Shown here one piece after another: positions 1-48,348 of a DNA stretch of 48,348 bases. This DNA comes from Gemmatimonadota bacterium (GTDB taxonomy: Bacteria > Gemmatimonadota > Gemmatimonadetes > Gemmatimonadales > Gemmatimonadaceae): the NCBI GenBank assembly GCA_003221805.1, contig QHUA01000135.1, positions 1-48,348 of the forward strand. Reading direction: 5' to 3'. The notes beneath the pieces are model-generated. The model worked only from the letters and a program-made list of their open reading frames with translations, searched no databases and was not told where the DNA came from. Each line of letters opens with the position of its first letter. The first letter of the stretch is position 1. The translations under genes were made by a program, and so were the position numbers.

Positions 1-138
1 CTCTTTCGGAAATTTTCCCTTTATGTAGCAGTCGCCGATGATGGGCAGGACTTTTTCATCGACGAATCTGTGGACGGTGTCACGGACGGCGCGCTCTTCC
101 TCGGAGAGGACGCTGTCGATGTTGTAGAAGTCGGTCAT
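1..138 (-). CDS. Acyl-CoA dehydrogenase, N-terminal fragment (cut by window edge)
   Basis: Forty-six codons run from an ATG at 138 to the window edge without a stop. The peptide begins MTDFYNIDSVLSEEERAVRD and continues with a helix containing DTVHRFVDEKVLP. This spacing of an LSEEE-type stretch followed by VRDT and a helix ending in EKVLP is typical of the first helices of acyl-CoA dehydrogenases, and it is closest to the glutaryl-CoA dehydrogenase branch. The family are FAD flavoenzymes that oxidise acyl-CoA thioesters and pass electrons to ETF. Only the N-terminus is visible, so substrate specificity cannot be judged. No active-site residue lies in this part. Confidence 0.72.
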   Translation of the reverse strand, partial: MTDFYNIDSVLSEEERAVRDTVHRFVDEKVLPIIGDCYIKGKFPKE

Positions 139-186
139 CGCTGAAAGTTAGCGGAGAAGTGCGGACTGCGGAGCTTTTGGTCGGTT

Positions 187-402
187 CTACTCGCGCCTAA
201 CCGTAACGCGTTCCGGGGTGCGAGTAGCGCGGTTCCCGGTTGCCGGTAAACTGCGGTGCGAACCTTTCTGCCCGCCGTCTACGGTAGAATCAACTGCTGT
301 TGCCTCTTCCATCACGCGAGTAGGACGGTCTTGCGGTAGTCACCGGGAACCGGGAACCGTGCTACCGGTACCCCGCAACCCGTTACGGTTAGATGCGAGT
401 AG
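187..402. repeat. Long imperfect inverted repeat with 7-bp units
   Basis: The gene-free stretch between the acyl-CoA dehydrogenase and the SprT-like gene is one large hairpin. The left arm (187 to about 252) starts CTACTCGCGCCTAACCGTAA and the right arm (about 337 to 402) is its near reverse complement, ending GGTTAGATGCGAGTAG. I estimate roughly 85 percent matches over about 66 bp, with an internal region of about 85 bp. Both arms contain 7-bp units, for example CGGTTCC and CGGTTGC on the left and two consecutive CGGGAAC units at 344-357 on the right. The right arm ends 14 bp from the SprT stop codon. No T-run follows, so it is not a standard terminator. Confidence 0.75.
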
Positions 403-416
403 AGGCCTAGCTGCTG

Positions 417-1106
417 CTATGCGACCGCTCGGCACGCCATCGGAGTTATCCCAACCGCCCGTGCCTTCGCCCGAAAACTCGCCCCGTGATCGACGACCAG
501 CCCCTGCTCGTCCTGCCACTGGTGCACCATCTCGTGCAGCAGTGTGTGCACCGCTTCTGCCCACCCGTCGCGCCTGATATGGCGCCGGCTCAGCACGATC
601 TCTGGTTCACAACCCTCGCTCGCCGGACTGTAGTGCCCGAGCCTGCTTTTCATGCGGCGAGAGGTGCGGATCGGAATCTCGCGCAGCACGGCGTCGAACC
701 GCTCTTCGTTGTACGCTTTGTGGAGCCGCGTCAGCTCGCGAATGAGCGGAATGTCGGCGGGATGGGTGCGCTCCGGTGCACGTTTCCTTCGCGGGGCGTT
801 AGCGGCACGAGCGACCGGGAATTCCAGGATCGTCCGTCGCGCCTCGTTGCGGATGACGCGCGTCCGCCCGTGCACGAACCTGATGATCGCCTTCCAGACC
901 TCTTCGTCAGCGTCGAGGAAGCTGTTGTGGATGCGCAGCTCACCGCCGCTGTAGCTGACGACGACGGTGCGATTGGTGGTTAGTCGGACCCGATATTGCG
1001 AGCCCAGGCCTAGCCGCTGCAGCCGCGCCCTCAGTTCCTCCGCGTTTTTTGGCGGCGGCTCGTCGAGCTCCAGCACCAGCTGGTCGCGATCACTCAGGCG
1101 CCACAT
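417..1106 (-). CDS. SprT-like zinc metalloprotease
   Basis: This 229-residue protein ends in a SprT-like domain. The zinc-binding HExxH motif is HEMVH (His191, Glu192, His195), followed about 12 residues later by His207 in VVDHGASF, the expected third ligand position. The N-terminal half (about 20-100) is a charged mixed alpha/beta region that I do not recognise. A basic linker (about 103-115, with RRKR) joins the two. SprT and Spartan family proteins are metal-dependent peptidases, some of which act on DNA-protein crosslinks; the role here is unknown. No signal peptide is visible, so it is probably cytoplasmic. The start overlaps the end of the metallophosphoesterase gene by 17 bp, which suggests co-transcription. 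Confidence 0.78.
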   Translation of the reverse strand: MWRLSDRDQLVLELDEPPPKNAEELRARLQRLGLGSQYRVRLTTNRTVVVSYSGGELRIHNSFLDADEEVWKAIIRFVHGRTRVIRNEARRTILEFPVARAANAPRRKRAPERTHPADIPLIRELTRLHKAYNEERFDAVLREIPIRTSRRMKSRLGHYSPASEGCEPEIVLSRRHIRRDGWAEAVHTLLHEMVHQWQDEQGLVVDHGASFRAKARAVGITPMACRAVA

Positions 1107-1950
1107 ACTCCGATCGTTTGAAGCACTTGTGCGGGCCGGTCACGAAAGTGCGCTGCTCCTTCGACCAGACGTGCGTCGTTACGTCGATGGTCTCGCGTCC
1201 GATGCTGATGACGTTGACTGAAGAAGGCCGCCCCCCGCGCGATCTGTTGGAGATCGTTCCCGCCGTCGAGATCACCGTCCCCTTACGGGTGTGCTCGATG
1301 TAATGAACCGACTCCTGATGGTCGTGCCCACAACACACTAAATCCGTGCCCATCTCGGCGAAAGCCCCGAGAATCTTGTGCGTATCCTTGAGCCCGTGCC
1401 GCTGCGACAGCTCGCCCCGCACCGGGTTGTGGTGCATCACGATCACACGTGCATCCCTTGGCGGTGACTTCTCGAAGAGCTCCTTCGCCTGGTCGAGCTG
1501 GTGTTTGTGGATGTCGCCGATGATGGAGATGTCGCGCAGGTTCCAGGTCAGCGTGCGGCGGGTAACGCCGTGGGCAGTGTTGATGCCGACGATCGTCGCG
1601 CCGGGTACGTGCAGCACCGGCTCGAGATTCTTGTCGATGAACTTGCGGTAATTCTCATAGACGTCCGGCTTGTGTCCAAAGCCGAGCGGGGCTCTCCACC
1701 ATGCGACATCGTGGTTGCCGGGGACGGTGATGACGCGACTGACCTTTTTCGCATCGCGAACGAAAACGGCGGCCCGCTGAAACTCGCCGGCCCGCGCGCG
1801 TTGGGTGAGATCGCCTGAAATCCCCACCACGTCGAACTTCCCATCGTGGATGATCCGCTCGATGGCTTCGATCTGCTCGGGAACCGCCGGCCAGCCGAAA
1901 TGAAGGTCGGAGACGTGGAAGATCGTCGTCACGCCATCCGTCCTCGGCAC
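1090..1950 (-). CDS. Calcineurin-like metallophosphoesterase
   Basis: All five blocks of the calcineurin-like phosphoesterase fold are present in order: DLH (Asp15, His17), GD in SGDLTQ (Asp47), GNHD (about 78-81), a His in MHHNP, and GHDH near the C-terminus. These ligands bind a dinuclear metal centre that hydrolyses phosphoesters. The length (286 aa) and the order resemble the Icc/CpdA-type branch, which includes 3',5'-cAMP phosphodiesterases, but substrate cannot be assigned from motifs alone. The start is a GTG at 1950; a second in-frame GTG six codons later is possible. It sits 10 bp downstream of the lipoprotein gene and overlaps the SprT-like gene, so three minus-strand genes form a probable operon. 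Confidence 0.85.
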   Translation of the reverse strand: MPRTDGVTTIFHVSDLHFGWPAVPEQIEAIERIIHDGKFDVVGISGDLTQRARAGEFQRAAVFVRDAKKVSRVITVPGNHDVAWWRAPLGFGHKPDVYENYRKFIDKNLEPVLHVPGATIVGINTAHGVTRRTLTWNLRDISIIGDIHKHQLDQAKELFEKSPPRDARVIVMHHNPVRGELSQRHGLKDTHKILGAFAEMGTDLVCCGHDHQESVHYIEHTRKGTVISTAGTISNRSRGGRPSSVNVISIGRETIDVTTHVWSKEQRTFVTGPHKCFKRSEYVAPE

Positions 1951-1960
1951 GCCGATAGAG

Positions 1961-2593
1961 TCAGGGCGCGACGACGAGATCCGCGAAATGTGTCGCGACG
2001 CTGGCGGTGAGAGCTGGCGAGACAGTTTTCATCGGATCGCTCGACACCTCACCCACCCACTTGATCAGAGCCATGCGCGAATCAATCATCACTACGCGCA
2101 AAGTCGCAACGCCCATACCAGCGCGATTCTCAAACCGAAGCTCGATCGGCAGTACGGCGTAGCGTTGCCCCTTGAGGCCGACCAGTCCGCGGACCTGGGA
2201 CGCCAGTGGATCTCGGACCGTCGTCTCGTCGAGCACACGACCGCGCAACCATTCTGCTGACAGCGAGTGCGCGTCACGCATGATGATGCTGTTGATTTTG
2301 GAAGCTCGTGCGATTTCACGCCCGAAAGTCCATGTCTGGCCGAGCCCCCGAGCGGTGAGCGCCGCCTCGATCTGGTCATCCATCGTGGTGAGAAATCCTG
2401 CGCGATCGCGAACCTGCTGCCCCCAACCGAGTGAGTCTGTCCAGGAAAGATATTGGACGGGTAACACCACGATCTCCTGCCCCGCCAACCTTTCGAGCGG
2501 ACGGAGTGCAACAGGCTGATTGCCGGTTTCGGGGGGCTTCGACGCGCATGCGAGCGACAGCGCGACGAGCAGAACGAGAGCGGGAGCTTTCAC
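1961..2593 (-). CDS. Hypothetical lipoprotein
   Basis: The product has a lipoprotein signal: a Lys near the start, then a hydrophobic stretch ending LVALSLAC, where the Cys would be lipidated. The mature part (about 190 aa) is soluble and unlike any family I can name. I chose the GTG at 2593 because AGAGG lies just upstream and it gives a compact signal peptide. An ATG at 2629 is in frame and would add 12 residues. It is the first gene of the minus-strand group with the phosphoesterase and SprT-like genes, and it diverges from cstA with 90 bp between the starts. Confidence 0.7.
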   Translation of the reverse strand: MKAPALVLLVALSLACASKPPETGNQPVALRPLERLAGQEIVVLPVQYLSWTDSLGWGQQVRDRAGFLTTMDDQIEAALTARGLGQTWTFGREIARASKINSIIMRDAHSLSAEWLRGRVLDETTVRDPLASQVRGLVGLKGQRYAVLPIELRFENRAGMGVATLRVVMIDSRMALIKWVGEVSSDPMKTVSPALTASVATHFADLVVAP

Positions 2594-2683
2594 GTACCTC
2601 TGAACCGAAGATCCTTCACGTAGATGCATAGTTGCGGCGTAAGTTAACCGATACTCAATTTCATCGCATACGTTGAATCACTG

Positions 2684-4747
2684 ATGCGAAGGCTGCTCAC
2701 CACCCTCATCTGGACCGCCGTCGCCGCCCTCGGAGCGGCGAGTTTTGGCTGGCTGGCGTTGTCACGCGGTGAAACTGTGAATGCAGCGTGGTTGCTGGTC
2801 GCCGCGCTGTGTACGTACGCCATCGCATACCGGTTCTACAGCAAGTTCATCGCGAGCAACGTGTTCGCGCTCAACGCCGCTCGGCCGACGCCATCGGTGC
2901 GGCTCAACGACGGGCGCGACTTCTCGCCGACAAATCGTTGGGTGGTTTTCGGTCACCACTTCGCCGCGATTGCGGGGCCCGGTCCGCTGGTCGGGCCAAC
3001 GCTGGCGGCGCAATTCGGTTTTCTCCCGGGAGCTCTCTGGATCATCGTCGGTGTCGCGCTTGGCGGCGCCGTGCAGGATTTCGTGATCCTCTGCTCGTCC
3101 ATTCGTCGCGACGGTAAATCGCTCGGTCAGATGGCGAAGGAAGAAATCGGTCCGGTGGCTGGGTACACGGCTCTCGTCGCGGTGATGGGAATAATGATCG
3201 TGCTCATCGCGGTGCTGGCGCTGGTAGTGGTCAACGCGCTCAAGGCTTCTCCGTGGGGAGTGGTGACGCTGGGACTGACGATCCCGACGGCGTTGATAAT
3301 GGGCGTCTACCTGCGCTGGATTCGACCGCATCGGGTGCTCGAGGCAAGCGCCATCGGCATCGCGCTGTTGATGTTTTCGCTGTTCGCCGGTCGATGGGTG
3401 GCGGAGAACCCGGCGCTGGCACCGACCTTCACGCTGACGGGTCGCACCCTAGCCTTGCTCATCATGGCGTACAGTTTCTTCGCCTCGGTGCTTCCCGTCT
3501 GGCTGTTGCTGGCGCCACGCGACTATCTATCCGCCTTCGTGAAGATCGGCGTGGTGCTGGCCCTGGCGCTGGGAATCATCATCGTGCTGCCGCCGCTGCA
3601 AATGCCGGCGTTGACGCAATTCACGGACGGAACGGGGCCGGTTTTCGCCGGGAAAATCTTCCCCTTCGCGTTTATCACGATCGCCTGCGGCTCGATCAGC
3701 GGCTTCCATGCACTGATTGCGTCCGGCACGACGCCCAAGCTGATCGCCAATGAGGCGGATGCGAGATTGGTCGGCTACGGCGGGATGCTGACTGAATCGC
3801 TGGTCGCGGTGATGGCGCTGATCGCGGCGTGCGTGCTGACGCCGGGTGTCTATTTCGCCATCAACGCGCCGGCGAGCGCGATCGGGGCAACGGCGGCAAG
3901 CGCTGCCGAAGCGGTGCGTCACTGGGGATTCACGCTCGACCCCGTGCAGATGCAGACGCTGGCGCAGGATGTCGGCGAGAAGACTCTGCTCTCACGCACT
4001 GGTGGCGCGCCGAGCCTGGCGGTTGGGATGGCGCACTTGTTCTCGCGGGTACTGGGTGGCTCGACGGCGATGGCCCTCTGGTACCACTTCGCCATCATGT
4101 TCGAGGCGTTGTTCATTCTCACGACTGTCGATGCAGGAACTCGCGTAGGACGGTTCATGCTGCAGGATCTCTTGAAGCACGTGTGGGCGCCGATCGGCCG
4201 GGTGTCGTGGTATCCGGCGGTGGTGATGGCGAGCGGCACTGTGGTGGCGATGTGGGGCTGGTTCCTCTACCAGGGCGTGATGGATCCGTTGGGTGGGATC
4301 AACTCGCTGTGGCCGCTGTTCGGAATCTCGAACCAGTTATTGGCGGCGGTGGCGTTGTGCGTCGGCACGACGATCATCATCAAGATGGGAAAAGCCCGCT
4401 ACGCGTGGGTGACGATTCTGCCGCTGGCGTGGTTGGCGGCAGTAACGCTCACTGCCGGCTGGGAGAAAATCTTCTCCGCCGATCCCAAGCTCGGATTTCT
4501 CTCGCATGCACGGATGGTGGCCGACAAACTAGCAACGAGTGCGCTGCCGGCGGGTGTGCAAACGCTCGCTGATGCCAAGCGACTAATCCTCAACGATCAC
4601 ATCGATGCATTGGTCGCGGCGTTCTTCCTGATATCGGTGCTCGTAATTCTCGTGGCGTCGGCGCACGAGTGGTTCACTGTGTTGACGGGGCGTAAGGCCG
4701 CGCGCAGTAGCGAAGTTCCGTTCGAGCCGGCGACCAAAGCAGCGTAA
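2684..4747 (+). CDS. cstA: Carbon starvation protein CstA, pyruvate/peptide transporter
   Basis: This 687-residue polytopic membrane protein has the CstA signature blocks: DGRDFSPTNRWVVFGHHFAAIAG followed by GPGPLVGP (residues about 76-105), GGAVQDF, and the later SISGFHALIASGTTPK and TVDAGTRVGRFMLQ regions. The length matches the family (about 700 aa). Family members in enterobacteria import pyruvate and have been linked to peptide use during carbon starvation. No strong Shine-Dalgarno sequence precedes the ATG. The small YbdD/YjiX partner that normally sits immediately downstream is absent here and is instead found at 11456-11650 behind an S9 peptidase. Confidence 0.95.
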   Translation: MRRLLTTLIWTAVAALGAASFGWLALSRGETVNAAWLLVAALCTYAIAYRFYSKFIASNVFALNAARPTPSVRLNDGRDFSPTNRWVVFGHHFAAIAGPGPLVGPTLAAQFGFLPGALWIIVGVALGGAVQDFVILCSSIRRDGKSLGQMAKEEIGPVAGYTALVAVMGIMIVLIAVLALVVVNALKASPWGVVTLGLTIPTALIMGVYLRWIRPHRVLEASAIGIALLMFSLFAGRWVAENPALAPTFTLTGRTLALLIMAYSFFASVLPVWLLLAPRDYLSAFVKIGVVLALALGIIIVLPPLQMPALTQFTDGTGPVFAGKIFPFAFITIACGSISGFHALIASGTTPKLIANEADARLVGYGGMLTESLVAVMALIAACVLTPGVYFAINAPASAIGATAASAAEAVRHWGFTLDPVQMQTLAQDVGEKTLLSRTGGAPSLAVGMAHLFSRVLGGSTAMALWYHFAIMFEALFILTTVDAGTRVGRFMLQDLLKHVWAPIGRVSWYPAVVMASGTVVAMWGWFLYQGVMDPLGGINSLWPLFGISNQLLAAVALCVGTTIIIKMGKARYAWVTILPLAWLAAVTLTAGWEKIFSADPKLGFLSHARMVADKLATSALPAGVQTLADAKRLILNDHIDALVAAFFLISVLVILVASAHEWFTVLTGRKAARSSEVPFEPATKAA

Positions 4748-4776
4748 TCGCTCAACCTGGCGTTGCTGGTGAAGTT

Positions 4777-4967
4777 CTAACAGTCTGGCCGCTGATCGCG
4801 CGATGCAGCGTGCGGCCGAAGTGAGAACGATCCTGCCGCAGTACCGCGGGCTGATTGTGCCGTCCAAACTCCGTCGATCCCAGCGACATCGTGGCGCCCA
4901 AGCAATACGATCCGCTCACTGCTGCCGGGGTTCAGCACGATCGTAACTGAATCCGGTAACTGGCCAC
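4777..4967 (-). pseudogene. Out-of-frame C-terminal continuation of the small lipoprotein
   Basis: Immediately downstream of the stop of the 4968-5267 gene another minus-strand frame stays open to a stop at 4777 and encodes a plausible beta-rich domain end, with LPDSVTIVLNPGSSERIVLL, GVWTAQSARGTAAGSF and LRPHA. It has no convincing start of its own. The open frame extends back to a GTG near 5004, overlapping the upstream gene. Its secretory-protein look and its position suggest it is the C-terminal half of the same lipoprotein after a frame change. A sequencing or assembly indel would produce the same picture. Confidence 0.45.
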
Positions 4968-5267
4968 TTAAGGCTGCACGAGAATCGCGCGGCTCGCTGG
5001 CCACCGCACGTAGACGCCGACGCTGGGAACACCTTCTGTGTCAGATCCGCTCACGCGATGGTTCTCGACGAACCCGATCGTGCCGCAAATTTTCCGGGCC
5101 GCAGGCTGACTCAAGCCGAGCGGATACGGATGCGTAAGGGAGAGTCGAGCGTCCCACACGCCGACCAAACTCTGAGCGGCAACTGAATCCGCAGCCGCTT
5201 GGGTTTCACGCTGCACTCCACTGCAAGCAAGCGCTGCGGATAGCAACACTACGACGCGCGGGATCAT
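4968..5267 (-). CDS. Small hypothetical lipoprotein, probably truncated by a frameshift
   Basis: The start ATG at 5267 overlaps the stop of the upstream KimA-like gene (ATGA), so the two are translationally coupled. The 99-residue product begins MIPRVVVLLSAALAC, a clear lipoprotein signal with lipobox SALAC. The mature part contains GVWDARLSLTHPYPLGL and ICGTIGFVENHRV, beta-strand-like. The reading frame ends abruptly at 4968 while another frame continues with similar character to 4777. I therefore think the intact protein would be about 160 residues. Function unknown. Confidence 0.6.
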   Translation of the reverse strand: MIPRVVVLLSAALACSGVQRETQAAADSVAAQSLVGVWDARLSLTHPYPLGLSQPAARKICGTIGFVENHRVSGSDTEGVPSVGVYVRWPASRAILVQP

Positions 5268-7246
5268 GCGGCCACGACCTTCTCCGGCGCCGGTTCCGCT
5301 TCGGTAACAGCCGCTGCGGGGGCAGGAGGCTCGTCGTCCAGTTGATCGTCGTGCTCGAACAGATCCCGCAGCCGATACGCGTGGCCGAGGAGAAAAGGCA
5401 CTGTCGTCACTACGATGTTCGGTTTGAAGAGAAACGCCGTTCTGATGTAGAACGCAGTCTTGTTGTGAAGCAGATGCTCCCACCAACGCTTGGGAACGAT
5501 CTCGGGCACCACCACCGTCACCAGCTCGCCCGGCATCACCAGCCGCAGACTATCCACATATTCGACGAGCGGTCGCAGCACTGAGCGGTAAGGTGAAGGA
5601 ATGACCACCAGCGGAATACCGATGTCCCACTCGTCCCAGTCTGACTGCATTTTCGCGGTCGCGCGCTTATCGACCTCGATGTAGACCGCCACGACTTCGT
5701 CGGAGATGGTGGTCGCGTAGACGAGCGCGCCCGACGTTGCCTTCGTAATCCCGTTCACCGGCACCACCACCGAGTGATGCAACGGCGCGATCGGACTCTG
5801 CCCCTTGAACTCGACCTCGGCGGCGAACTGCACGTAGTGGCGATGGATCTTGACCAGAAGCGCGATGATCAGCGGAATGATGAGAACGACGATCCACGCG
5901 CCCTCGATGAACTTCGTCACCACCTGGATCACTGAGACGACGCCCGTTGCTACCGCGCCGATTCCGTTCAGCGCTGCCTTCCATCTCCAGCCCGGCGCAC
6001 GCGAGCGTAGCCAGTGCATCACCATCCCGGCTTGAGATAGTGTGAAGCAGATGAAAACGCCGACGGCGTACAACGGGATCAGAGCATTGGTCTGCCCATG
6101 GAAAATCGAGACGATGACGCCGGCGATGAGACCGAGCGCGATGATTCCGTTCGAGAACGCCAGTCGATCGCCCCGCGCGGCCAATTGCCTCGGCATGTAG
6201 CCATCGTTGGCAAGAATTCCGGACAGTCGCGGGAAATCCGCGAACGCAGTATTCGCGGCGAGCACCAGGATTGCGAACGTGCTGTACTGGAACACGTAGT
6301 AGAGGGCGCCACGACCAAAGATGTGATCGGCCAGCTGCGACAAAACCGTATCGGTTGTCGTCGGCATCACTCCATAGTGTCGCGCCAGCAGGCTGGTGCC
6401 GAGAAAGAAGGCGGCGAGAATCGTGACCATCCATCCAAGCGTGGTTGCCGCATTCTTTTGCGCCGGCTGCTTGAACGCCATCACGCCGTTGGAGATTGCT
6501 TCGGTCCCCGTCATCGCGGCGCAGCCTTCGGCAAATCCACGAATGAGGAGATATGCCAGCGCAAAACCGACGGGAATGCTCGCCAGCCCATGCTGATGGA
6601 GCGAAACGGTATCGACTTTGACAACGCCGCTGACATCCGCCGGGCCCGCGCCGAGAAAAGAGCGGTAGGCTCCATACCCGATCAACGCCAGCATCATCAG
6701 CACGAACACGTAGGTCGGGACGCTGAACGCGAGGCCCGATTCGCGAACTCCGCGCAGATTTACGATAGCGAGGACCGCGATCGAGAGGACGCAGAGCAGA
6801 ACGGTATGGGGAATCAGGTTGTGATACGCAGACGTGATGGCAGCGATTCCACCGGCGATCGACACCGCCACTGTCATGATGTAATCGGTCAACAACGCAG
6901 CGGCCGCGACCAGCCCCGCACCAGTGCCGAGGTTTTCCTTGGCGACGGTGTAGGACCCCCCACCGTTGGGGTAGGCAAAGATCGTTTGCCGATACGAGAG
7001 TCCGACCAGCACCAGCAGGCCGACGATGACTCCCGATATCGGCACCGCGTACCGGACTGCCGCGGCGGTCCCCAAAACGGCGAGGACGATCAGAATCTGA
7101 TCCGTCGCATAGGCTACAGAGGAGATCGCGTCGGATGAGAGGACTGCTAGCGCTGTTTTCTTGTTAAGCCGCTCGTGCTCGAGCCGTTCGCTGGGGAGAG
7201 GCCTGCCGAAAAGGAGGGACTTCAACCGTTTATAAGCCTTTGCCAT
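5264..7246 (-). CDS. kimA: KimA-type potassium importer (APC superfamily)
   Basis: The 660-residue protein strongly resembles Bacillus subtilis KimA (formerly YdaO) over its whole length. Matching blocks include ALAVLSSDAISSVAYATDQI, LSYRQTIFAYPNGGGSY followed by TVAKENLG, GLVAAAALLTDYIMTVAVS, GTEAISNGV, and RGDRLAFSNGIIALG with LIPLYAVGVFICFTLSQAGM. About 12 membrane segments are followed by a cytoplasmic domain (about 480-625), which in KimA forms the dimer interface, and an acidic proline-rich tail. KimA is a high-affinity proton-coupled K+ importer. It is divergent from a KdpE/KdpD-like pair and coupled to a small lipoprotein gene. The 107 bp upstream is too short and too unstructured for a ydaO-type c-di-AMP riboswitch. 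Confidence 0.88.
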   Translation of the reverse strand: MAKAYKRLKSLLFGRPLPSERLEHERLNKKTALAVLSSDAISSVAYATDQILIVLAVLGTAAAVRYAVPISGVIVGLLVLVGLSYRQTIFAYPNGGGSYTVAKENLGTGAGLVAAAALLTDYIMTVAVSIAGGIAAITSAYHNLIPHTVLLCVLSIAVLAIVNLRGVRESGLAFSVPTYVFVLMMLALIGYGAYRSFLGAGPADVSGVVKVDTVSLHQHGLASIPVGFALAYLLIRGFAEGCAAMTGTEAISNGVMAFKQPAQKNAATTLGWMVTILAAFFLGTSLLARHYGVMPTTTDTVLSQLADHIFGRGALYYVFQYSTFAILVLAANTAFADFPRLSGILANDGYMPRQLAARGDRLAFSNGIIALGLIAGVIVSIFHGQTNALIPLYAVGVFICFTLSQAGMVMHWLRSRAPGWRWKAALNGIGAVATGVVSVIQVVTKFIEGAWIVVLIIPLIIALLVKIHRHYVQFAAEVEFKGQSPIAPLHHSVVVPVNGITKATSGALVYATTISDEVVAVYIEVDKRATAKMQSDWDEWDIGIPLVVIPSPYRSVLRPLVEYVDSLRLVMPGELVTVVVPEIVPKRWWEHLLHNKTAFYIRTAFLFKPNIVVTTVPFLLGHAYRLRDLFEHDDQLDDEPPAPAAAVTEAEPAPEKVVAA

Positions 7247-7353
7247 AGCCTGTAAAGGTCATCCACCCCGGATCGCTTCCGTACAAAGATTTCACAAATG
7301 TCCGCCGGCTCGGCGGCGTAGTGCTCGGCTCCTCAGGATGCGATCATAAGAGG

Positions 7354-8064
7354 GTGTCCATTGAGACCGCTCTCATCATCGACGACGAGCCCCGCATCAG
7401 GGGCGTCGTTTCCAACGCGCTGGCGGATGACTTCGGCCGAGTTATCGAGGCGTCGACCGGGACCGAGGGCCTGCGACTCGCTGTCACCGAGCATCCGTCG
7501 CTGGTCGTGCTCGACCTCGGCTTGCCCGACACGAACGGCATCACCGTCTGCCAGGAGATCCGCAAATCTTCGGACGCGCTGATTCTCGTTCTTTCCGCGC
7601 GTCACGCCGATCGGGAGAAGGCCACACTGCTCGATGCCGGAGCCGATGACTACGTCACCAAACCGTTCAGCACGCTCGAGCTCAAGGCTCGGGTGAGGGC
7701 GCTGCAGCGTAGAGCGAGTGCGCCACGCTCCGTCGGCGGCAAAAGGATCCTCAACGGCGAGCTGAAGATGAATCTCGAGTCTCGCACTCTCACCAGGAAT
7801 GGCGAGCCGGTGCATCTGACGCCAACCGAGTGGGAGCTGCTGCGCGTTCTCATGGCGAACGCGGGCAAGACAATGACTCATCGCCAGCTCTTCGCTGCCG
7901 TCTGGTCAGGACGACAATTCGGCGACGCGCAGCAGTATCTGCGCGTCCACGTCGCCAACGTCAGGCGGAAAATTGAGTCGAATCCGCTCGATCCACGGTA
8001 CATCATCACCGAGCCCGGAGTAGGGTACCGCTTTACTCCGCCTGCAAACGGGCGTAAGGCGTGA
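7354..8064 (+). CDS. kdpE: KdpE-like OmpR-family response regulator
   Basis: A receiver domain (about 1-120) with acidic pocket DDE (Asp10, Asp11), phosphoacceptor Asp54 in LVVLDLGLPD, a Ser-Ala switch in LVLSARH, and Lys in DDYVTKPF is followed by an OmpR winged-helix domain (about 135-235, TPTEWELLRVLMANAGKTMT). ALIIDDEPRIR at the N-terminus and the GDAQQYLRVHVANVRRKIE block are characteristic of KdpE. I chose the GTG at 7354 because it gives the usual KdpE N-terminus; a GTG at 7321 is in frame. The stop overlaps the kinase start (GTGA). It probably controls the divergent potassium transporter, by analogy with KdpE control of kdpFABC; that target is an inference. Confidence 0.85.
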   Translation: MSIETALIIDDEPRIRGVVSNALADDFGRVIEASTGTEGLRLAVTEHPSLVVLDLGLPDTNGITVCQEIRKSSDALILVLSARHADREKATLLDAGADDYVTKPFSTLELKARVRALQRRASAPRSVGGKRILNGELKMNLESRTLTRNGEPVHLTPTEWELLRVLMANAGKTMTHRQLFAAVWSGRQFGDAQQYLRVHVANVRRKIESNPLDPRYIITEPGVGYRFTPPANGRKA

Positions 8065-9089
8065 CACACAATCGCGCTCTGGTCTGGGTTCTAGCCTTCG
8101 TCGCGCTCGCGGTTGCGGCGTTCGCTCTTTTTGCGGCGCGACCGCAGCTCGGCGAGGCGCACGTTGCCCTGGTCTTTCTGCTGGTGGTTCTCGGCGCGAG
8201 TGCCGCCGGCGGCCGCTCGCTCGGAATCACCATCGCATTCGCGGCGTTTCTGGTGTTCGATTGGTTTTTCCTGCCGCCCTATAACACGCTCCTAGTCCGC
8301 AATCCATTCGACTGGCTGGTGCTGATCGTCTTTCTCATCACCAGTGTTGTCGCCGCCCAGCTTTTGTATCGCGCCCGATCCGAGCGAGCGGCGGTCGAGC
8401 GCGCCGAGGCGTTGAAGGAAGCGGACAAGCTGAAGGATGCGCTGCTGGCGTCACTGTCTCACGACTTGCGCACGCCACTCACTGCGATCAAAGGGCTCGC
8501 CCACGAAATGCAGCCGTTGGGCGACGAGCGCGCGCTCATTATCGAGGAGCAAGCGGACAGGCTCAACCGCCTCGTGACGGACTTGCTCGATGTCGGCCGC
8601 CTGAACGGAGGCGCGTTGCCACTCGACATCCAGATCAATGCCGTCGACGATCTCCTCGGCGCGGTTCAGCAACACGTTTCGGCGCGCGCCGATCAGGACC
8701 GACTCAAGGTCTCGCTCGATGATCCAGCGTCGCTTTCGTTCGGACGATTCGATTTCGTCCACTCGCTGCGAATCCTCGTCAATCTCGTCGACAATGCGTT
8801 CAAGCATACGCCGCCGGGAACCCCGATCGAGCTCACCGGTGGGGTCGAGGATGACAGGGTCGTCTTTCGTGTCAGCGACAAAGGCGGGGGCATGCCGGAG
8901 CCGGACAACGACCAGATCTTCGTTCCCTTCTACCGATCGGCGGGAAAATCCGCCAACGGTCAATCAACCGGACTTGGACTTTGGATCGCTCGCCGGCTCG
9001 CGGATGCGCAGAGCGGAACTCTGACTTACCAGCCGCGGGAAGGCGGCGGAGTAACCTTTGAGCTGAGACTTCCGGCGGCAACGCCGTAG
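8061..9089 (+). CDS. Short KdpD-like sensor histidine kinase (DUF4118 membrane domain only)
   Basis: The 342-residue protein begins directly with the four-helix membrane domain found in KdpD (DUF4118, about 5-100, including GRSLGITIAFAAFLVFDWFF and LPPYNTL). It continues with a HisKA domain with phosphoacceptor His134 in LSHDLRTPLTAIKG and an ATPase domain with N box (NLVDNAFKHTPPG), DKGGGMP and GLGLWIARRL. Full KdpD is about 900 residues, with N-terminal KdpD and UspA-like cytoplasmic sensor domains. These are absent here, so any K+ sensing must use the membrane or kinase parts or another protein. Start is GTG at 8061, overlapping the regulator stop. Confidence 0.82.
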   Translation: MTHNRALVWVLAFVALAVAAFALFAARPQLGEAHVALVFLLVVLGASAAGGRSLGITIAFAAFLVFDWFFLPPYNTLLVRNPFDWLVLIVFLITSVVAAQLLYRARSERAAVERAEALKEADKLKDALLASLSHDLRTPLTAIKGLAHEMQPLGDERALIIEEQADRLNRLVTDLLDVGRLNGGALPLDIQINAVDDLLGAVQQHVSARADQDRLKVSLDDPASLSFGRFDFVHSLRILVNLVDNAFKHTPPGTPIELTGGVEDDRVVFRVSDKGGGMPEPDNDQIFVPFYRSAGKSANGQSTGLGLWIARRLADAQSGTLTYQPREGGGVTFELRLPAATP

Positions 9090-9131
9090 CAGTAAGCTCT
9101 CGTCCACCCGTCCGCACAACTTTCCTTTCAC

Positions 9132-11459
9132 ATGAAAAAAGTCATCGCATTCGCGCTGCTCGGCATTGCTTTGCCCATCGGCGCGCAGCAAACGAAACCG
9201 TTCGACTTCTCCATCAGGAACATCATGCGCGGTCCCGAGCTGTACGGCCGCCAGCCGAACGACGTGCGCTGGAGCGCTGACAGCAAATGGATCTACTTCA
9301 CCTGGCTCGAACCCGGCAGTGACTGGCGCGAGACGCCAAAACAGTTCCGCGTGCGCGCGATTCCCGGATCGAAGCCGGAGCGGGTGTCGATCCAGCAGGT
9401 GGATTCGACCGGGTCTCGTTTTGCGCGGGGTGATCGCTCGCACAATGGCCGCTACTCCGCCGTCGAGTTCAACGGTGATCTCTACATCAACGATCTCACC
9501 ACCGGGACGACGAGGCGATTAACCCAGACCGTGGAGCAGGAGCGGAATCCGCAGTTCTCCTCGGATGACCGGCAGATCTTCTTCGTTCGTAACAACAACA
9601 TTTATTCGATCGATCTGGCCGGCGGCCTGCTGCGGCAGCTGACCGACATCAGACAGGGACCGGCGCCGACTGATTCCGCGCCGGCGCAAGGCCAGCGCGG
9701 ACGCCTCGAGCAGCAGCAGCGGGCTCTCTTCCAGTCGGTACGTGACCGCATTCGCGCCGACAGCATCGCGCGCGCCGAGCGTTTGCTGCGCGATTCGCTG
9801 GCGCTGAAGCCGGTTTATCTGCAGAGCGGCGAGCAGGTGGCCGACTTCTCGATCTCGCCGACGGGAACTTCGCTGCTGATTGCTACACGCACACCGGCCA
9901 GCGGACAGCGGACAACGGATATTCCCCAATACGTGACCCGCACGGGCTACACCGAGGAGCTGCGTGTGCGCACCAAAGTCGGCGACACCGAGCAGCGCGG
10001 ACGACTGGCAATAATCACGCTTCCCTCGGCGAATGTGACGTGGCTCAAGCCGTTCCCGGCGGACACGACGACTGGCTCCTTCGAGCTGCTCGGCTGGAAT
10101 GAAGCCGGAACGCGCGCGCTAATCGTTGCATTCAGTGACGACAACAAGATGCGCTTTCTCGACGCAGTCGATCCGAGCGCGAAACTCACGACGCTGGAAT
10201 CGCTGCGCGATACGGCGTGGGTCGGCGGACCTTGCAGTGATTGCGCCGGCTGGTACGGCGCGGGCGCCGGACGCGTGTGGTACGCTTCCGAGGCGGACGG
10301 CTATTCCCACCTCTACACGATCGCGCCGGACGGCACGGGTCGACAGCAGCTCACCAGGGGTCGGTGGGAAGTCCGCGACGTCGCGCTGTCTCCCGATCGT
10401 CGCTGGTTCTACCTGACCACCAACGAGGTGTCACCATTCGAGCAACATCTCTATCGGATGCCTGTCACTGGTGGAGCGATGGAGAAGATCACCACGAAGG
10501 TCGGTAAGCACACGGCCGTGGTTTCTCCCGATGGTCAACTCGTCGCCGATGTCTACTCCTATGTCAATCGTCCGCCGGACCTGTTTCTCCTCCGCGATAG
10601 AGCGGGTGCAGAAATGTCCCAGCTGACGCTGTCGCCGAGCGGCGAGTGGTTGTCATTCCCGTGGATTACGCCGCAGATCGTGATGATTCCCGCTTCTGAT
10701 GGCATTCAGGTGCCAGCGCACATCTACAAGCCGAGCGACATGAAAGCGGAGCCGAATGGCGCGGCGGTGATTTTCGTGCACGGCGCCGGGTATCTGCACA
10801 ACCTCGGCAACTTCTGGTCAGAGTATCCGCGCGAGTACATGTTCAACCAGTTCCTGGCATCGAAGGGATATACGGTCCTGGATCTCGATTACCGGGGGTC
10901 GGACGGGTACGGGCGCGATTGGCGGACGGCGATCTACCGCCACATGGGCGGGCGGGACTTGCAGGACCAGGTGGACGCCTCCAAGTACCTGGTGCAGACG
11001 ATCCACGTCGATCCGAAGCGGATCGGGATTTACGGCGGCAGCTACGGCGGGTTCATCACATTAATGGCTTTGTTCACCGAGTCCCCCCATTTCGGGGCCG
11101 GCGCGGCGCTACGGAGCGTCACCGACTGGGCCCACTACAACCAGGGGTACACTTCCAATATCCTCAACCTGCCGCAGAACGATACTCTGGCCTACCGTCA
11201 ATCGTCTCCTATCTACTTTGCGGAAGGTCTGCAGGACCCGTTGCTGATGGCGCACGGGATGTCAGACACCAACGTCCACTTTCAGGATATCGTCAGGCTC
11301 ACTCAAAGATTCATCGAGCTAGGCAAGACGCGCTGGGAGCTTGCGGTTTACCCCGTCGAGGATCATGCATTCGTGAGACCCTCGTCCTGGGCGGATGAGT
11401 ACCGCCGCATCTTCGAGTTGTTCGAGCGATATCTGCCGGCTCGTACATCCAATAAATGA
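9132..11459 (+). CDS. Secreted S9 family prolyl oligopeptidase/dipeptidyl peptidase
   Basis: A signal peptide (residues 1-18, ending IGAQQ) precedes a beta-propeller region (about 30-520) and an alpha/beta hydrolase domain. The catalytic triad is visible: Ser637 in GGSYGGF, Asp712 in GMSDTNVH and His745 in EDHAF. YRGSDGYGRDWRT is typical of S9B/S9C enzymes. The protein should be periplasmic or exported and trim short peptides or remove dipeptides. A Gln/Arg-rich insertion (about 185-215) lies inside the propeller. The gene follows the kinase by 42 bp and its stop overlaps the YbdD start (ATGA), so peptide cleavage and the YbdD/CstA uptake system may be linked. Confidence 0.9.
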   Translation: MKKVIAFALLGIALPIGAQQTKPFDFSIRNIMRGPELYGRQPNDVRWSADSKWIYFTWLEPGSDWRETPKQFRVRAIPGSKPERVSIQQVDSTGSRFARGDRSHNGRYSAVEFNGDLYINDLTTGTTRRLTQTVEQERNPQFSSDDRQIFFVRNNNIYSIDLAGGLLRQLTDIRQGPAPTDSAPAQGQRGRLEQQQRALFQSVRDRIRADSIARAERLLRDSLALKPVYLQSGEQVADFSISPTGTSLLIATRTPASGQRTTDIPQYVTRTGYTEELRVRTKVGDTEQRGRLAIITLPSANVTWLKPFPADTTTGSFELLGWNEAGTRALIVAFSDDNKMRFLDAVDPSAKLTTLESLRDTAWVGGPCSDCAGWYGAGAGRVWYASEADGYSHLYTIAPDGTGRQQLTRGRWEVRDVALSPDRRWFYLTTNEVSPFEQHLYRMPVTGGAMEKITTKVGKHTAVVSPDGQLVADVYSYVNRPPDLFLLRDRAGAEMSQLTLSPSGEWLSFPWITPQIVMIPASDGIQVPAHIYKPSDMKAEPNGAAVIFVHGAGYLHNLGNFWSEYPREYMFNQFLASKGYTVLDLDYRGSDGYGRDWRTAIYRHMGGRDLQDQVDASKYLVQTIHVDPKRIGIYGGSYGGFITLMALFTESPHFGAGAALRSVTDWAHYNQGYTSNILNLPQNDTLAYRQSSPIYFAEGLQDPLLMAHGMSDTNVHFQDIVRLTQRFIELGKTRWELAVYPVEDHAFVRPSSWADEYRRIFELFERYLPARTSNK

Positions 11460-11650
11460 TCAACTACATCACCAGTTTCTTTTCGCGCAGTGCCTCTGTC
11501 GTCCGGGCAGTACTCGGCGTTCCTGATTATGAGCGGTACCTGGCGCACATGCGGAGCGCGCACCCCGGCGACCGGGTGATGAGCGAGACAGAGTTCAAAC
11601 ACACGCGAATGAGTGACCGCTACAACGGCCCGGGATCGAAGTGTTGTTGA
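11456..11650 (+). CDS. YbdD/YjiX family small protein, CstA accessory
   Basis: This 64-residue protein matches the YbdD/YjiX family closely: hydrophobic start, VLGVPDYERYLAHMRSAHPG, a central ETEF, and a C-terminal DRYNGPGSKCC with the conserved terminal Cys-Cys. E. coli YbdD is 65 residues. In enterobacteria the gene sits directly after cstA or btsT and the product has been reported to be needed for their transport activity. Here it is translationally coupled to the S9 peptidase gene by an ATGA overlap and lies 6.7 kb from cstA on the same strand. Confidence 0.88.
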   Translation: MINYITSFFSRSASVVRAVLGVPDYERYLAHMRSAHPGDRVMSETEFKHTRMSDRYNGPGSKCC

Positions 11651-11661
11651 ATTAGCCGGCG

Positions 11662-11689
11662 GCGATCAGCAGTCAGCGATCAGCCGTCC
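11662..11689. repeat. Degenerate heptamer repeat after the YbdD stop
   Basis: Four 7-bp units follow each other 12 bp after the YbdD-like stop codon: GCGATCA (11662), GCAGTCA (11669), GCGATCA (11676) and a diverged GCCGTCC (11683). The first and third units are identical. The rest of this 77-bp gap between convergent genes holds nothing else recognisable. Confidence 0.6.
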
Positions 11690-11727
11690 GCTGGTAGTGT
11701 TCTTTTGATCTTGTTTGTTGCAGCGCG

Positions 11728-12279
11728 TCAGTGGGCGAGATCTCTATTGTACCACCACAGCGCCTTGGACAGCGCGGCGTATCCGGCGTTGATGTGCTGC
11801 AGCCCCCACCCGATCGCTCCAACGCCGCCGATGATCAGAATCGGACTCGCCGCGTTATTTGAGCTATTGGCGGAAACCACAATTCCGATGGCGGCCGTTG
11901 CCGCGCCAAGGCTGCTTACCAGCGAGCCACGGAAATTCTTCGTCTGAAAATTCCTGGCCTCGGCGACCGCGCGTGGGGACGATTCGACGAGCTTCGGGAC
12001 GTCGAAATCGCGAAACCAGCCGACAGTCCCCACGACGGGCCCTTCGGCGCCACGAATGATGTTGGCGCTACCCCAGCTCGACTCGAACCGCAGCGCCTGA
12101 GTACTGTAGGCACGCGCGGAATCCGTCTGCGACTGGGTCCGGCTCGAGGGAACCGCGGGGCCTGTTGAGGTCGCGGAAGTTGCTACTGGCGGAGCCGGGA
12201 GACCGTTCGCCTGCGCCTGCGCACTAACTCCAGAAAACGAGGCGCTAACAAGGAGCGCCAAAAAAAATCTCGACTTCAT
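11728..12279 (-). CDS. Exported protein of unknown function, WYNRDL family (copy 1)
   Basis: The 183-residue product has a signal peptide (MKSRFFLALLVSASFSGVSA), a Pro/Ser/Thr-rich stretch (about 25-55), and a domain with LVESSPRAVAEARNF, two hydrophobic segments (about 118-135 and 144-160) and the C-terminus ALSKALWWYNRDLAH. It is clearly paralogous to the next gene upstream (12354-12818), sharing LV-SSP-AVA-A, a similar hydrophobic pattern and the ending AL-A-WWYNRDL. I recognise no characterised family. Its untranslated leader folds into a hairpin that contains the ribosome binding site (12283-12338). It converges with the S9/YbdD genes. Confidence 0.65.
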   Translation of the reverse strand: MKSRFFLALLVSASFSGVSAQAQANGLPAPPVATSATSTGPAVPSSRTQSQTDSARAYSTQALRFESSWGSANIIRGAEGPVVGTVGWFRDFDVPKLVESSPRAVAEARNFQTKNFRGSLVSSLGAATAAIGIVVSANSSNNAASPILIIGGVGAIGWGLQHINAGYAALSKALWWYNRDLAH

Positions 12280-12282
12280 TTT

Positions 12283-12338
12283 ATCCTCGGTGATCGCTCA
12301 AACCATTTTTCTACGGACGATTTGAGCGAGCCGAGGAT
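12283..12338 (-). promoter_or_regulatory. Leader hairpin sequestering the ribosome binding site
   Basis: On the minus strand, arms 12338-12321 and 12302-12283 form two perfect 8-bp stems (ATCCTCGG/CCGAGGAT and CGCTCAAA/TTTGAGCG) separated by a small asymmetric bulge, with an 18-nt loop. The 3' arm ends CACCGAGGAT, then AAA and the start codon at 12279, so the Shine-Dalgarno GAGGA is paired inside the stem. This could act as a structure-controlled translation switch. In the other direction the hairpin is followed by a six-T run at about 12344-12349, so it could also stop plus-strand transcripts running past YbdD. Confidence 0.6.
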
Positions 12339-12353
12339 TACACTTTTTTACAA

Positions 12354-12818
12354 CTACTTTTTGAGATCACGATTGTACCACCAGATGGCCCTGGAAAGGG
12401 CGCGCGTAGCGGTGTCCAGCCTCATCGCTCCGTAGGTAACCAGAGCCAGCGTGGTAAAGGTGATTCCGAGAGGTACCGGCTGATTCACACCTATATGATT
12501 GATGGCGAAGGCCCAACCCCAGACCCCAACCCCAAGGGCGGCAGTCCAAATACCTTGGCGGTAATTCGCTTCAAACAGTTTGGCCTGCGCCACGGCGTTG
12601 GGCGATGACGCGACCAGTTGCGCCACGCCAGCCGATCTGATGATTCCGACGGTCAGCACCACGGAGTCAGAAACCCCGCGAACAATTCGGAGTCGACCAA
12701 GTCCGCCGTCGACGCGCAACGCGGCTTGGTCATACGTCCGCTCCTGCGATTCGACTTCAACCGTCGATGCCATGAGAGCAATCACCAAGATGAGGATGGC
12801 AATAAGAAGACGTTGCAC
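12354..12818 (-). CDS. Exported protein of unknown function, WYNRDL family (copy 2)
   Basis: The 154-residue product (GTG start at 12818) has an N-terminal hydrophobic signal or anchor (LLIAILILVIALMAS), a beta-like stretch LRVDGGLGRLRIVRGVSD, then LVASSPNAVAQAKLFEANYR, two hydrophobic helices and the ending RALSRAIWWYNRDLKK. It is the paralogue of the 11728-12279 product but lacks its Pro/Ser/Thr-rich segment. The conserved C-terminal WYNRDL motif just after the second hydrophobic helix suggests a membrane-associated protein. It lies 12 bp after the 447-residue lipoprotein gene and is probably co-transcribed with it. Confidence 0.62.
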   Translation of the reverse strand: MQRLLIAILILVIALMASTVEVESQERTYDQAALRVDGGLGRLRIVRGVSDSVVLTVGIIRSAGVAQLVASSPNAVAQAKLFEANYRQGIWTAALGVGVWGWAFAINHIGVNQPVPLGITFTTLALVTYGAMRLDTATRALSRAIWWYNRDLKK

Positions 12819-12830
12819 GGCTCGACCCCG

Positions 12831-14174
12831 TTAGTGGTAGTAGACAATGTTCGCCCGCCCGTTGAGCACCTTGCCGTCGCCGATGATGACATGCGTGTTG
12901 TCCGGATAGACATTGCCCGCGGCTGCCTGATCTACGGCCACACCCAGGAAGTCGTCGTTCGTAGTCAGCCAGGATCCCGGGTTGGAAAACATCATCGCCA
13001 CGAACGCCCCTGCGACCAACCGCCACTGGGCACCCGGAAGAAGCTTGAGAGCGACGGTCCCGAACGAGGTAGCAGCTGACCGCACAAAATCGGCGAGTGG
13101 ATTGGCGTCCAGCTTGAGTGTGCACGGCTGATTGTCATCCTCCCAGAACATCACGTGGAAGCCGTCGGAAAACTTCTGAATGAACGCCTGCACCTCGTCC
13201 TCGGCAAAAAGGAGAACGCGTCCCGACCAGAAGCCATCGTTTTGATCAAAGGCCTTTCTCCAGTCATAGGGATGCTCACCGGAACAGGAAAGATCCTCCG
13301 CGTAGGTAGGCGCGTTTCCCATGTATGGCCCCTGGATGTGCACCTCGATTTCAGGGTCGCCGCGGAACCACGGCTCTTTCGCATCGAGAATTCGCGAGAA
13401 CTCCAGATAGATCCCCGGGGGAATCGTCCCCGAAGAACCGCCGCCGCCGACAACACCTCCCCCTCCCCCTCCCCCATCGCCGCCACACTCAGCGTCGCAC
13501 GCGATCACGCTCGAAGACCTGAGCTGCATCGGCTCGAGTGTCCCGATGGCGCTCCCGTTCTGGTCGCGCGCGTTTCTCGATGTAGAAGCAGGCATGGGCT
13601 GATCGAAACGCGTCTCGACGGGAACGATGGAGAGCGTCGGCTGGGCGGGCGCCACATTCCTGTCGAGCGTTACCTCCTTCCCCGCCTCGTTAAAGGCAAC
13701 GATAGACGTCCACTGATCGAGCTGCGAGACGACCAGAACGTCCGCCTTGCCGGTCCAGGACTCGCGATGCTTCGCCACGGGCATGTAAAGCTCGAGCGGT
13801 CGAATCCCGGCGAGCGTTCCGAACACAGCGGTCTCACCTCCGCTCGTCAGAGCGGCCATTCGATCCAGCAACGCTCGTCCGTCCTTCGACTGCAGGTAAG
13901 ACTTGAGCTCGAGCTTGTGCTCGCGGAACGGCGCGGTGCGCATGTCGCGCTTGAGGTGCTGCCGCGCCGGCTCGTTGTCCATCGCCACCGCCACCAGCCG
14001 CGCGATCTTCGTCAGCGCGACACGTTCCTCGCTCGGCGCCACTGCGGACGCGGGCTCCGCAACAATCTCTCTCGAGGAGGAGGGTGCAACGGTGCGACTC
14101 GCGGGATCGGCACAAGCTGCGAATGCCGCGAGCGACGCCAGAACAAGAGCTCCTTCGCCATATGTGTGTTTCAT
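12831..14174 (-). CDS. Large hypothetical lipoprotein with glycine-rich linker
   Basis: A GAGGAGG ribosome binding site precedes ATG 14174. The 447-residue product has a lipobox (LAAFAAC) at about residues 16-21. An N-terminal domain (about 45-225) is followed by a near-pure glycine linker (about 231-247) and a C-terminal domain (about 248-447) with an aromatic-rich FSDGFHVMFWEDDNQPC stretch and a hydrophobic segment WRLVAGAFVAMMF. The N-terminal part includes ELYMPVAKHRESWTG and VLVVSQLD. I do not recognise either domain. It is expected in the periplasm or on an outer-membrane surface. Confidence 0.62.
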   Translation of the reverse strand: MKHTYGEGALVLASLAAFAACADPASRTVAPSSSREIVAEPASAVAPSEERVALTKIARLVAVAMDNEPARQHLKRDMRTAPFREHKLELKSYLQSKDGRALLDRMAALTSGGETAVFGTLAGIRPLELYMPVAKHRESWTGKADVLVVSQLDQWTSIVAFNEAGKEVTLDRNVAPAQPTLSIVPVETRFDQPMPASTSRNARDQNGSAIGTLEPMQLRSSSVIACDAECGGDGGGGGGGVVGGGGSSGTIPPGIYLEFSRILDAKEPWFRGDPEIEVHIQGPYMGNAPTYAEDLSCSGEHPYDWRKAFDQNDGFWSGRVLLFAEDEVQAFIQKFSDGFHVMFWEDDNQPCTLKLDANPLADFVRSAATSFGTVALKLLPGAQWRLVAGAFVAMMFSNPGSWLTTNDDFLGVAVDQAAAGNVYPDNTHVIIGDGKVLNGRANIVYYH

Positions 14175-14264
14175 AAATCCTCCTCGGCGAGTGGTGCGGT
14201 TGATGACGCGCTCACACTACCAGCCGGTGGAGGATCGGCTGTAACCCACGAACCGCTTACGAGA

Positions 14265-15509
14265 TCACTTCGCCTCGCTGAGTCGCGACGCTGGCGCGAC
14301 GATCGCCATCAGGATTGCGGCGACGAGCGCGAGTGACGCGCCGAAGACGAACGCGCTGGGCGCGCCGGATCGATCCCAGATCCAGCCGAAGATGAGCGAG
14401 GCCGGCAGCGCGCCGAGCCCGATGGCGAGATTGTACCAACCGAAAGCAGCACCGCGGCGTATTCTGGGGACGATGTCCGCAACTAGTGCCTTCTCCGTGC
14501 CTTCGGTCATGCCGTAGAAAACGCCATACACCGCGAACAGCGCCCACGCCTGCCACGGCGCACCCGCCCATCCGAAAGCGAAGTAGACAGCCGCGTAGAG
14601 AAGCCAGCCACCTACTATCAGCGGCTTGCGTCCAACTCTATCCGAGAGCTGGCCGCCGTAGGTGCCCGTAGCCGCTTTCACGAAGTTGAGCACCGCCCAG
14701 AGGATCGGCGCCAGGGCGACTGGAACGCCCAACTGATTCGCGCGCAACAACAGGAAAGCATCGGTCGAATTGCCGAGGGTGAAGAGCAACACCACCACGA
14801 GGTAGGCCCAGAACCGCCGACTCAGCTTGCTGCTTTCACCGGGGGTCTCACTGGACTTCGATTTCGTGTCGCTTCGTTTCACATCGCGCACGACGAAGAT
14901 GAGAATCAGCATCGCGATCGCGGCCGGGATTGCCGACAGCCAGAATACGTTTCTTATGGCGTGCTCGTCGTGGGCAGAGAGGTGACGGCTCGTATCCAAC
15001 GCCCCGACGCCGTGCAGTTTGAGCAGAAGAAATGCGACCAGCGGGCCGAGCACTGCCCCGGTATTATCGGCAGCGGCGTGGAAGCCGTAGGCCAGTCCGC
15101 GAGATTCTGGCGGTGCGGAATCAGCGAGCAAAGCGTCGCGCGGGGAGGTGCGCAGTCCCTTGCCGATGCGGTCGGTGACGCGGATCCCCAACACCTGCGT
15201 CGCGTTGTGCGTCGCCGCCGTGAATGGTCGCACAATCGACGCGATGAGGTAGCCAACGACCACGAAAGGCTTCCTGGTGGCGACTTTGTCCGACCACCAC
15301 CCGCTGAGGAGCTTGAGCAGCGATGCCGTGCTCTCTGCCGCTCCTTCGATTGCTCCAATGAAACTCGCGTTCGCGCCAAGCACTCCCGCCAGAAAAATCG
15401 GGAGCAGCGGATAGATCATCTCGGTGGAGACATCGGTGAAGAGACTTACAAGTCCAAGACCGATGACGTTGCGTCCGAGCTTCGAACGCTTTTCGGTGCC
15501 GTCTACGAT
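14265..15509 (-). CDS. MFS transporter with unclear start codon
   Basis: About 12 hydrophobic segments and the block STEMIYPLLPIFLAGVLGA followed by DRIGKGLRTSPRDALLADS identify a major facilitator superfamily transporter of the type annotated as multidrug or sugar efflux. Substrate is unknown. The first ATG in frame (15419) would remove the usual first helix. The same frame upstream encodes GRNVIGLGLVSLFTDVSTE, the normal family N-terminus, yet contains no ATG, GTG or TTG before a stop. I extend to an ATC at 15509, which overlaps the nucleotidyltransferase stop by 7 bp. The true start may be a rare codon or the region may carry an indel. A weak hairpin at 14221-14241 follows the stop. Confidence 0.75.
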   Translation of the reverse strand: MVDGTEKRSKLGRNVIGLGLVSLFTDVSTEMIYPLLPIFLAGVLGANASFIGAIEGAAESTASLLKLLSGWWSDKVATRKPFVVVGYLIASIVRPFTAATHNATQVLGIRVTDRIGKGLRTSPRDALLADSAPPESRGLAYGFHAAADNTGAVLGPLVAFLLLKLHGVGALDTSRHLSAHDEHAIRNVFWLSAIPAAIAMLILIFVVRDVKRSDTKSKSSETPGESSKLSRRFWAYLVVVLLFTLGNSTDAFLLLRANQLGVPVALAPILWAVLNFVKAATGTYGGQLSDRVGRKPLIVGGWLLYAAVYFAFGWAGAPWQAWALFAVYGVFYGMTEGTEKALVADIVPRIRRGAAFGWYNLAIGLGALPASLIFGWIWDRSGAPSAFVFGASLALVAAILMAIVAPASRLSEAK

Positions 15510-16486
15510 GCGTGCACCTCGGAATGGTCACCGACGGTGAGCTCGCCCTTCACGCCCTCGACGACGGTATCGTCGCCGACGAGCGAATTCTTCAACACCG
15601 ACTTGGTGATCTTGGCATTCGAGCCGACGATGGAGTTGGAGACTTCCGATCCATCGAGGACAGTCCCCGCGCCGATGGAAACGTTCGGGCCGATTCTCGA
15701 TTTCCGCAGCGTGACGTTGTCCTCGATATAGACCGGATCGATGATCGTGGAATCGCCAGTGCTCCTCGGTCGCCGCGCCCGCCCCCGCGTCAACATCGCT
15801 TCGTTCGTCTCCAGCATTGTCTCGATCTTGCCGGCGTCGAACCAGCCGGCAACGTCGATTACGCGGATCTTGGCACCCTTGTCGATCATGTACTGGAAGG
15901 CGTCGGTGAGAAAATATTCGCCCTGGTTCTTCGGCTGCTTCAGCACCCAGTCGATTCCTTCGAAAAGCAGCTTCCAGTTGCGAACGTAGTACAATCCGAT
16001 GTTGGCGCGACGCGAGATCGGAGTCGTTGGCTTCTCGACGATCCTGGTCATGTTGCCGTCGTCGTCGGTCACGACAACGCCGAACCTCTGGTAGTCCTCT
16101 ACCTCCTTGACCCAGATGATTCCGTCGGCGTCGACACTTTTCACCCTCGTAAGGTCGGCGTCGAAGATCGTATCCACAAAGATTATGAGAACGGGCTGGT
16201 CGACGTAATCGCGCGCCAGGGCGATCGCGCCCGCGGTGCCGTCCTGAATTTTCTGCTCGATGAAAACGGACGGCACATCCATCTCGGCGCGCGCGTACTC
16301 CTCGACTTTTTCCTTAAGGTGTCCGGTGATGTAAATCACCTGCTCGACGTTGCCGAGTTTCTTCAGCTCATCGAGCACGTACGACATCACCGGTTTGCCG
16401 GCGACCTTGAGCATCGGCTTGGGCGTGATGTGCGTGTGCGGGCGCAGCCGCGTTCCCTTCCCTGCCAGCGGAATGATGACTTTCAT
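15503..16486 (-). CDS. Sugar-phosphate nucleotidyltransferase with left-handed beta-helix tail
   Basis: The 327-residue product starts MKVIIPLAGKGTRLRPHT, the nucleotide-binding loop of the sugar-1-phosphate nucleotidyltransferase family (G-G-TRL-P). KPMLKVAGKPV and EKPTTPISRRANIGLYYV are also family blocks. The catalytic domain covers about 1-235. The tail (about 250-325) has hexapeptide-like repeats (IEDNVTLRKSRIGPNVSIGA), a left-handed beta-helix. Enzymes of this kind make NDP-sugars such as dTDP-glucose or GDP-mannose. The start overlaps the cupin gene stop (ATGA). With the adjacent mannose-6-phosphate isomerase-like cupin, GDP-mannose synthesis is plausible but not proven. Confidence 0.85.
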   Translation of the reverse strand: MKVIIPLAGKGTRLRPHTHITPKPMLKVAGKPVMSYVLDELKKLGNVEQVIYITGHLKEKVEEYARAEMDVPSVFIEQKIQDGTAGAIALARDYVDQPVLIIFVDTIFDADLTRVKSVDADGIIWVKEVEDYQRFGVVVTDDDGNMTRIVEKPTTPISRRANIGLYYVRNWKLLFEGIDWVLKQPKNQGEYFLTDAFQYMIDKGAKIRVIDVAGWFDAGKIETMLETNEAMLTRGRARRPRSTGDSTIIDPVYIEDNVTLRKSRIGPNVSIGAGTVLDGSEVSNSIVGSNAKITKSVLKNSLVGDDTVVEGVKGELTVGDHSEVHAS

Positions 16487-16929
16487 GGAGCCGTTGTCCC
16501 CTCGCGACCGTACTTATCGCTCAAGCGCACGATGTCGTCGACTTCCGGCGTCGATACCTCCAGCACTTCGCAGTCAGTCACGGCGACCATCTGGTGAATC
16601 GTACCGGGAATGATTCTGAATGACTCCCCGACCTGGAGATGCACATCGTCCAGCACCTCATCTCCGTTGCGCTGGACACGATAAATGATCTGACCGGAGA
16701 GCAGGTAGACGGTCTCATCCTTCTTGTTGTGGTACTGCACCGACAGCTCGTGGCCGGCGTTGATGTGAATGATCTTGCCGGTGTAGCGCTCCGAATGGGC
16801 CCAGATCGTCTCGTGACCCCAAGGCTTGGTAACGCGAGTGATCGGCACCCGACCTGAGCGCGCGGGGACGCGCTTCCGCGGCGATGTCGATTTCCTGGCG
16901 GGTTTCTGAGAGCCGGATTTCTTTGGCAT
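16483..16929 (-). CDS. Cupin, type II mannose-6-phosphate isomerase-like
   Basis: After a very basic N-terminal tail (about 1-28) the 148-residue protein has a single cupin domain with TKPWGHETIWAH, YTGKIIHINAGHELSVQYH, ETVYLLSG and FRIIPGTIHQM. This matches the isomerase domain at the C-terminus of AlgA/ManC-type bifunctional enzymes, which interconvert fructose-6-phosphate and mannose-6-phosphate. Metal ligands would be the His of QYH, the Glu of ETVY and the His of TIHQM. The stop overlaps the start of the nucleotidyltransferase, so two activities that are often fused are here separate, coupled genes. Confidence 0.82.
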   Translation of the reverse strand: MPKKSGSQKPARKSTSPRKRVPARSGRVPITRVTKPWGHETIWAHSERYTGKIIHINAGHELSVQYHNKKDETVYLLSGQIIYRVQRNGDEVLDDVHLQVGESFRIIPGTIHQMVAVTDCEVLEVSTPEVDDIVRLSDKYGREGTTAP

Positions 16930-17000
16930 GCATAAATATCTACGGTCTCGTGGGATGGAGCCACTCGACGACGGGCATAGTTTCTGCCCCCCTCACACGC

Positions 17001-18167
17001 ATGATCCTCTCGCCAAAGCATCTTCCGCGCCTGGTCTCGACCGTCAGGCTCTTTACCAATTACGGGCTGCGTGACTTTGCCAACCGGCAGGGACTTCTGA
17101 GTCTCAATGGTGACGGGCTCGACGATCAAACGACGGTCGAAGGTGACACCAGGGTCAAGGCAACTGCTTTCCGCGAGCGGTTGGTGGAGCTGGGACCGGC
17201 GTACATCAAACTCGGCCAGGTGCTCTCGACACGACCCGATCTACTGCCCAAGCCGTACATCGAGGAGCTGGTGCACCTGCAGGACGATGTTCCGCCGATG
17301 TCGTTCGACGACGTCGAGAAAACTATCGAGGAGGAGCTGCACTCGCGGATGTCCAAGCTCTTCGAGTCCTTCGAGGCGGAGCCGCTGGGCAGCGCGAGCC
17401 TCGGCCAGGTTCACGCCGCGGTACTGCGCGATGGACGCGACGTCGTCGTCAAGGTTCAGCGGCCAAACCTGCGTGAGCAGCTCTCCGAAGACCTCGAGTA
17501 CTTCCGCGAGCTGGCAACTTTTCTGACGGAGCACACCTCGGCGGGGTCTCGCGTCGATCTGGTCGGTGTCGTGCAACAGGTCGAGCGCGCGCTCGCCGAC
17601 GAGCTCGATTACCGCACCGAGGCACGTAATGCGGCGCAGTTCAGACTGGCGCTGGCGACTTTTCCGCACATCCTGATTCCGCGCGTAATCGACGCCTACA
17701 CGACGCACCGGGTGCTCACTACCGAGCGCATCCGCGGCGTGAAGATCGGCGACATTCCAGCGATCAGCCGTATCGACTACGACTTCGGCATCCTGGCCGA
17801 AGAGTTTTCGCACGCCTACCTGCAGCAAATCACCGACAGCGGACACTTCCACGCCGATCCGCACCCGGGAAACGTCTTCATCGTTCTGCCAGGGCGGGAA
17901 AATCCGCGCACGCCCGCCGAAGCAGTGGCAGACGACCGTCGCGAGACAGTCAGGCCCGGCGCGACGGCGCTGGTGCAATCAGAGAATGAAGCGAGGGCGG
18001 CCGCGATCGAGGCCGCCCCGCGCGACGATCCAAAGCTGGCGCTCATCGACTTCGGAATGAGATGGCGGAGAACAACGGCGATGCCGCCGCAGAGACGCTG
18101 GTGGAGATTGGTCAGGCGCCCGAGGAATTCGATCGCCGCGCGTATGTTCGCGACGTCTCGGCTCTGA
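17001..18167 (+). CDS. UbiB/AarF-type kinase, N-terminal part of a frameshifted gene
   Basis: From the ATG at 17001 the frame encodes an ABC1/ADCK/UbiB atypical kinase: the KxGQ-type AYIKLGQVLSTRPDLLP, the Ala-rich loop GSASLGQVHAA, Lys in VVVKVQRPN, the catalytic loop HFHADPHPGNVF, and the metal-binding LIDFGM near 18057. An insertion of about 45 residues rich in Ala, Glu and Arg lies between the catalytic loop and DFG. Immediately after FGM the protein sequence becomes Arg/Trp-rich nonsense (RWRRTTAMPPQRRWW) to the stop at 18167, while the genuine C-terminus continues in another frame from 18062. UbiB proteins support ubiquinone or related quinone lipid synthesis. Confidence 0.8.
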   Translation: MILSPKHLPRLVSTVRLFTNYGLRDFANRQGLLSLNGDGLDDQTTVEGDTRVKATAFRERLVELGPAYIKLGQVLSTRPDLLPKPYIEELVHLQDDVPPMSFDDVEKTIEEELHSRMSKLFESFEAEPLGSASLGQVHAAVLRDGRDVVVKVQRPNLREQLSEDLEYFRELATFLTEHTSAGSRVDLVGVVQQVERALADELDYRTEARNAAQFRLALATFPHILIPRVIDAYTTHRVLTTERIRGVKIGDIPAISRIDYDFGILAEEFSHAYLQQITDSGHFHADPHPGNVFIVLPGRENPRTPAEAVADDRRETVRPGATALVQSENEARAAAIEAAPRDDPKLALIDFGMRWRRTTAMPPQRRWWRLVRRPRNSIAARMFATSRL

Positions 18168-18748
18168 TAGCCAAGCACGCCAACCAGACCGTGGAAGAAA
18201 CTCCCGCCGGCGTCGTGCTGTACGAGATGATCACGATGGCATTTCGTGCCGGGCTGAAGCTCCCGGCGGAGCTGACGTTGCTGGCCAAAGCGTTGTTCAA
18301 CCTCGACGCGGTGAGTCGCGCCCTGGATCCGAACTTCAATCCGACCCAGTCGATCCGCGAATACACTGCCCAGATGGCCAACAAGCGCGCGCAGCGCGAA
18401 TTCTCGCCGCGGCGGCTGTTTCAGATCGCCGCCGAGACCTCGGATCTGGTGCGCGCCCTACCGCACCGCATCGACGTCATCACGCAGAAACTCGTGTCGA
18501 ACGACTTTGCGGTGCGCGTCGAGGCGCCCCAGCTTGGCTCCCTCCTACTCGGGCTCGAGAAGGTCGCCAACCGCATCTTCACCGGCCTCGTGCTCGGCGG
18601 TCTCCTCGTCGCCAGCGGATACATGATGGCGTATCAACGGTCACTGGCGACGGTCGGATTTGTAATCGCTGGGGCCCTGGGACTCTGGATGATTTTCGCG
18701 ATCCTGGTCCAGGATCGGCGCAGCCGAAGACGAAAGGGAAAGACTTAA
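18062..18748 (+). CDS. UbiB/AarF-type kinase, C-terminal part in a shifted frame
   Basis: The ATG at 18062 opens a frame that begins MAENNGDAAAETLVEIGQAP, which in intact homologues follows the DFG segment by roughly 25 residues. It continues with the helical C-terminal lobe and two hydrophobic helices at the end (LEKVANRIFTGLVLGGLLVA and SLATVGFVIAGALGLWMIF), the usual UbiB membrane anchor. It lacks the kinase core, so it is not expected to work alone. The junction suggests a small deletion plus frame change in one original gene of about 1.8 kb. Stop overlaps the convergent APH-like gene by 4 bp. Confidence 0.78.
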   Translation: MAENNGDAAAETLVEIGQAPEEFDRRAYVRDVSALIAKHANQTVEETPAGVVLYEMITMAFRAGLKLPAELTLLAKALFNLDAVSRALDPNFNPTQSIREYTAQMANKRAQREFSPRRLFQIAAETSDLVRALPHRIDVITQKLVSNDFAVRVEAPQLGSLLLGLEKVANRIFTGLVLGGLLVASGYMMAYQRSLATVGFVIAGALGLWMIFAILVQDRRSRRRKGKT

Positions 18749-19644
18749 AGCCGGTCGATCACGCTCGCTACATAATCGTCCACGCGTTCGCGCATCGTGT
18801 CGCTCTTTATGTGGGCCATCCCAACCGCGCGCCAACCTTCGTACATCGTCGGTGGTCCGGGGAGGAGCTCAACGACAGACATCAGATCCCAGTACGGGTC
18901 ATAGTCGAATTCGGCGCCGGCCGCCTCGATGTAGGCGCTCAGAAACTCGTCGGCGATGCTGCCGCCGTGAAGGTTCGCCAGGTTGTGGCGACACCAGGCA
19001 ACGTCGATCCCGGCCGGGCCCCGGCAGCCGTTAACCCAATCGACGACACCGCTGACTGTTCCGTTCTGCCAGAGAACATTGCTCGGGTGAAAGTCGCGGT
19101 GGATGAAGCATTCGCGGTAGGGCGGAGCTGGGGTCTGAACGATTTCGATCGCCCTTTTCCAAGCGCTCTGTTTCTTTGACCAGGCGGGAACCGAGAGCCG
19201 CTCGCGGTCGTTGTAGCGGCGGTACTTCCAGCGAAAACCCGATGCCTCGACGCGATGGATTTGCGCCGCCGACTCGGCGAGGCCCCGCAACCAGTGCCGC
19301 GGATCCTTCGGCTCGAGGATGACCATGCCGTCAACTTTTTCAACCAGCGTCGCCGGCACGCCACAATCGTCACCGCGCGCGTCTACAGCTACCGCCGCGG
19401 GCACCGGCAGGCCAGCTCTTTTGGCGTGCTGGAGGCACACGCCCTCATGAATGGCGAGGTCCGGCTCCCGCTTTACCCATTTTTCGTCCGTAAATCGTCG
19501 TAGCACGACGTGGCGACGAACTGTGCCGTCCTCGAGCTCGACGTCGTCGAGCCGGGACGAAGTGGCCGCGGGCATGGCCGCCGTCGCGACCACCCGGGAG
19601 CCGGTGGCCCTTTCTATCCACCGTCGGACGTTCTCCGAGACCAC
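18745..19644 (-). CDS. APH-family phosphotransferase
   Basis: The product (about 299 aa) has the aminoglycoside phosphotransferase/choline kinase fold: HVVLRRFTDE in the N-lobe, the Brenner motif CFIHRDFHPSNVLW, and VVDWVNGCRGPAGIDVAW with the metal-binding Asp. Members phosphorylate small molecules such as aminoglycosides, choline, homoserine or macrolides; nothing here fixes the substrate. I chose GTG at 19644, one base after the stop of the upstream oxidoreductase and preceded by GGGGGTGAG. A TTG at 19665 would overlap that gene by 20 bp. The two genes are probably one transcript. Confidence 0.8.
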   Translation of the reverse strand: MVSENVRRWIERATGSRVVATAAMPAATSSRLDDVELEDGTVRRHVVLRRFTDEKWVKREPDLAIHEGVCLQHAKRAGLPVPAAVAVDARGDDCGVPATLVEKVDGMVILEPKDPRHWLRGLAESAAQIHRVEASGFRWKYRRYNDRERLSVPAWSKKQSAWKRAIEIVQTPAPPYRECFIHRDFHPSNVLWQNGTVSGVVDWVNGCRGPAGIDVAWCRHNLANLHGGSIADEFLSAYIEAAGAEFDYDPYWDLMSVVELLPGPPTMYEGWRAVGMAHIKSDTMRERVDDYVASVIDRL

Positions 19645-19645
19645 C

Positions 19646-20629
19646 TCACCCCCACCGAAGCACAATCTTCCCGAACGTCGCGTTGGATTCCATCAGCTTG
19701 TGCGCGTCGCGGATCTGATCGAAGGAAAAGACACTATCGACAACCGGCTTCAGGGCACTCAACTCGAAAAGCGGCACGCCCCGTTCCGCAAATTCTCTCG
19801 CCAGCGCGATTTTCTCCTCGAGCTCACGGGAGCGCAGCATTGTCCCAACGATGGTTAGACGCTTTCGTAGCAGCGTGCCCATGTTGAACTGGGTCAACGC
19901 GCCCGCGGTCATTCCGACCAGCACGATTCGGCCTTTGAGCGCGAGCACGCGCAGGTTTCCGTCGAGATAATTCCCCCCGACGAGGTCTACAATTGCGTTC
20001 ACGCGCTGCTCGCCAACTGCCGTCTCGATTTCGTTCGCCCAGTCGCCGCGGGACGAATCGATTCCGGTGTCGAGGCCGAGTTGTTTCGCGCGAGACAGCT
20101 TGTCCGGCGAGCGCGAGGTCCCAATGACTCGGGCGCCGGCAACCTTGGCGATTTGCAGCGCCGCCGTTCCGACACCGCTTCCAACAGCGTGAATCAGAAC
20201 CGTCTCTCCACTGCGCAGGTCGAGCCGTTTGAATAGCGCGTCCCAAGCGGTGAGGAACGCCTCGGGGATCGCCGCCGCTTCTTCCGTCGCGGTCGTTCTC
20301 GGTGCCGGCATAGCTTCGCGCTCGTGCACGCACAAATACTCGGCGTGCCCGGCGCCACCGATGATGCCCATCACCCTGTCACCAACTTTCCACGCCATCG
20401 AACCTTCGCCCAGCGCATCGACCTCGCCGACGTACTCCATGCCGGCGATGTCGGCCGGATATCCGGGCGGAACTGGATAGTTTCCCATGCGCTGCAGAAG
20501 GTCCGCCCGATTGAGCGCCGATGCGTGCACCCGCACCCGAATCTGACCAATCCCCGGCTCCGGCATCGGCCGCTCCTGAATCTCCAGCACTTCAGGCCCG
20601 CCGGGCCGCGTGATGATGACCGCTTTCAT
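19646..20629 (-). CDS. NAD(P)H:quinone oxidoreductase, zinc-independent MDR family (PIG3-like)
   Basis: The 327-residue protein begins MKAVIITRPGGPEVLEIQER and shows the quinone oxidoreductase pattern: SALNRADLLQRMGNYPVPPG, GMEYVGEV, GDRVMGI, and the NADPH-binding ETVLIHAVGSGVGTAALQIA. The Cys ligands of zinc alcohol dehydrogenases are absent. This N-terminus is close to the TP53I3/PIG3 branch, which reduces quinones with NADPH. A strong hairpin (20662-20681) separates it from the M16 genes upstream, so it likely has its own promoter. A minus-strand ATG further upstream is not supported by homology. Confidence 0.88.
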   Translation of the reverse strand: MKAVIITRPGGPEVLEIQERPMPEPGIGQIRVRVHASALNRADLLQRMGNYPVPPGYPADIAGMEYVGEVDALGEGSMAWKVGDRVMGIIGGAGHAEYLCVHEREAMPAPRTTATEEAAAIPEAFLTAWDALFKRLDLRSGETVLIHAVGSGVGTAALQIAKVAGARVIGTSRSPDKLSRAKQLGLDTGIDSSRGDWANEIETAVGEQRVNAIVDLVGGNYLDGNLRVLALKGRIVLVGMTAGALTQFNMGTLLRKRLTIVGTMLRSRELEEKIALAREFAERGVPLFELSALKPVVDSVFSFDQIRDAHKLMESNATFGKIVLRWG

Positions 20630-20661
20630 TGCGCTGAAATTACTTAACCGAAAACAGAAAA

Positions 20662-20681
20662 GCCGACTCGATCGAGTCGGC
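20662..20681 (-). terminator. Intrinsic terminator of the M16 peptidase operon
   Basis: A perfect 20-bp palindrome, GCCGACTCGATCGAGTCGGC, lies about 80 bp after the stop of the second M16 gene. On the minus strand it is preceded by AAAG and followed by TTTTCTGTTTT, the T-rich tail of a Rho-independent terminator. Confidence 0.8.
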
Positions 20682-20725
20682 CTTTCTGTGATTGAGTTGG
20701 AGACATGCCCTATCCGTTGCCCGCA

Positions 20726-20760
20726 CCCGCTTCCCGCTTCCCGCTTCCCGCTTCCCGCTT
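20726..20760. repeat. Five exact CCCGCTT heptamers touching a stop codon
   Basis: Five identical copies of CCCGCTT run from 20726 to 20760 without interruption (GGGAAGC-type units on the minus strand). The last base is also part of the stop codon of the M16 gene ending at 20760, so the repeat starts exactly where coding ends. Confidence 0.9.
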
Positions 20761-22199
20761 TACCGGACTTTAACTCCGTTCGGATCCCACACCTCGACCA
20801 CTCCAAAATTTCTCGCTCGAATCGGCGCCTCGATCTTGGACAAATCACCTGCGACGACAACTACCAGGTTGTCAGGCGTGAGTTTACTGGTCGCGACCTT
20901 TTGCACATCGGCCGGCGTCACCGCCGACAGCCGCTCGCGGTACGTCGTGTAGAAATCGAGCGGCAGTCCCCACGTGATCAGGCCTTGCAGCCGCCCGGTC
21001 AGACCCTGCACGCTCTGCACGCCGTTCGGGAAACTCGACACCAAATTGTTCACACCCGCCTGCAGCTCCTCCGGCGGAACAGCCTCGGTGACGAGGCGAC
21101 GATATTCTGCGATCGCCTCCACCAATGCTGAGTCGGTGGCATTGGTGCGAACTTCCGACTGCATCTGGAACGCGCCCGCGCCCGTCCTCAGATCGAGCCC
21201 GCTGAAGATTCCGTAGGTGTAGCCGTGCTTCTCGCGCAAATTGGTGTTGAGACGCGAGCTGACCGCGCCGCCGAGAACATGATTGAGCGCCAGCATCGAG
21301 AGGTAATCCGGATCGGTCGCCTGGAAGCCGGCCTGCCCAACGACGATCGAGGACTGCACTGATCCCGGACGATCGACGAGAATCACCCGCGTGCCGGAGC
21401 GCGTTCGAATCGGATTCGCCACCGATGGCATCGCCGCGCGTGTCGCCGTCCAGCCGCCGAATGCCTGTTGCGCCACAGTCCGCGCCTCTGCCGGCGAGAT
21501 GTCGCCGACGAGTAGCAGAGTCGACGCCGACGGCGCGAACATCGTCCGATGCCAGTTGACCACATCGTCGCGGGTGAGGGCGCCTATCGTCGCCAGTGTT
21601 CCGGCTGGAGGGCGCGAGAATGGCGCCGTGCTGTCGAACGCGGCGCGCACGAATGCATCGGCAGCCAACCCCGACGCGCGCGCGTGACTCTGCTGATACG
21701 CAGCCAGCGCCTGATTTTTCACTCTGATGAACTCGGTCGCGGGAAAACTCGGAGCTGTCACGGTCTTCGCCGCCAGCGACATCGCCTGCGGGAAAACATT
21801 CTTCAGAGCGACAACGTCGGCGAACGACGTGCTGAACCCACCGCCGGTCGAGTACTGCGCGCCGAGCGCGTCCATTTGGCGCGCGATCTCCGCGCCCGAC
21901 ATTTCGGCGGTGCCTTCGGAGAGCAGCCTGCCCGTCAATGACGCCAAACCGTTCTTCGCCGCCGGCTCGCGCATCGCGCCGGCATCGAGAATGAGACGCC
22001 CCTCGACTACCGGCAGGGTGTGTTTCTCGACGAGAATCACCTTCAAGCCGTTCGAGAGCTGGAACTGCTCCACGTTTGGAAAGACGTAGGGGCGGAGCGC
22101 GCCGGGAGCCGGCGGCTTGACCGTCTGGGCACCGGCACTCAGAGCGCCGATCGCAACGGAGATCACCGCCAGCCGCATCGTGATTTTTCCGGTACGCAT
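20760..22199 (-). CDS. M16 family peptidase-like protein, non-catalytic partner
   Basis: The 479-residue exported protein has an M16 (pitrilysin/processing peptidase) fold: FQLSNGLKVILVEKHTLP near residue 45, the domain duplication, and the C-terminal LREKHGYTYGIFSG block. The zinc motif HxxEH is missing: at the expected site the sequence reads GLASLTGRLLSEGT, so both His and the Glu are replaced. The R/Y pair of the second domain (HGYTYGI) is retained. This is the pattern of the non-catalytic subunit of a heterodimeric M16B enzyme. It follows its catalytic partner with stop and start overlapping in TAATG. Confidence 0.88.
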   Translation of the reverse strand: MRTGKITMRLAVISVAIGALSAGAQTVKPPAPGALRPYVFPNVEQFQLSNGLKVILVEKHTLPVVEGRLILDAGAMREPAAKNGLASLTGRLLSEGTAEMSGAEIARQMDALGAQYSTGGGFSTSFADVVALKNVFPQAMSLAAKTVTAPSFPATEFIRVKNQALAAYQQSHARASGLAADAFVRAAFDSTAPFSRPPAGTLATIGALTRDDVVNWHRTMFAPSASTLLLVGDISPAEARTVAQQAFGGWTATRAAMPSVANPIRTRSGTRVILVDRPGSVQSSIVVGQAGFQATDPDYLSMLALNHVLGGAVSSRLNTNLREKHGYTYGIFSGLDLRTGAGAFQMQSEVRTNATDSALVEAIAEYRRLVTEAVPPEELQAGVNNLVSSFPNGVQSVQGLTGRLQGLITWGLPLDFYTTYRERLSAVTPADVQKVATSKLTPDNLVVVVAGDLSKIEAPIRARNFGVVEVWDPNGVKVR

Positions 22200-23611
22200 T
22201 ACGGCACCCTCGGCGTTGACGTTGAAGCCGTCTTCTTCGACGGCACGTAGATGAGAACGACGCGGTTCCTGTCCACAATCCGCTCCCGCGCCAGCGCGTT
22301 GAGATCGTCGAGGGTTACGCGATCGTAATCGCGCAGCACCGTGTTCACATAGTTCGGATCGTGGAAGTACGTCCAGCCTTCTGCCAGACGATCAGCGCGT
22401 CCACCAAAGCCACCAGTCGTCTGCAAGCCGTTGACGAATCCAAACCGCTCTGCCGCGCGCGCCCGCTCCAGCTCCGCCTGCGTGAAGCTGCTTGTACCGG
22501 CAAGCTCCGCCATCAGAGCGACCTCGAGGGAATCGGGATTGCTGCCGGGCTTTCCCGTGGCGGTGAAGACGAGCATGTCGGCGCCATCGGCCAAGCCGAA
22601 GTTGAAGCCGCCGACATTGGTCGCGAGCTGTTGGCGGCGGACCAGCGCGTCGTACAAGCGCGACGAGCGTCCGCTGCCGATGACGTCGCCGAGGAGCGAC
22701 ACGACTGGCGCACGACCGTCTTTCGCTGGCGGTACTCTGTAACCGACGTAGATCGCCGGCGCCGGCGCTTGCGCATCGGCGATAACGTAGCGCTGCTGAT
22801 GCCCCACGTTCTCCGGCACACTCATGTTGGCGAGAGGCGGAACCCTCGGCCCGCGCGGAATCGGACCGAAATATTTGCGCACCATTTGCTTCACTTGCGG
22901 CACATCGATGTCGCCAGCGACAACCAGCACCGCGTTGTTGGGCGCGTAGTAGGTCTTGAAGAAGCTCGAGACGTCGGCGAGGCTGGCGGCGGAGAGATCC
23001 GTCATCGACCCGATCACCGAGTGATGGTAGGGGTGGCCCTCGGGGAAGAGCGCTTCTCCCATCTTCTCTGGCCACGTGCCGTAGGGTTGGTTGTCGAATG
23101 ATTGGCGGCGCTCGTTCTTCACCACCTCGCGCTGGTTATCGAGCTTCGCCTGGTCCATTGCTTCGAGCAGCGTTCCCATGCGATCCGATTCGAGCCAGAT
23201 CGCCAGCTCGACCTGGTTGGATGGAATCGTCTCGAAATAGGCGGTGCGATCCCAGTTGGTCGTTCCGTTGATGTCGGCTCCGCCGCGTCCGCCTGCAGCT
23301 TCGAGGAGAGAGAAGTGCTGTCCCTTGGCGACGTTTTTCGAGCCCTGAAACATCATGTGCTCGAACAAGTGGGCGAAGCCGGTGCGTCCCGGCTGCTCCA
23401 TTTTCGATCCGACGTTATACCATAGAAGTACTGCCGCCACGGGAGTGGAATGGTCGACGTGGTAAATCACGTTGAGTCCGTTGGGCAGCGTTTCCCTGGT
23501 AAAGTCGACGCGCAGCTCGGGACTCTTTGCCACCTGCGCCTTTTTTGCCTGCGCGCTCGCGTTGGCGGCGACGAGGCATAACAGAGAGACCGCGACGTAG
23601 CGGAGTCTCAT
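22199..23611 (-). CDS. M16 family zinc peptidase, catalytic subunit
   Basis: The 470-residue protein has a signal peptide (about 1-20, ending ANASA) and the inverted zinc motif HLFEH (His81, Glu84, His85) in GFAHLFEHMMFQGS, with the downstream Glu in the NATTN-type region GTTNWDRTAYFE. It should be a periplasmic zinc peptidase that digests small proteins or peptides in a closed chamber formed with the second subunit. It is the first gene of a two-gene operon. Upstream lies a 288-bp inverted-repeat element (23705-23992) and no obvious regulatory site. Confidence 0.9.
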   Translation of the reverse strand: MRLRYVAVSLLCLVAANASAQAKKAQVAKSPELRVDFTRETLPNGLNVIYHVDHSTPVAAVLLWYNVGSKMEQPGRTGFAHLFEHMMFQGSKNVAKGQHFSLLEAAGGRGGADINGTTNWDRTAYFETIPSNQVELAIWLESDRMGTLLEAMDQAKLDNQREVVKNERRQSFDNQPYGTWPEKMGEALFPEGHPYHHSVIGSMTDLSAASLADVSSFFKTYYAPNNAVLVVAGDIDVPQVKQMVRKYFGPIPRGPRVPPLANMSVPENVGHQQRYVIADAQAPAPAIYVGYRVPPAKDGRAPVVSLLGDVIGSGRSSRLYDALVRRQQLATNVGGFNFGLADGADMLVFTATGKPGSNPDSLEVALMAELAGTSSFTQAELERARAAERFGFVNGLQTTGGFGGRADRLAEGWTYFHDPNYVNTVLRDYDRVTLDDLNALARERIVDRNRVVLIYVPSKKTASTSTPRVP

Positions 23612-23704
23612 TCGACCTCCATGAGATTCTGGATTGCCCGGCAGCGGGACGGGCGCCGCCGGAGGGGAGGTCTAAAGTAGGAGCAAGCGTCGTCGTGGTA
23701 AAGA

Positions 23705-23992
23705 GTCAAGGCGGATCGCAGAACTTGACACGATCTGGCATCCACAAAACTAAAGCAGGGAGCTTTAAGCCTAGTCAGCTTTCTAGCTCCGAGCTCACAT
23801 ACTGGCGCTAGAGATGCGCGCCATTCTCAGATCGCTGTTCTTCGTAGAGATCTATCCAAAGCCGGGAAACCGCGACCGTCCGACACTATACGCCGCCGGA
23901 ATAGCTCGCAGCTCCCAGCTGACTAAGCTTTCAGCTCCCTGCTTTAGTTTTGTGGTGACCGGTGGGCGGCCAGATCAACGGCCCGCCTTGAC
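23705..23992. repeat. Palindromic intergenic element, copy 1
   Basis: The 388-bp gap between the M16 operon and the ABC permease holds a long inverted repeat. Inner arms of about 50 bp begin at 23742 (CCACAAAACTAAAGCAGGGA) and end at 23955 as the reverse complement. Outer ends carry GTCAAGGCGG at 23705-23714 and its reverse complement CCGCCTTGAC at 23983-23992. The right arm contains 7-bp units beginning AGCT (AGCTCGC, AGCTCCC, AGCTGAC). A 23-bp core of the right arm (23933-23955) is repeated exactly at 33919-33941. No gene is supported inside. Confidence 0.8.
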
Positions 23993-23999
23993 AGTTCCT

Positions 24000-25166
24000 C
24001 TATTCGTACCGCAGCGACTGTATCGGATCCAAGGCGGCAGCTCTCCTCGCCGGCCAGACCCCGAACAGTATCCCCACGAACCCCGAGAAGAAAAACGCCA
24101 GCAGAATCGACGACGGCGCCACCGAGGTGTTGAAGTTCCCGAACTTGGCCAGCGCGATCGCGCCAAGCCAGCCGAAGACAATCCCGCCCACCCCGCCGAG
24201 CAGGCAAAGCACGACGGCCTCAATGAGGAACTGCAGCAGAATGTTCTTCGGCGTCGCACCGAGTGCTTTGCGCACGCCGATCTCACGTGTCCGCTCCGTC
24301 ACCGACACCAGCATGATGTTCATAATGCCGATGCCACCGACAAGCAGACTCACCGCCGCGATTCCCGACAGCAGGAAGGTGTGGAAGTCGTCCGGAACTC
24401 CGACGCGCAATCTGTGCACCCGCCGGAGCGTCCTCTGAATCGCCGCCATCGCATTTGGGATTTCGGCCTCCGTCTCGGCTAGCACTCCGATCTGCCGCAA
24501 TCTGTCGCTGCCGAAGACGCGGAATTGAGCCGTCGTGAGCGGTATCAGAACCTGATCGTCCGGGTTTCCGAATCCGCCGCTGTTTCCCTTGCTGGCGAGA
24601 ACGCCCAGAACCTGAAAGAGAAAACCACCGATGCGGACGTTCTGTCCGACGAGGGTTGCCGCCGGCACCCCGAGGTTGTCGGGAATCGCTGCGCCAAGCA
24701 CGGCGACACTCCGACTGCCCCGATCGTCACCCGCCGTGAACATCTTCCCGTATGCCATCGTGTACTTGCGCACATCGAGATAGTTCGCCGTGGTGCCGAG
24801 AACGGTCGTGTTGGTATTCGTGTTCAGATACTGTACCTGCAGCTGCTTCTGCATCTCCGGCTCGACCGCCGCAACCGCTGGTCCTGCCGAATCGAGCGCC
24901 TTCGCGTCGGCCACTATCATCGGTGCTCTATCGTTGCCCGAGGAAACACCACCCGGCGCAAAAATCTGCCCCGGCTGCACTGTGAGAAGCGTCGTCCCGA
25001 GCGCGCTGATCCGCGCATTGACGGATTCCTGCGCGCCACGCCCGAGTGCGACTACTGCGATCACGGCTCCCACTCCAATGACAACGCCGAGCATCGTCAG
25101 AAACGAGCGAAGCTTGTTCGCCCTGAGCGCTCCGAGCGCTACTCCAATCGTCTCCCCGAGCAGCAT
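24000..25166 (-). CDS. MacB-like ABC transporter permease without ATPase domain
   Basis: The 388-residue protein has an N-terminal helix (RSFLTMLGVVIGVGAVIAVV), a periplasmic MacB_PCD domain (about 45-235) and a C-terminal FtsX domain with three helices (GGIGIMNIMLVSVTERTREI, then GVRKALGAT). This is the permease half of a MacB/LolCDE-type mechanotransmission ABC system. MacB itself carries a fused N-terminal ATPase; this protein lacks it and no ATPase gene lies nearby. It is the third gene after TolC-like and MacA-like genes, 12 bp from the latter, so it probably works with them in a tripartite exporter. Confidence 0.88.
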   Translation of the reverse strand: MLLGETIGVALGALRANKLRSFLTMLGVVIGVGAVIAVVALGRGAQESVNARISALGTTLLTVQPGQIFAPGGVSSGNDRAPMIVADAKALDSAGPAVAAVEPEMQKQLQVQYLNTNTNTTVLGTTANYLDVRKYTMAYGKMFTAGDDRGSRSVAVLGAAIPDNLGVPAATLVGQNVRIGGFLFQVLGVLASKGNSGGFGNPDDQVLIPLTTAQFRVFGSDRLRQIGVLAETEAEIPNAMAAIQRTLRRVHRLRVGVPDDFHTFLLSGIAAVSLLVGGIGIMNIMLVSVTERTREIGVRKALGATPKNILLQFLIEAVVLCLLGGVGGIVFGWLGAIALAKFGNFNTSVAPSSILLAFFFSGFVGILFGVWPARRAAALDPIQSLRYE

Positions 25167-25178
25167 GGTCCTACCTCC

Positions 25179-26792
25179 TCATGTACCGGGCGGCCGTCCG
25201 CCGCCGCCACCTCGAGCGCCGCCCGCAGCACCGCCGGCCGCCCCGCCAGCCGCGGGAGTGGTGGTTTGGAGTCCACCACCCGTCCCGGCTCTCACGCGAG
25301 CCTGAAGCTGTTCTCGTTGGGCCTCCAATACTGCGGGTCCAAGGAGTGCCACCTGCTCGCCTTGCTGTACACCGCCTAGAATCTCGGTGTAGTCGAAATC
25401 GCTTACTCCGACGCGGACCACTCGTGGCGAGTAGGTGTCGCCCTTCTTGACGAACACGAACAGCGCGCCGCCGGTTCGACCGCCTCCCCCTCCCCCTGCA
25501 CCGCCACCTGCCGCACCACCACCACCGCCGCCACCTGCCGCACCGCCACCACCGCCACCACCGAAGCGCCGGCCGGTCGAGGACGCCGTACCCGGCGCAC
25601 CGCCTTGTCCACCGAACGCGCTTTGCGTCGAGCTCGCCGCACCGAACCTGCGACGTCTTGTAGTGTCGCCCGAAGACGCCGTCGACGACGCTGTCCCGCC
25701 CCCGCTCCCGCCCCCGCCCCCGCCCGGTCCAAACCCGCGCGCCGCCCGCGCCGCTGCTTGCGCCGTCTTCAACGAGTCGGGAGTAACTCCGAGAACCGGA
25801 GCGACCGTAGCCGCGTCTCGCGCATTTCGTATCGCATCACTAGGCACCGCCAGGACGTTGTCGCGCCGCAGGATGTCCATCACCACCTGCCCGTTCATGC
25901 CGGGCATGAGTGCGCCGTCAGAGTTGTCGAGGCTAACGAGGACCGGGAACATGGTGACGCTCGATTGCACGACCGCCTCCGGCTGGACTTGTTCCACTAT
26001 GCCTACGAATCTTCGATTAGGGAACGCGTCGACGGTGACAGTGGCCGTCTGGCCCGCCTTGACGTTGCCGATGTCCGTTTCGTTCACGAACGCGCGCATT
26101 CGGACTTTGCTGAGGTCGGCCATGTCGAGAATCGTCGTACCGCCGCTCGCCGCGGTCGAGGCTGACGTGATTACCGTCCCAACCGACACCGGCCGTAGGA
26201 TGACGGTACCGTTCGTCGGCGCGGTAATGGTAGCATCCTCCAATTGGAGTCTCGCAGTCGAGAGATTCGTCCGCGCTTTGATGACGGCTGCATCCGCGTT
26301 CGCATAAGCGAGCGTCGCCGCTTCCATCTCCGTCGCCGTAATGATGTTTTGCTTGTACAGCTCCGCGGACCGGTTGCGCTGCGCCAGAGCGACCGCCCTC
26401 GCTACGGTCGACGACGACAGATCAGCAGCCGCCTGGTCGTATGCATTCTGCACGGTGCGCGGATCGATCTGAACCAGCAGATCGCCGGTTCTTACTTTCG
26501 ATCCGACGTCGACGGGCATCTTGATGATAGTGCCCGAGGCTTTCGACTTGACTTCGACGACATCGATGGGTTCCACGGTACCGTTCGCCTGGGCGCTCAA
26601 CACGATACTGCGCCGCTCCGCCGACGCGGTCTCGATCACGACCGCCGGATCCGTGCTCTTCTTGCACGCACCGAGCGCCATGACCAACGCAACTGCGACG
26701 CTGCTCGACCGGCGAACACCAGACGCGCGCCGACGCACGGCCAACTTCTGTCTTTCTTTCATCTGATTGCGTGAGGTCTCACGAATGGGCAT
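25179..26792 (-). CDS. MacA/HlyD-type periplasmic adaptor lipoprotein
   Basis: After an Arg-rich N-terminus a hydrophobic stretch ends in the lipobox VMALGAC. A lipoyl-like and helical hairpin region follows (GTVEPIDVVEVKSKASGTII at about 70-90, and DATITAPTNGTV), then beta-barrel and membrane-proximal domains (VNETDIGNVKAGQTATVTVD and ILGGVQQGEQVALLGP). Between about residues 345 and 450 there is a long Gly/Ser/Ala/Arg-rich insertion within the last domains, and the C-terminal 30 residues are again glycine-rich. The adaptor would bridge the inner-membrane permease and the TolC-like channel. Start and stop overlap with the TolC-like gene in TAATG. Confidence 0.87.
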   Translation of the reverse strand: MPIRETSRNQMKERQKLAVRRRASGVRRSSSVAVALVMALGACKKSTDPAVVIETASAERRSIVLSAQANGTVEPIDVVEVKSKASGTIIKMPVDVGSKVRTGDLLVQIDPRTVQNAYDQAAADLSSSTVARAVALAQRNRSAELYKQNIITATEMEAATLAYANADAAVIKARTNLSTARLQLEDATITAPTNGTVILRPVSVGTVITSASTAASGGTTILDMADLSKVRMRAFVNETDIGNVKAGQTATVTVDAFPNRRFVGIVEQVQPEAVVQSSVTMFPVLVSLDNSDGALMPGMNGQVVMDILRRDNVLAVPSDAIRNARDAATVAPVLGVTPDSLKTAQAAARAARGFGPGGGGGGSGGGTASSTASSGDTTRRRRFGAASSTQSAFGGQGGAPGTASSTGRRFGGGGGGGAAGGGGGGGAAGGGAGGGGGGRTGGALFVFVKKGDTYSPRVVRVGVSDFDYTEILGGVQQGEQVALLGPAVLEAQREQLQARVRAGTGGGLQTTTPAAGGAAGGAAGGARGGGGGRPPGT

Positions 26793-28171
26793 TACCGCAA
26801 ATCCTGTCCGATGAGCGCTTCCAGCTGCGCCCGCGCGATTCTATAGTCGTAACGTGCTTGAATGAGGGCTTGCTCCGCCGTCGCCAGCGCTGCCTGTGAC
26901 GTGATGAGATCGAGGAGCACCGAAGCGCCGATGTTGTAACGCTGCTGCTGGACACGCACGTCCTCCTGCGCCGCCGCGACCGAAGCCGCCTGCACCGCCA
27001 CCCTCTGCGACGCCCCGCGCAGCGCCCCGATGTACTGGGTCAGGGATTGCTGCGCCGCGAGCTGGGTGTCATGCAACGTGGCCTGTGCGTTGATATCGGC
27101 CACTTTCGCCTGCACCACCTGCTGTTCACGAAGGAAATTGTTGAACACCGGGTACGAAAGCGAGAAGGACAAGCGGCCGTTGTAGGAGAAAGGACCGTCG
27201 CCGAGCCCGAAGCGTGGATCGGTGCCGCTGCCCGTACGCGAATAACTCGCGCTCAGAGAGGGCAGGTACGTCGCCTTCGACGCTTTGACGGCCTCCCTGG
27301 CCGCGTCGACGTTTGACTGCGCCACTTCCACCGCCGGACCACGCTTGGCCAGCGCGGCAAGCTCCGCGCTGTCCGGAAGCGCCGCCATGTTCTCCTGCAC
27401 GCTGGCGGGGTCAGCTGTCACGGGCACCTCCGATCCAACGAGCCGCGTGAGCGCCGCATCGGCCGCTTCCTTGTTCGTCTGCGCGGTGATGAGCGCAAGC
27501 TGCGCGTTGCCAATCTGGACGACGCCGCGCAATGAATCCGAGCGCGTCGCCGCTCCGGCCCGGACCTTTGCCACCGAGCTCTTGAATTGCTCGGTCGCCT
27601 GGGCCATCTGCAGCTCCGCCGCGTCCCGACTCTCGATCGCGGCAAGCACCGCGTAGTATTGCTGCTTGACCTGTAGCGCGACGTTGTATTTGACGGCTAC
27701 ACGGTTCGCCTCGGCCTCCACGATGTTCGAGTTCGCGGTCCGAAGCGCATAGAGGCGCTGGCCACCATCGAAAAGGGTCATGTTGAGAGTAAGGCCGGTG
27801 CTGTTCGTCGGCGCCGCCGTGATGGCAACCGTCTCGCCATTCTGGTTGACGCGAGTCTGCCCGCCTCCGAACTGAATCACTCGACCCAGGTTGAGACTTG
27901 CGTTCGGAAGAATCGCCCCGATCGCTGCCACGCGCGCGGCTTTACTCGTTCTCTCGGTTCCCTCCGCCTGGATTGCCTCTGGCGAGTTCTGTTGTGCCAT
28001 GCGCACCGCTTCGTCCAGCGAAATCTTGCGGGCGCTGTCGGGGGCTCTGGTGAGGCCCGGTTGGAGCCCGGGCTTGAGGACTTGTGCCCCCAAATCTGGG
28101 GTCGCGACGACGAGAACGGCTAAAGCTGTTGCCGAGAGTAGTCTCATCGGCGACTTGATGTTCAACGACAT
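26792..28171 (-). CDS. TolC-family outer membrane efflux protein
   Basis: I chose ATG 28171, which gives a clean signal peptide (MRLLSATALAVLVVATPDLGAQ). A start at 28231 would place a terminator-like hairpin inside the gene. The 459-residue mature product is mostly helical with two OEP repeats (ISLDEAVRMAQQNSPEAIQA; VEVAQSNVDAAREAVKASKA) and ends YDYRIARAQLEALIGQDL. TolC-type proteins form trimeric outer-membrane channels. It is the first gene of the export operon with the MacA-like adaptor and MacB-like permease. Confidence 0.88.
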   Translation of the reverse strand: MSLNIKSPMRLLSATALAVLVVATPDLGAQVLKPGLQPGLTRAPDSARKISLDEAVRMAQQNSPEAIQAEGTERTSKAARVAAIGAILPNASLNLGRVIQFGGGQTRVNQNGETVAITAAPTNSTGLTLNMTLFDGGQRLYALRTANSNIVEAEANRVAVKYNVALQVKQQYYAVLAAIESRDAAELQMAQATEQFKSSVAKVRAGAATRSDSLRGVVQIGNAQLALITAQTNKEAADAALTRLVGSEVPVTADPASVQENMAALPDSAELAALAKRGPAVEVAQSNVDAAREAVKASKATYLPSLSASYSRTGSGTDPRFGLGDGPFSYNGRLSFSLSYPVFNNFLREQQVVQAKVADINAQATLHDTQLAAQQSLTQYIGALRGASQRVAVQAASVAAAQEDVRVQQQRYNIGASVLLDLITSQAALATAEQALIQARYDYRIARAQLEALIGQDLR

Positions 28172-28202
28172 ATGACCGAGTACGGGAATCGGTTGAAAAC
28201 GA

Positions 28203-28228
28203 AAGGGCCGCACCCAACCGCAGCCCTT
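28203..28228 (-). terminator. Possible terminator after the atp operon
   Basis: On the minus strand, AAGGGC (28228-28223) pairs with GCCCTT (28208-28203) around a 14-nt loop, followed by TTCGTTTTC. It lies 44 bp after the atpH stop and 32 bp before the TolC-like start. The stem is only 6 bp and the T tract is broken, so strength is doubtful. Confidence 0.45.
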
Positions 28229-28271
28229 CAATAACTACGCCCAACCTACCCCGTGTGCTGAGGCCGCAGCG

Positions 28272-28820
28272 CTAAGTTCGCTGGGACTGCAACATCCGCT
28301 GTTTTAACAAAGACAACCGCTTCCGCACCGACCCGTCCATCACCGTGTCGCCGACCCTGACGATCACTCCACCGAGGATGGCTGGGTTGTGCGAGATGTG
28401 CGGTATCACCCGTTTTCCGAACAGCCGCGTCAACTGGCGCGCCAGCGCGTCCTTCTCCGGCTCGGCCGGCTCGCGCGCCACGGTGACATTGGCGTGCAGC
28501 CGATTTTCGGATTCATCGATCAGCGCCTGGTACTCGGTAGCGATCACCGGAATCAGCATCTGCCGGCGCTTGTGGATCACCGTTTCGATGTAGCGCAGGA
28601 AAAGCTTGGGGACCCTTCGTCCGAAAGCTTTCTCAAGGATCTCGATCTTGTGGGAAGCCGCGAGTTTTGGCGACTCGAGAAACGTGCGCAGCGTCTGATC
28701 CTCGCGCATGGCGGCGGCGATGGCGTCGAGGAGCGCGCCCCATTGCTCGACGTCTCCGCTTTTCTGCGCCAGCGCCAGCAGCGCCTCGGCGTAGTTGCGG
28801 CCGATCGTCGACTCGTTCAT
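28272..28820 (-). CDS. atpH: ATP synthase F1 delta subunit
   Basis: The 182-residue protein matches OSCP/delta: IGRNYAEALLALAQKSGDVE at the N-terminus, the helical N-domain (to about 110) and a C-terminal VREPAEPEKDALARQLTRLF and PAILGGVIVRVGDTVMDGS block. It links the F1 head to the peripheral stalk. Its start overlaps the atpF stop (ATGA). In most genomes atpA, atpG, atpD and atpC follow, but here the next gene on the strand is a TolC-like protein. Confidence 0.92.
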   Translation of the reverse strand: MNESTIGRNYAEALLALAQKSGDVEQWGALLDAIAAAMREDQTLRTFLESPKLAASHKIEILEKAFGRRVPKLFLRYIETVIHKRRQMLIPVIATEYQALIDESENRLHANVTVAREPAEPEKDALARQLTRLFGKRVIPHISHNPAILGGVIVRVGDTVMDGSVRKRLSLLKQRMLQSQRT

Positions 28821-29389
28821 CCGCGGTTGGCTCCGCCCGCGGGAATCGAGGAGAGGAAGGTCTCCACGATCTTCCGGTTCGCCTGGTCATCGAGATTCTT
28901 CTCGATGACTTTGCTCGCCCCGGCGATTGCCAGCTCGACGGCCTCGCGGCGCATCTCGGCGATGGCGCGCACCTTCTCCTGCTCGATTTCACGACGCGCG
29001 CGCTCGAGCATCTGCTGCTGTTGCGAGTGGGTCTCGTCGATCATCTGCGCCCGAACTTTTTCGCCGACCTGACGCCCTTCGGCGATGATCTTCTGCGCTT
29101 CGTTGCGGGCGGCCTCGATCTGCCGCTGCTGCTCGGCCAGTGCCTGGGCGGCAGCTTCACGATCGCGCTTTGCTCCTTCGATCGCCTCCTCGAGCGCTTT
29201 CTCGCGCGCCTCGACGGCGGCGGTGATCTTCGGGAAGACGAGCTTGCCGAGGATGATCAGCAGGATGACGAAGGTGACGAGCGTCCAGAACATCAGCCCG
29301 CCATTGGGCGAAAGAAGATCGCCTGACTGCCCTGATTCTTCCGGTGCGACCTGCGCCGTCTGGAGAAGTGCGAAGATGAGATTCTGCAT
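28817..29389 (-). CDS. atpF: ATP synthase F0 b subunit
   Basis: A membrane helix (LMFWTLVTFVILLIILGKLV, about 32-52) is followed by a long charged, heptad-rich helix (about 60-175, AREKALEEAIEGAKRDREAA), the peripheral-stalk coiled coil. The 190-residue length is slightly above the usual 160-170 because of a 25-residue N-terminal extension facing the periplasm. It lies between atpE (110 bp upstream) and atpH (4-bp overlap). Confidence 0.92.
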   Translation of the reverse strand: MQNLIFALLQTAQVAPEESGQSGDLLSPNGGLMFWTLVTFVILLIILGKLVFPKITAAVEAREKALEEAIEGAKRDREAAAQALAEQQRQIEAARNEAQKIIAEGRQVGEKVRAQMIDETHSQQQQMLERARREIEQEKVRAIAEMRREAVELAIAGASKVIEKNLDDQANRKIVETFLSSIPAGGANRG

Positions 29390-29499
29390 TGATAGCTTTT
29401 CGGTTGGGCGGAGCTTCGCCGTTTACACTGCCGTTGCTTTGCTATCCGGATCGCTGACCCGCGGCGCACCAAACACCGCGAGCCGCGTCCGGTAATGCC

Positions 29500-29784
29500 T
29501 TAGAACTTGAACTTGCCCTGGATCAGGAACGAGATGACGACCGCGAACAGCGCGACGCCCTCGATGAGCGCCGCGAAGATGATCGCGCCCGTCTGAATGC
29601 GACCGGCCATCTCGGGCTGACGCGCCATGCCGTCCATAGCCTGTCCGGCGAGACGTCCGATACCGATGCCCGCGCCGATTACGGCGAGACCCGCGCCAAC
29701 GCCGGCGCCGAGCATGCCCCACGCACCCGTGTACTCCTTGGAGAACGTGGTTGCAGCCTGAAGCAGCGGAAAGATCGAGACCAT
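29500..29784 (-). CDS. atpE: ATP synthase F0 c subunit
   Basis: The 94-residue hairpin protein has two membrane helices: the first with the glycine pattern GAGVGAGLAVIGAGIGIG, a polar loop with the conserved RQPE, and the second with the ion-binding Glu75 in ALIEGVALF. The residue after Glu is Gly, and Na+-type ligands are not evident, so a proton-driven ring is more likely. An extension of about 18 residues precedes the first helix and may be a cleaved signal-like segment. AAAGGGG lies upstream of the start. Confidence 0.93.
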   Translation of the reverse strand: MVSIFPLLQAATTFSKEYTGAWGMLGAGVGAGLAVIGAGIGIGRLAGQAMDGMARQPEMAGRIQTGAIIFAALIEGVALFAVVISFLIQGKFKF

Positions 29785-29922
29785 TTTCGTACCCCTTTCA
29801 ACAATCGTGATATGTCATGCTCGCGATCTCTCGATCGCCATCCGTCAGCGAGACTCTCGTCCCAACGGAATTCTCCAGCCCGCTCGGCCGGATACTTACA
29901 CGGAGTTGAGCACTCTCCGCGT

Positions 29923-30771
29923 TCAGTGCGCACCCTCGCGAATCAGTCCGATGAAGACGCTGGACAGAAGCGTGAAGATGAACGCCTGCAAAAACGCGAC
30001 GAACAATTCGAGCAGCGAGATGCCGAGGGCCATGGCGATGGGCAGCGGCACCAGAATCCATGTTGCAAACGTGAAGATGAGGCTGATGAGCGCCAGCAGC
30101 ACCACGTGCCCCGAAACCATATTGGCGAAGAGTCGGATCGCCAGCGCGAACGGCTTGGTGAATTTCCCGATGATCTCGATCGGCGTCAGGATGAAGGTGA
30201 TCGGCAGCTTCAGGGCCAGCGACATGTCATGTGGCCAGAACACGATGGTGTTGATGTAGCCGAGTCCCAATGCTCTAATGCCCGCGATCTCGATGACGAA
30301 GAACGTGACGATGGCGAGGGTCGCGGTCACCGAGATGTTTCCGGTCGCCGTCGCGCCATACGGGACGAGGCCAAGCAGGTTGGCGAATAGAATGAAGAAG
30401 AAGAGAGTCAGCAGATACGGCACGTACGCATTGCCGTGCGGTCCAACATTCGGCAGGACGACTTCATTCCTCAGATACAGCACCAGCGCTTCCAAGCCAT
30501 TTCCGAATCCAGCGGGCGCCTTGCCTTCACGAGTTCTGCGATTGTGGGCGCGGAGCGCGAGGAGGGTCGTTACGATGCAAAGTACCGCCGCAATCCAGAG
30601 CATCACGACGTGACGAGTCGGCGAGATGTCGAGAGCAAAGCGGCCGATGTGAATCGGATTCCAACGGGGCAACTCGTATTCGCACACGAAGCCCGAGTGG
30701 AAGCACGGGTAGTCGAGCGTGTGCGAGTCAGTGATATGCGGGGTGATGAAGTCTTTTTGGTCAGCGATCAT
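29923..30771 (-). CDS. atpB: ATP synthase F0 a subunit
   Basis: The 282-residue membrane protein carries the a-subunit signatures: NLLGLVPYGATATGNISVT and the half-channel helix with the essential Arg in ALAIRLFANMVSGH. The N-terminus has a periplasmic segment with two Cys (DYPCFHSGFVCEYE) that could form a disulfide, not general for the family. The start overlaps the atpI-like gene by 11 bp. The 138 bp before atpE shows no clear structure. Confidence 0.93.
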   Translation of the reverse strand: MIADQKDFITPHITDSHTLDYPCFHSGFVCEYELPRWNPIHIGRFALDISPTRHVVMLWIAAVLCIVTTLLALRAHNRRTREGKAPAGFGNGLEALVLYLRNEVVLPNVGPHGNAYVPYLLTLFFFILFANLLGLVPYGATATGNISVTATLAIVTFFVIEIAGIRALGLGYINTIVFWPHDMSLALKLPITFILTPIEIIGKFTKPFALAIRLFANMVSGHVVLLALISLIFTFATWILVPLPIAMALGISLLELFVAFLQAFIFTLLSSVFIGLIREGAH

Positions 30772-31135
30772 ATTCGAGCAGCAGCGGTTCAGCCATCATC
30801 GTCAGAAAGAAAAACGTCACCAGACTCACCAGCGCCGCCTCGACCGAGAGGTTGATAATCCTCGCCAGTGGCGCGTACAGCACCAGCACGAACAGACGGA
30901 GCACGGCACCAAGTCCCCACCGCAGCAGCAGCTCGCCCGGAAAACCGTGCCCCGGCCGGGCCGGTCTGAGCAGCGCATAAGAGCCGAGCTGTACCGCGAA
31001 AGCCAGTCCAGCGGAAATCAGCATCGCATTGTGCTGATCGACCGTCCGGTAGTACGTCCTCAGAATGATTGTTCCGACGATTATCAGCGAGGCCGAGACT
31101 CCGGCAAAGAAGCTAATCGCACGCTTCTCCTTCAT
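30761..31135 (-). CDS. atpI: AtpI-like ATP synthase-associated membrane protein
   Basis: The 124-residue protein has about four hydrophobic helices (ISFFAGVSASLIIVGTIIL; AMLISAGLAFAVQLGSYALL; two more to residue 115). Sequence is poorly conserved in this family, so the call rests mainly on size, topology and position immediately before atpB. AtpI proteins assist c-ring assembly. It overlaps atpZ by 4 bp (ATGA) and atpB by 11 bp. Confidence 0.7.
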   Translation of the reverse strand: MKEKRAISFFAGVSASLIIVGTIILRTYYRTVDQHNAMLISAGLAFAVQLGSYALLRPARPGHGFPGELLLRWGLGAVLRLFVLVLYAPLARIINLSVEAALVSLVTFFFLTMMAEPLLLEYDR

Positions 31136-31425
31136 CGCCTCGCGTTCCAGCTCTCGTCGTTCCCCTGCCGCCGCGACTTCCTCTCCTCGTCGTCGCGCTT
31201 TTGGGCCGCGCTGATCTTGCGGTACATGTTGTAGAAAGCCGCAGCCGCACCGACAAAGACGCCGACAATGGTGAACAAGCCGTTGAAGCCCAGTCGGTTA
31301 TCGAGCCATTGTCCAGCGAATAGGAAGAGGATGATCGCCAAAGCGAACTGGAGTCCCAAGCCGGCGAAATCGGCGCCGGAGAGACCCTGCCTGGGGCTCG
31401 GTTGCGACCGCTTTTCGTCATCCAT
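31132..31425 (-). CDS. atpZ: AtpZ/AtpI-type F0F1-associated small membrane protein
   Basis: The 97-residue protein has the AtpZ pattern: FAGLGLQFALAIILFLFAGQ, WLDNRLG, then FTIVGVFVGAAAAFYNMYR and a charged tail. AtpZ proteins are linked to F0 assembly or ion transport (the family was annotated as a Ca2+/Mg2+ transporter). As the first gene it places the Rex-like dyad at 31446-31463 in the promoter of the whole atp cluster. Confidence 0.85.
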   Translation of the reverse strand: MDDEKRSQPSPRQGLSGADFAGLGLQFALAIILFLFAGQWLDNRLGFNGLFTIVGVFVGAAAAFYNMYRKISAAQKRDDEERKSRRQGNDESWNARR

Positions 31426-31445
31426 TCCGCGCTGAATTTAGCTGC

Positions 31446-31463
31446 TTGTGAAGATTTTCACAA
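31446..31463. promoter_or_regulatory. Rex-type operator upstream of the atp operon
   Basis: A perfect inverted repeat TTGTGAA-N4-TTCACAA lies 20 bp before the atpZ start codon, and one more base pair on each side (C/G) and the next (G/C) extend the dyad. This matches the published consensus of the redox repressor Rex (TTGTGAAnnnnTTCACAA), which leaves DNA when NADH is high. Rex control of atp operons is known in some actinobacteria. No rex gene is in this window. The rest of the 219-bp gap to the plus-strand gene holds only the 31589-31607 dyad. Confidence 0.72.
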
Positions 31464-31588
31464 GCGAAAGGATCTGCGGTTCCGAAGGCACCCCGAAGAT
31501 GCACGAAGCTCATGCAAGTCGAGCAGTCATGCGAAGTTAGTTCGTGACTTTGGTGTTGACCGCTCGTCTTAGTGTCGATAAGTTGGGC

Positions 31589-31607
31589 TTCTCACAATAT
31601 GTGAGAA
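31589..31607. promoter_or_regulatory. Perfect dyad, probable operator
   Basis: TTCTCACAATATGTGAGAA is a perfect 8-bp inverted repeat with a 3-bp spacer, 37 bp upstream of the BsuPI-domain gene start. It has the size of a TetR- or MarR-family operator. A similar half, TGTGAGAATGG, occurs upstream of the SusC-like gene near 39910. Confidence 0.45.
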
Positions 31608-31644
31608 TGGCCCGCCCGCCCATAAAAGATTCGCGCTCACTACC

Positions 31645-32118
31645 TTGGATAACCGCCTCATTCTCCCCCTGCTCTGCGCAGCATCGGTCGCGTTCGCCGC
31701 GGCTCCTTCCTTCTCCCACGCCGAAAAACCGATTGCCACTGTGAAGCACCGCGATTCGGAGATGAGCGCGCCGATCGTCACCACTTTCGACATCACCAGA
31801 CCGAAGGATGATGCGCAAAAACTCCGCTTCACTCTCAACGTTCGCAACAACACGACGAAGATGCTCGAGCTGCGCTTCCCCGACGGGCAGACGCACGACT
31901 TCGTGGTGAAGGATTTCACTGGCAAAGAGGTCTGGCGCTGGAGCAAGGGGCGCATGTTCACCTCGGCGATGCGCAGTGAGACGCTGAAGGGCAAGGAAGA
32001 CACGATCTACGAGGAGAGCTGGAGCTCGAAGGGCGAGCACGGATCGTTCACCGCCGTCGCGATCCTCAAGAGCAACAACTTCCCAGTCGAGAGCAGCGTT
32101 CAGTTCGTACTGCCGTAG
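31645..32118 (+). CDS. BsuPI-domain exported protein
   Basis: A signal peptide (about 1-26, ending FSHA) is followed by a single beta-sandwich with the BsuPI pattern: RFTLNVRNNTTKMLELRFPD, THDFVVKD, VWRWSKGRMF and a late YEESW. The domain is named for the intracellular proteinase inhibitor of Bacillus subtilis, but most members are uncharacterised. The start is a TTG. The gene is followed by a heptamer repeat touching the stop codon and by an intrinsic terminator, so it is probably monocistronic. Inhibitor activity is only a family-based guess. Confidence 0.78.
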   Translation: MDNRLILPLLCAASVAFAAAPSFSHAEKPIATVKHRDSEMSAPIVTTFDITRPKDDAQKLRFTLNVRNNTTKMLELRFPDGQTHDFVVKDFTGKEVWRWSKGRMFTSAMRSETLKGKEDTIYEESWSSKGEHGSFTAVAILKSNNFPVESSVQFVLP

Positions 32119-32121
32119 AGA

Positions 32122-32141
32122 GACGAGGGACGAGGGACGAG
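32122..32141. repeat. GACGAGG heptamer repeat after the BsuPI gene
   Basis: Units GACGAGG (32122), GACGAGG (32129) and GACGAGA (32136) begin 3 bp after the stop codon. A T-rich strand counterpart (CTCGTCCCCCATCCCTCT, about 32193-32210) lies on the other side of the terminator hairpin, so the repeat is also one arm of a loose inverted repeat. Confidence 0.75.
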
Positions 32142-32168
32142 ACGCGCTCAACAGGGCGCGTTTTTTTT
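32142..32168 (+). terminator. Intrinsic terminator after the BsuPI gene
   Basis: ACGCGC (32142-32147) pairs with GCGCGT (32156-32161) around an 8-nt loop, and eight T residues run from 32161 to 32168. Confidence 0.82.
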
Positions 32169-32214
32169 GTGTCCGCCGCTCGCCCCTCTTCTCTCGTCCC
32201 CCATCCCTCTTTAC

Positions 32215-32227
32215 TTGACAAAGTCAA
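32215..32227. promoter_or_regulatory. Probable MarR operator/promoter of the MarR-GNAT gene
   Basis: TTGAC-AAA-GTCAA is a perfect dyad 42 bp before the start codon, and another TTGAC half follows at 32232. The first half also reads as a -35 box (TTGACA). MarR-family regulators commonly bind such TTGAC/GTCAA dyads and repress their own promoter. Confidence 0.6.
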
Positions 32228-32268
32228 CTATTTGACCGAAACTGGAGACTAGTCGGATCGGAGCTCCA

Positions 32269-33234
32269 GTGACTGCGACCAGCCCTCACCACGCCGGAAT
32301 CGGTGAACAAACCCGCCACCAGATCGAATCCGTGCGCGAGTTCAATCGCTTCTACACGCGTCTGATCGGTGTCCTGAACCGCGATTACCTCGATTCGCCC
32401 TTCTCCCTGGCCGAGGGTCGCGTGCTGATGGAGGTTTACTACCGAAAAACCACCACCGCCTCGGTAATCATTCAGGCGCTGGGTATCGATGCCGGGTACC
32501 TGAGTCGCATGCTGCGAGGATTCGAGCGACGCAGCCTCCTCGCCAAGGCTGGGTCCGTGGACGACGGGCGACAAAAGCCGCTGAGCCTGTCGCGCACGGG
32601 GCGCAAAGCGTTCGAGGCGCTCGAGGCGCGCCAGCGCGAGGTACTCGCCAAGACCCTCAAGCCGGTCGCGTCCCACCGTCGCACTCAACTCATTGGATCG
32701 ATGCACAGGATCCAGCGTATTCTCGATGCGCCAGCCGAGAATCGCGCGCCCTACACTTTCCGGTCGCTGCGGCCCGGCGACATTGGGTGGGTGACGCACC
32801 GCCAGGGGATCATTTATTACGAGGAATACGGTTGGGACGAGCGGTTCGAAGCGCTCTGCGGGGAAATTCTCGCCCACTTCGTCCAGAACCTCGATGCCAA
32901 ACGGGAACGAGCCTGGATCGCCGAGCGCGATGGCGAGATCGTCGGATCGATTTTTTGTGTCAGGAAATCGGCGGCAGTCGCGCAGCTGCGCCTTCTCTAC
33001 GTGGAGCCTACCACGCGTGGCCTGGGCATTGGTACGCGACTCGTCGACGAATGCGTCGACTTCGCGCGGCGGGCGGGTTACCGAAGGATGATGCTGTGGA
33101 CCAACAGCGTTCTCGACTCAGCGCGCCGGATCTACGAGCGCAAAGGATTCGGGCTGGTCAAGGAAGAGCGGCATCACAGCTTTGGCAAGAATCTCGTCGG
33201 CCAGAACTGGGAGCTGGATCTGAGGGGCAGCTAG
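32269..33234 (+). CDS. MarR-GNAT fusion protein
   Basis: Residues about 15-150 form a MarR winged-helix domain (YFRKT-like MEVYYRKTTTASVII, YLSRMLRGFERRSLLAK, DDGRQKPLSLSRTGRKAF). Residues about 158-318 form a GNAT acetyltransferase domain with the acetyl-CoA loop VEPTTRGLGIGTRLVDE and the C-terminal SARRIYERKGFGLVKEE. Such two-domain proteins are widespread and mostly uncharacterised; they may couple acetylation of a small molecule to its sensing. Start is GTG at 32269. A TTGAC dyad upstream suggests self-regulation. Confidence 0.9.
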   Translation: MTATSPHHAGIGEQTRHQIESVREFNRFYTRLIGVLNRDYLDSPFSLAEGRVLMEVYYRKTTTASVIIQALGIDAGYLSRMLRGFERRSLLAKAGSVDDGRQKPLSLSRTGRKAFEALEARQREVLAKTLKPVASHRRTQLIGSMHRIQRILDAPAENRAPYTFRSLRPGDIGWVTHRQGIIYYEEYGWDERFEALCGEILAHFVQNLDAKRERAWIAERDGEIVGSIFCVRKSAAVAQLRLLYVEPTTRGLGIGTRLVDECVDFARRAGYRRMMLWTNSVLDSARRIYERKGFGLVKEERHHSFGKNLVGQNWELDLRGS

Positions 33235-33264
33235 GGGCTGAGTGCTCGCGGCTAGGAGCTCGGC
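33230..33264. repeat. Degenerate GCTNNNN heptamers across a stop codon
   Basis: Five 7-bp units beginning GCT run in phase: GCTAGGG, GCTGAGT, GCTCGCG, GCTAGGA, GCTCGGC. The first unit contains the TAG stop codon of the MarR-GNAT gene (33232-33234). Confidence 0.7.
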
Positions 33265-33314
33265 GTCTTCGGCTTGTCCGCGAACGTCACCGGACGGCCT
33301 CAATTGCAACAGGG

Positions 33315-33761
33315 TTACGCGAATCCCGGATACATCAGCGTCGGACTGCGCGCCGGGAAATGCACGACCTGTTGGTCATAGCGGACGGGATTCCGCAACC
33401 ACTCCTCGGCGTCTCCCCTGCTCTGGAACGCGCGGATCGTGACCTTGCCCTGATCCGACATCGCCTCCAGCATTCGTCCCTTGCCGTAATCGGCCGGATT
33501 GTGGGTGACGATAGCCCACGCGTGCGGCCCGATCTCTTCGGCCATCACCTGCAAGTAGTAGAGTGCTTCTCGCAGGTAATCGATGGACGCAGTGTTGGGA
33601 TCAGCTGGCTTGCGATCCCAAAGAAAGTTCATCCCCGGATGGAATTCGGGGTCAGCAATCGCTTCTTCGACGACTTCTCTGACGCGCGCAATCGTCGGGA
33701 ACTCGTTCCAATACAATGTCACCAGTTTGCGCGCGGTGTCGATTCGATAAACTGGGTGCAT
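33315..33761 (-). CDS. Hypothetical SpoIIAA/STAS-like protein
   Basis: The ATG at 33761 begins MHPVYRIDTARKLVTLYWNE, a beta-strand pattern like the small SpoIIAA/STAS-like proteins in which a host surveys itself with strand-helix repeats. The 148-residue product continues with VVEEAIADPEFHPGMNFLWD and AWAIVTHNPADYGKGRMLEA, typical of this fold, and ends RSPTLMYPGFA. A longer start at 33842 would add a Cys-containing tail translated from repeat DNA and is unlikely. Family identity is tentative and function unknown. Confidence 0.6.
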   Translation of the reverse strand: MHPVYRIDTARKLVTLYWNEFPTIARVREVVEEAIADPEFHPGMNFLWDRKPADPNTASIDYLREALYYLQVMAEEIGPHAWAIVTHNPADYGKGRMLEAMSDQGKVTIRAFQSRGDAEEWLRNPVRYDQQVVHFPARSPTLMYPGFA

Positions 33762-33874
33762 ACCAGTCCGCGAAGGTTTGGACTGGCATATATGGCAAGA
33801 GTCTCGCCAGTTTTTTTCTTGGAGTTGAGGGGCTGATTTCACGGCCGGCCGTGGATTTGGGCGCTAACTGGGCA

Positions 33875-34002
33875 CTACAAAACCAAAGCTCGGAGCTATA
33901 GAGGCTGACTAAGCTTGAAGCTCCCTGCTTTAGTTTTGTGGATGCCAGATCGGGCGAAGGTATACGGCCCGCCTTGACAATCAGATCAACGGCCCGCCTT
34001 GA
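33875..34002. repeat. Palindromic intergenic element, copy 2
   Basis: This gap contains a shorter relative of the element at 23705-23992. The right arm 33919-33941 is identical over 23 bp to 23933-23955 (AGCTCCCTGCTTTAGTTTTG then TGG). The left arm 33875-33897 is its degenerate reverse complement (about 18 of 23). Two copies of a CGGCCCGCCTTGA end follow (about 33965 and 33990), against one in copy 1. The element ends 1 bp before the stop codon of the DUF2314-like gene. Confidence 0.8.
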
Positions 34003-34003
34003 G

Positions 34004-34543
34004 TCAGTCGCTGACGGTATTGGTCAGGCAGGTCCGCGGCGGCTCGTAACCATCGAGGAATTTGCCGACGACGTTTCCCTCTTCGGTGCCGTCGGGCTTG
34101 GCGATCAACCAGTCCCGGAGATCGGATTCCGGGAAAGAGTAGCGATCACCGAGATGGTAGCCGTGTACGACTTCAACGCGATTCCAGATCTTCCCGCTGA
34201 TCCTGCCATCCTGAATGCTCTCGACGGCGATGAATACCTGTTCGCGGCGATCCTGATCGTCGACGAGCAGCGTGGTCACGAAAAAGCTGTGACGCGGTGG
34301 AAGGCCGGCGAGATAGCGCTGTCGCGCTTTTGGCCAGGTAGCCCTTGCCTGCGCGATGTAGGGCTGCATCGCTCGGTCCATCGCCGTCCAGATGCATTTC
34401 TCCGTCGTCTGCACCGGCGAATCGCTGGGCGCGTTCGGCGCCAGCTCCGGAGCGGCCTGGCCGACAAGAAGAGCGGGTGAGAAAGCGATCAGCGCCGCCG
34501 CCAGACCGGCGCGGCGCATGGAGAGAAGAGATGTCCATGACAT
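34004..34543 (-). CDS. Exported DUF2314-like protein
   Basis: A signal peptide (about 1-28, ending LLVGQA) is followed by a compact domain: ARATWPKARQRYLAGLPPRH, REQVFIAVESIQDGRISGKI, then a GDRYSFPESDLRDWLI block and EEGNVVGKFLDGYEPP. This order of features resembles DUF2314 proteins, short beta-rich proteins of unknown role that share the SDxSDW-like strand and the VxGK ending. One Cys pair (in EKCIW and PRTCL) could form a disulfide in the periplasm. It diverges into a 215-bp gap before the lipoprotein gene. Confidence 0.6.
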   Translation of the reverse strand: MSWTSLLSMRRAGLAAALIAFSPALLVGQAAPELAPNAPSDSPVQTTEKCIWTAMDRAMQPYIAQARATWPKARQRYLAGLPPRHSFFVTTLLVDDQDRREQVFIAVESIQDGRISGKIWNRVEVVHGYHLGDRYSFPESDLRDWLIAKPDGTEEGNVVGKFLDGYEPPRTCLTNTVSD

Positions 34544-34658
34544 GCATCAAAGACGAATCCGAAACGAGGCCGGCAACCCTCGATGACAAGTGCGTCACAC
34601 AGGATTCATGAAGCCGTCATGATTTGTCATATTGTGTAGGCTGCGCTATGATAAAGCG

Positions 34659-34732
34659 CGCGGCCTCTAGTCGTTGCGGGGCTTCCAGCAGCCGCTGCGA
34701 GTCGACGGCTGGCGCACCGACTAGAGACCGCG
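34659..34732. repeat. Imperfect inverted repeat near the lipoprotein 3' end
   Basis: Arms 34659-34678 and 34713-34732 pair at about 17 of 20 positions, with a perfect CTCTAGTCG/CGACTAGAG core, and enclose a second small stem (CAGCCG/CGGCTG). It lies 27 bp after the stop of the small lipoprotein gene. It may act as a 3' structure. The rest of this gap (34544-34758) shows no other feature. Confidence 0.55.
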
Positions 34733-34758
34733 TTGCTATTTGTTACAGCGCTTGCCGT

Positions 34759-35181
34759 CTACTGCCCGCCCACTGGTGGCCGCTGCGGACTTCCCAAGCC
34801 CACGTCGCCGTGACCCTGGGATCCGATCCAGATCGCGCCACCCAGAATTGCACCCGCGATCAGGAGTGAGCGCGCGACCTGCACGTGCTTGCGATCGATC
34901 CGTCCGATGAAGCGCGACGGAATCGCCACCAGCTGACCGTGAAAGGCCTCGTTGTCGGAAGATTCGCGACCGACTTCGCGCACGGCGATCGTAAGGGCGG
35001 AGTCACTGATGGAGCTGACTTCACCCTCGACCGTCGTGACCGATATGCCCAGTGGTCCGAGCACCTGGCTGCGGCCTTCCTCGTTCAGCGAGAGCCGCAC
35101 CGTTCCATTCGATGGTGTAACCGAGGTGGTAACTGGCGCGTACGTGGAGCACGCGCCAGCTACCAGAATCACCCCGACCAT
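34759..35181 (-). CDS. Small lipoprotein coupled to SusD
   Basis: ATG 35181 overlaps the SusD stop in TGATG. The 140-residue product starts MVGVILVAGAC, a short lipoprotein signal. The mature part is beta-rich (GTVRLSLNEEGRSQVLG, VTTVEGEVSSISDSALTIAV, GQLVAIPSRFIGRID) and ends with a glycine-rich hydrophobic helix SLLIAGAILGGAIWIG. I recognise no named family. Tight coupling suggests it belongs to the SusCD uptake complex or its regulation. Confidence 0.72.
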   Translation of the reverse strand: MVGVILVAGACSTYAPVTTSVTPSNGTVRLSLNEEGRSQVLGPLGISVTTVEGEVSSISDSALTIAVREVGRESSDNEAFHGQLVAIPSRFIGRIDRKHVQVARSLLIAGAILGGAIWIGSQGHGDVGLGSPQRPPVGGQ

Positions 35182-36524
35182 CAGCCGGCCAGACACGGCT
35201 GGCCCGTTCCGTCGGACGTTGCGTTCGGTGGATCGTTGGGATTTCTCGATCCATTGAAGCCCTGTCCGGCAGGCGGAATGTTGGTGTTGGTAAACCGCTC
35301 GTTCGGATCGTAGTACATCCGCCCCGGCATTTTCTCCCCTGCCTGGGTCGGCGGGAAATTCGGCGTGCACGTTCTCTTGTAATCGTTCCACGCCTCGTGA
35401 CCGACCTGGAAATCTGCGATGTACTTCTCGGTCAGGATCTCATTCAGCAGCGTCTGACCTGCAACTGCTTCCGCGGCCAGGCCGTGGTTCGCTCTCTCCT
35501 GATTCAACTTCGAGAGCGCCGTCACTTGATCACCGGTGCGATACGCCGCCTCGGCCCAGATCAGAGTGTTCTCATCGTAAGTGACGAAGGGCTGCTGGAA
35601 ACTCGGAGCCAGCCTCGCGTCGCTCAGTCTGGTGGCTGCGGCGTTGAAGTAATCGGCACGCCGGGGATCGTTTCGGTTTTCCAGCAGCGTTACGAACTGC
35701 TGGTCGGCGATGAGATATCCGCCGCGTCCCGCCGTTACCTCGAACTGATAGTAGAAGTTGGTCTCGGCGGAGTTGCTGGTGAACGCGCCGACGTACGTGC
35801 CAGCGTTGGAAGAAATGCCCTGCTGGGCCTCAGTCAGCGCCTGCGCGTACGCGCCTGGCCGAACCTCCGCGGTGTGCATGTAGAACCGCGCCTTCAACGT
35901 GTGCGCTAGTGCGGTCCACAAGCCGGCGTCGCCGCCGTAAACGAGGTCAGAGCCGGCGGGCGTGGCGCTCGTTGGCGCGGTGCTCGCCAGATTGGCGATC
36001 GCGGCGGTCAGCAGCTTCTCCACCGAGTCGTAGACCGCGAGCTGGTTGTCCAGCGGCGGATTCGCCTCGTTGGTGAGAGCGTGCGAGTAAACCAGATCGC
36101 CGAACAAATCGGCACCGGTTCCCATCGTGATCGCTTCCTGCACCTGCAGAATCCCGAGGAACGCGAAATTCTGCGCGTCCCGGGTGATTTTTTGTGCCCG
36201 TACGATGTCGACCAGACCGCCGGCGGCGTAGAGGCCGACGTTGAATCCGCTCTGGATCCCTTCATCGTAGAGATAGTTGTAGATGCTTTGATACTGGTTC
36301 TGGCCCCCTGCGAACTCGCGGGCCCACATTCCGGTGACTCTCGCCGGATCGCTGCCGAGTAACGCCCAGATCGCCGCCTCCGCGCCCATGAACAGCTGGC
36401 TCGGAGTTGCGACGCTCGGACGGTTCGGATCCGTGCCGAGGTCTCCTCCCGTCAGAAAATCGGTCTTGCAACTCGTTGCCATCAGACCACCGGCAACGAG
36501 GGCAAGATATCGAAGTTTTATCAC
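35181..36524 (-). CDS. SusD/RagB-like outer-membrane lipoprotein
   Basis: GTG 36524 has GGAGA six bases upstream and gives a lipoprotein signal ending GLMATSC. The 447-residue protein is helical with the SusD/RagB plan: NRPSVATPSQLFMGAEAAIW, TPR-like helices, YDSVEKLLTAAIANL, GLWTALAHTLKARFYMH and the late FVTYDENTLIWAEAAYRTG and LTEKYIADFQVGHEAWNDYKR. SusD proteins bind nutrient at the cell surface and cap the SusC barrel. No glycoside hydrolase lies nearby, so the cargo need not be a sugar; peptides or other oligomers are possible. Confidence 0.9.
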   Translation of the reverse strand: MIKLRYLALVAGGLMATSCKTDFLTGGDLGTDPNRPSVATPSQLFMGAEAAIWALLGSDPARVTGMWAREFAGGQNQYQSIYNYLYDEGIQSGFNVGLYAAGGLVDIVRAQKITRDAQNFAFLGILQVQEAITMGTGADLFGDLVYSHALTNEANPPLDNQLAVYDSVEKLLTAAIANLASTAPTSATPAGSDLVYGGDAGLWTALAHTLKARFYMHTAEVRPGAYAQALTEAQQGISSNAGTYVGAFTSNSAETNFYYQFEVTAGRGGYLIADQQFVTLLENRNDPRRADYFNAAATRLSDARLAPSFQQPFVTYDENTLIWAEAAYRTGDQVTALSKLNQERANHGLAAEAVAGQTLLNEILTEKYIADFQVGHEAWNDYKRTCTPNFPPTQAGEKMPGRMYYDPNERFTNTNIPPAGQGFNGSRNPNDPPNATSDGTGQPCLAG

Positions 36525-36541
36525 TGCAATTCTCCTTGTCC

Positions 36542-39500
36542 TTACCGGTTTAGGCTGAATGACAACACGAACGAACGGGACTGCGGATTGGCGAACCAAT
36601 CCAGACCCTGGGTCAGGTACTCGGAACCCGCGTTGTTGACTTCGGGATCAAAGCCGCGGTACTGCGTCCACGTCTTGAGGTTGCGTCCCGCGATGCGAAC
36701 GTCCGCCGAGCTGAAGCCGGTCAGGTTCTTCACGAATGACTGATCGAGCGTGAAGGTCAGCCCGATCTCGCGCAGCTTGACCCAGCCCGCGTCTTCCATG
36801 AACTGCTCGCCGGGGCCAGTGAAGCCTCCGCCGGTGCCGACGATGCTCAACCATCTCTCCCAAGCCTGGGGAGTGGTCAACCCGACTACACCCTTCCCTG
36901 GTCCAGCGACGTCGGGATAGGTCTTGGTGTCGTAGTCGACGCCGTACTGGCCGGTGCCGCCGCGGCGATCCGTGTCCTTGTGCGTGCCGAAGACGTACAG
37001 CGCGCCACGAGTGCCGTCGTACTGGGTGCCCCCCTTCTTGACGTCGAGGAGCCCGGACAGCGTGACTTTGTTGAGAATCTTGAACGACGTCGAGTAAGAC
37101 ATCGTGTACTTGGGATGTGGATCGCCAATGACGCGGATCTCGGGATCAGCGACCGGCAGACCATTGGGCCCAAGGAACAGCGCATTGGGCTTGAAGCCAC
37201 CGGGCGTCGCCGCGCACAGAGCGTCGATGTTCTGGGTGCCTGCCATCCCGGGCACCGGTATCTGAGTTCCGCGACCGCAGCGGACGAACCCGGTGCCGAT
37301 GATCACACCCGGCGCATAGCCAATCACGTCAGCACCTTCAGCTTCGTTGGCGCCGAATCCCTCCAGCAGGTCGAAGATCTGCGCGCCACCCAGGTCCGTG
37401 ACCTTGCCGCGGTTGCGCCCGAACTGAACGCCGAGCTCCCACGCCAGGTTCTGAGTGGTATACGGCCGAGCGTTGAATGAGATCTCGAGTCCCTTGTTGG
37501 TCAGCGCCCCTGTGTTCTGAAATGCGCTCGTGTAACCGGTCGCAGCTGCGTTCACCGTGATCGGCAGAATTACATCGGTGGATTTCTTGTTGTAGCCGAC
37601 GATCGAGACATCAATCTTCTGGTCAAGGAACCCAAGGTCGGCTCCAATTTCCGTCTCCTTCTGCAGCTCTGGGCGCAACGACGTATTGCCGAGCCGGAGG
37701 CTGCTCGTGACGCCCGGCACGCCGCCAATCGAGCTGCGCAGCGCGTCTCCGTAACCGGATCCGAACTGGACGATCGTACTCAGTGCGTTCAGCGCAGAAT
37801 AGACGTCGGGCTCTCGCCCGGTCTCCCCGTACGCCACGCGGAGTTTGCCAAAGCTCAGTAGTCCGCTCTGCTGGTCGCCGTGCAAAAGATTGGTGAACGT
37901 CCAGGCTGCAGACGCTTTCTTGAAGGTGTGACGCCGCTGCGACGCCCCGAAAGTCGAAAAACCATCGTTGCGAAGCCCGGCGGTCAGGTAGACCTGATTG
38001 TACAGATTCAGCTCGCCCTGGCCGAAGTAGCTCTCGATGTGCCGCAGCGATTTGAACTCGAGACCCGTCTGGGCGACCGTGTTCTCGATCGACAGCGGTG
38101 CCGGCGCAATCAGGCCTTCTCCCTGCGCCGAGAGCTGGCGATAGCGACGTGAGTTCAGGTTCTGACCAAGCGTGAACGTGGCGTTGACGTTCCCGCCCTG
38201 ATCGTAGGTCGCGGCCGCCAGCAGGTTGTGGTCGATGATCAGGTTGGTCTGATCCGCTCGAATCACACTGCCTGCCGCATCATTCGCCGACGTCAGCGGC
38301 AATGCTTGCAAACGAGAGTCCGTGTAGTAGTCGCCGCCGAGCGTCTCCTTCACGTTCAGCCACGTGAGCGGACGCCACTCAATATTGAAATTGGAAAGCG
38401 CGCGTCCGACCTCGCTGCGATTGCCCGTGCTCGCCTGCGCGAAGAATGGATTGTCGTAATACGCGCAGCAGTTGAACGCTTCCACACTCGTCGCGTTCGG
38501 GAACCTGTAGGTGCGCTGCAATCCGAACGAGTTGAGATACGGCTGGTTGTTGAAAGCCGGGGGCGTCCTCAGCGCACCGATGAGCAGGCCGGAGACATCG
38601 TTGCCGTGTTGCACGAACAGACCGCGCGCATCGACGTAATTGAAATTGCCGCTGAGCGTGACCTTGCTGCCAACCTCCTGCGTTCCCTTCAGCCGGAAGC
38701 TGGCCCGGTTGTACTTGTTGTTCGGGCCCTTGATGATGCCGTTCTGATTCGTCAGACCAACCGAAGAGAAAAAGGTTGTCCGGTCGTTGCCGCCGGAGAT
38801 CTGAACGTTGTCGTCCGCCGTCAGTCCGGTTTGGAACAGCTCGCCCATGTGATCGTACGTCTGCGTCCCGCCAGGAAGTTTTGCTCCCCAGGAGGTTCTG
38901 CCGGCGGTTGGCGAGCAATCCGGCGTACTGCCGCAGGTCGCGGCGGCATCCGGAATTGGTCCTGCTGCCCGCGCCAGCGAACCCTGCGCGTAATCGTGCT
39001 GCAGGAAATCGACGAGCCGCGGCTTGTCGAAGCTGAGCGTCGAAGAAACACTGACGCGCGTGACGCCGGCGTGGCCGCGCTTGGTCGTGATCAACACGAC
39101 ACCGTTGGCCGCGCGCGCGCCGTAGATAGCCGACGCCGCGGATCCTTTGAGGATCTCGATGCTCTCTATGTCCGCCGGATTTAAGTCGGCGGCGCGATTC
39201 GGCGTAACGGTTCCACCCTGACGGTCAGAGAGGTTTCCGAGGTTTACGGCCAGAAACGACGTAGAGATGGTTTGATTGTCGATCGGCTGACCATCGACGA
39301 CGAACAGCGGTTGATTGGTGCCTGTCAGTGACGCTTCACCGCGGATCACCACCGATGCACCCGCGCCCGGCTCACCGGACTGGGTGCGCACGTTCACGTT
39401 CGGCGCCTTGGCAGCCAACGCGGCGATTATGTTCTGCGGCTCGTTGGACCGCCGGAGGGCCGAGCTGTCGACTCTATTGATGGTGACGCCTAGCCTTTCG

Positions 39501-39877
39501 CGGGTAGTCGACATGCCCGCGCCGGTCACGACCACTTCACCGAGGTGGAATGGATTGACCGGAAGTGTGAAGTTCTCGTTCAGCGTCGCGCCCGGCGTGA
39601 GCGCGATCGATACCGAGCGAGCGGTGTAACCAATGACGCGCGCCGTCAGCGTCACCGTTGCTCCCGTTGCCCGGCTGGCTGGGACGACGAAAGTGTAGCT
39701 GCCGTCGTCGTTGGTCTGGGCGCCGATATTGGTACCGGCGATGAACACTGCTGCGCCCCCGAGGGGCGCGCCCACATCGCTCGTCACGCGGCCGGTGATG
39801 GTCGTTCCGCTTTGCGCGAACGCCACCGTCGCCGTCAACGCCAATGCGGTGATGGCCGACAAAAGATGTCTTTGCAT
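36542..39877 (-). CDS. SusC/RagA-like TonB-dependent outer-membrane transporter
   Basis: The 1111-residue protein has a signal peptide (to about 21), a carboxypeptidase-regulatory-like domain (ITGRVTSDVGAPLGGAAVFI, about 25-105), a plug domain (about 115-235, VVIRGEASLTGTNQPLFVVD, then GQPIDNQT) and a C-terminal beta-barrel ending LSFSLNR with the terminal aromatic/hydrophobic pattern. This is the SusC/RagA type. It is the first gene of the SusC-SusD-lipoprotein operon, 17 bp before SusD. CAGGAGAGTGG precedes the ATG. The 205-bp gap to the divergent histidine kinase likely holds both promoters; I see no clear operator. Confidence 0.95.
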   Translation of the reverse strand: MQRHLLSAITALALTATVAFAQSGTTITGRVTSDVGAPLGGAAVFIAGTNIGAQTNDDGSYTFVVPASRATGATVTLTARVIGYTARSVSIALTPGATLNENFTLPVNPFHLGEVVVTGAGMSTTRERLGVTINRVDSSALRRSNEPQNIIAALAAKAPNVNVRTQSGEPGAGASVVIRGEASLTGTNQPLFVVDGQPIDNQTISTSFLAVNLGNLSDRQGGTVTPNRAADLNPADIESIEILKGSAASAIYGARAANGVVLITTKRGHAGVTRVSVSSTLSFDKPRLVDFLQHDYAQGSLARAAGPIPDAAATCGSTPDCSPTAGRTSWGAKLPGGTQTYDHMGELFQTGLTADDNVQISGGNDRTTFFSSVGLTNQNGIIKGPNNKYNRASFRLKGTQEVGSKVTLSGNFNYVDARGLFVQHGNDVSGLLIGALRTPPAFNNQPYLNSFGLQRTYRFPNATSVEAFNCCAYYDNPFFAQASTGNRSEVGRALSNFNIEWRPLTWLNVKETLGGDYYTDSRLQALPLTSANDAAGSVIRADQTNLIIDHNLLAAATYDQGGNVNATFTLGQNLNSRRYRQLSAQGEGLIAPAPLSIENTVAQTGLEFKSLRHIESYFGQGELNLYNQVYLTAGLRNDGFSTFGASQRRHTFKKASAAWTFTNLLHGDQQSGLLSFGKLRVAYGETGREPDVYSALNALSTIVQFGSGYGDALRSSIGGVPGVTSSLRLGNTSLRPELQKETEIGADLGFLDQKIDVSIVGYNKKSTDVILPITVNAAATGYTSAFQNTGALTNKGLEISFNARPYTTQNLAWELGVQFGRNRGKVTDLGGAQIFDLLEGFGANEAEGADVIGYAPGVIIGTGFVRCGRGTQIPVPGMAGTQNIDALCAATPGGFKPNALFLGPNGLPVADPEIRVIGDPHPKYTMSYSTSFKILNKVTLSGLLDVKKGGTQYDGTRGALYVFGTHKDTDRRGGTGQYGVDYDTKTYPDVAGPGKGVVGLTTPQAWERWLSIVGTGGGFTGPGEQFMEDAGWVKLREIGLTFTLDQSFVKNLTGFSSADVRIAGRNLKTWTQYRGFDPEVNNAGSEYLTQGLDWFANPQSRSFVLSFSLNR

Positions 39878-40082
39878 ACAGCTCCACTCTCCTGAGTGCG
39901 TGATAAGCGCAATGTGAGAATGGGCGCAGATGCTAGATAGAGATTTGAGGTGCCGAAGCTGTTAAGGAGTTGTAGTTGGTTTGTATGGCTATGTGTCAGA
40001 TTTTACAATTCGCATACATCGCCGCTCGCGCGGCCACCAGCTCCGGGCCATATAGTATGCGCTGGTCTCACCCGTCCATGAC

Positions 40083-41837
40083 ATGTCACTAACCGGTCGC
40101 ATGCGAGCTATTGGAGCCCGGCCGCTGCTGCTCGGCAGCGCGCTCGTGGGCATCGTCGTCGTCTCGGCTCTCGCCGTGCGGGAGTCAATGAGCAATGCGC
40201 GCGAGCGTAAAGCGGCGGCGGAGCGTACGGTCAGAGACTACGCAATGTTCGCGAGCTACCTCTACGCGACCCGCGCGTATCTCTTTGCCCGCGAGCGCAC
40301 GTTCATGCCGTACGCGGTGTTTCACCTCGACCAGCCCTACGTGCGCAGTCAGCTGCCGCAGCTGTCGGTGATTCCAGCAATTCCCGACACGACTGAGCGC
40401 TGTGGACCGGGCTGGACGATCTACAGATTCCGCATCGATCTCCCGTCGCGCAACGTTCAGTACCTTGGCGTGCCACCGCACCCGGTGGTCGACAAAATCA
40501 TCCGCGATTCGATTCCCAAGCTCGCAAATCAGCCGTGGTTGAAGGCGGCGGGCTTTGGCTATCTCTTCGTCGAGCCGCCCAGCGGCCGCGAATCCATCTC
40601 CTACGTTCGTACGCTCGATTCCGCCGGGACGGTTCTCGCCGTGTACGGCTATCGCTCGTGTTACGGCGTGCGGGATACGACCGATTACAGTCAGATGCAC
40701 AGGGTGGTGCGAGTGCTCCCGCCGATGGTACCCGGCTACTCAGTCGAGGGAATGACCTCCGTCCTCGGCGTGGCCAAGACCGACCGCTCGACAACCATTC
40801 TGCGATCGAGCTCGGCAAGAGAGGAGGAGTACATGCGCGGCAGGTGGCCAGCCGGAATGCCGGCCGATTCGTTGTTCACCTTGACGGTGACCGATGATCA
40901 GGGGAGAACCATCTTCCAGGCTCCGAAGGGTGGGAGCACTTCCGCGAAGATCTATGGCGTTTCACCGCTCGGCTACGTCGGGGGCGTGCGATTCTGGGTC
41001 AACCTGCGACCGGACGTCGCCAAGTTCCTCGTCGCCGGCGGAATCCCCGAGTCGCACGTTCCCATGTCGTGGCTTCTCCTCGCGGGAAGCGTCGTGCTGG
41101 CCATCGCCGGCTTTGCCTCGCTGCGCAGTGAAGTTCGGCTGGTAAACTCGCGTCAACGTTTTCTCGCCAACGTCTCCCACGAGCTGCGCACGCCGCTGCA
41201 ACAGATCCTGATGTTCGTGCAGCTGCTCCGGCTGGGGCGGACACGGACCGACGACGAGCGGGACCGCTCGCTCGAGATCATCGAGCGTGAAACGCATCGC
41301 CTGATTGCGTTGTCCAATTCAGTATTGGCGGCCGCGCGACCAGAGCTGCAGCTCAAATCCGCTGCGGTCGACGTTGGGCACGTTGCCGAGACGGCGGCAG
41401 ACTTTTTCACACCTTTGGCGGAAGCCCGGAAGATGCGCATTCTGCTCGACGTTCCCGAGCCCGCGATAGCGCGCGGCGATCCCGGCGCCATCCGTCAGAT
41501 TCTGATCAACGTACTCGACAACGCCGCCAAGTACGGGCCAATCGGTCAGACGATCACCATCGGCGTCAGAAATGAGCCGAGTGCGGTCCGACTCTGGGTC
41601 GATGACTGTGGGCCGGGAATTCCAATGTCGGAACGGCAGAACGTGTGGAAGCCGTTCGTCCGTCTGGGCGGCACCGTTGACGACAGCACGGGTGGCGCAG
41701 GACTCGGCCTGTCGATCGTCCACGATCTGGCGGCGGCGATGGAAGCGACGGTCGATCTGGCGGAGAGACCGACCGGTGGGACCAGGTTCACGCTCAATCT
41801 GCAGCGGAGCCTGAATGGGACCGGAGGTGAATCATGA
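40083..41837 (+). CDS. Sensor histidine kinase with periplasmic domain
   Basis: One membrane helix near the N-terminus (about 14-32) and one at about 328-348 flank a periplasmic sensor region of about 290 residues that I do not recognise and that contains three Cys. The kinase core has phosphoacceptor His366 in NVSHELRTPLQQIL, an N box (NVLDNAAKYGP), DDCGPGIP and GGAGLGLSIVHDLAA. It is coupled to its response regulator (ATGA overlap) and divergent from the SusC operon, so control of that operon is a fair inference. Confidence 0.9.
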   Translation: MSLTGRMRAIGARPLLLGSALVGIVVVSALAVRESMSNARERKAAAERTVRDYAMFASYLYATRAYLFARERTFMPYAVFHLDQPYVRSQLPQLSVIPAIPDTTERCGPGWTIYRFRIDLPSRNVQYLGVPPHPVVDKIIRDSIPKLANQPWLKAAGFGYLFVEPPSGRESISYVRTLDSAGTVLAVYGYRSCYGVRDTTDYSQMHRVVRVLPPMVPGYSVEGMTSVLGVAKTDRSTTILRSSSAREEEYMRGRWPAGMPADSLFTLTVTDDQGRTIFQAPKGGSTSAKIYGVSPLGYVGGVRFWVNLRPDVAKFLVAGGIPESHVPMSWLLLAGSVVLAIAGFASLRSEVRLVNSRQRFLANVSHELRTPLQQILMFVQLLRLGRTRTDDERDRSLEIIERETHRLIALSNSVLAAARPELQLKSAAVDVGHVAETAADFFTPLAEARKMRILLDVPEPAIARGDPGAIRQILINVLDNAAKYGPIGQTITIGVRNEPSAVRLWVDDCGPGIPMSERQNVWKPFVRLGGTVDDSTGGAGLGLSIVHDLAAAMEATVDLAERPTGGTRFTLNLQRSLNGTGGES

Positions 41838-42592
41838 TGACACACGCCTGGCACGCGCCGGGTAGCGAGAACGGCCGCGGGAACGCAATCGGCCGCTCGA
41901 TATTGATCGTCGAGGATAATGAGACTCTGGCTCTCGGACTGCGCACCAGCCTCGAGGTCGAGGGTTACAAGGTTGATTGCGTTACCGATGGAGCCCTGGC
42001 TCTCGAATGGCTCGACGAGCACGAGACCGATCTAATCGTGCTCGACCTGATGTTGCCAGGTGTGAACGGCTACGAGGTGCTGCGACGTTATCGGTCGAAT
42101 GGTGGATCCGCGGCCGTACTGATTCTTTCCGCGCGCGATCAGGAAGTCGACAAGGTGCAGGGCTTCCGCATCGGTGCCGATGATTACGTAGTGAAGCCGG
42201 TGGGTGTGCTGGAATTTCTGGCGCGCGTGGAAGCTATCATGCGACGCGTTACGCCGTTCGGGAAATCACTTGGTAACGACGGCGCACAACGAAGTCAGCA
42301 CCGTTTCTCCGACGTCGTCGTCGACCTGCGGACGAGAACGGTTCAGCGCAGCGGCAGGACGGTCGAGCTGAGTCCGATGGAATTCGACTTTCTGGCGTAT
42401 CTGATCGAATCCGGCGGCGACATCGTCTCACGCGAGACGCTGATGCGCCAGGTCTGGCGCTATAGCAATGGCGTGACTTCCCGCACCGTCGACCAGCACG
42501 TGGCGCGACTGCGCAACAAGCTCGAGCCGGACCCGGCCCAGCCTCGCCATCTGATCACCGTGCGCAAGGCGGGGTATCGCTTTCAGACGTAG
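41834..42592 (+). CDS. OmpR-family response regulator
   Basis: A receiver domain (about 22-135, acidic ED at 27-28, phosphoacceptor Asp71 in LIVLDLMLPG, LSARD, Lys in DDYVVKPVG) is followed by a winged-helix DNA-binding domain (about 152-250, SPMEFDFLAYLIESGGDIVS, then RTVDQHVARLRNKLE and YRFQT). It forms a two-component pair with the kinase at 40083. The stop codon is followed directly by a 136-bp inverted repeat. Confidence 0.92.
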   Translation: MMTHAWHAPGSENGRGNAIGRSILIVEDNETLALGLRTSLEVEGYKVDCVTDGALALEWLDEHETDLIVLDLMLPGVNGYEVLRRYRSNGGSAAVLILSARDQEVDKVQGFRIGADDYVVKPVGVLEFLARVEAIMRRVTPFGKSLGNDGAQRSQHRFSDVVVDLRTRTVQRSGRTVELSPMEFDFLAYLIESGGDIVSRETLMRQVWRYSNGVTSRTVDQHVARLRNKLEPDPAQPRHLITVRKAGYRFQT

Positions 42593-42728
42593 CCGCGATT
42601 ACTTGGTTGTTGCTTGCTGTCGCTGCGAGGCCGCGCTAACCGCTTTCGCTCGGGTTGATTGGGTGTCTCAAAAGACATAGGCAGCGGTTAGCGCGGCTTT
42701 TCGCGTAGCGACAGAGCTACAATCGCGG
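42593..42728. repeat. Long inverted repeat between convergent genes
   Basis: Outer CCGCGATT (42593-42600) pairs with AATCGCGG (42721-42728). Next, CTGTCGCTGCGAG (42617-42629) pairs loosely with CGCGTAGCGACAG (42702-42714), and a perfect 15-bp stem GCCGCGCTAACCGCT (42630-42644) pairs with 42683-42697. The loop is about 38 nt. The element starts immediately after the response regulator stop and overlaps the last 12 bp of the convergent IS110-like gene. It may be a bidirectional 3' structure, though no T tract follows. Confidence 0.75.
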
Positions 42729-43592
42729 AAAATATGGGGCGACGATCGGGAGATTGACGGCGCGGCGCCAGGCGAGCCAGAGATCGCGCAGGAAGACTTT
42801 CTCCATACGGCGCAAGGCAGAAAGGTGACTGTGCTTGGGCGTCCAGCCTGGACGCAGTTTGGCCAGTCTCTCTCGCTCTGAATCGTAGAACGTTCTATAG
42901 TCGCTGCCACAGCGCAGCAGCGAGACCCCGATCAGATAGCACGATTTGCGGGCGTGGGAATCGTAGCCCTTGCGCCCGCCGAGTGCGCTGCGACGAGGAG
43001 CAACCCGCGTCGCCTGCTCATCACTCACAGCCTGCAGTCGTCCCGAACATTCGCGCAACGACGAGCGGGCATAGTGCGGCTCGTGGAGCTTGTATCCAAT
43101 GGGATACGCGACTTCAAGCTTGCAGCGCGAGCAGCGATAGGCGACACCAGGAATCGTCGCCAACCCACAGTAGGCCCAGAACGCAGATGGAGTCTTGGCG
43201 CGAGCGACATCAAGCCTCGAAAGCAGTCGGGCGGCGAGCAGGTGTCCGACGCCTTTCTTCGTCTCGAGCCACGGCCATGCCGGATGCTGTTCGATCACCT
43301 CGCGCAACGACTCGGCCGCATCGGCTTCATCGGTCGCTGCCCTGGCGTAAGCGCGCTCGAGAACTCTTGGGGCGCCGGCGGCGTTGCCCTGCGCAATCAG
43401 CTTCAGCAACGCATCGGGCTTTTCTACTCTGCTTCTGGTACGGGCGACGGTCCTCCCCTGGAAAATTGCACGCAGACGTTCGCCGTGCGAGACACGTGAC
43501 CGCTGCGCTTCCTCAAACAGCTGATAAAGCAGCCGGAGGTCGTGCCCGGATTGGTCGGGTGCAGGGGAGAACCTTTCTAACGAGATCGCCAT
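42717..43592 (-). CDS. IS110-related (Tnp_20-like) protein without the DEDD domain
   Basis: The centre of this 291-residue protein resembles the C-terminal transposase domain of IS110/IS116/IS902 elements: KKGVGHLLAARLLSRLD (a helix-hairpin-helix), KTPSAFWAYCGLATIPG, and later GYDSHARKSCYLIGVSLLR. The N-terminal DEDD/RuvC-like catalytic domain of IS110 enzymes is missing. Between the two blocks there is a possible zinc-ribbon-like insert (CSRC, with His and a further Cys). It is single copy here and lacks recognisable IS ends, so it could be a decayed or domesticated relative. Confidence in the family is moderate. Confidence 0.55.
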   Translation of the reverse strand: MAISLERFSPAPDQSGHDLRLLYQLFEEAQRSRVSHGERLRAIFQGRTVARTRSRVEKPDALLKLIAQGNAAGAPRVLERAYARAATDEADAAESLREVIEQHPAWPWLETKKGVGHLLAARLLSRLDVARAKTPSAFWAYCGLATIPGVAYRCSRCKLEVAYPIGYKLHEPHYARSSLRECSGRLQAVSDEQATRVAPRRSALGGRKGYDSHARKSCYLIGVSLLRCGSDYRTFYDSERERLAKLRPGWTPKHSHLSALRRMEKVFLRDLWLAWRRAVNLPIVAPYFPRL

Positions 43593-43661
43593 ACAGTAGT
43601 CGGAGCGGCATTAGTGGTTTCTTACCTAGCAACGCTAAACTGCGTGACGCGGGCACATTGT

Positions 43662-43676
43662 TTACGATCCGTAAAT
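43662..43676. promoter_or_regulatory. Small perfect dyad upstream of the IS110-like gene
   Basis: TTTACG-ATC-CGTAAA is a perfect 6-bp inverted repeat 70 bp before the start codon at 43592, in an AT-richer stretch. It could be an operator. The remaining 150-bp gap shows nothing else. Confidence 0.3.
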
Positions 43677-43745
43677 ATTTGGAAGCGAAATCCGGCAAGG
43701 GGCGGATTGGGAGACCTACTGCGGATTGCTAACTAGCCGCGGTCT

Positions 43746-44156
43746 CTAGACGAGCCGCATGTAGCGGCAGGAGTTGAGCAAGACGAGCGTCGTCAGTGAC
43801 AGAGCGACGAGGCTGGCGCCGAGGAAGACGAAGACGTAGCCGAACTGTCGCGGCATCCGGGGGTGAGTTCTGATACCGAACATCTGCGACGCGCCACCGC
43901 GGGCCACGACGAAGCCGGTGGAGATGACGTGCACCCCGAGCGCAGTGACGATCGCCGCCAACAGCGCGCCCTCCAGCCAGAGATAAATCCGGAGTCCCGG
44001 GAACGACCACCGGGCGAGAACAAACTGATCGGCGGCGGATAGCCCACTCAAATCCATCATCAGGAATCCGCCGACGACAGCGACGGCGATGAACCCGAGC
44101 ATCCAGATGAGGATGTGCGGCGTGATGCGGAGTTTTTCGCGAAGAGTTTCTGGCAT
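43746..44156 (-). CDS. Hypothetical membrane protein
   Basis: The 136-residue protein has three predicted membrane helices: ILIWMLGFIAVAVVGGFLMM (about 14-34), LEGALLAAIVTALGVHVIST (about 62-82) and YVFVFLGASLVALSLTTLVL (about 107-127). A loop segment ARGGASQMFGIRTHPRMPRQ separates the last two. I do not recognise the family. It is 74 bp downstream of the PQQ-dehydrogenase fusion and on the same strand, so it may belong to its transcript. Confidence 0.6.
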   Translation of the reverse strand: MPETLREKLRITPHILIWMLGFIAVAVVGGFLMMDLSGLSAADQFVLARWSFPGLRIYLWLEGALLAAIVTALGVHVISTGFVVARGGASQMFGIRTHPRMPRQFGYVFVFLGASLVALSLTTLVLLNSCRYMRLV

Positions 44157-44230
44157 TGGCCGATCAGTCTCTATTGCAATTCCCTTCCATCACGACGAAC
44201 GCTCGACGTGACCGGCAACCGTGACTCGGC

Positions 44231-46969
44231 TCAACCCCGCGAGCAACCCTCGAACTTCTCGACCAGTCTGCTCCCCGCCGACGAATGGCTCATTCCTACT
44301 GTCGGATTCCCACCAACGAGATAAACCGCTCCCTTGAAGACGACCGCCCGCGCGTAGTTTCGCGCCGAGGGCATGGGCTCGGCCTTCTCCCACCCATCGC
44401 GTTTCGGATTGAGCCGCAAAACCTCGTCGAGCGTCGTTTTCCTGGCTTGCGATTCTCCACCGAATACGTAAATGGTCCCGCAGTGTACCGCCGCCCCGGC
44501 AGTGCCGCGCGGCTCGATCGACGGTCCCGCACTCCACCTGTCGACCGCTGGATCGTAGATCTCGACGTCCCCAAAATCCCCCGGCCCGCTGCGTCCGCCA
44601 ATCGAGTAGAGCTTTCCATCGAATGCGACGGCGGCTGGACTTCCTTTCGATCGGGAGAGTGGCGCGCGATCCGTCCACTTGTTGATCGCGGGATCGTACT
44701 CCGAGTGATCGGCGAGAGTCGATCGGGAATTTCCTCCGCCGATGACGTGGATCTTTCCATCCAATACCACCGCCGCGTGCCCGCCCCTCGGCGCGGGTAA
44801 CGGTGCTGCGTCGCTCCATGTGTGCGGGCCGGTGTCGTATATCAGCACATCGGACGTCGGCACGTTGGTTGTCGTCTTGAATCCGCCGATGACGTAGATG
44901 CGCTTGCCGATCGCCACCGCTGCAGGAGCATTCAGGCCGTCGCCAGGGAGTTTGGTCTCGTCGCGCCAGGCATCGCCATCGTATCGCTCGACATCGAGCA
45001 CCGGCGCGCCACCTTCGCCAGTGCCGCCAATCGCGTAGATCGCGTCCCCGGTGCTGACGACCGCGTGCGCCGATCGCGCATGGAGCAATGGCGCTGCGGG
45101 CTGCCACGCTATCGAGCGCGGCAATGCGAACGCTATGATCGCATCGCCGGCCCCCCAAGTTTCGCCATCGCCGCCGGCCGCGACGACGACATACTGTCTT
45201 CCATCTCCTCCGCGGTAAGTCATCGGCGTGGCTTTGCCGGAGGCAGGGAGATCAGCGTGCCATAGCTCGCGACCCGTCTCGATGTCGAATGCGCGAAACT
45301 GCCGATCGATCGTCGCCGCCATGAAGACGAGCCCGCCCGCAGTGACGATCGCACCGCCGAGGGTGGGCGCGATCGGCGTCGTCCATGCTTTGGTTCCGGA
45401 CTTCAGATCCATTGCCACGAGCTCGCCGGGAGGCATTGGCGTGCACGGCGTCGCTGGAGGAACGAAGAGAATCCGGCGGCGCATGATGTAGGGTGTACCG
45501 CGCATCACCGTGTAGTCGTAGCCCATTCGTGATCGCGATTGGCGCAAAGTATCGAGCTTCACTCCCGCCAATGGGATCAGCTGCACCGCGGCCGCCAATC
45601 GATTCACCGGCACGACGGCAATCTGCCGCACGGGATCGAACGCAACACCGCCCCAGTGCGCGCCTCCGATATTCGATGGGACCACTATCGTTCCCTCGAG
45701 ACTCGGCGGCGTGAAAATCCCCTCGTTGCGCAACCCCCGCGTCAGCGTTTGACACGCAGTGTCGGGGGACTTCCCATCCCAGCCGTGCGGGCTCAACGGT
45801 GGCAGTGATGAGAATGGCTGCGTCGGCCAGGCGCGCTCCCCAGGGACCGTGCTCGCTGGGACCGGGCGCTCTTCCACCGGAAAAATTGGCGCGCCCGTCT
45901 CCCGGTTGAGTACGAACATCATTCCCGTCTTCGTCGTCTGAATCACCGCCGGCTGACCCTTAACCGTGGCGAGGAGTGGCGGCGACGCGTTGTCATAATC
46001 CCAGAGGTCGTGGTGCACGGTCTGGAAGTGCCAGACGACTTTGCCGGTCGACGCGCGCAACGCCACGATCGAGCTCGCGTAATCATTCCGCCCAAGGCGG
46101 CGCCCGCCGTAGTAGTCCGGGCTCGGCGAGCTGGTCGGGACGAAAACGAGATCGCGCTCCGGATCGGCGGCGATGACTGACCACGCGTTAGATGCGCCAG
46201 TTCGATGGGCGTCGCTTCCCTCCCAACTATGAAATTCGGGGTCGGCCGTATTCTGCGGCACTGGATCCCAGCTCCATTTGAGCTGGCCGGTGCGAGCATC
46301 GTAGGCGCGGACCTCGCCGCTGGCGGCATCGGTGCGATTGTTGTCGGCGACTGCCGATCCAACGATCACCAATCCGTTGACGACCGCGGGCGGTGACGTC
46401 ACCTCGTACTCGGCGAATTCGAATGGGGCGTTGCGCAATCCCTTTCGCAGATCGACAGTGCCAAGATTTCCGAAGTCCATCACCAACGTTCCATTGCTGG
46501 CATTGACGGCGATCAAGCGACCGTCGGTGGTCGCCATGTAGATGCGATCGTTCCAGAAGGACACGCCGCGAGTGGTGAAGTCGCCAAAGCCCGAACGTGG
46601 CGGAACCTTGGCGTCGTATTGCCACTTCACGGCGCCATTCACTGGATCGAGCGCGACGAGCTCACCGAGTGGCGTCGAGACGTAGAGCGTGTGGTTGATC
46701 ATCAGCGGCGTCACTTCCAGCGACCGCTTCATGTCTCTAGTCGCCAGTGGCTCGCCGGTGTGATAAGTCCATGCCACCGTCAGACGCGAAACGTTATCGC
46801 GATTGATGTCGCTCAGAGCGGAATAGCGTGAGCCGTAGACATCGTGCCCATAAGCGCGCCATTCACCGTCGGCGATTCCTTGCGCGCTGCTCACCGGGGG
46901 AAAACCGACTGCAGCGATAAGTGTGACGAGGTGGGCGATTGCGTTGAACTGGCGCAGGTGTGAGCTCAT
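44231..46969 (-). CDS. PQQ-dependent dehydrogenase fused to a Kelch beta-propeller
   Basis: A signal peptide (about 1-29, ending SSAQ) leads to a quinoprotein propeller (about 36-620): WRAYGHDVYGSRYSALSDIN, ALDPVNGAVKWQYDAK, FQTVHHDLWDYDNASPPLLA and FDIETGRELWHADLPASGKA, as in periplasmic quinoprotein glucose or alcohol dehydrogenases. Residues about 625-905 form six Kelch repeats (for example AVVLDGKIHVIGGGNSRST and WSDAAPLPAPRGGHAAVV). There is no heme c motif and no membrane anchor, so it should be soluble in the periplasm. PQQ enzymes oxidise alcohols or aldoses; the Kelch part may bind a partner or glycan. The fusion of the two domains is unusual. Confidence 0.88.
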   Translation of the reverse strand: MSSHLRQFNAIAHLVTLIAAVGFPPVSSAQGIADGEWRAYGHDVYGSRYSALSDINRDNVSRLTVAWTYHTGEPLATRDMKRSLEVTPLMINHTLYVSTPLGELVALDPVNGAVKWQYDAKVPPRSGFGDFTTRGVSFWNDRIYMATTDGRLIAVNASNGTLVMDFGNLGTVDLRKGLRNAPFEFAEYEVTSPPAVVNGLVIVGSAVADNNRTDAASGEVRAYDARTGQLKWSWDPVPQNTADPEFHSWEGSDAHRTGASNAWSVIAADPERDLVFVPTSSPSPDYYGGRRLGRNDYASSIVALRASTGKVVWHFQTVHHDLWDYDNASPPLLATVKGQPAVIQTTKTGMMFVLNRETGAPIFPVEERPVPASTVPGERAWPTQPFSSLPPLSPHGWDGKSPDTACQTLTRGLRNEGIFTPPSLEGTIVVPSNIGGAHWGGVAFDPVRQIAVVPVNRLAAAVQLIPLAGVKLDTLRQSRSRMGYDYTVMRGTPYIMRRRILFVPPATPCTPMPPGELVAMDLKSGTKAWTTPIAPTLGGAIVTAGGLVFMAATIDRQFRAFDIETGRELWHADLPASGKATPMTYRGGDGRQYVVVAAGGDGETWGAGDAIIAFALPRSIAWQPAAPLLHARSAHAVVSTGDAIYAIGGTGEGGAPVLDVERYDGDAWRDETKLPGDGLNAPAAVAIGKRIYVIGGFKTTTNVPTSDVLIYDTGPHTWSDAAPLPAPRGGHAAVVLDGKIHVIGGGNSRSTLADHSEYDPAINKWTDRAPLSRSKGSPAAVAFDGKLYSIGGRSGPGDFGDVEIYDPAVDRWSAGPSIEPRGTAGAAVHCGTIYVFGGESQARKTTLDEVLRLNPKRDGWEKAEPMPSARNYARAVVFKGAVYLVGGNPTVGMSHSSAGSRLVEKFEGCSRG

Positions 46970-47051
46970 TGGTGTCCGGCGGAGATTGACGCTCCTAACC
47001 TAGACCCGTGCCTTACTTGCACAAGAACTCACCGCGGCATTTACGAGACCG

Positions 47052-48348
47052 TCACATCGGGAGGACGGCTATCTGCAACGTTCTCCCGTGCAATGAGATT
47101 TTCGCGTGCGCCGCCTGAACGCTCGCCCGCGGGGCATCGAGATGCACGTTCGCGGCGTTGTCGATCACCTGGCCGTCTGTGAGCGTCGCCGGTGATCCGG
47201 AGACTGTCAGTTTCACGTCTTGCATTGGGCCGATCACTGCTCGCACCGTCCCAGCCTCGTCATCGTGCACCGACGGCACGTTGAATTCGCTGGTGAAGGA
47301 CGAGCCGACGCACGGTCGCCACCAACGCGTCTGCATCTGAACTGTCGGCGAGACCTGCAGGTGATTCTGCGGATCGAAGCCGCAGACGTGGAAATCCTTA
47401 GCCGGTAGACCCGCCGCCGATATCTCAAGCAGTACGCCGGGAGCGGAGAGGACGCTATCGACCTGCTTCGATCTCAACGCCACGAGATTAGCCACGCGCG
47501 CCGCCGCTTCGCTCCCAGCCGCACCAGTATCGAGGCGAGAGACCGCCGTGCGAAATGCCGCGCGCTGCGGATCGTCGAGGCCGGAGGCAATCGCCAGCGC
47601 GTCCTGCAGCGTCTGATTCTGCTCCATCAGCTGTTGCTTCCAATTCGCTGGTCCAATCGCGTCGAGCAGCAACGCCTGGGCGGGACCAGTCTGATAGAAT
47701 CGCAGCCGGAACGACTGCTTGACGTTGGTGGTCAGTCGCGCCAAGTCGGTGACGCGATCAGCCAGCGTTTTCTTCGCGCCGGCCCGGGTTGCAGCGGACA
47801 CCTCCGGATCAGTCGCCAGCAGCTGGAGCGCACGCACCAGCGCGTACTCGGCAAATCCTTCGTTCAGCTCGCTAGCCTGCTCGAACCCGGCGAAGTTTGA
47901 ATCGAGGAGTGACTGTCGGGCTCTTCTCAGCGCCACGAACTCTCGCGCCAGCTCGCGTTTGCGGGCGACGGATTTCTCCCGCAGCGCGTCGCTGAGAAGT
48001 CTCCCCTCGAGGGACCACAGCGCTTCGTTCTTCACGCCGAAGATTGGATAGCTCGCAACATAGAATGAGTTCTCTCCGTAGCCGAAGCGGCGGCCCGGCC
48101 GCTGCGAGACACGCTCGAAGACGTGAAACGCTTCGTGGAATGCGAGCGGAACGACTACTTCGGTGGCAAGCGAAGACACCACTACCTGCGCGACGGCTCG
48201 ATCCGCGATCGATGTGCCGGTGTTGGCAGCGCCAAGATTTGGCTGACTGATCCAGGCCGCATTCAGAACACCGCCGACGCTCTCGAAACCGGTTGGTAGC
48301 GCTCCACGCCAGTTGAATAGCACCGTGCCTCGCTGTGGAAACACGTAG
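47052..48348 (-). CDS. HExxH metalloprotease-like protein, 5' end outside the window
   Basis: The frame is open to the window edge (at least 431 residues seen), so the N-terminus is missing. A zinc-type motif HEAFH occurs in PLAFHEAFHVFERVSQR, followed about 100 residues later by ELNEGFAEY, which could supply the third ligand Glu, as in gluzincins. The middle is helical with many Arg and Ala, and the C-terminal part (about 330-430) looks like an all-beta domain (VRAVIGPMQDVKLTVSGSPA). Family unknown. It lies 82 bp upstream of the PQQ-dehydrogenase fusion on the same strand; the gap holds no clear signal. Confidence 0.6.
   Translation of the reverse strand, partial: YVFPQRGTVLFNWRGALPTGFESVGGVLNAAWISQPNLGAANTGTSIADRAVAQVVVSSLATEVVVPLAFHEAFHVFERVSQRPGRRFGYGENSFYVASYPIFGVKNEALWSLEGRLLSDALREKSVARKRELAREFVALRRARQSLLDSNFAGFEQASELNEGFAEYALVRALQLLATDPEVSAATRAGAKKTLADRVTDLARLTTNVKQSFRLRFYQTGPAQALLLDAIGPANWKQQLMEQNQTLQDALAIASGLDDPQRAAFRTAVSRLDTGAAGSEAAARVANLVALRSKQVDSVLSAPGVLLEISAAGLPAKDFHVCGFDPQNHLQVSPTVQMQTRWWRPCVGSSFTSEFNVPSVHDDEAGTVRAVIGPMQDVKLTVSGSPATLTDGQVIDNAANVHLDAPRASVQAAHAKISLHGRTLQIAVLPM

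Follow-up and report, generated by a model that had tools for sequence, protein, structure and literature searches.

G-rich tandem heptamer arrays at gene ends in a Gemmatimonadota genome and its relatives

Introduction

The STRR repeats of heterocystous cyanobacteria are tandem heptanucleotides, and the foldback elements of eukaryotes have inverted arms made of short tandem repeats. The arrays described here are also tandem heptanucleotides, in another phylum and with other units than the STRR repeats, and their arms are similar to those of foldback elements, with no sign of transposition enzymes (the Y1 type was searched for) or of eukaryotic kinship.

The closest known system is that of Xanthomonas and Nostoc, in which Rehm et al. 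(2015) described G-rich heptameric repeats with the units GGGNATC and GGGGA(C/T)T; that paper (PMC4692102) also mentions heptanucleotides of Calothrix. Like those repeats, the arrays in this study consist of GGG plus four bases at a heptamer period, occur in many dispersed and mostly intergenic copies, lie near or overlap stop codons on the coding strand, stand singly or as convergent inverted pairs and are rare between divergent genes. They differ in that their units are neither GGGNATC nor GGGGA(C/T)T and change between sister species, that four units are not preferred, that one relative (G060) has mainly 8-mers and that the phylum is Gemmatimonadota. Furthermore, 83% of the Xanthomonas repeats are given as shared between two Xanthomonas, whereas the orthologous sites tested here lacked the array. 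The likeness to cyanobacterial heptamer repeats which a first-pass annotation of this DNA had pointed out is supported.

Two other systems are less similar. The TAACTGA direct repeats of Beggiatoaceae, Cyanobacteria and Bacteroidetes (MacGregor 2015, PMC4679880) are also dispersed intergenic heptamers in short arrays; unlike here, a single unit that is not G-rich is favoured, and in BOGUAY, according to the passages used, most copies are just upstream of start codons. The element of Geobacter metallireducens, present in 49 copies in and between genes, shares with the arrays its GC-richness, multiple copies and tandem heptamers (four, GGACCGG), while the cited portion of its description (PMC2700814) contains no tie to stop codons and no species comparison. 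A literature search for heptamers, G-quadruplexes or tandem intergenic repeats in Gemmatimonadota yielded nothing related, as judged by title.

Results

Repeats in the window

The window is the whole stretch of 48,348 nucleotides that was analysed (contig QHUA01000135.1). All six places listed in the first-pass annotation contain what was described there (Table 1). They had been regarded as one family of heptamer repeats; the six sites instead fall into several unrelated repeat families, and those at 187-402, 11662 and 23705-23992 each represent a different dispersed repeat. The 187-402 element has a copy with 84% identity at L064:3603-3927. The corresponding spacer of genome G011 lacks this copy, and the G011 spacer matching the 23705-23992 element contains no counterpart of it either. 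The arm words of these two palindromic elements (GGGAACC-type or AGCT-type) are mostly 7 apart, as seen by eye.

Table 1. Repeats and associated hairpins in the window.
Position	Strand	Feature	Remarks
187-402	none	Palindromic element, about 210 bp, GGTTCCC/GGGAACC words in arms	Fold z -16.3
11662-11720	+	GCRRTCA heptads and downstream segment; 11662-11689: GCGATCA GCAGTCA GCGATCA	Dispersed-repeat copy; group of six intergenic stretches in the sample
20662-20681	-	Terminator-like hairpin stem	Downstream of, and beside, the 20726-20760 array
20726-20760	-	AAGCGGG array, five exact heptamers (CCCGCTT on the forward strand)	Single arm
23705-23992	none	Palindromic element, about 290 bp, AGCT words in arms	Related copies: L031, L057, window 33885-33995
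32122-32141	+	GACGAGG heptamers, 5' arm of hairpin	3 bp past TAG (32116-32118) of gene 31762-32118
32142-32168	+	Terminator-like hairpin and T8	Enclosed by the arms
32177-32210	+	C-rich 3' arm	Mostly pairs with 5' arm 32122-32141; fold z -4.7
33230-33264	+	Five GCT at exact spacing 7, imperfect heptads	First overlaps TAG of gene 32332-33234
33885-33995	none	Partial copy of the 23705-23992 palindromic element

The overlap with stop codons that had been reported was found at both sites concerned: the last T of the 20726-20760 array also belongs to the TAA terminating gene 20760-22199, a minus-strand gene that by eye looks like an M16 peptidase, and the first GCT of the 33230-33264 array reaches into a TAG. 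The former array abuts its stop at 20760 exactly although the spacer had room. In G011, the spacer matching that of the 20726-20760 array lacks the array and has a terminator-like hairpin, and a different terminator-like hairpin was found at the place matching 32142-32168. The stem and U-tract arrangement of intrinsic terminators is present inside the arms at 32142-32168 and next to the array at 20662-20681.

Excess of period 7

Periods were counted in a 749 kb sample of the Gemmatimonadota genome to which the window belongs (G000). The sample contained 27 exact tandem runs of period 7 in intergenic DNA, compared with 0.6 in shuffled controls (mean of five shuffles); among the remaining periods between 2 and 30 none had more than six. 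Five equal trimers occurred 17 times at spacing 7 and never at spacings 5, 8, 10, 11 or 13. Equally spaced GGG was observed 53 times at spacing 7 and 24 times at spacing 14, with at most four cases at each remaining spacing from 4 to 15 and at most two after shuffling. A pattern of two AAGCGGG units, CCCGCTTCCCGCTT, had 159 matches in the genome, overlapping ones counted, and the reversed pattern had none. The GGG tract and the tandem period of 7 by which the GGGNATC-type repeats of Rehm et al. are recognised are both present. Period 7 stands out against other periods and shuffled controls alike, which confirmed that the excess is real, beyond chance and genome-wide.

Position and orientation at stop codons

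The bias towards stop codons also held. Twelve of 30 intergenic period-7 arrays lay 12 bp or less from a stop codon, where 0.84 were expected (0 of 500 randomisations), and in all twelve the G-rich strand was the mRNA sense strand. Among 45 AAGCGGG arms, 24 start at a coding stop, compared with 1.9% of 3000 random positions. By our own tally 14 of these 24 stops are TAG, an over-representation (p 0.001) relative to confident gene calls, where the share of TAG is 27%, so part of the stop seems to come from the array. There are 36 AAGCGGG loci, from which five at contig edges and three inside gene calls were left out of the context count. Convergent spacers held 11 of the 28 placed loci, against a background of 55 in 375, and divergent spacers held two, against 75 in 375.

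In genome G013 arrays were seen by eye in both orientations, and thus the bias to the sense strand seen in G000 does not apply generally. An R-loop or sense-strand-only mechanism, prompted by that bias, was set aside for this reason. Polar growth from the stop codon was suggested by perfect units near the stop and variants further on (12 stop-bound arms with more variants downstream and one upstream). This idea was dropped, since stop-free arms lack this polarity (more variants downstream in 3, upstream in 7) and the coding boundary therefore explains the pattern. A role of period 7 in providing stops in all frames was discarded by inspection because the main unit AAGCGGG contains no stop codon. 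At L163, the only coding array compared, the loop has the same length as in the G017 orthologue, the G016 orthologue being three residues longer, so the array looks like a replacement rather than an insertion.

Arms and folding

In close opposed exact pairs the G-rich arm came first and the C-rich arm second in seven of seven cases, the convergent inverted arrangement of the Rehm et al. repeats. Twelve paired-arm sites fold as long hairpins with z from -4.4 to -10.1, whereas 60 random stop regions gave a median z of -0.7, five of them below -3. For five sites folded as single arms, z lay between -0.3 and -2.6, and L066, whose opposed arm is made of another unit, gave -0.7. Chains of 3, 4, 5, 6, 8 and 11 GGG tracts numbered 17, 8, 6, 2, 1 and 1, respectively. 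No preference for four units or G-tracts appears in these counts, and G-quadruplex selection as the only cause was rejected because there is no step at four.

A role in 3' RNA structure had been proposed for the repeats. Under this explanation, G-rich arms after the stop, as hairpins or G-quadruplexes, would end transcription or protect the mRNA, and the function would keep both period and position. In its favour, paired arms fold strongly; the arms at 32122-32210 moreover enclose a terminator-like hairpin, and the uniform orientation of the stop-adjacent arrays and the preference for convergent spacers agree with it. The five single-arm sites and L066 fold weakly, however, and the lack of preference for four G-tracts, the mixed orientation in G013, the arrays inside gene calls and the absence of arrays from the relatives' orthologous flanks examined all speak against it. 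Judging from the predicted folds, a 3' RNA role of the arrays is possible; selection for that role as the explanation of the family seems rather unlikely.

Units and sites in related genomes

The sequence of the units had been described as not conserved, which does not hold as worded within G000, where the commonest unit AAGCGGG dominates with 159 two-unit matches compared with 19 for GACGAGG and 8 for AACGGGT. The commonest GGG-led units are GGGAAGC, GGGGCGA, GGGTTAC, GGGAAGA, GGGTAAC and GGGACGA, and in mosaic arrays the phase is kept where the word changes. Between species of this group of uncultured soil bacteria the repeated word differs: two-unit CCCGCTT matches, 159 in G000, fall to 29 in G009, 16 in G017, 1 in G011 and 0 in G013, and two-unit AACGGGT matches number 43 in G013 and 12 in G012. 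Unit length is not always conserved either, as G060 has 119 matches at spacing 8 and 25 at spacing 7, with the same layout as in the 7-mer genomes. G003 was considered as a second 8-mer species (21 matches at spacing 8, 7 at spacing 7) and rejected; only one octamer array was displayed in 120 kb, at a contig start, so it is not independent support.

These comparisons bear on the idea, quoted in PMC4692102, that the arrays arise by slippage occurring independently at every locus, the DNA polymerase setting the step of 7. It agrees with the over-representation of heptamers in many bacteria reported there, but it leaves unexplained the species-specific units and the one unit common to many loci, since such sharing would not result from a process acting at each locus alone, and it is weakened by the 8-bp arrays of G060. 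We consider it very unlikely.

Two arrays followed across the genus were not seen in the relatives' flanks (seven for one, 14 for the other), and gene context kept between related species, as in the Rehm et al. repeats, was not found for them. The 20726-20760 array was absent from the orthologue flanks displayed for seven relatives. Four relatives have a gap of 4 bp separating two convergent stop codons at one locus, where G000 carries a 134 bp hairpin. The gene beside a second hairpin, L173, has a close orthologue in G012 alone (76%; others at most 47%). At the two loci followed across the genus, sequence comparison shows a gain in this lineage relative to sister species.

The 134 bp hairpin would also be expected of non-autonomous mobile elements (REP- or MITE-like, or foldback-like) with a transposase favouring gene ends. 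Inverted arms, as in MITEs, are present at array sites, a core (GGAAAGCGCGCTTCC or a close variant) is common to six hairpin-type sites at different loci, and other palindromic families in G000 look MITE-like. However, arm lengths and units differ among the six aligned core-bearing copies. Y1 (RAYT/IS200-type) transposase had no match in G000 (92% complete), with 5 of 14 control genomes positive, and was not found in the array-rich G009, G013 and G017, and RAYT/REP mobilisation was rejected on these grounds; the enzyme is present in 3 of 19 genomes of the genus. Mobile elements are in our view an improbable explanation.

Discussion

The best reading of the arrays is a dispersing, partly hairpin-forming repeat that is tolerated at gene ends. 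In this explanation, to which we give about an even chance, G-rich tandem-repeat elements form a dispersed family that spreads, is homogenised and persists where it is harmless. Each arm consists of successive 7-bp words, typically GGG followed by four variable bases, and keeps a single phase despite word changes. Long hairpins form where two arms face each other across a short core, and single arms occur too. Copies would spread between loci and be homogenised within the genome by slippage and template switching at the hairpins, or alternatively by some mobile machinery. They would persist mainly in the space from a stop codon to the following gene, and there they may secondarily act as 3' hairpins. 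The observations in favour of this explanation are the excess of period 7 and of evenly spaced GGG, the unit common to many loci, the species-specific units, the mosaic arrays in a single phase, the core of the six hairpin-type sites, the relatives' sites that lack the array, the many arms starting at a stop with TAG over-represented, the spacer contexts and the arrays inside gene calls. The exact abutment at 20760 requires more than tolerance alone and counts against this explanation, as do the replacement-like coding array at L163 and the mixed orientation in G013.

A templated machinery of each species' own, writing one short G-rich word, 7 or 8 bases long, at the 3' ends of genes, appears extremely unlikely to us. 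If it existed, word and word length would change together genome-wide when the template changes, and the stop codon would be a landing or boundary signal.

The arrays resemble repeats known from Xanthomonas and Nostoc, with the species-changing units and the 8-mer version among the differences. PMC4692102 raises the unsettled question of why tandem heptamers are preferred in bacteria. For this question one order offers a natural experiment, with sister species that have many, few or no arrays, other words, and in one case mainly 8-mers. Since the stop-codon layout is the same across these species, length is separable from sequence and from position, and the natural experiment argues against a fixed polymerase step as the lone explanation.

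Excess of period 7 between genes

The window makes up contig C2 of draft genome G000 (3.14 Mb, 247 contigs, 92% complete). The nearest named relatives of its protein P0001 were Gemmatimonadetes/Gemmatimonadaceae MAGs, including isolates palsa_1244 and palsa_1239 (4 loci). Sixty stretches were sampled: at most 20 kb each from C1 and C3 to C53 in order, together with additional stretches of C6, C10, C11, C12 and C24. With the window, the sample came to 748,913 bases; it is slightly biased, as C6, C12 and C24 were already known as long from repeat matches. Another 20 stretches, picked for CCCGCTT repeats among the matches listed, were excluded from genome-wide rates. Gene calls came from a simple purpose-written codon-usage script, so their ends are approximate.

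The contents of all six heptamer places named in the first-pass annotation were as described, and the expected excess of period 7 was borne out. In the sample, 27 intergenic runs reached 10 or more matches at lag 7, compared with 6 for the runner-up among periods 2 to 30 and a shuffled mean of 0.6 (5 shuffles); the coding counterpart was 4 versus 1. The autocorrelation of intergenic 6-mers was 445 at lag 7 and 27-164 at lags 3-44 that are not multiples of 7, and the lag-7 value dropped to 87 once exact arrays were masked. Across G000, CCCGCTTCCCGCTT gave 159 matches, overlapping ones included, and its reversed control none.

Separate repeat families

The six places did not form the single family that had been proposed: three fall in separate dispersed repeats (187-402, 11662-11689 and 23705-23992 in the table below). 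All three resemble commonplace dispersed repeats, palindromic or short, in whose arms words also recur about every 7 bp. When 397 intergenic stretches were compared all against all, nine groups emerged, the largest (16 stretches) being that of AAGCGGG, which reads CCCGCTT on the other strand.

Coordinates of repeats and genes (bare positions, window; L numbers, fetched stretches)
Position	Strand	Feature	Remarks
187-402		Palindrome	Copy at L064, 84% identity
11662-11689		Short repeat	Member of repeat found in 6 stretches
23705-23992		AGCT palindrome, ~290 bp	Relatives 78-87% identical, one partial within window
20760-22199	-	Large gene, in tandem with next	Presumably M16 peptidase-like (by eye)
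22199-23611	-	Large gene
L047:7126-7318; L066:86-278; L052:14023-14247		Dispersed palindromic element, ~190 bp	Ends like AACTGCAACTGAACGGGTGCGAG; six more stretches, some members partial
L230 (G017)		Ends similar to AACTGCAACTGAACGGGTGCGAG	After ETF dehydrogenase-like gene
L025:7346-7536; L025:11413-11602; L038:6700-6889		Palindromic element, ~190 bp	GCGGTCA arm words; 82-89% identity
L163:2675-2700		AAGCGGG array	Within hydrolase-like coding region
L205 ~2090; L207 ~2104; L209 ~2040	-; -; +	Octamer arrays of G060	Common downstream segment like AASARCACACC

Arrays at stop codons

The suggested bias towards stop codons was confirmed. Among 30 intergenic period-7 arrays with at least 9 matches, 12 lay within 12 bp of a stop (0.84 expected), a number equalled in none of 500 randomisations, and the G-rich strand was the sense strand in all 12. 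The 30 arrays were not enriched at start codons (1 versus 1.1 expected). AAGCGGG arms started at a coding stop, defined as 2 bp inside to 8 bp after, in 24 of 45 cases (the L042 locus counted twice), compared with 1.9% of 3000 random intergenic positions. By hand tally, 14 of these 24 stops were TAG, which accounts for 27% of stops in confidently called genes (p 0.001). The excess looks as though part of the stop codon came from the array. The 36 AAGCGGG loci were placed in codirectional (15), convergent (11) and divergent (2) spacers, in gene calls (3) and at contig edges (5); the background spacers were 245 codirectional, 55 convergent and 75 divergent.

The junction with stops is partly explained by tolerance, because genes exclude most insertions from their coding sequence, and the arms extend up to that limit. 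The polarity of stop-bound arms disappears in arms elsewhere. Tolerance alone is opposed by the lack of start-codon bias, by the low share of arrays in divergent spacers (possibly a sign that promoters are avoided) and by exact abutment on the stop though space was free.

Words, arms and hairpins

The arrays were mosaics that kept one phase; in one example, TTACGGG and TAACGGG came after AAGCGGG units. Word-to-word changes in G000 were more numerous in the four spacer bases (77, 79, 60, 54) than in GGG (29, 38, 47). In the relative G013 they peaked in two spacer bases (43, 62), and the first G was variable too (30); the remaining two spacer bases (14, 13) changed as little as the second and third G (14, 13).

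Close opposed exact pairs of arms, 58-113 bp apart, ran from G-rich to C-rich in 7 of 7 cases. Folding of 21 chosen sites was compared with 60 random stop regions, whose median z was -0.7, with 5 of 60 under -3. The z values were -4.4 to -10.1 for 12 paired-arm sites and -0.3 to -2.6 for five sites folded as single arms. L066, with an opposed arm of a different unit, gave -0.7, and three palindromes of other families gave -4.4, -7.0 and -16.3. Six sites had in common the core GGAAAGCGCGCTTCC or a near variant of it, and the shared core is present at L167, one of the five single-arm sites.

Gain in the G000 lineage

Orthologues of the gene ending at 20760 exist across the genus. Its array was absent from the eight 3' flanks viewed (G011, G014, G016, G002, G004, G005, G017 and G018; G001 and G003 were left out). 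G011 and G014 (86% identity) had a terminator-like hairpin about 25 bp after the stop.

At L054, the stops of a gene pair, which we take to encode electron-transfer flavoprotein dehydrogenase-like and methyltransferase-like proteins, are separated by 4 bp in G009, G002, G011 and G014. In G000 they are 134 bp apart, an AAGCGGG hairpin fills the spacer, and both proteins terminate at the matching residue (by eye). Eighteen matches reduced to 16 loci including G000 and, with G001 left out, to 14 other flanks; an AAGCGGG hairpin was found in none of these 14 (at most 330 nt each, some short or partly readable). Other inserts occupy some relatives' spacers, e.g. in G008 and G017, and G009, without this hairpin, has AAGCGGG arrays at other places (29 matches). 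Of 42 matched G000-G011 spacers, 12 were viewed in full, and in these four G000 repeat elements (20726, 23705, L064 and L029:16519) had no G011 counterpart; the search was one-way.

Units and periods in other genomes

Counts of two-unit patterns covered 61 genomes. Doubled CCCGCTT occurred in 21 (G000 159, G009 29, G017 16, G005 7, G011 1, G013 0), AACGGGT in 6 (G013 43, G012 12), GACGAGG in 7 (G000 19, G029 7) and GGACTGC in 7 (G032 9, G000 0). By eye, the G013 arrays were chiefly GGG[CT]A[AG]C mosaics, often spanning from stop codon to next gene, in both orientations. Arrays in G032 (another genus, 74% GC; L119-L124) used GCTGCGT, CGACGCT and AGCGCCG; some were hairpins and some apparently lay in reading frames (judged by eye; gene calls are not dependable there).

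A unit-free search used four equally spaced GGG; this pattern is its own reverse, which voids a reversed control, and the counts take in poly-G and GC-rich chance matches (spacing 7/8: G031 140/143, G033 407/241, G054 534/290). Spacing 7 occurred in 59 genomes and spacing 8 in 46. By hand count, 19 of the 61 had 20 or more matches at spacing 7, outnumbering those at spacing 8 by a factor of four or more; examples are G000 238/1, G013 220/1, G017 161/0, G020 319/13, G034 774/104 and G057 237/6. Against a universal unit length of 7, spacing 8 exceeded 7 in 10 of 61 (G003, G019, G024, G025, G031, G032, G049, G050, G058 and G060), mostly slightly or with few matches, the exception being G060 (25/119).

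Twelve G060 stretches selected for their octamers held 21 arms, 6 of which started 0-4 bp from a coding stop (a raw count), for example TGA followed directly by GCGGGGCGGCGGGGCAGC; therefore the same layout is kept at period 8. Several octamer arrays fall inside gene calls. The downstream segment shared by the L205, L207 and L209 octamer arrays hints that whole elements were copied.

Origin and closest known systems

Slippage acting separately at each locus does not explain why many loci of a genome carry one unit and sister species another; this pattern requires copying from locus to locus, or else a selected target that the loci share. The L163 protein, with its internal array, was aligned with proteins of five relatives, out of 11 matches. 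Its loop is as long as that of the G017 orthologue and therefore looks like a replacement of existing sequence; the G016 orthologue is 3 residues longer. In this one case, replacement suits template switching better than insertion.

TAACTGA repeats (PMC4679880) and Geobacter heptamers (PMC2700814) are other cases of dispersed heptamers. Searches of open-licence papers yielded no description of such repeats in Gemmatimonadota. The closest system was the class of G-rich heptamers in Xanthomonas and Nostoc (PMC4692102), which has the same period, GGG tract, place and strand, and likewise forms convergent pairs. The present arrays differ from that class in unit sequence, in showing no preference for four units and, at the two sites tested, in not keeping their place between relatives. 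The Gemmatimonadota arrays are therefore not assigned to this family, but taken as a phenomenon of like kind from a different phylum.
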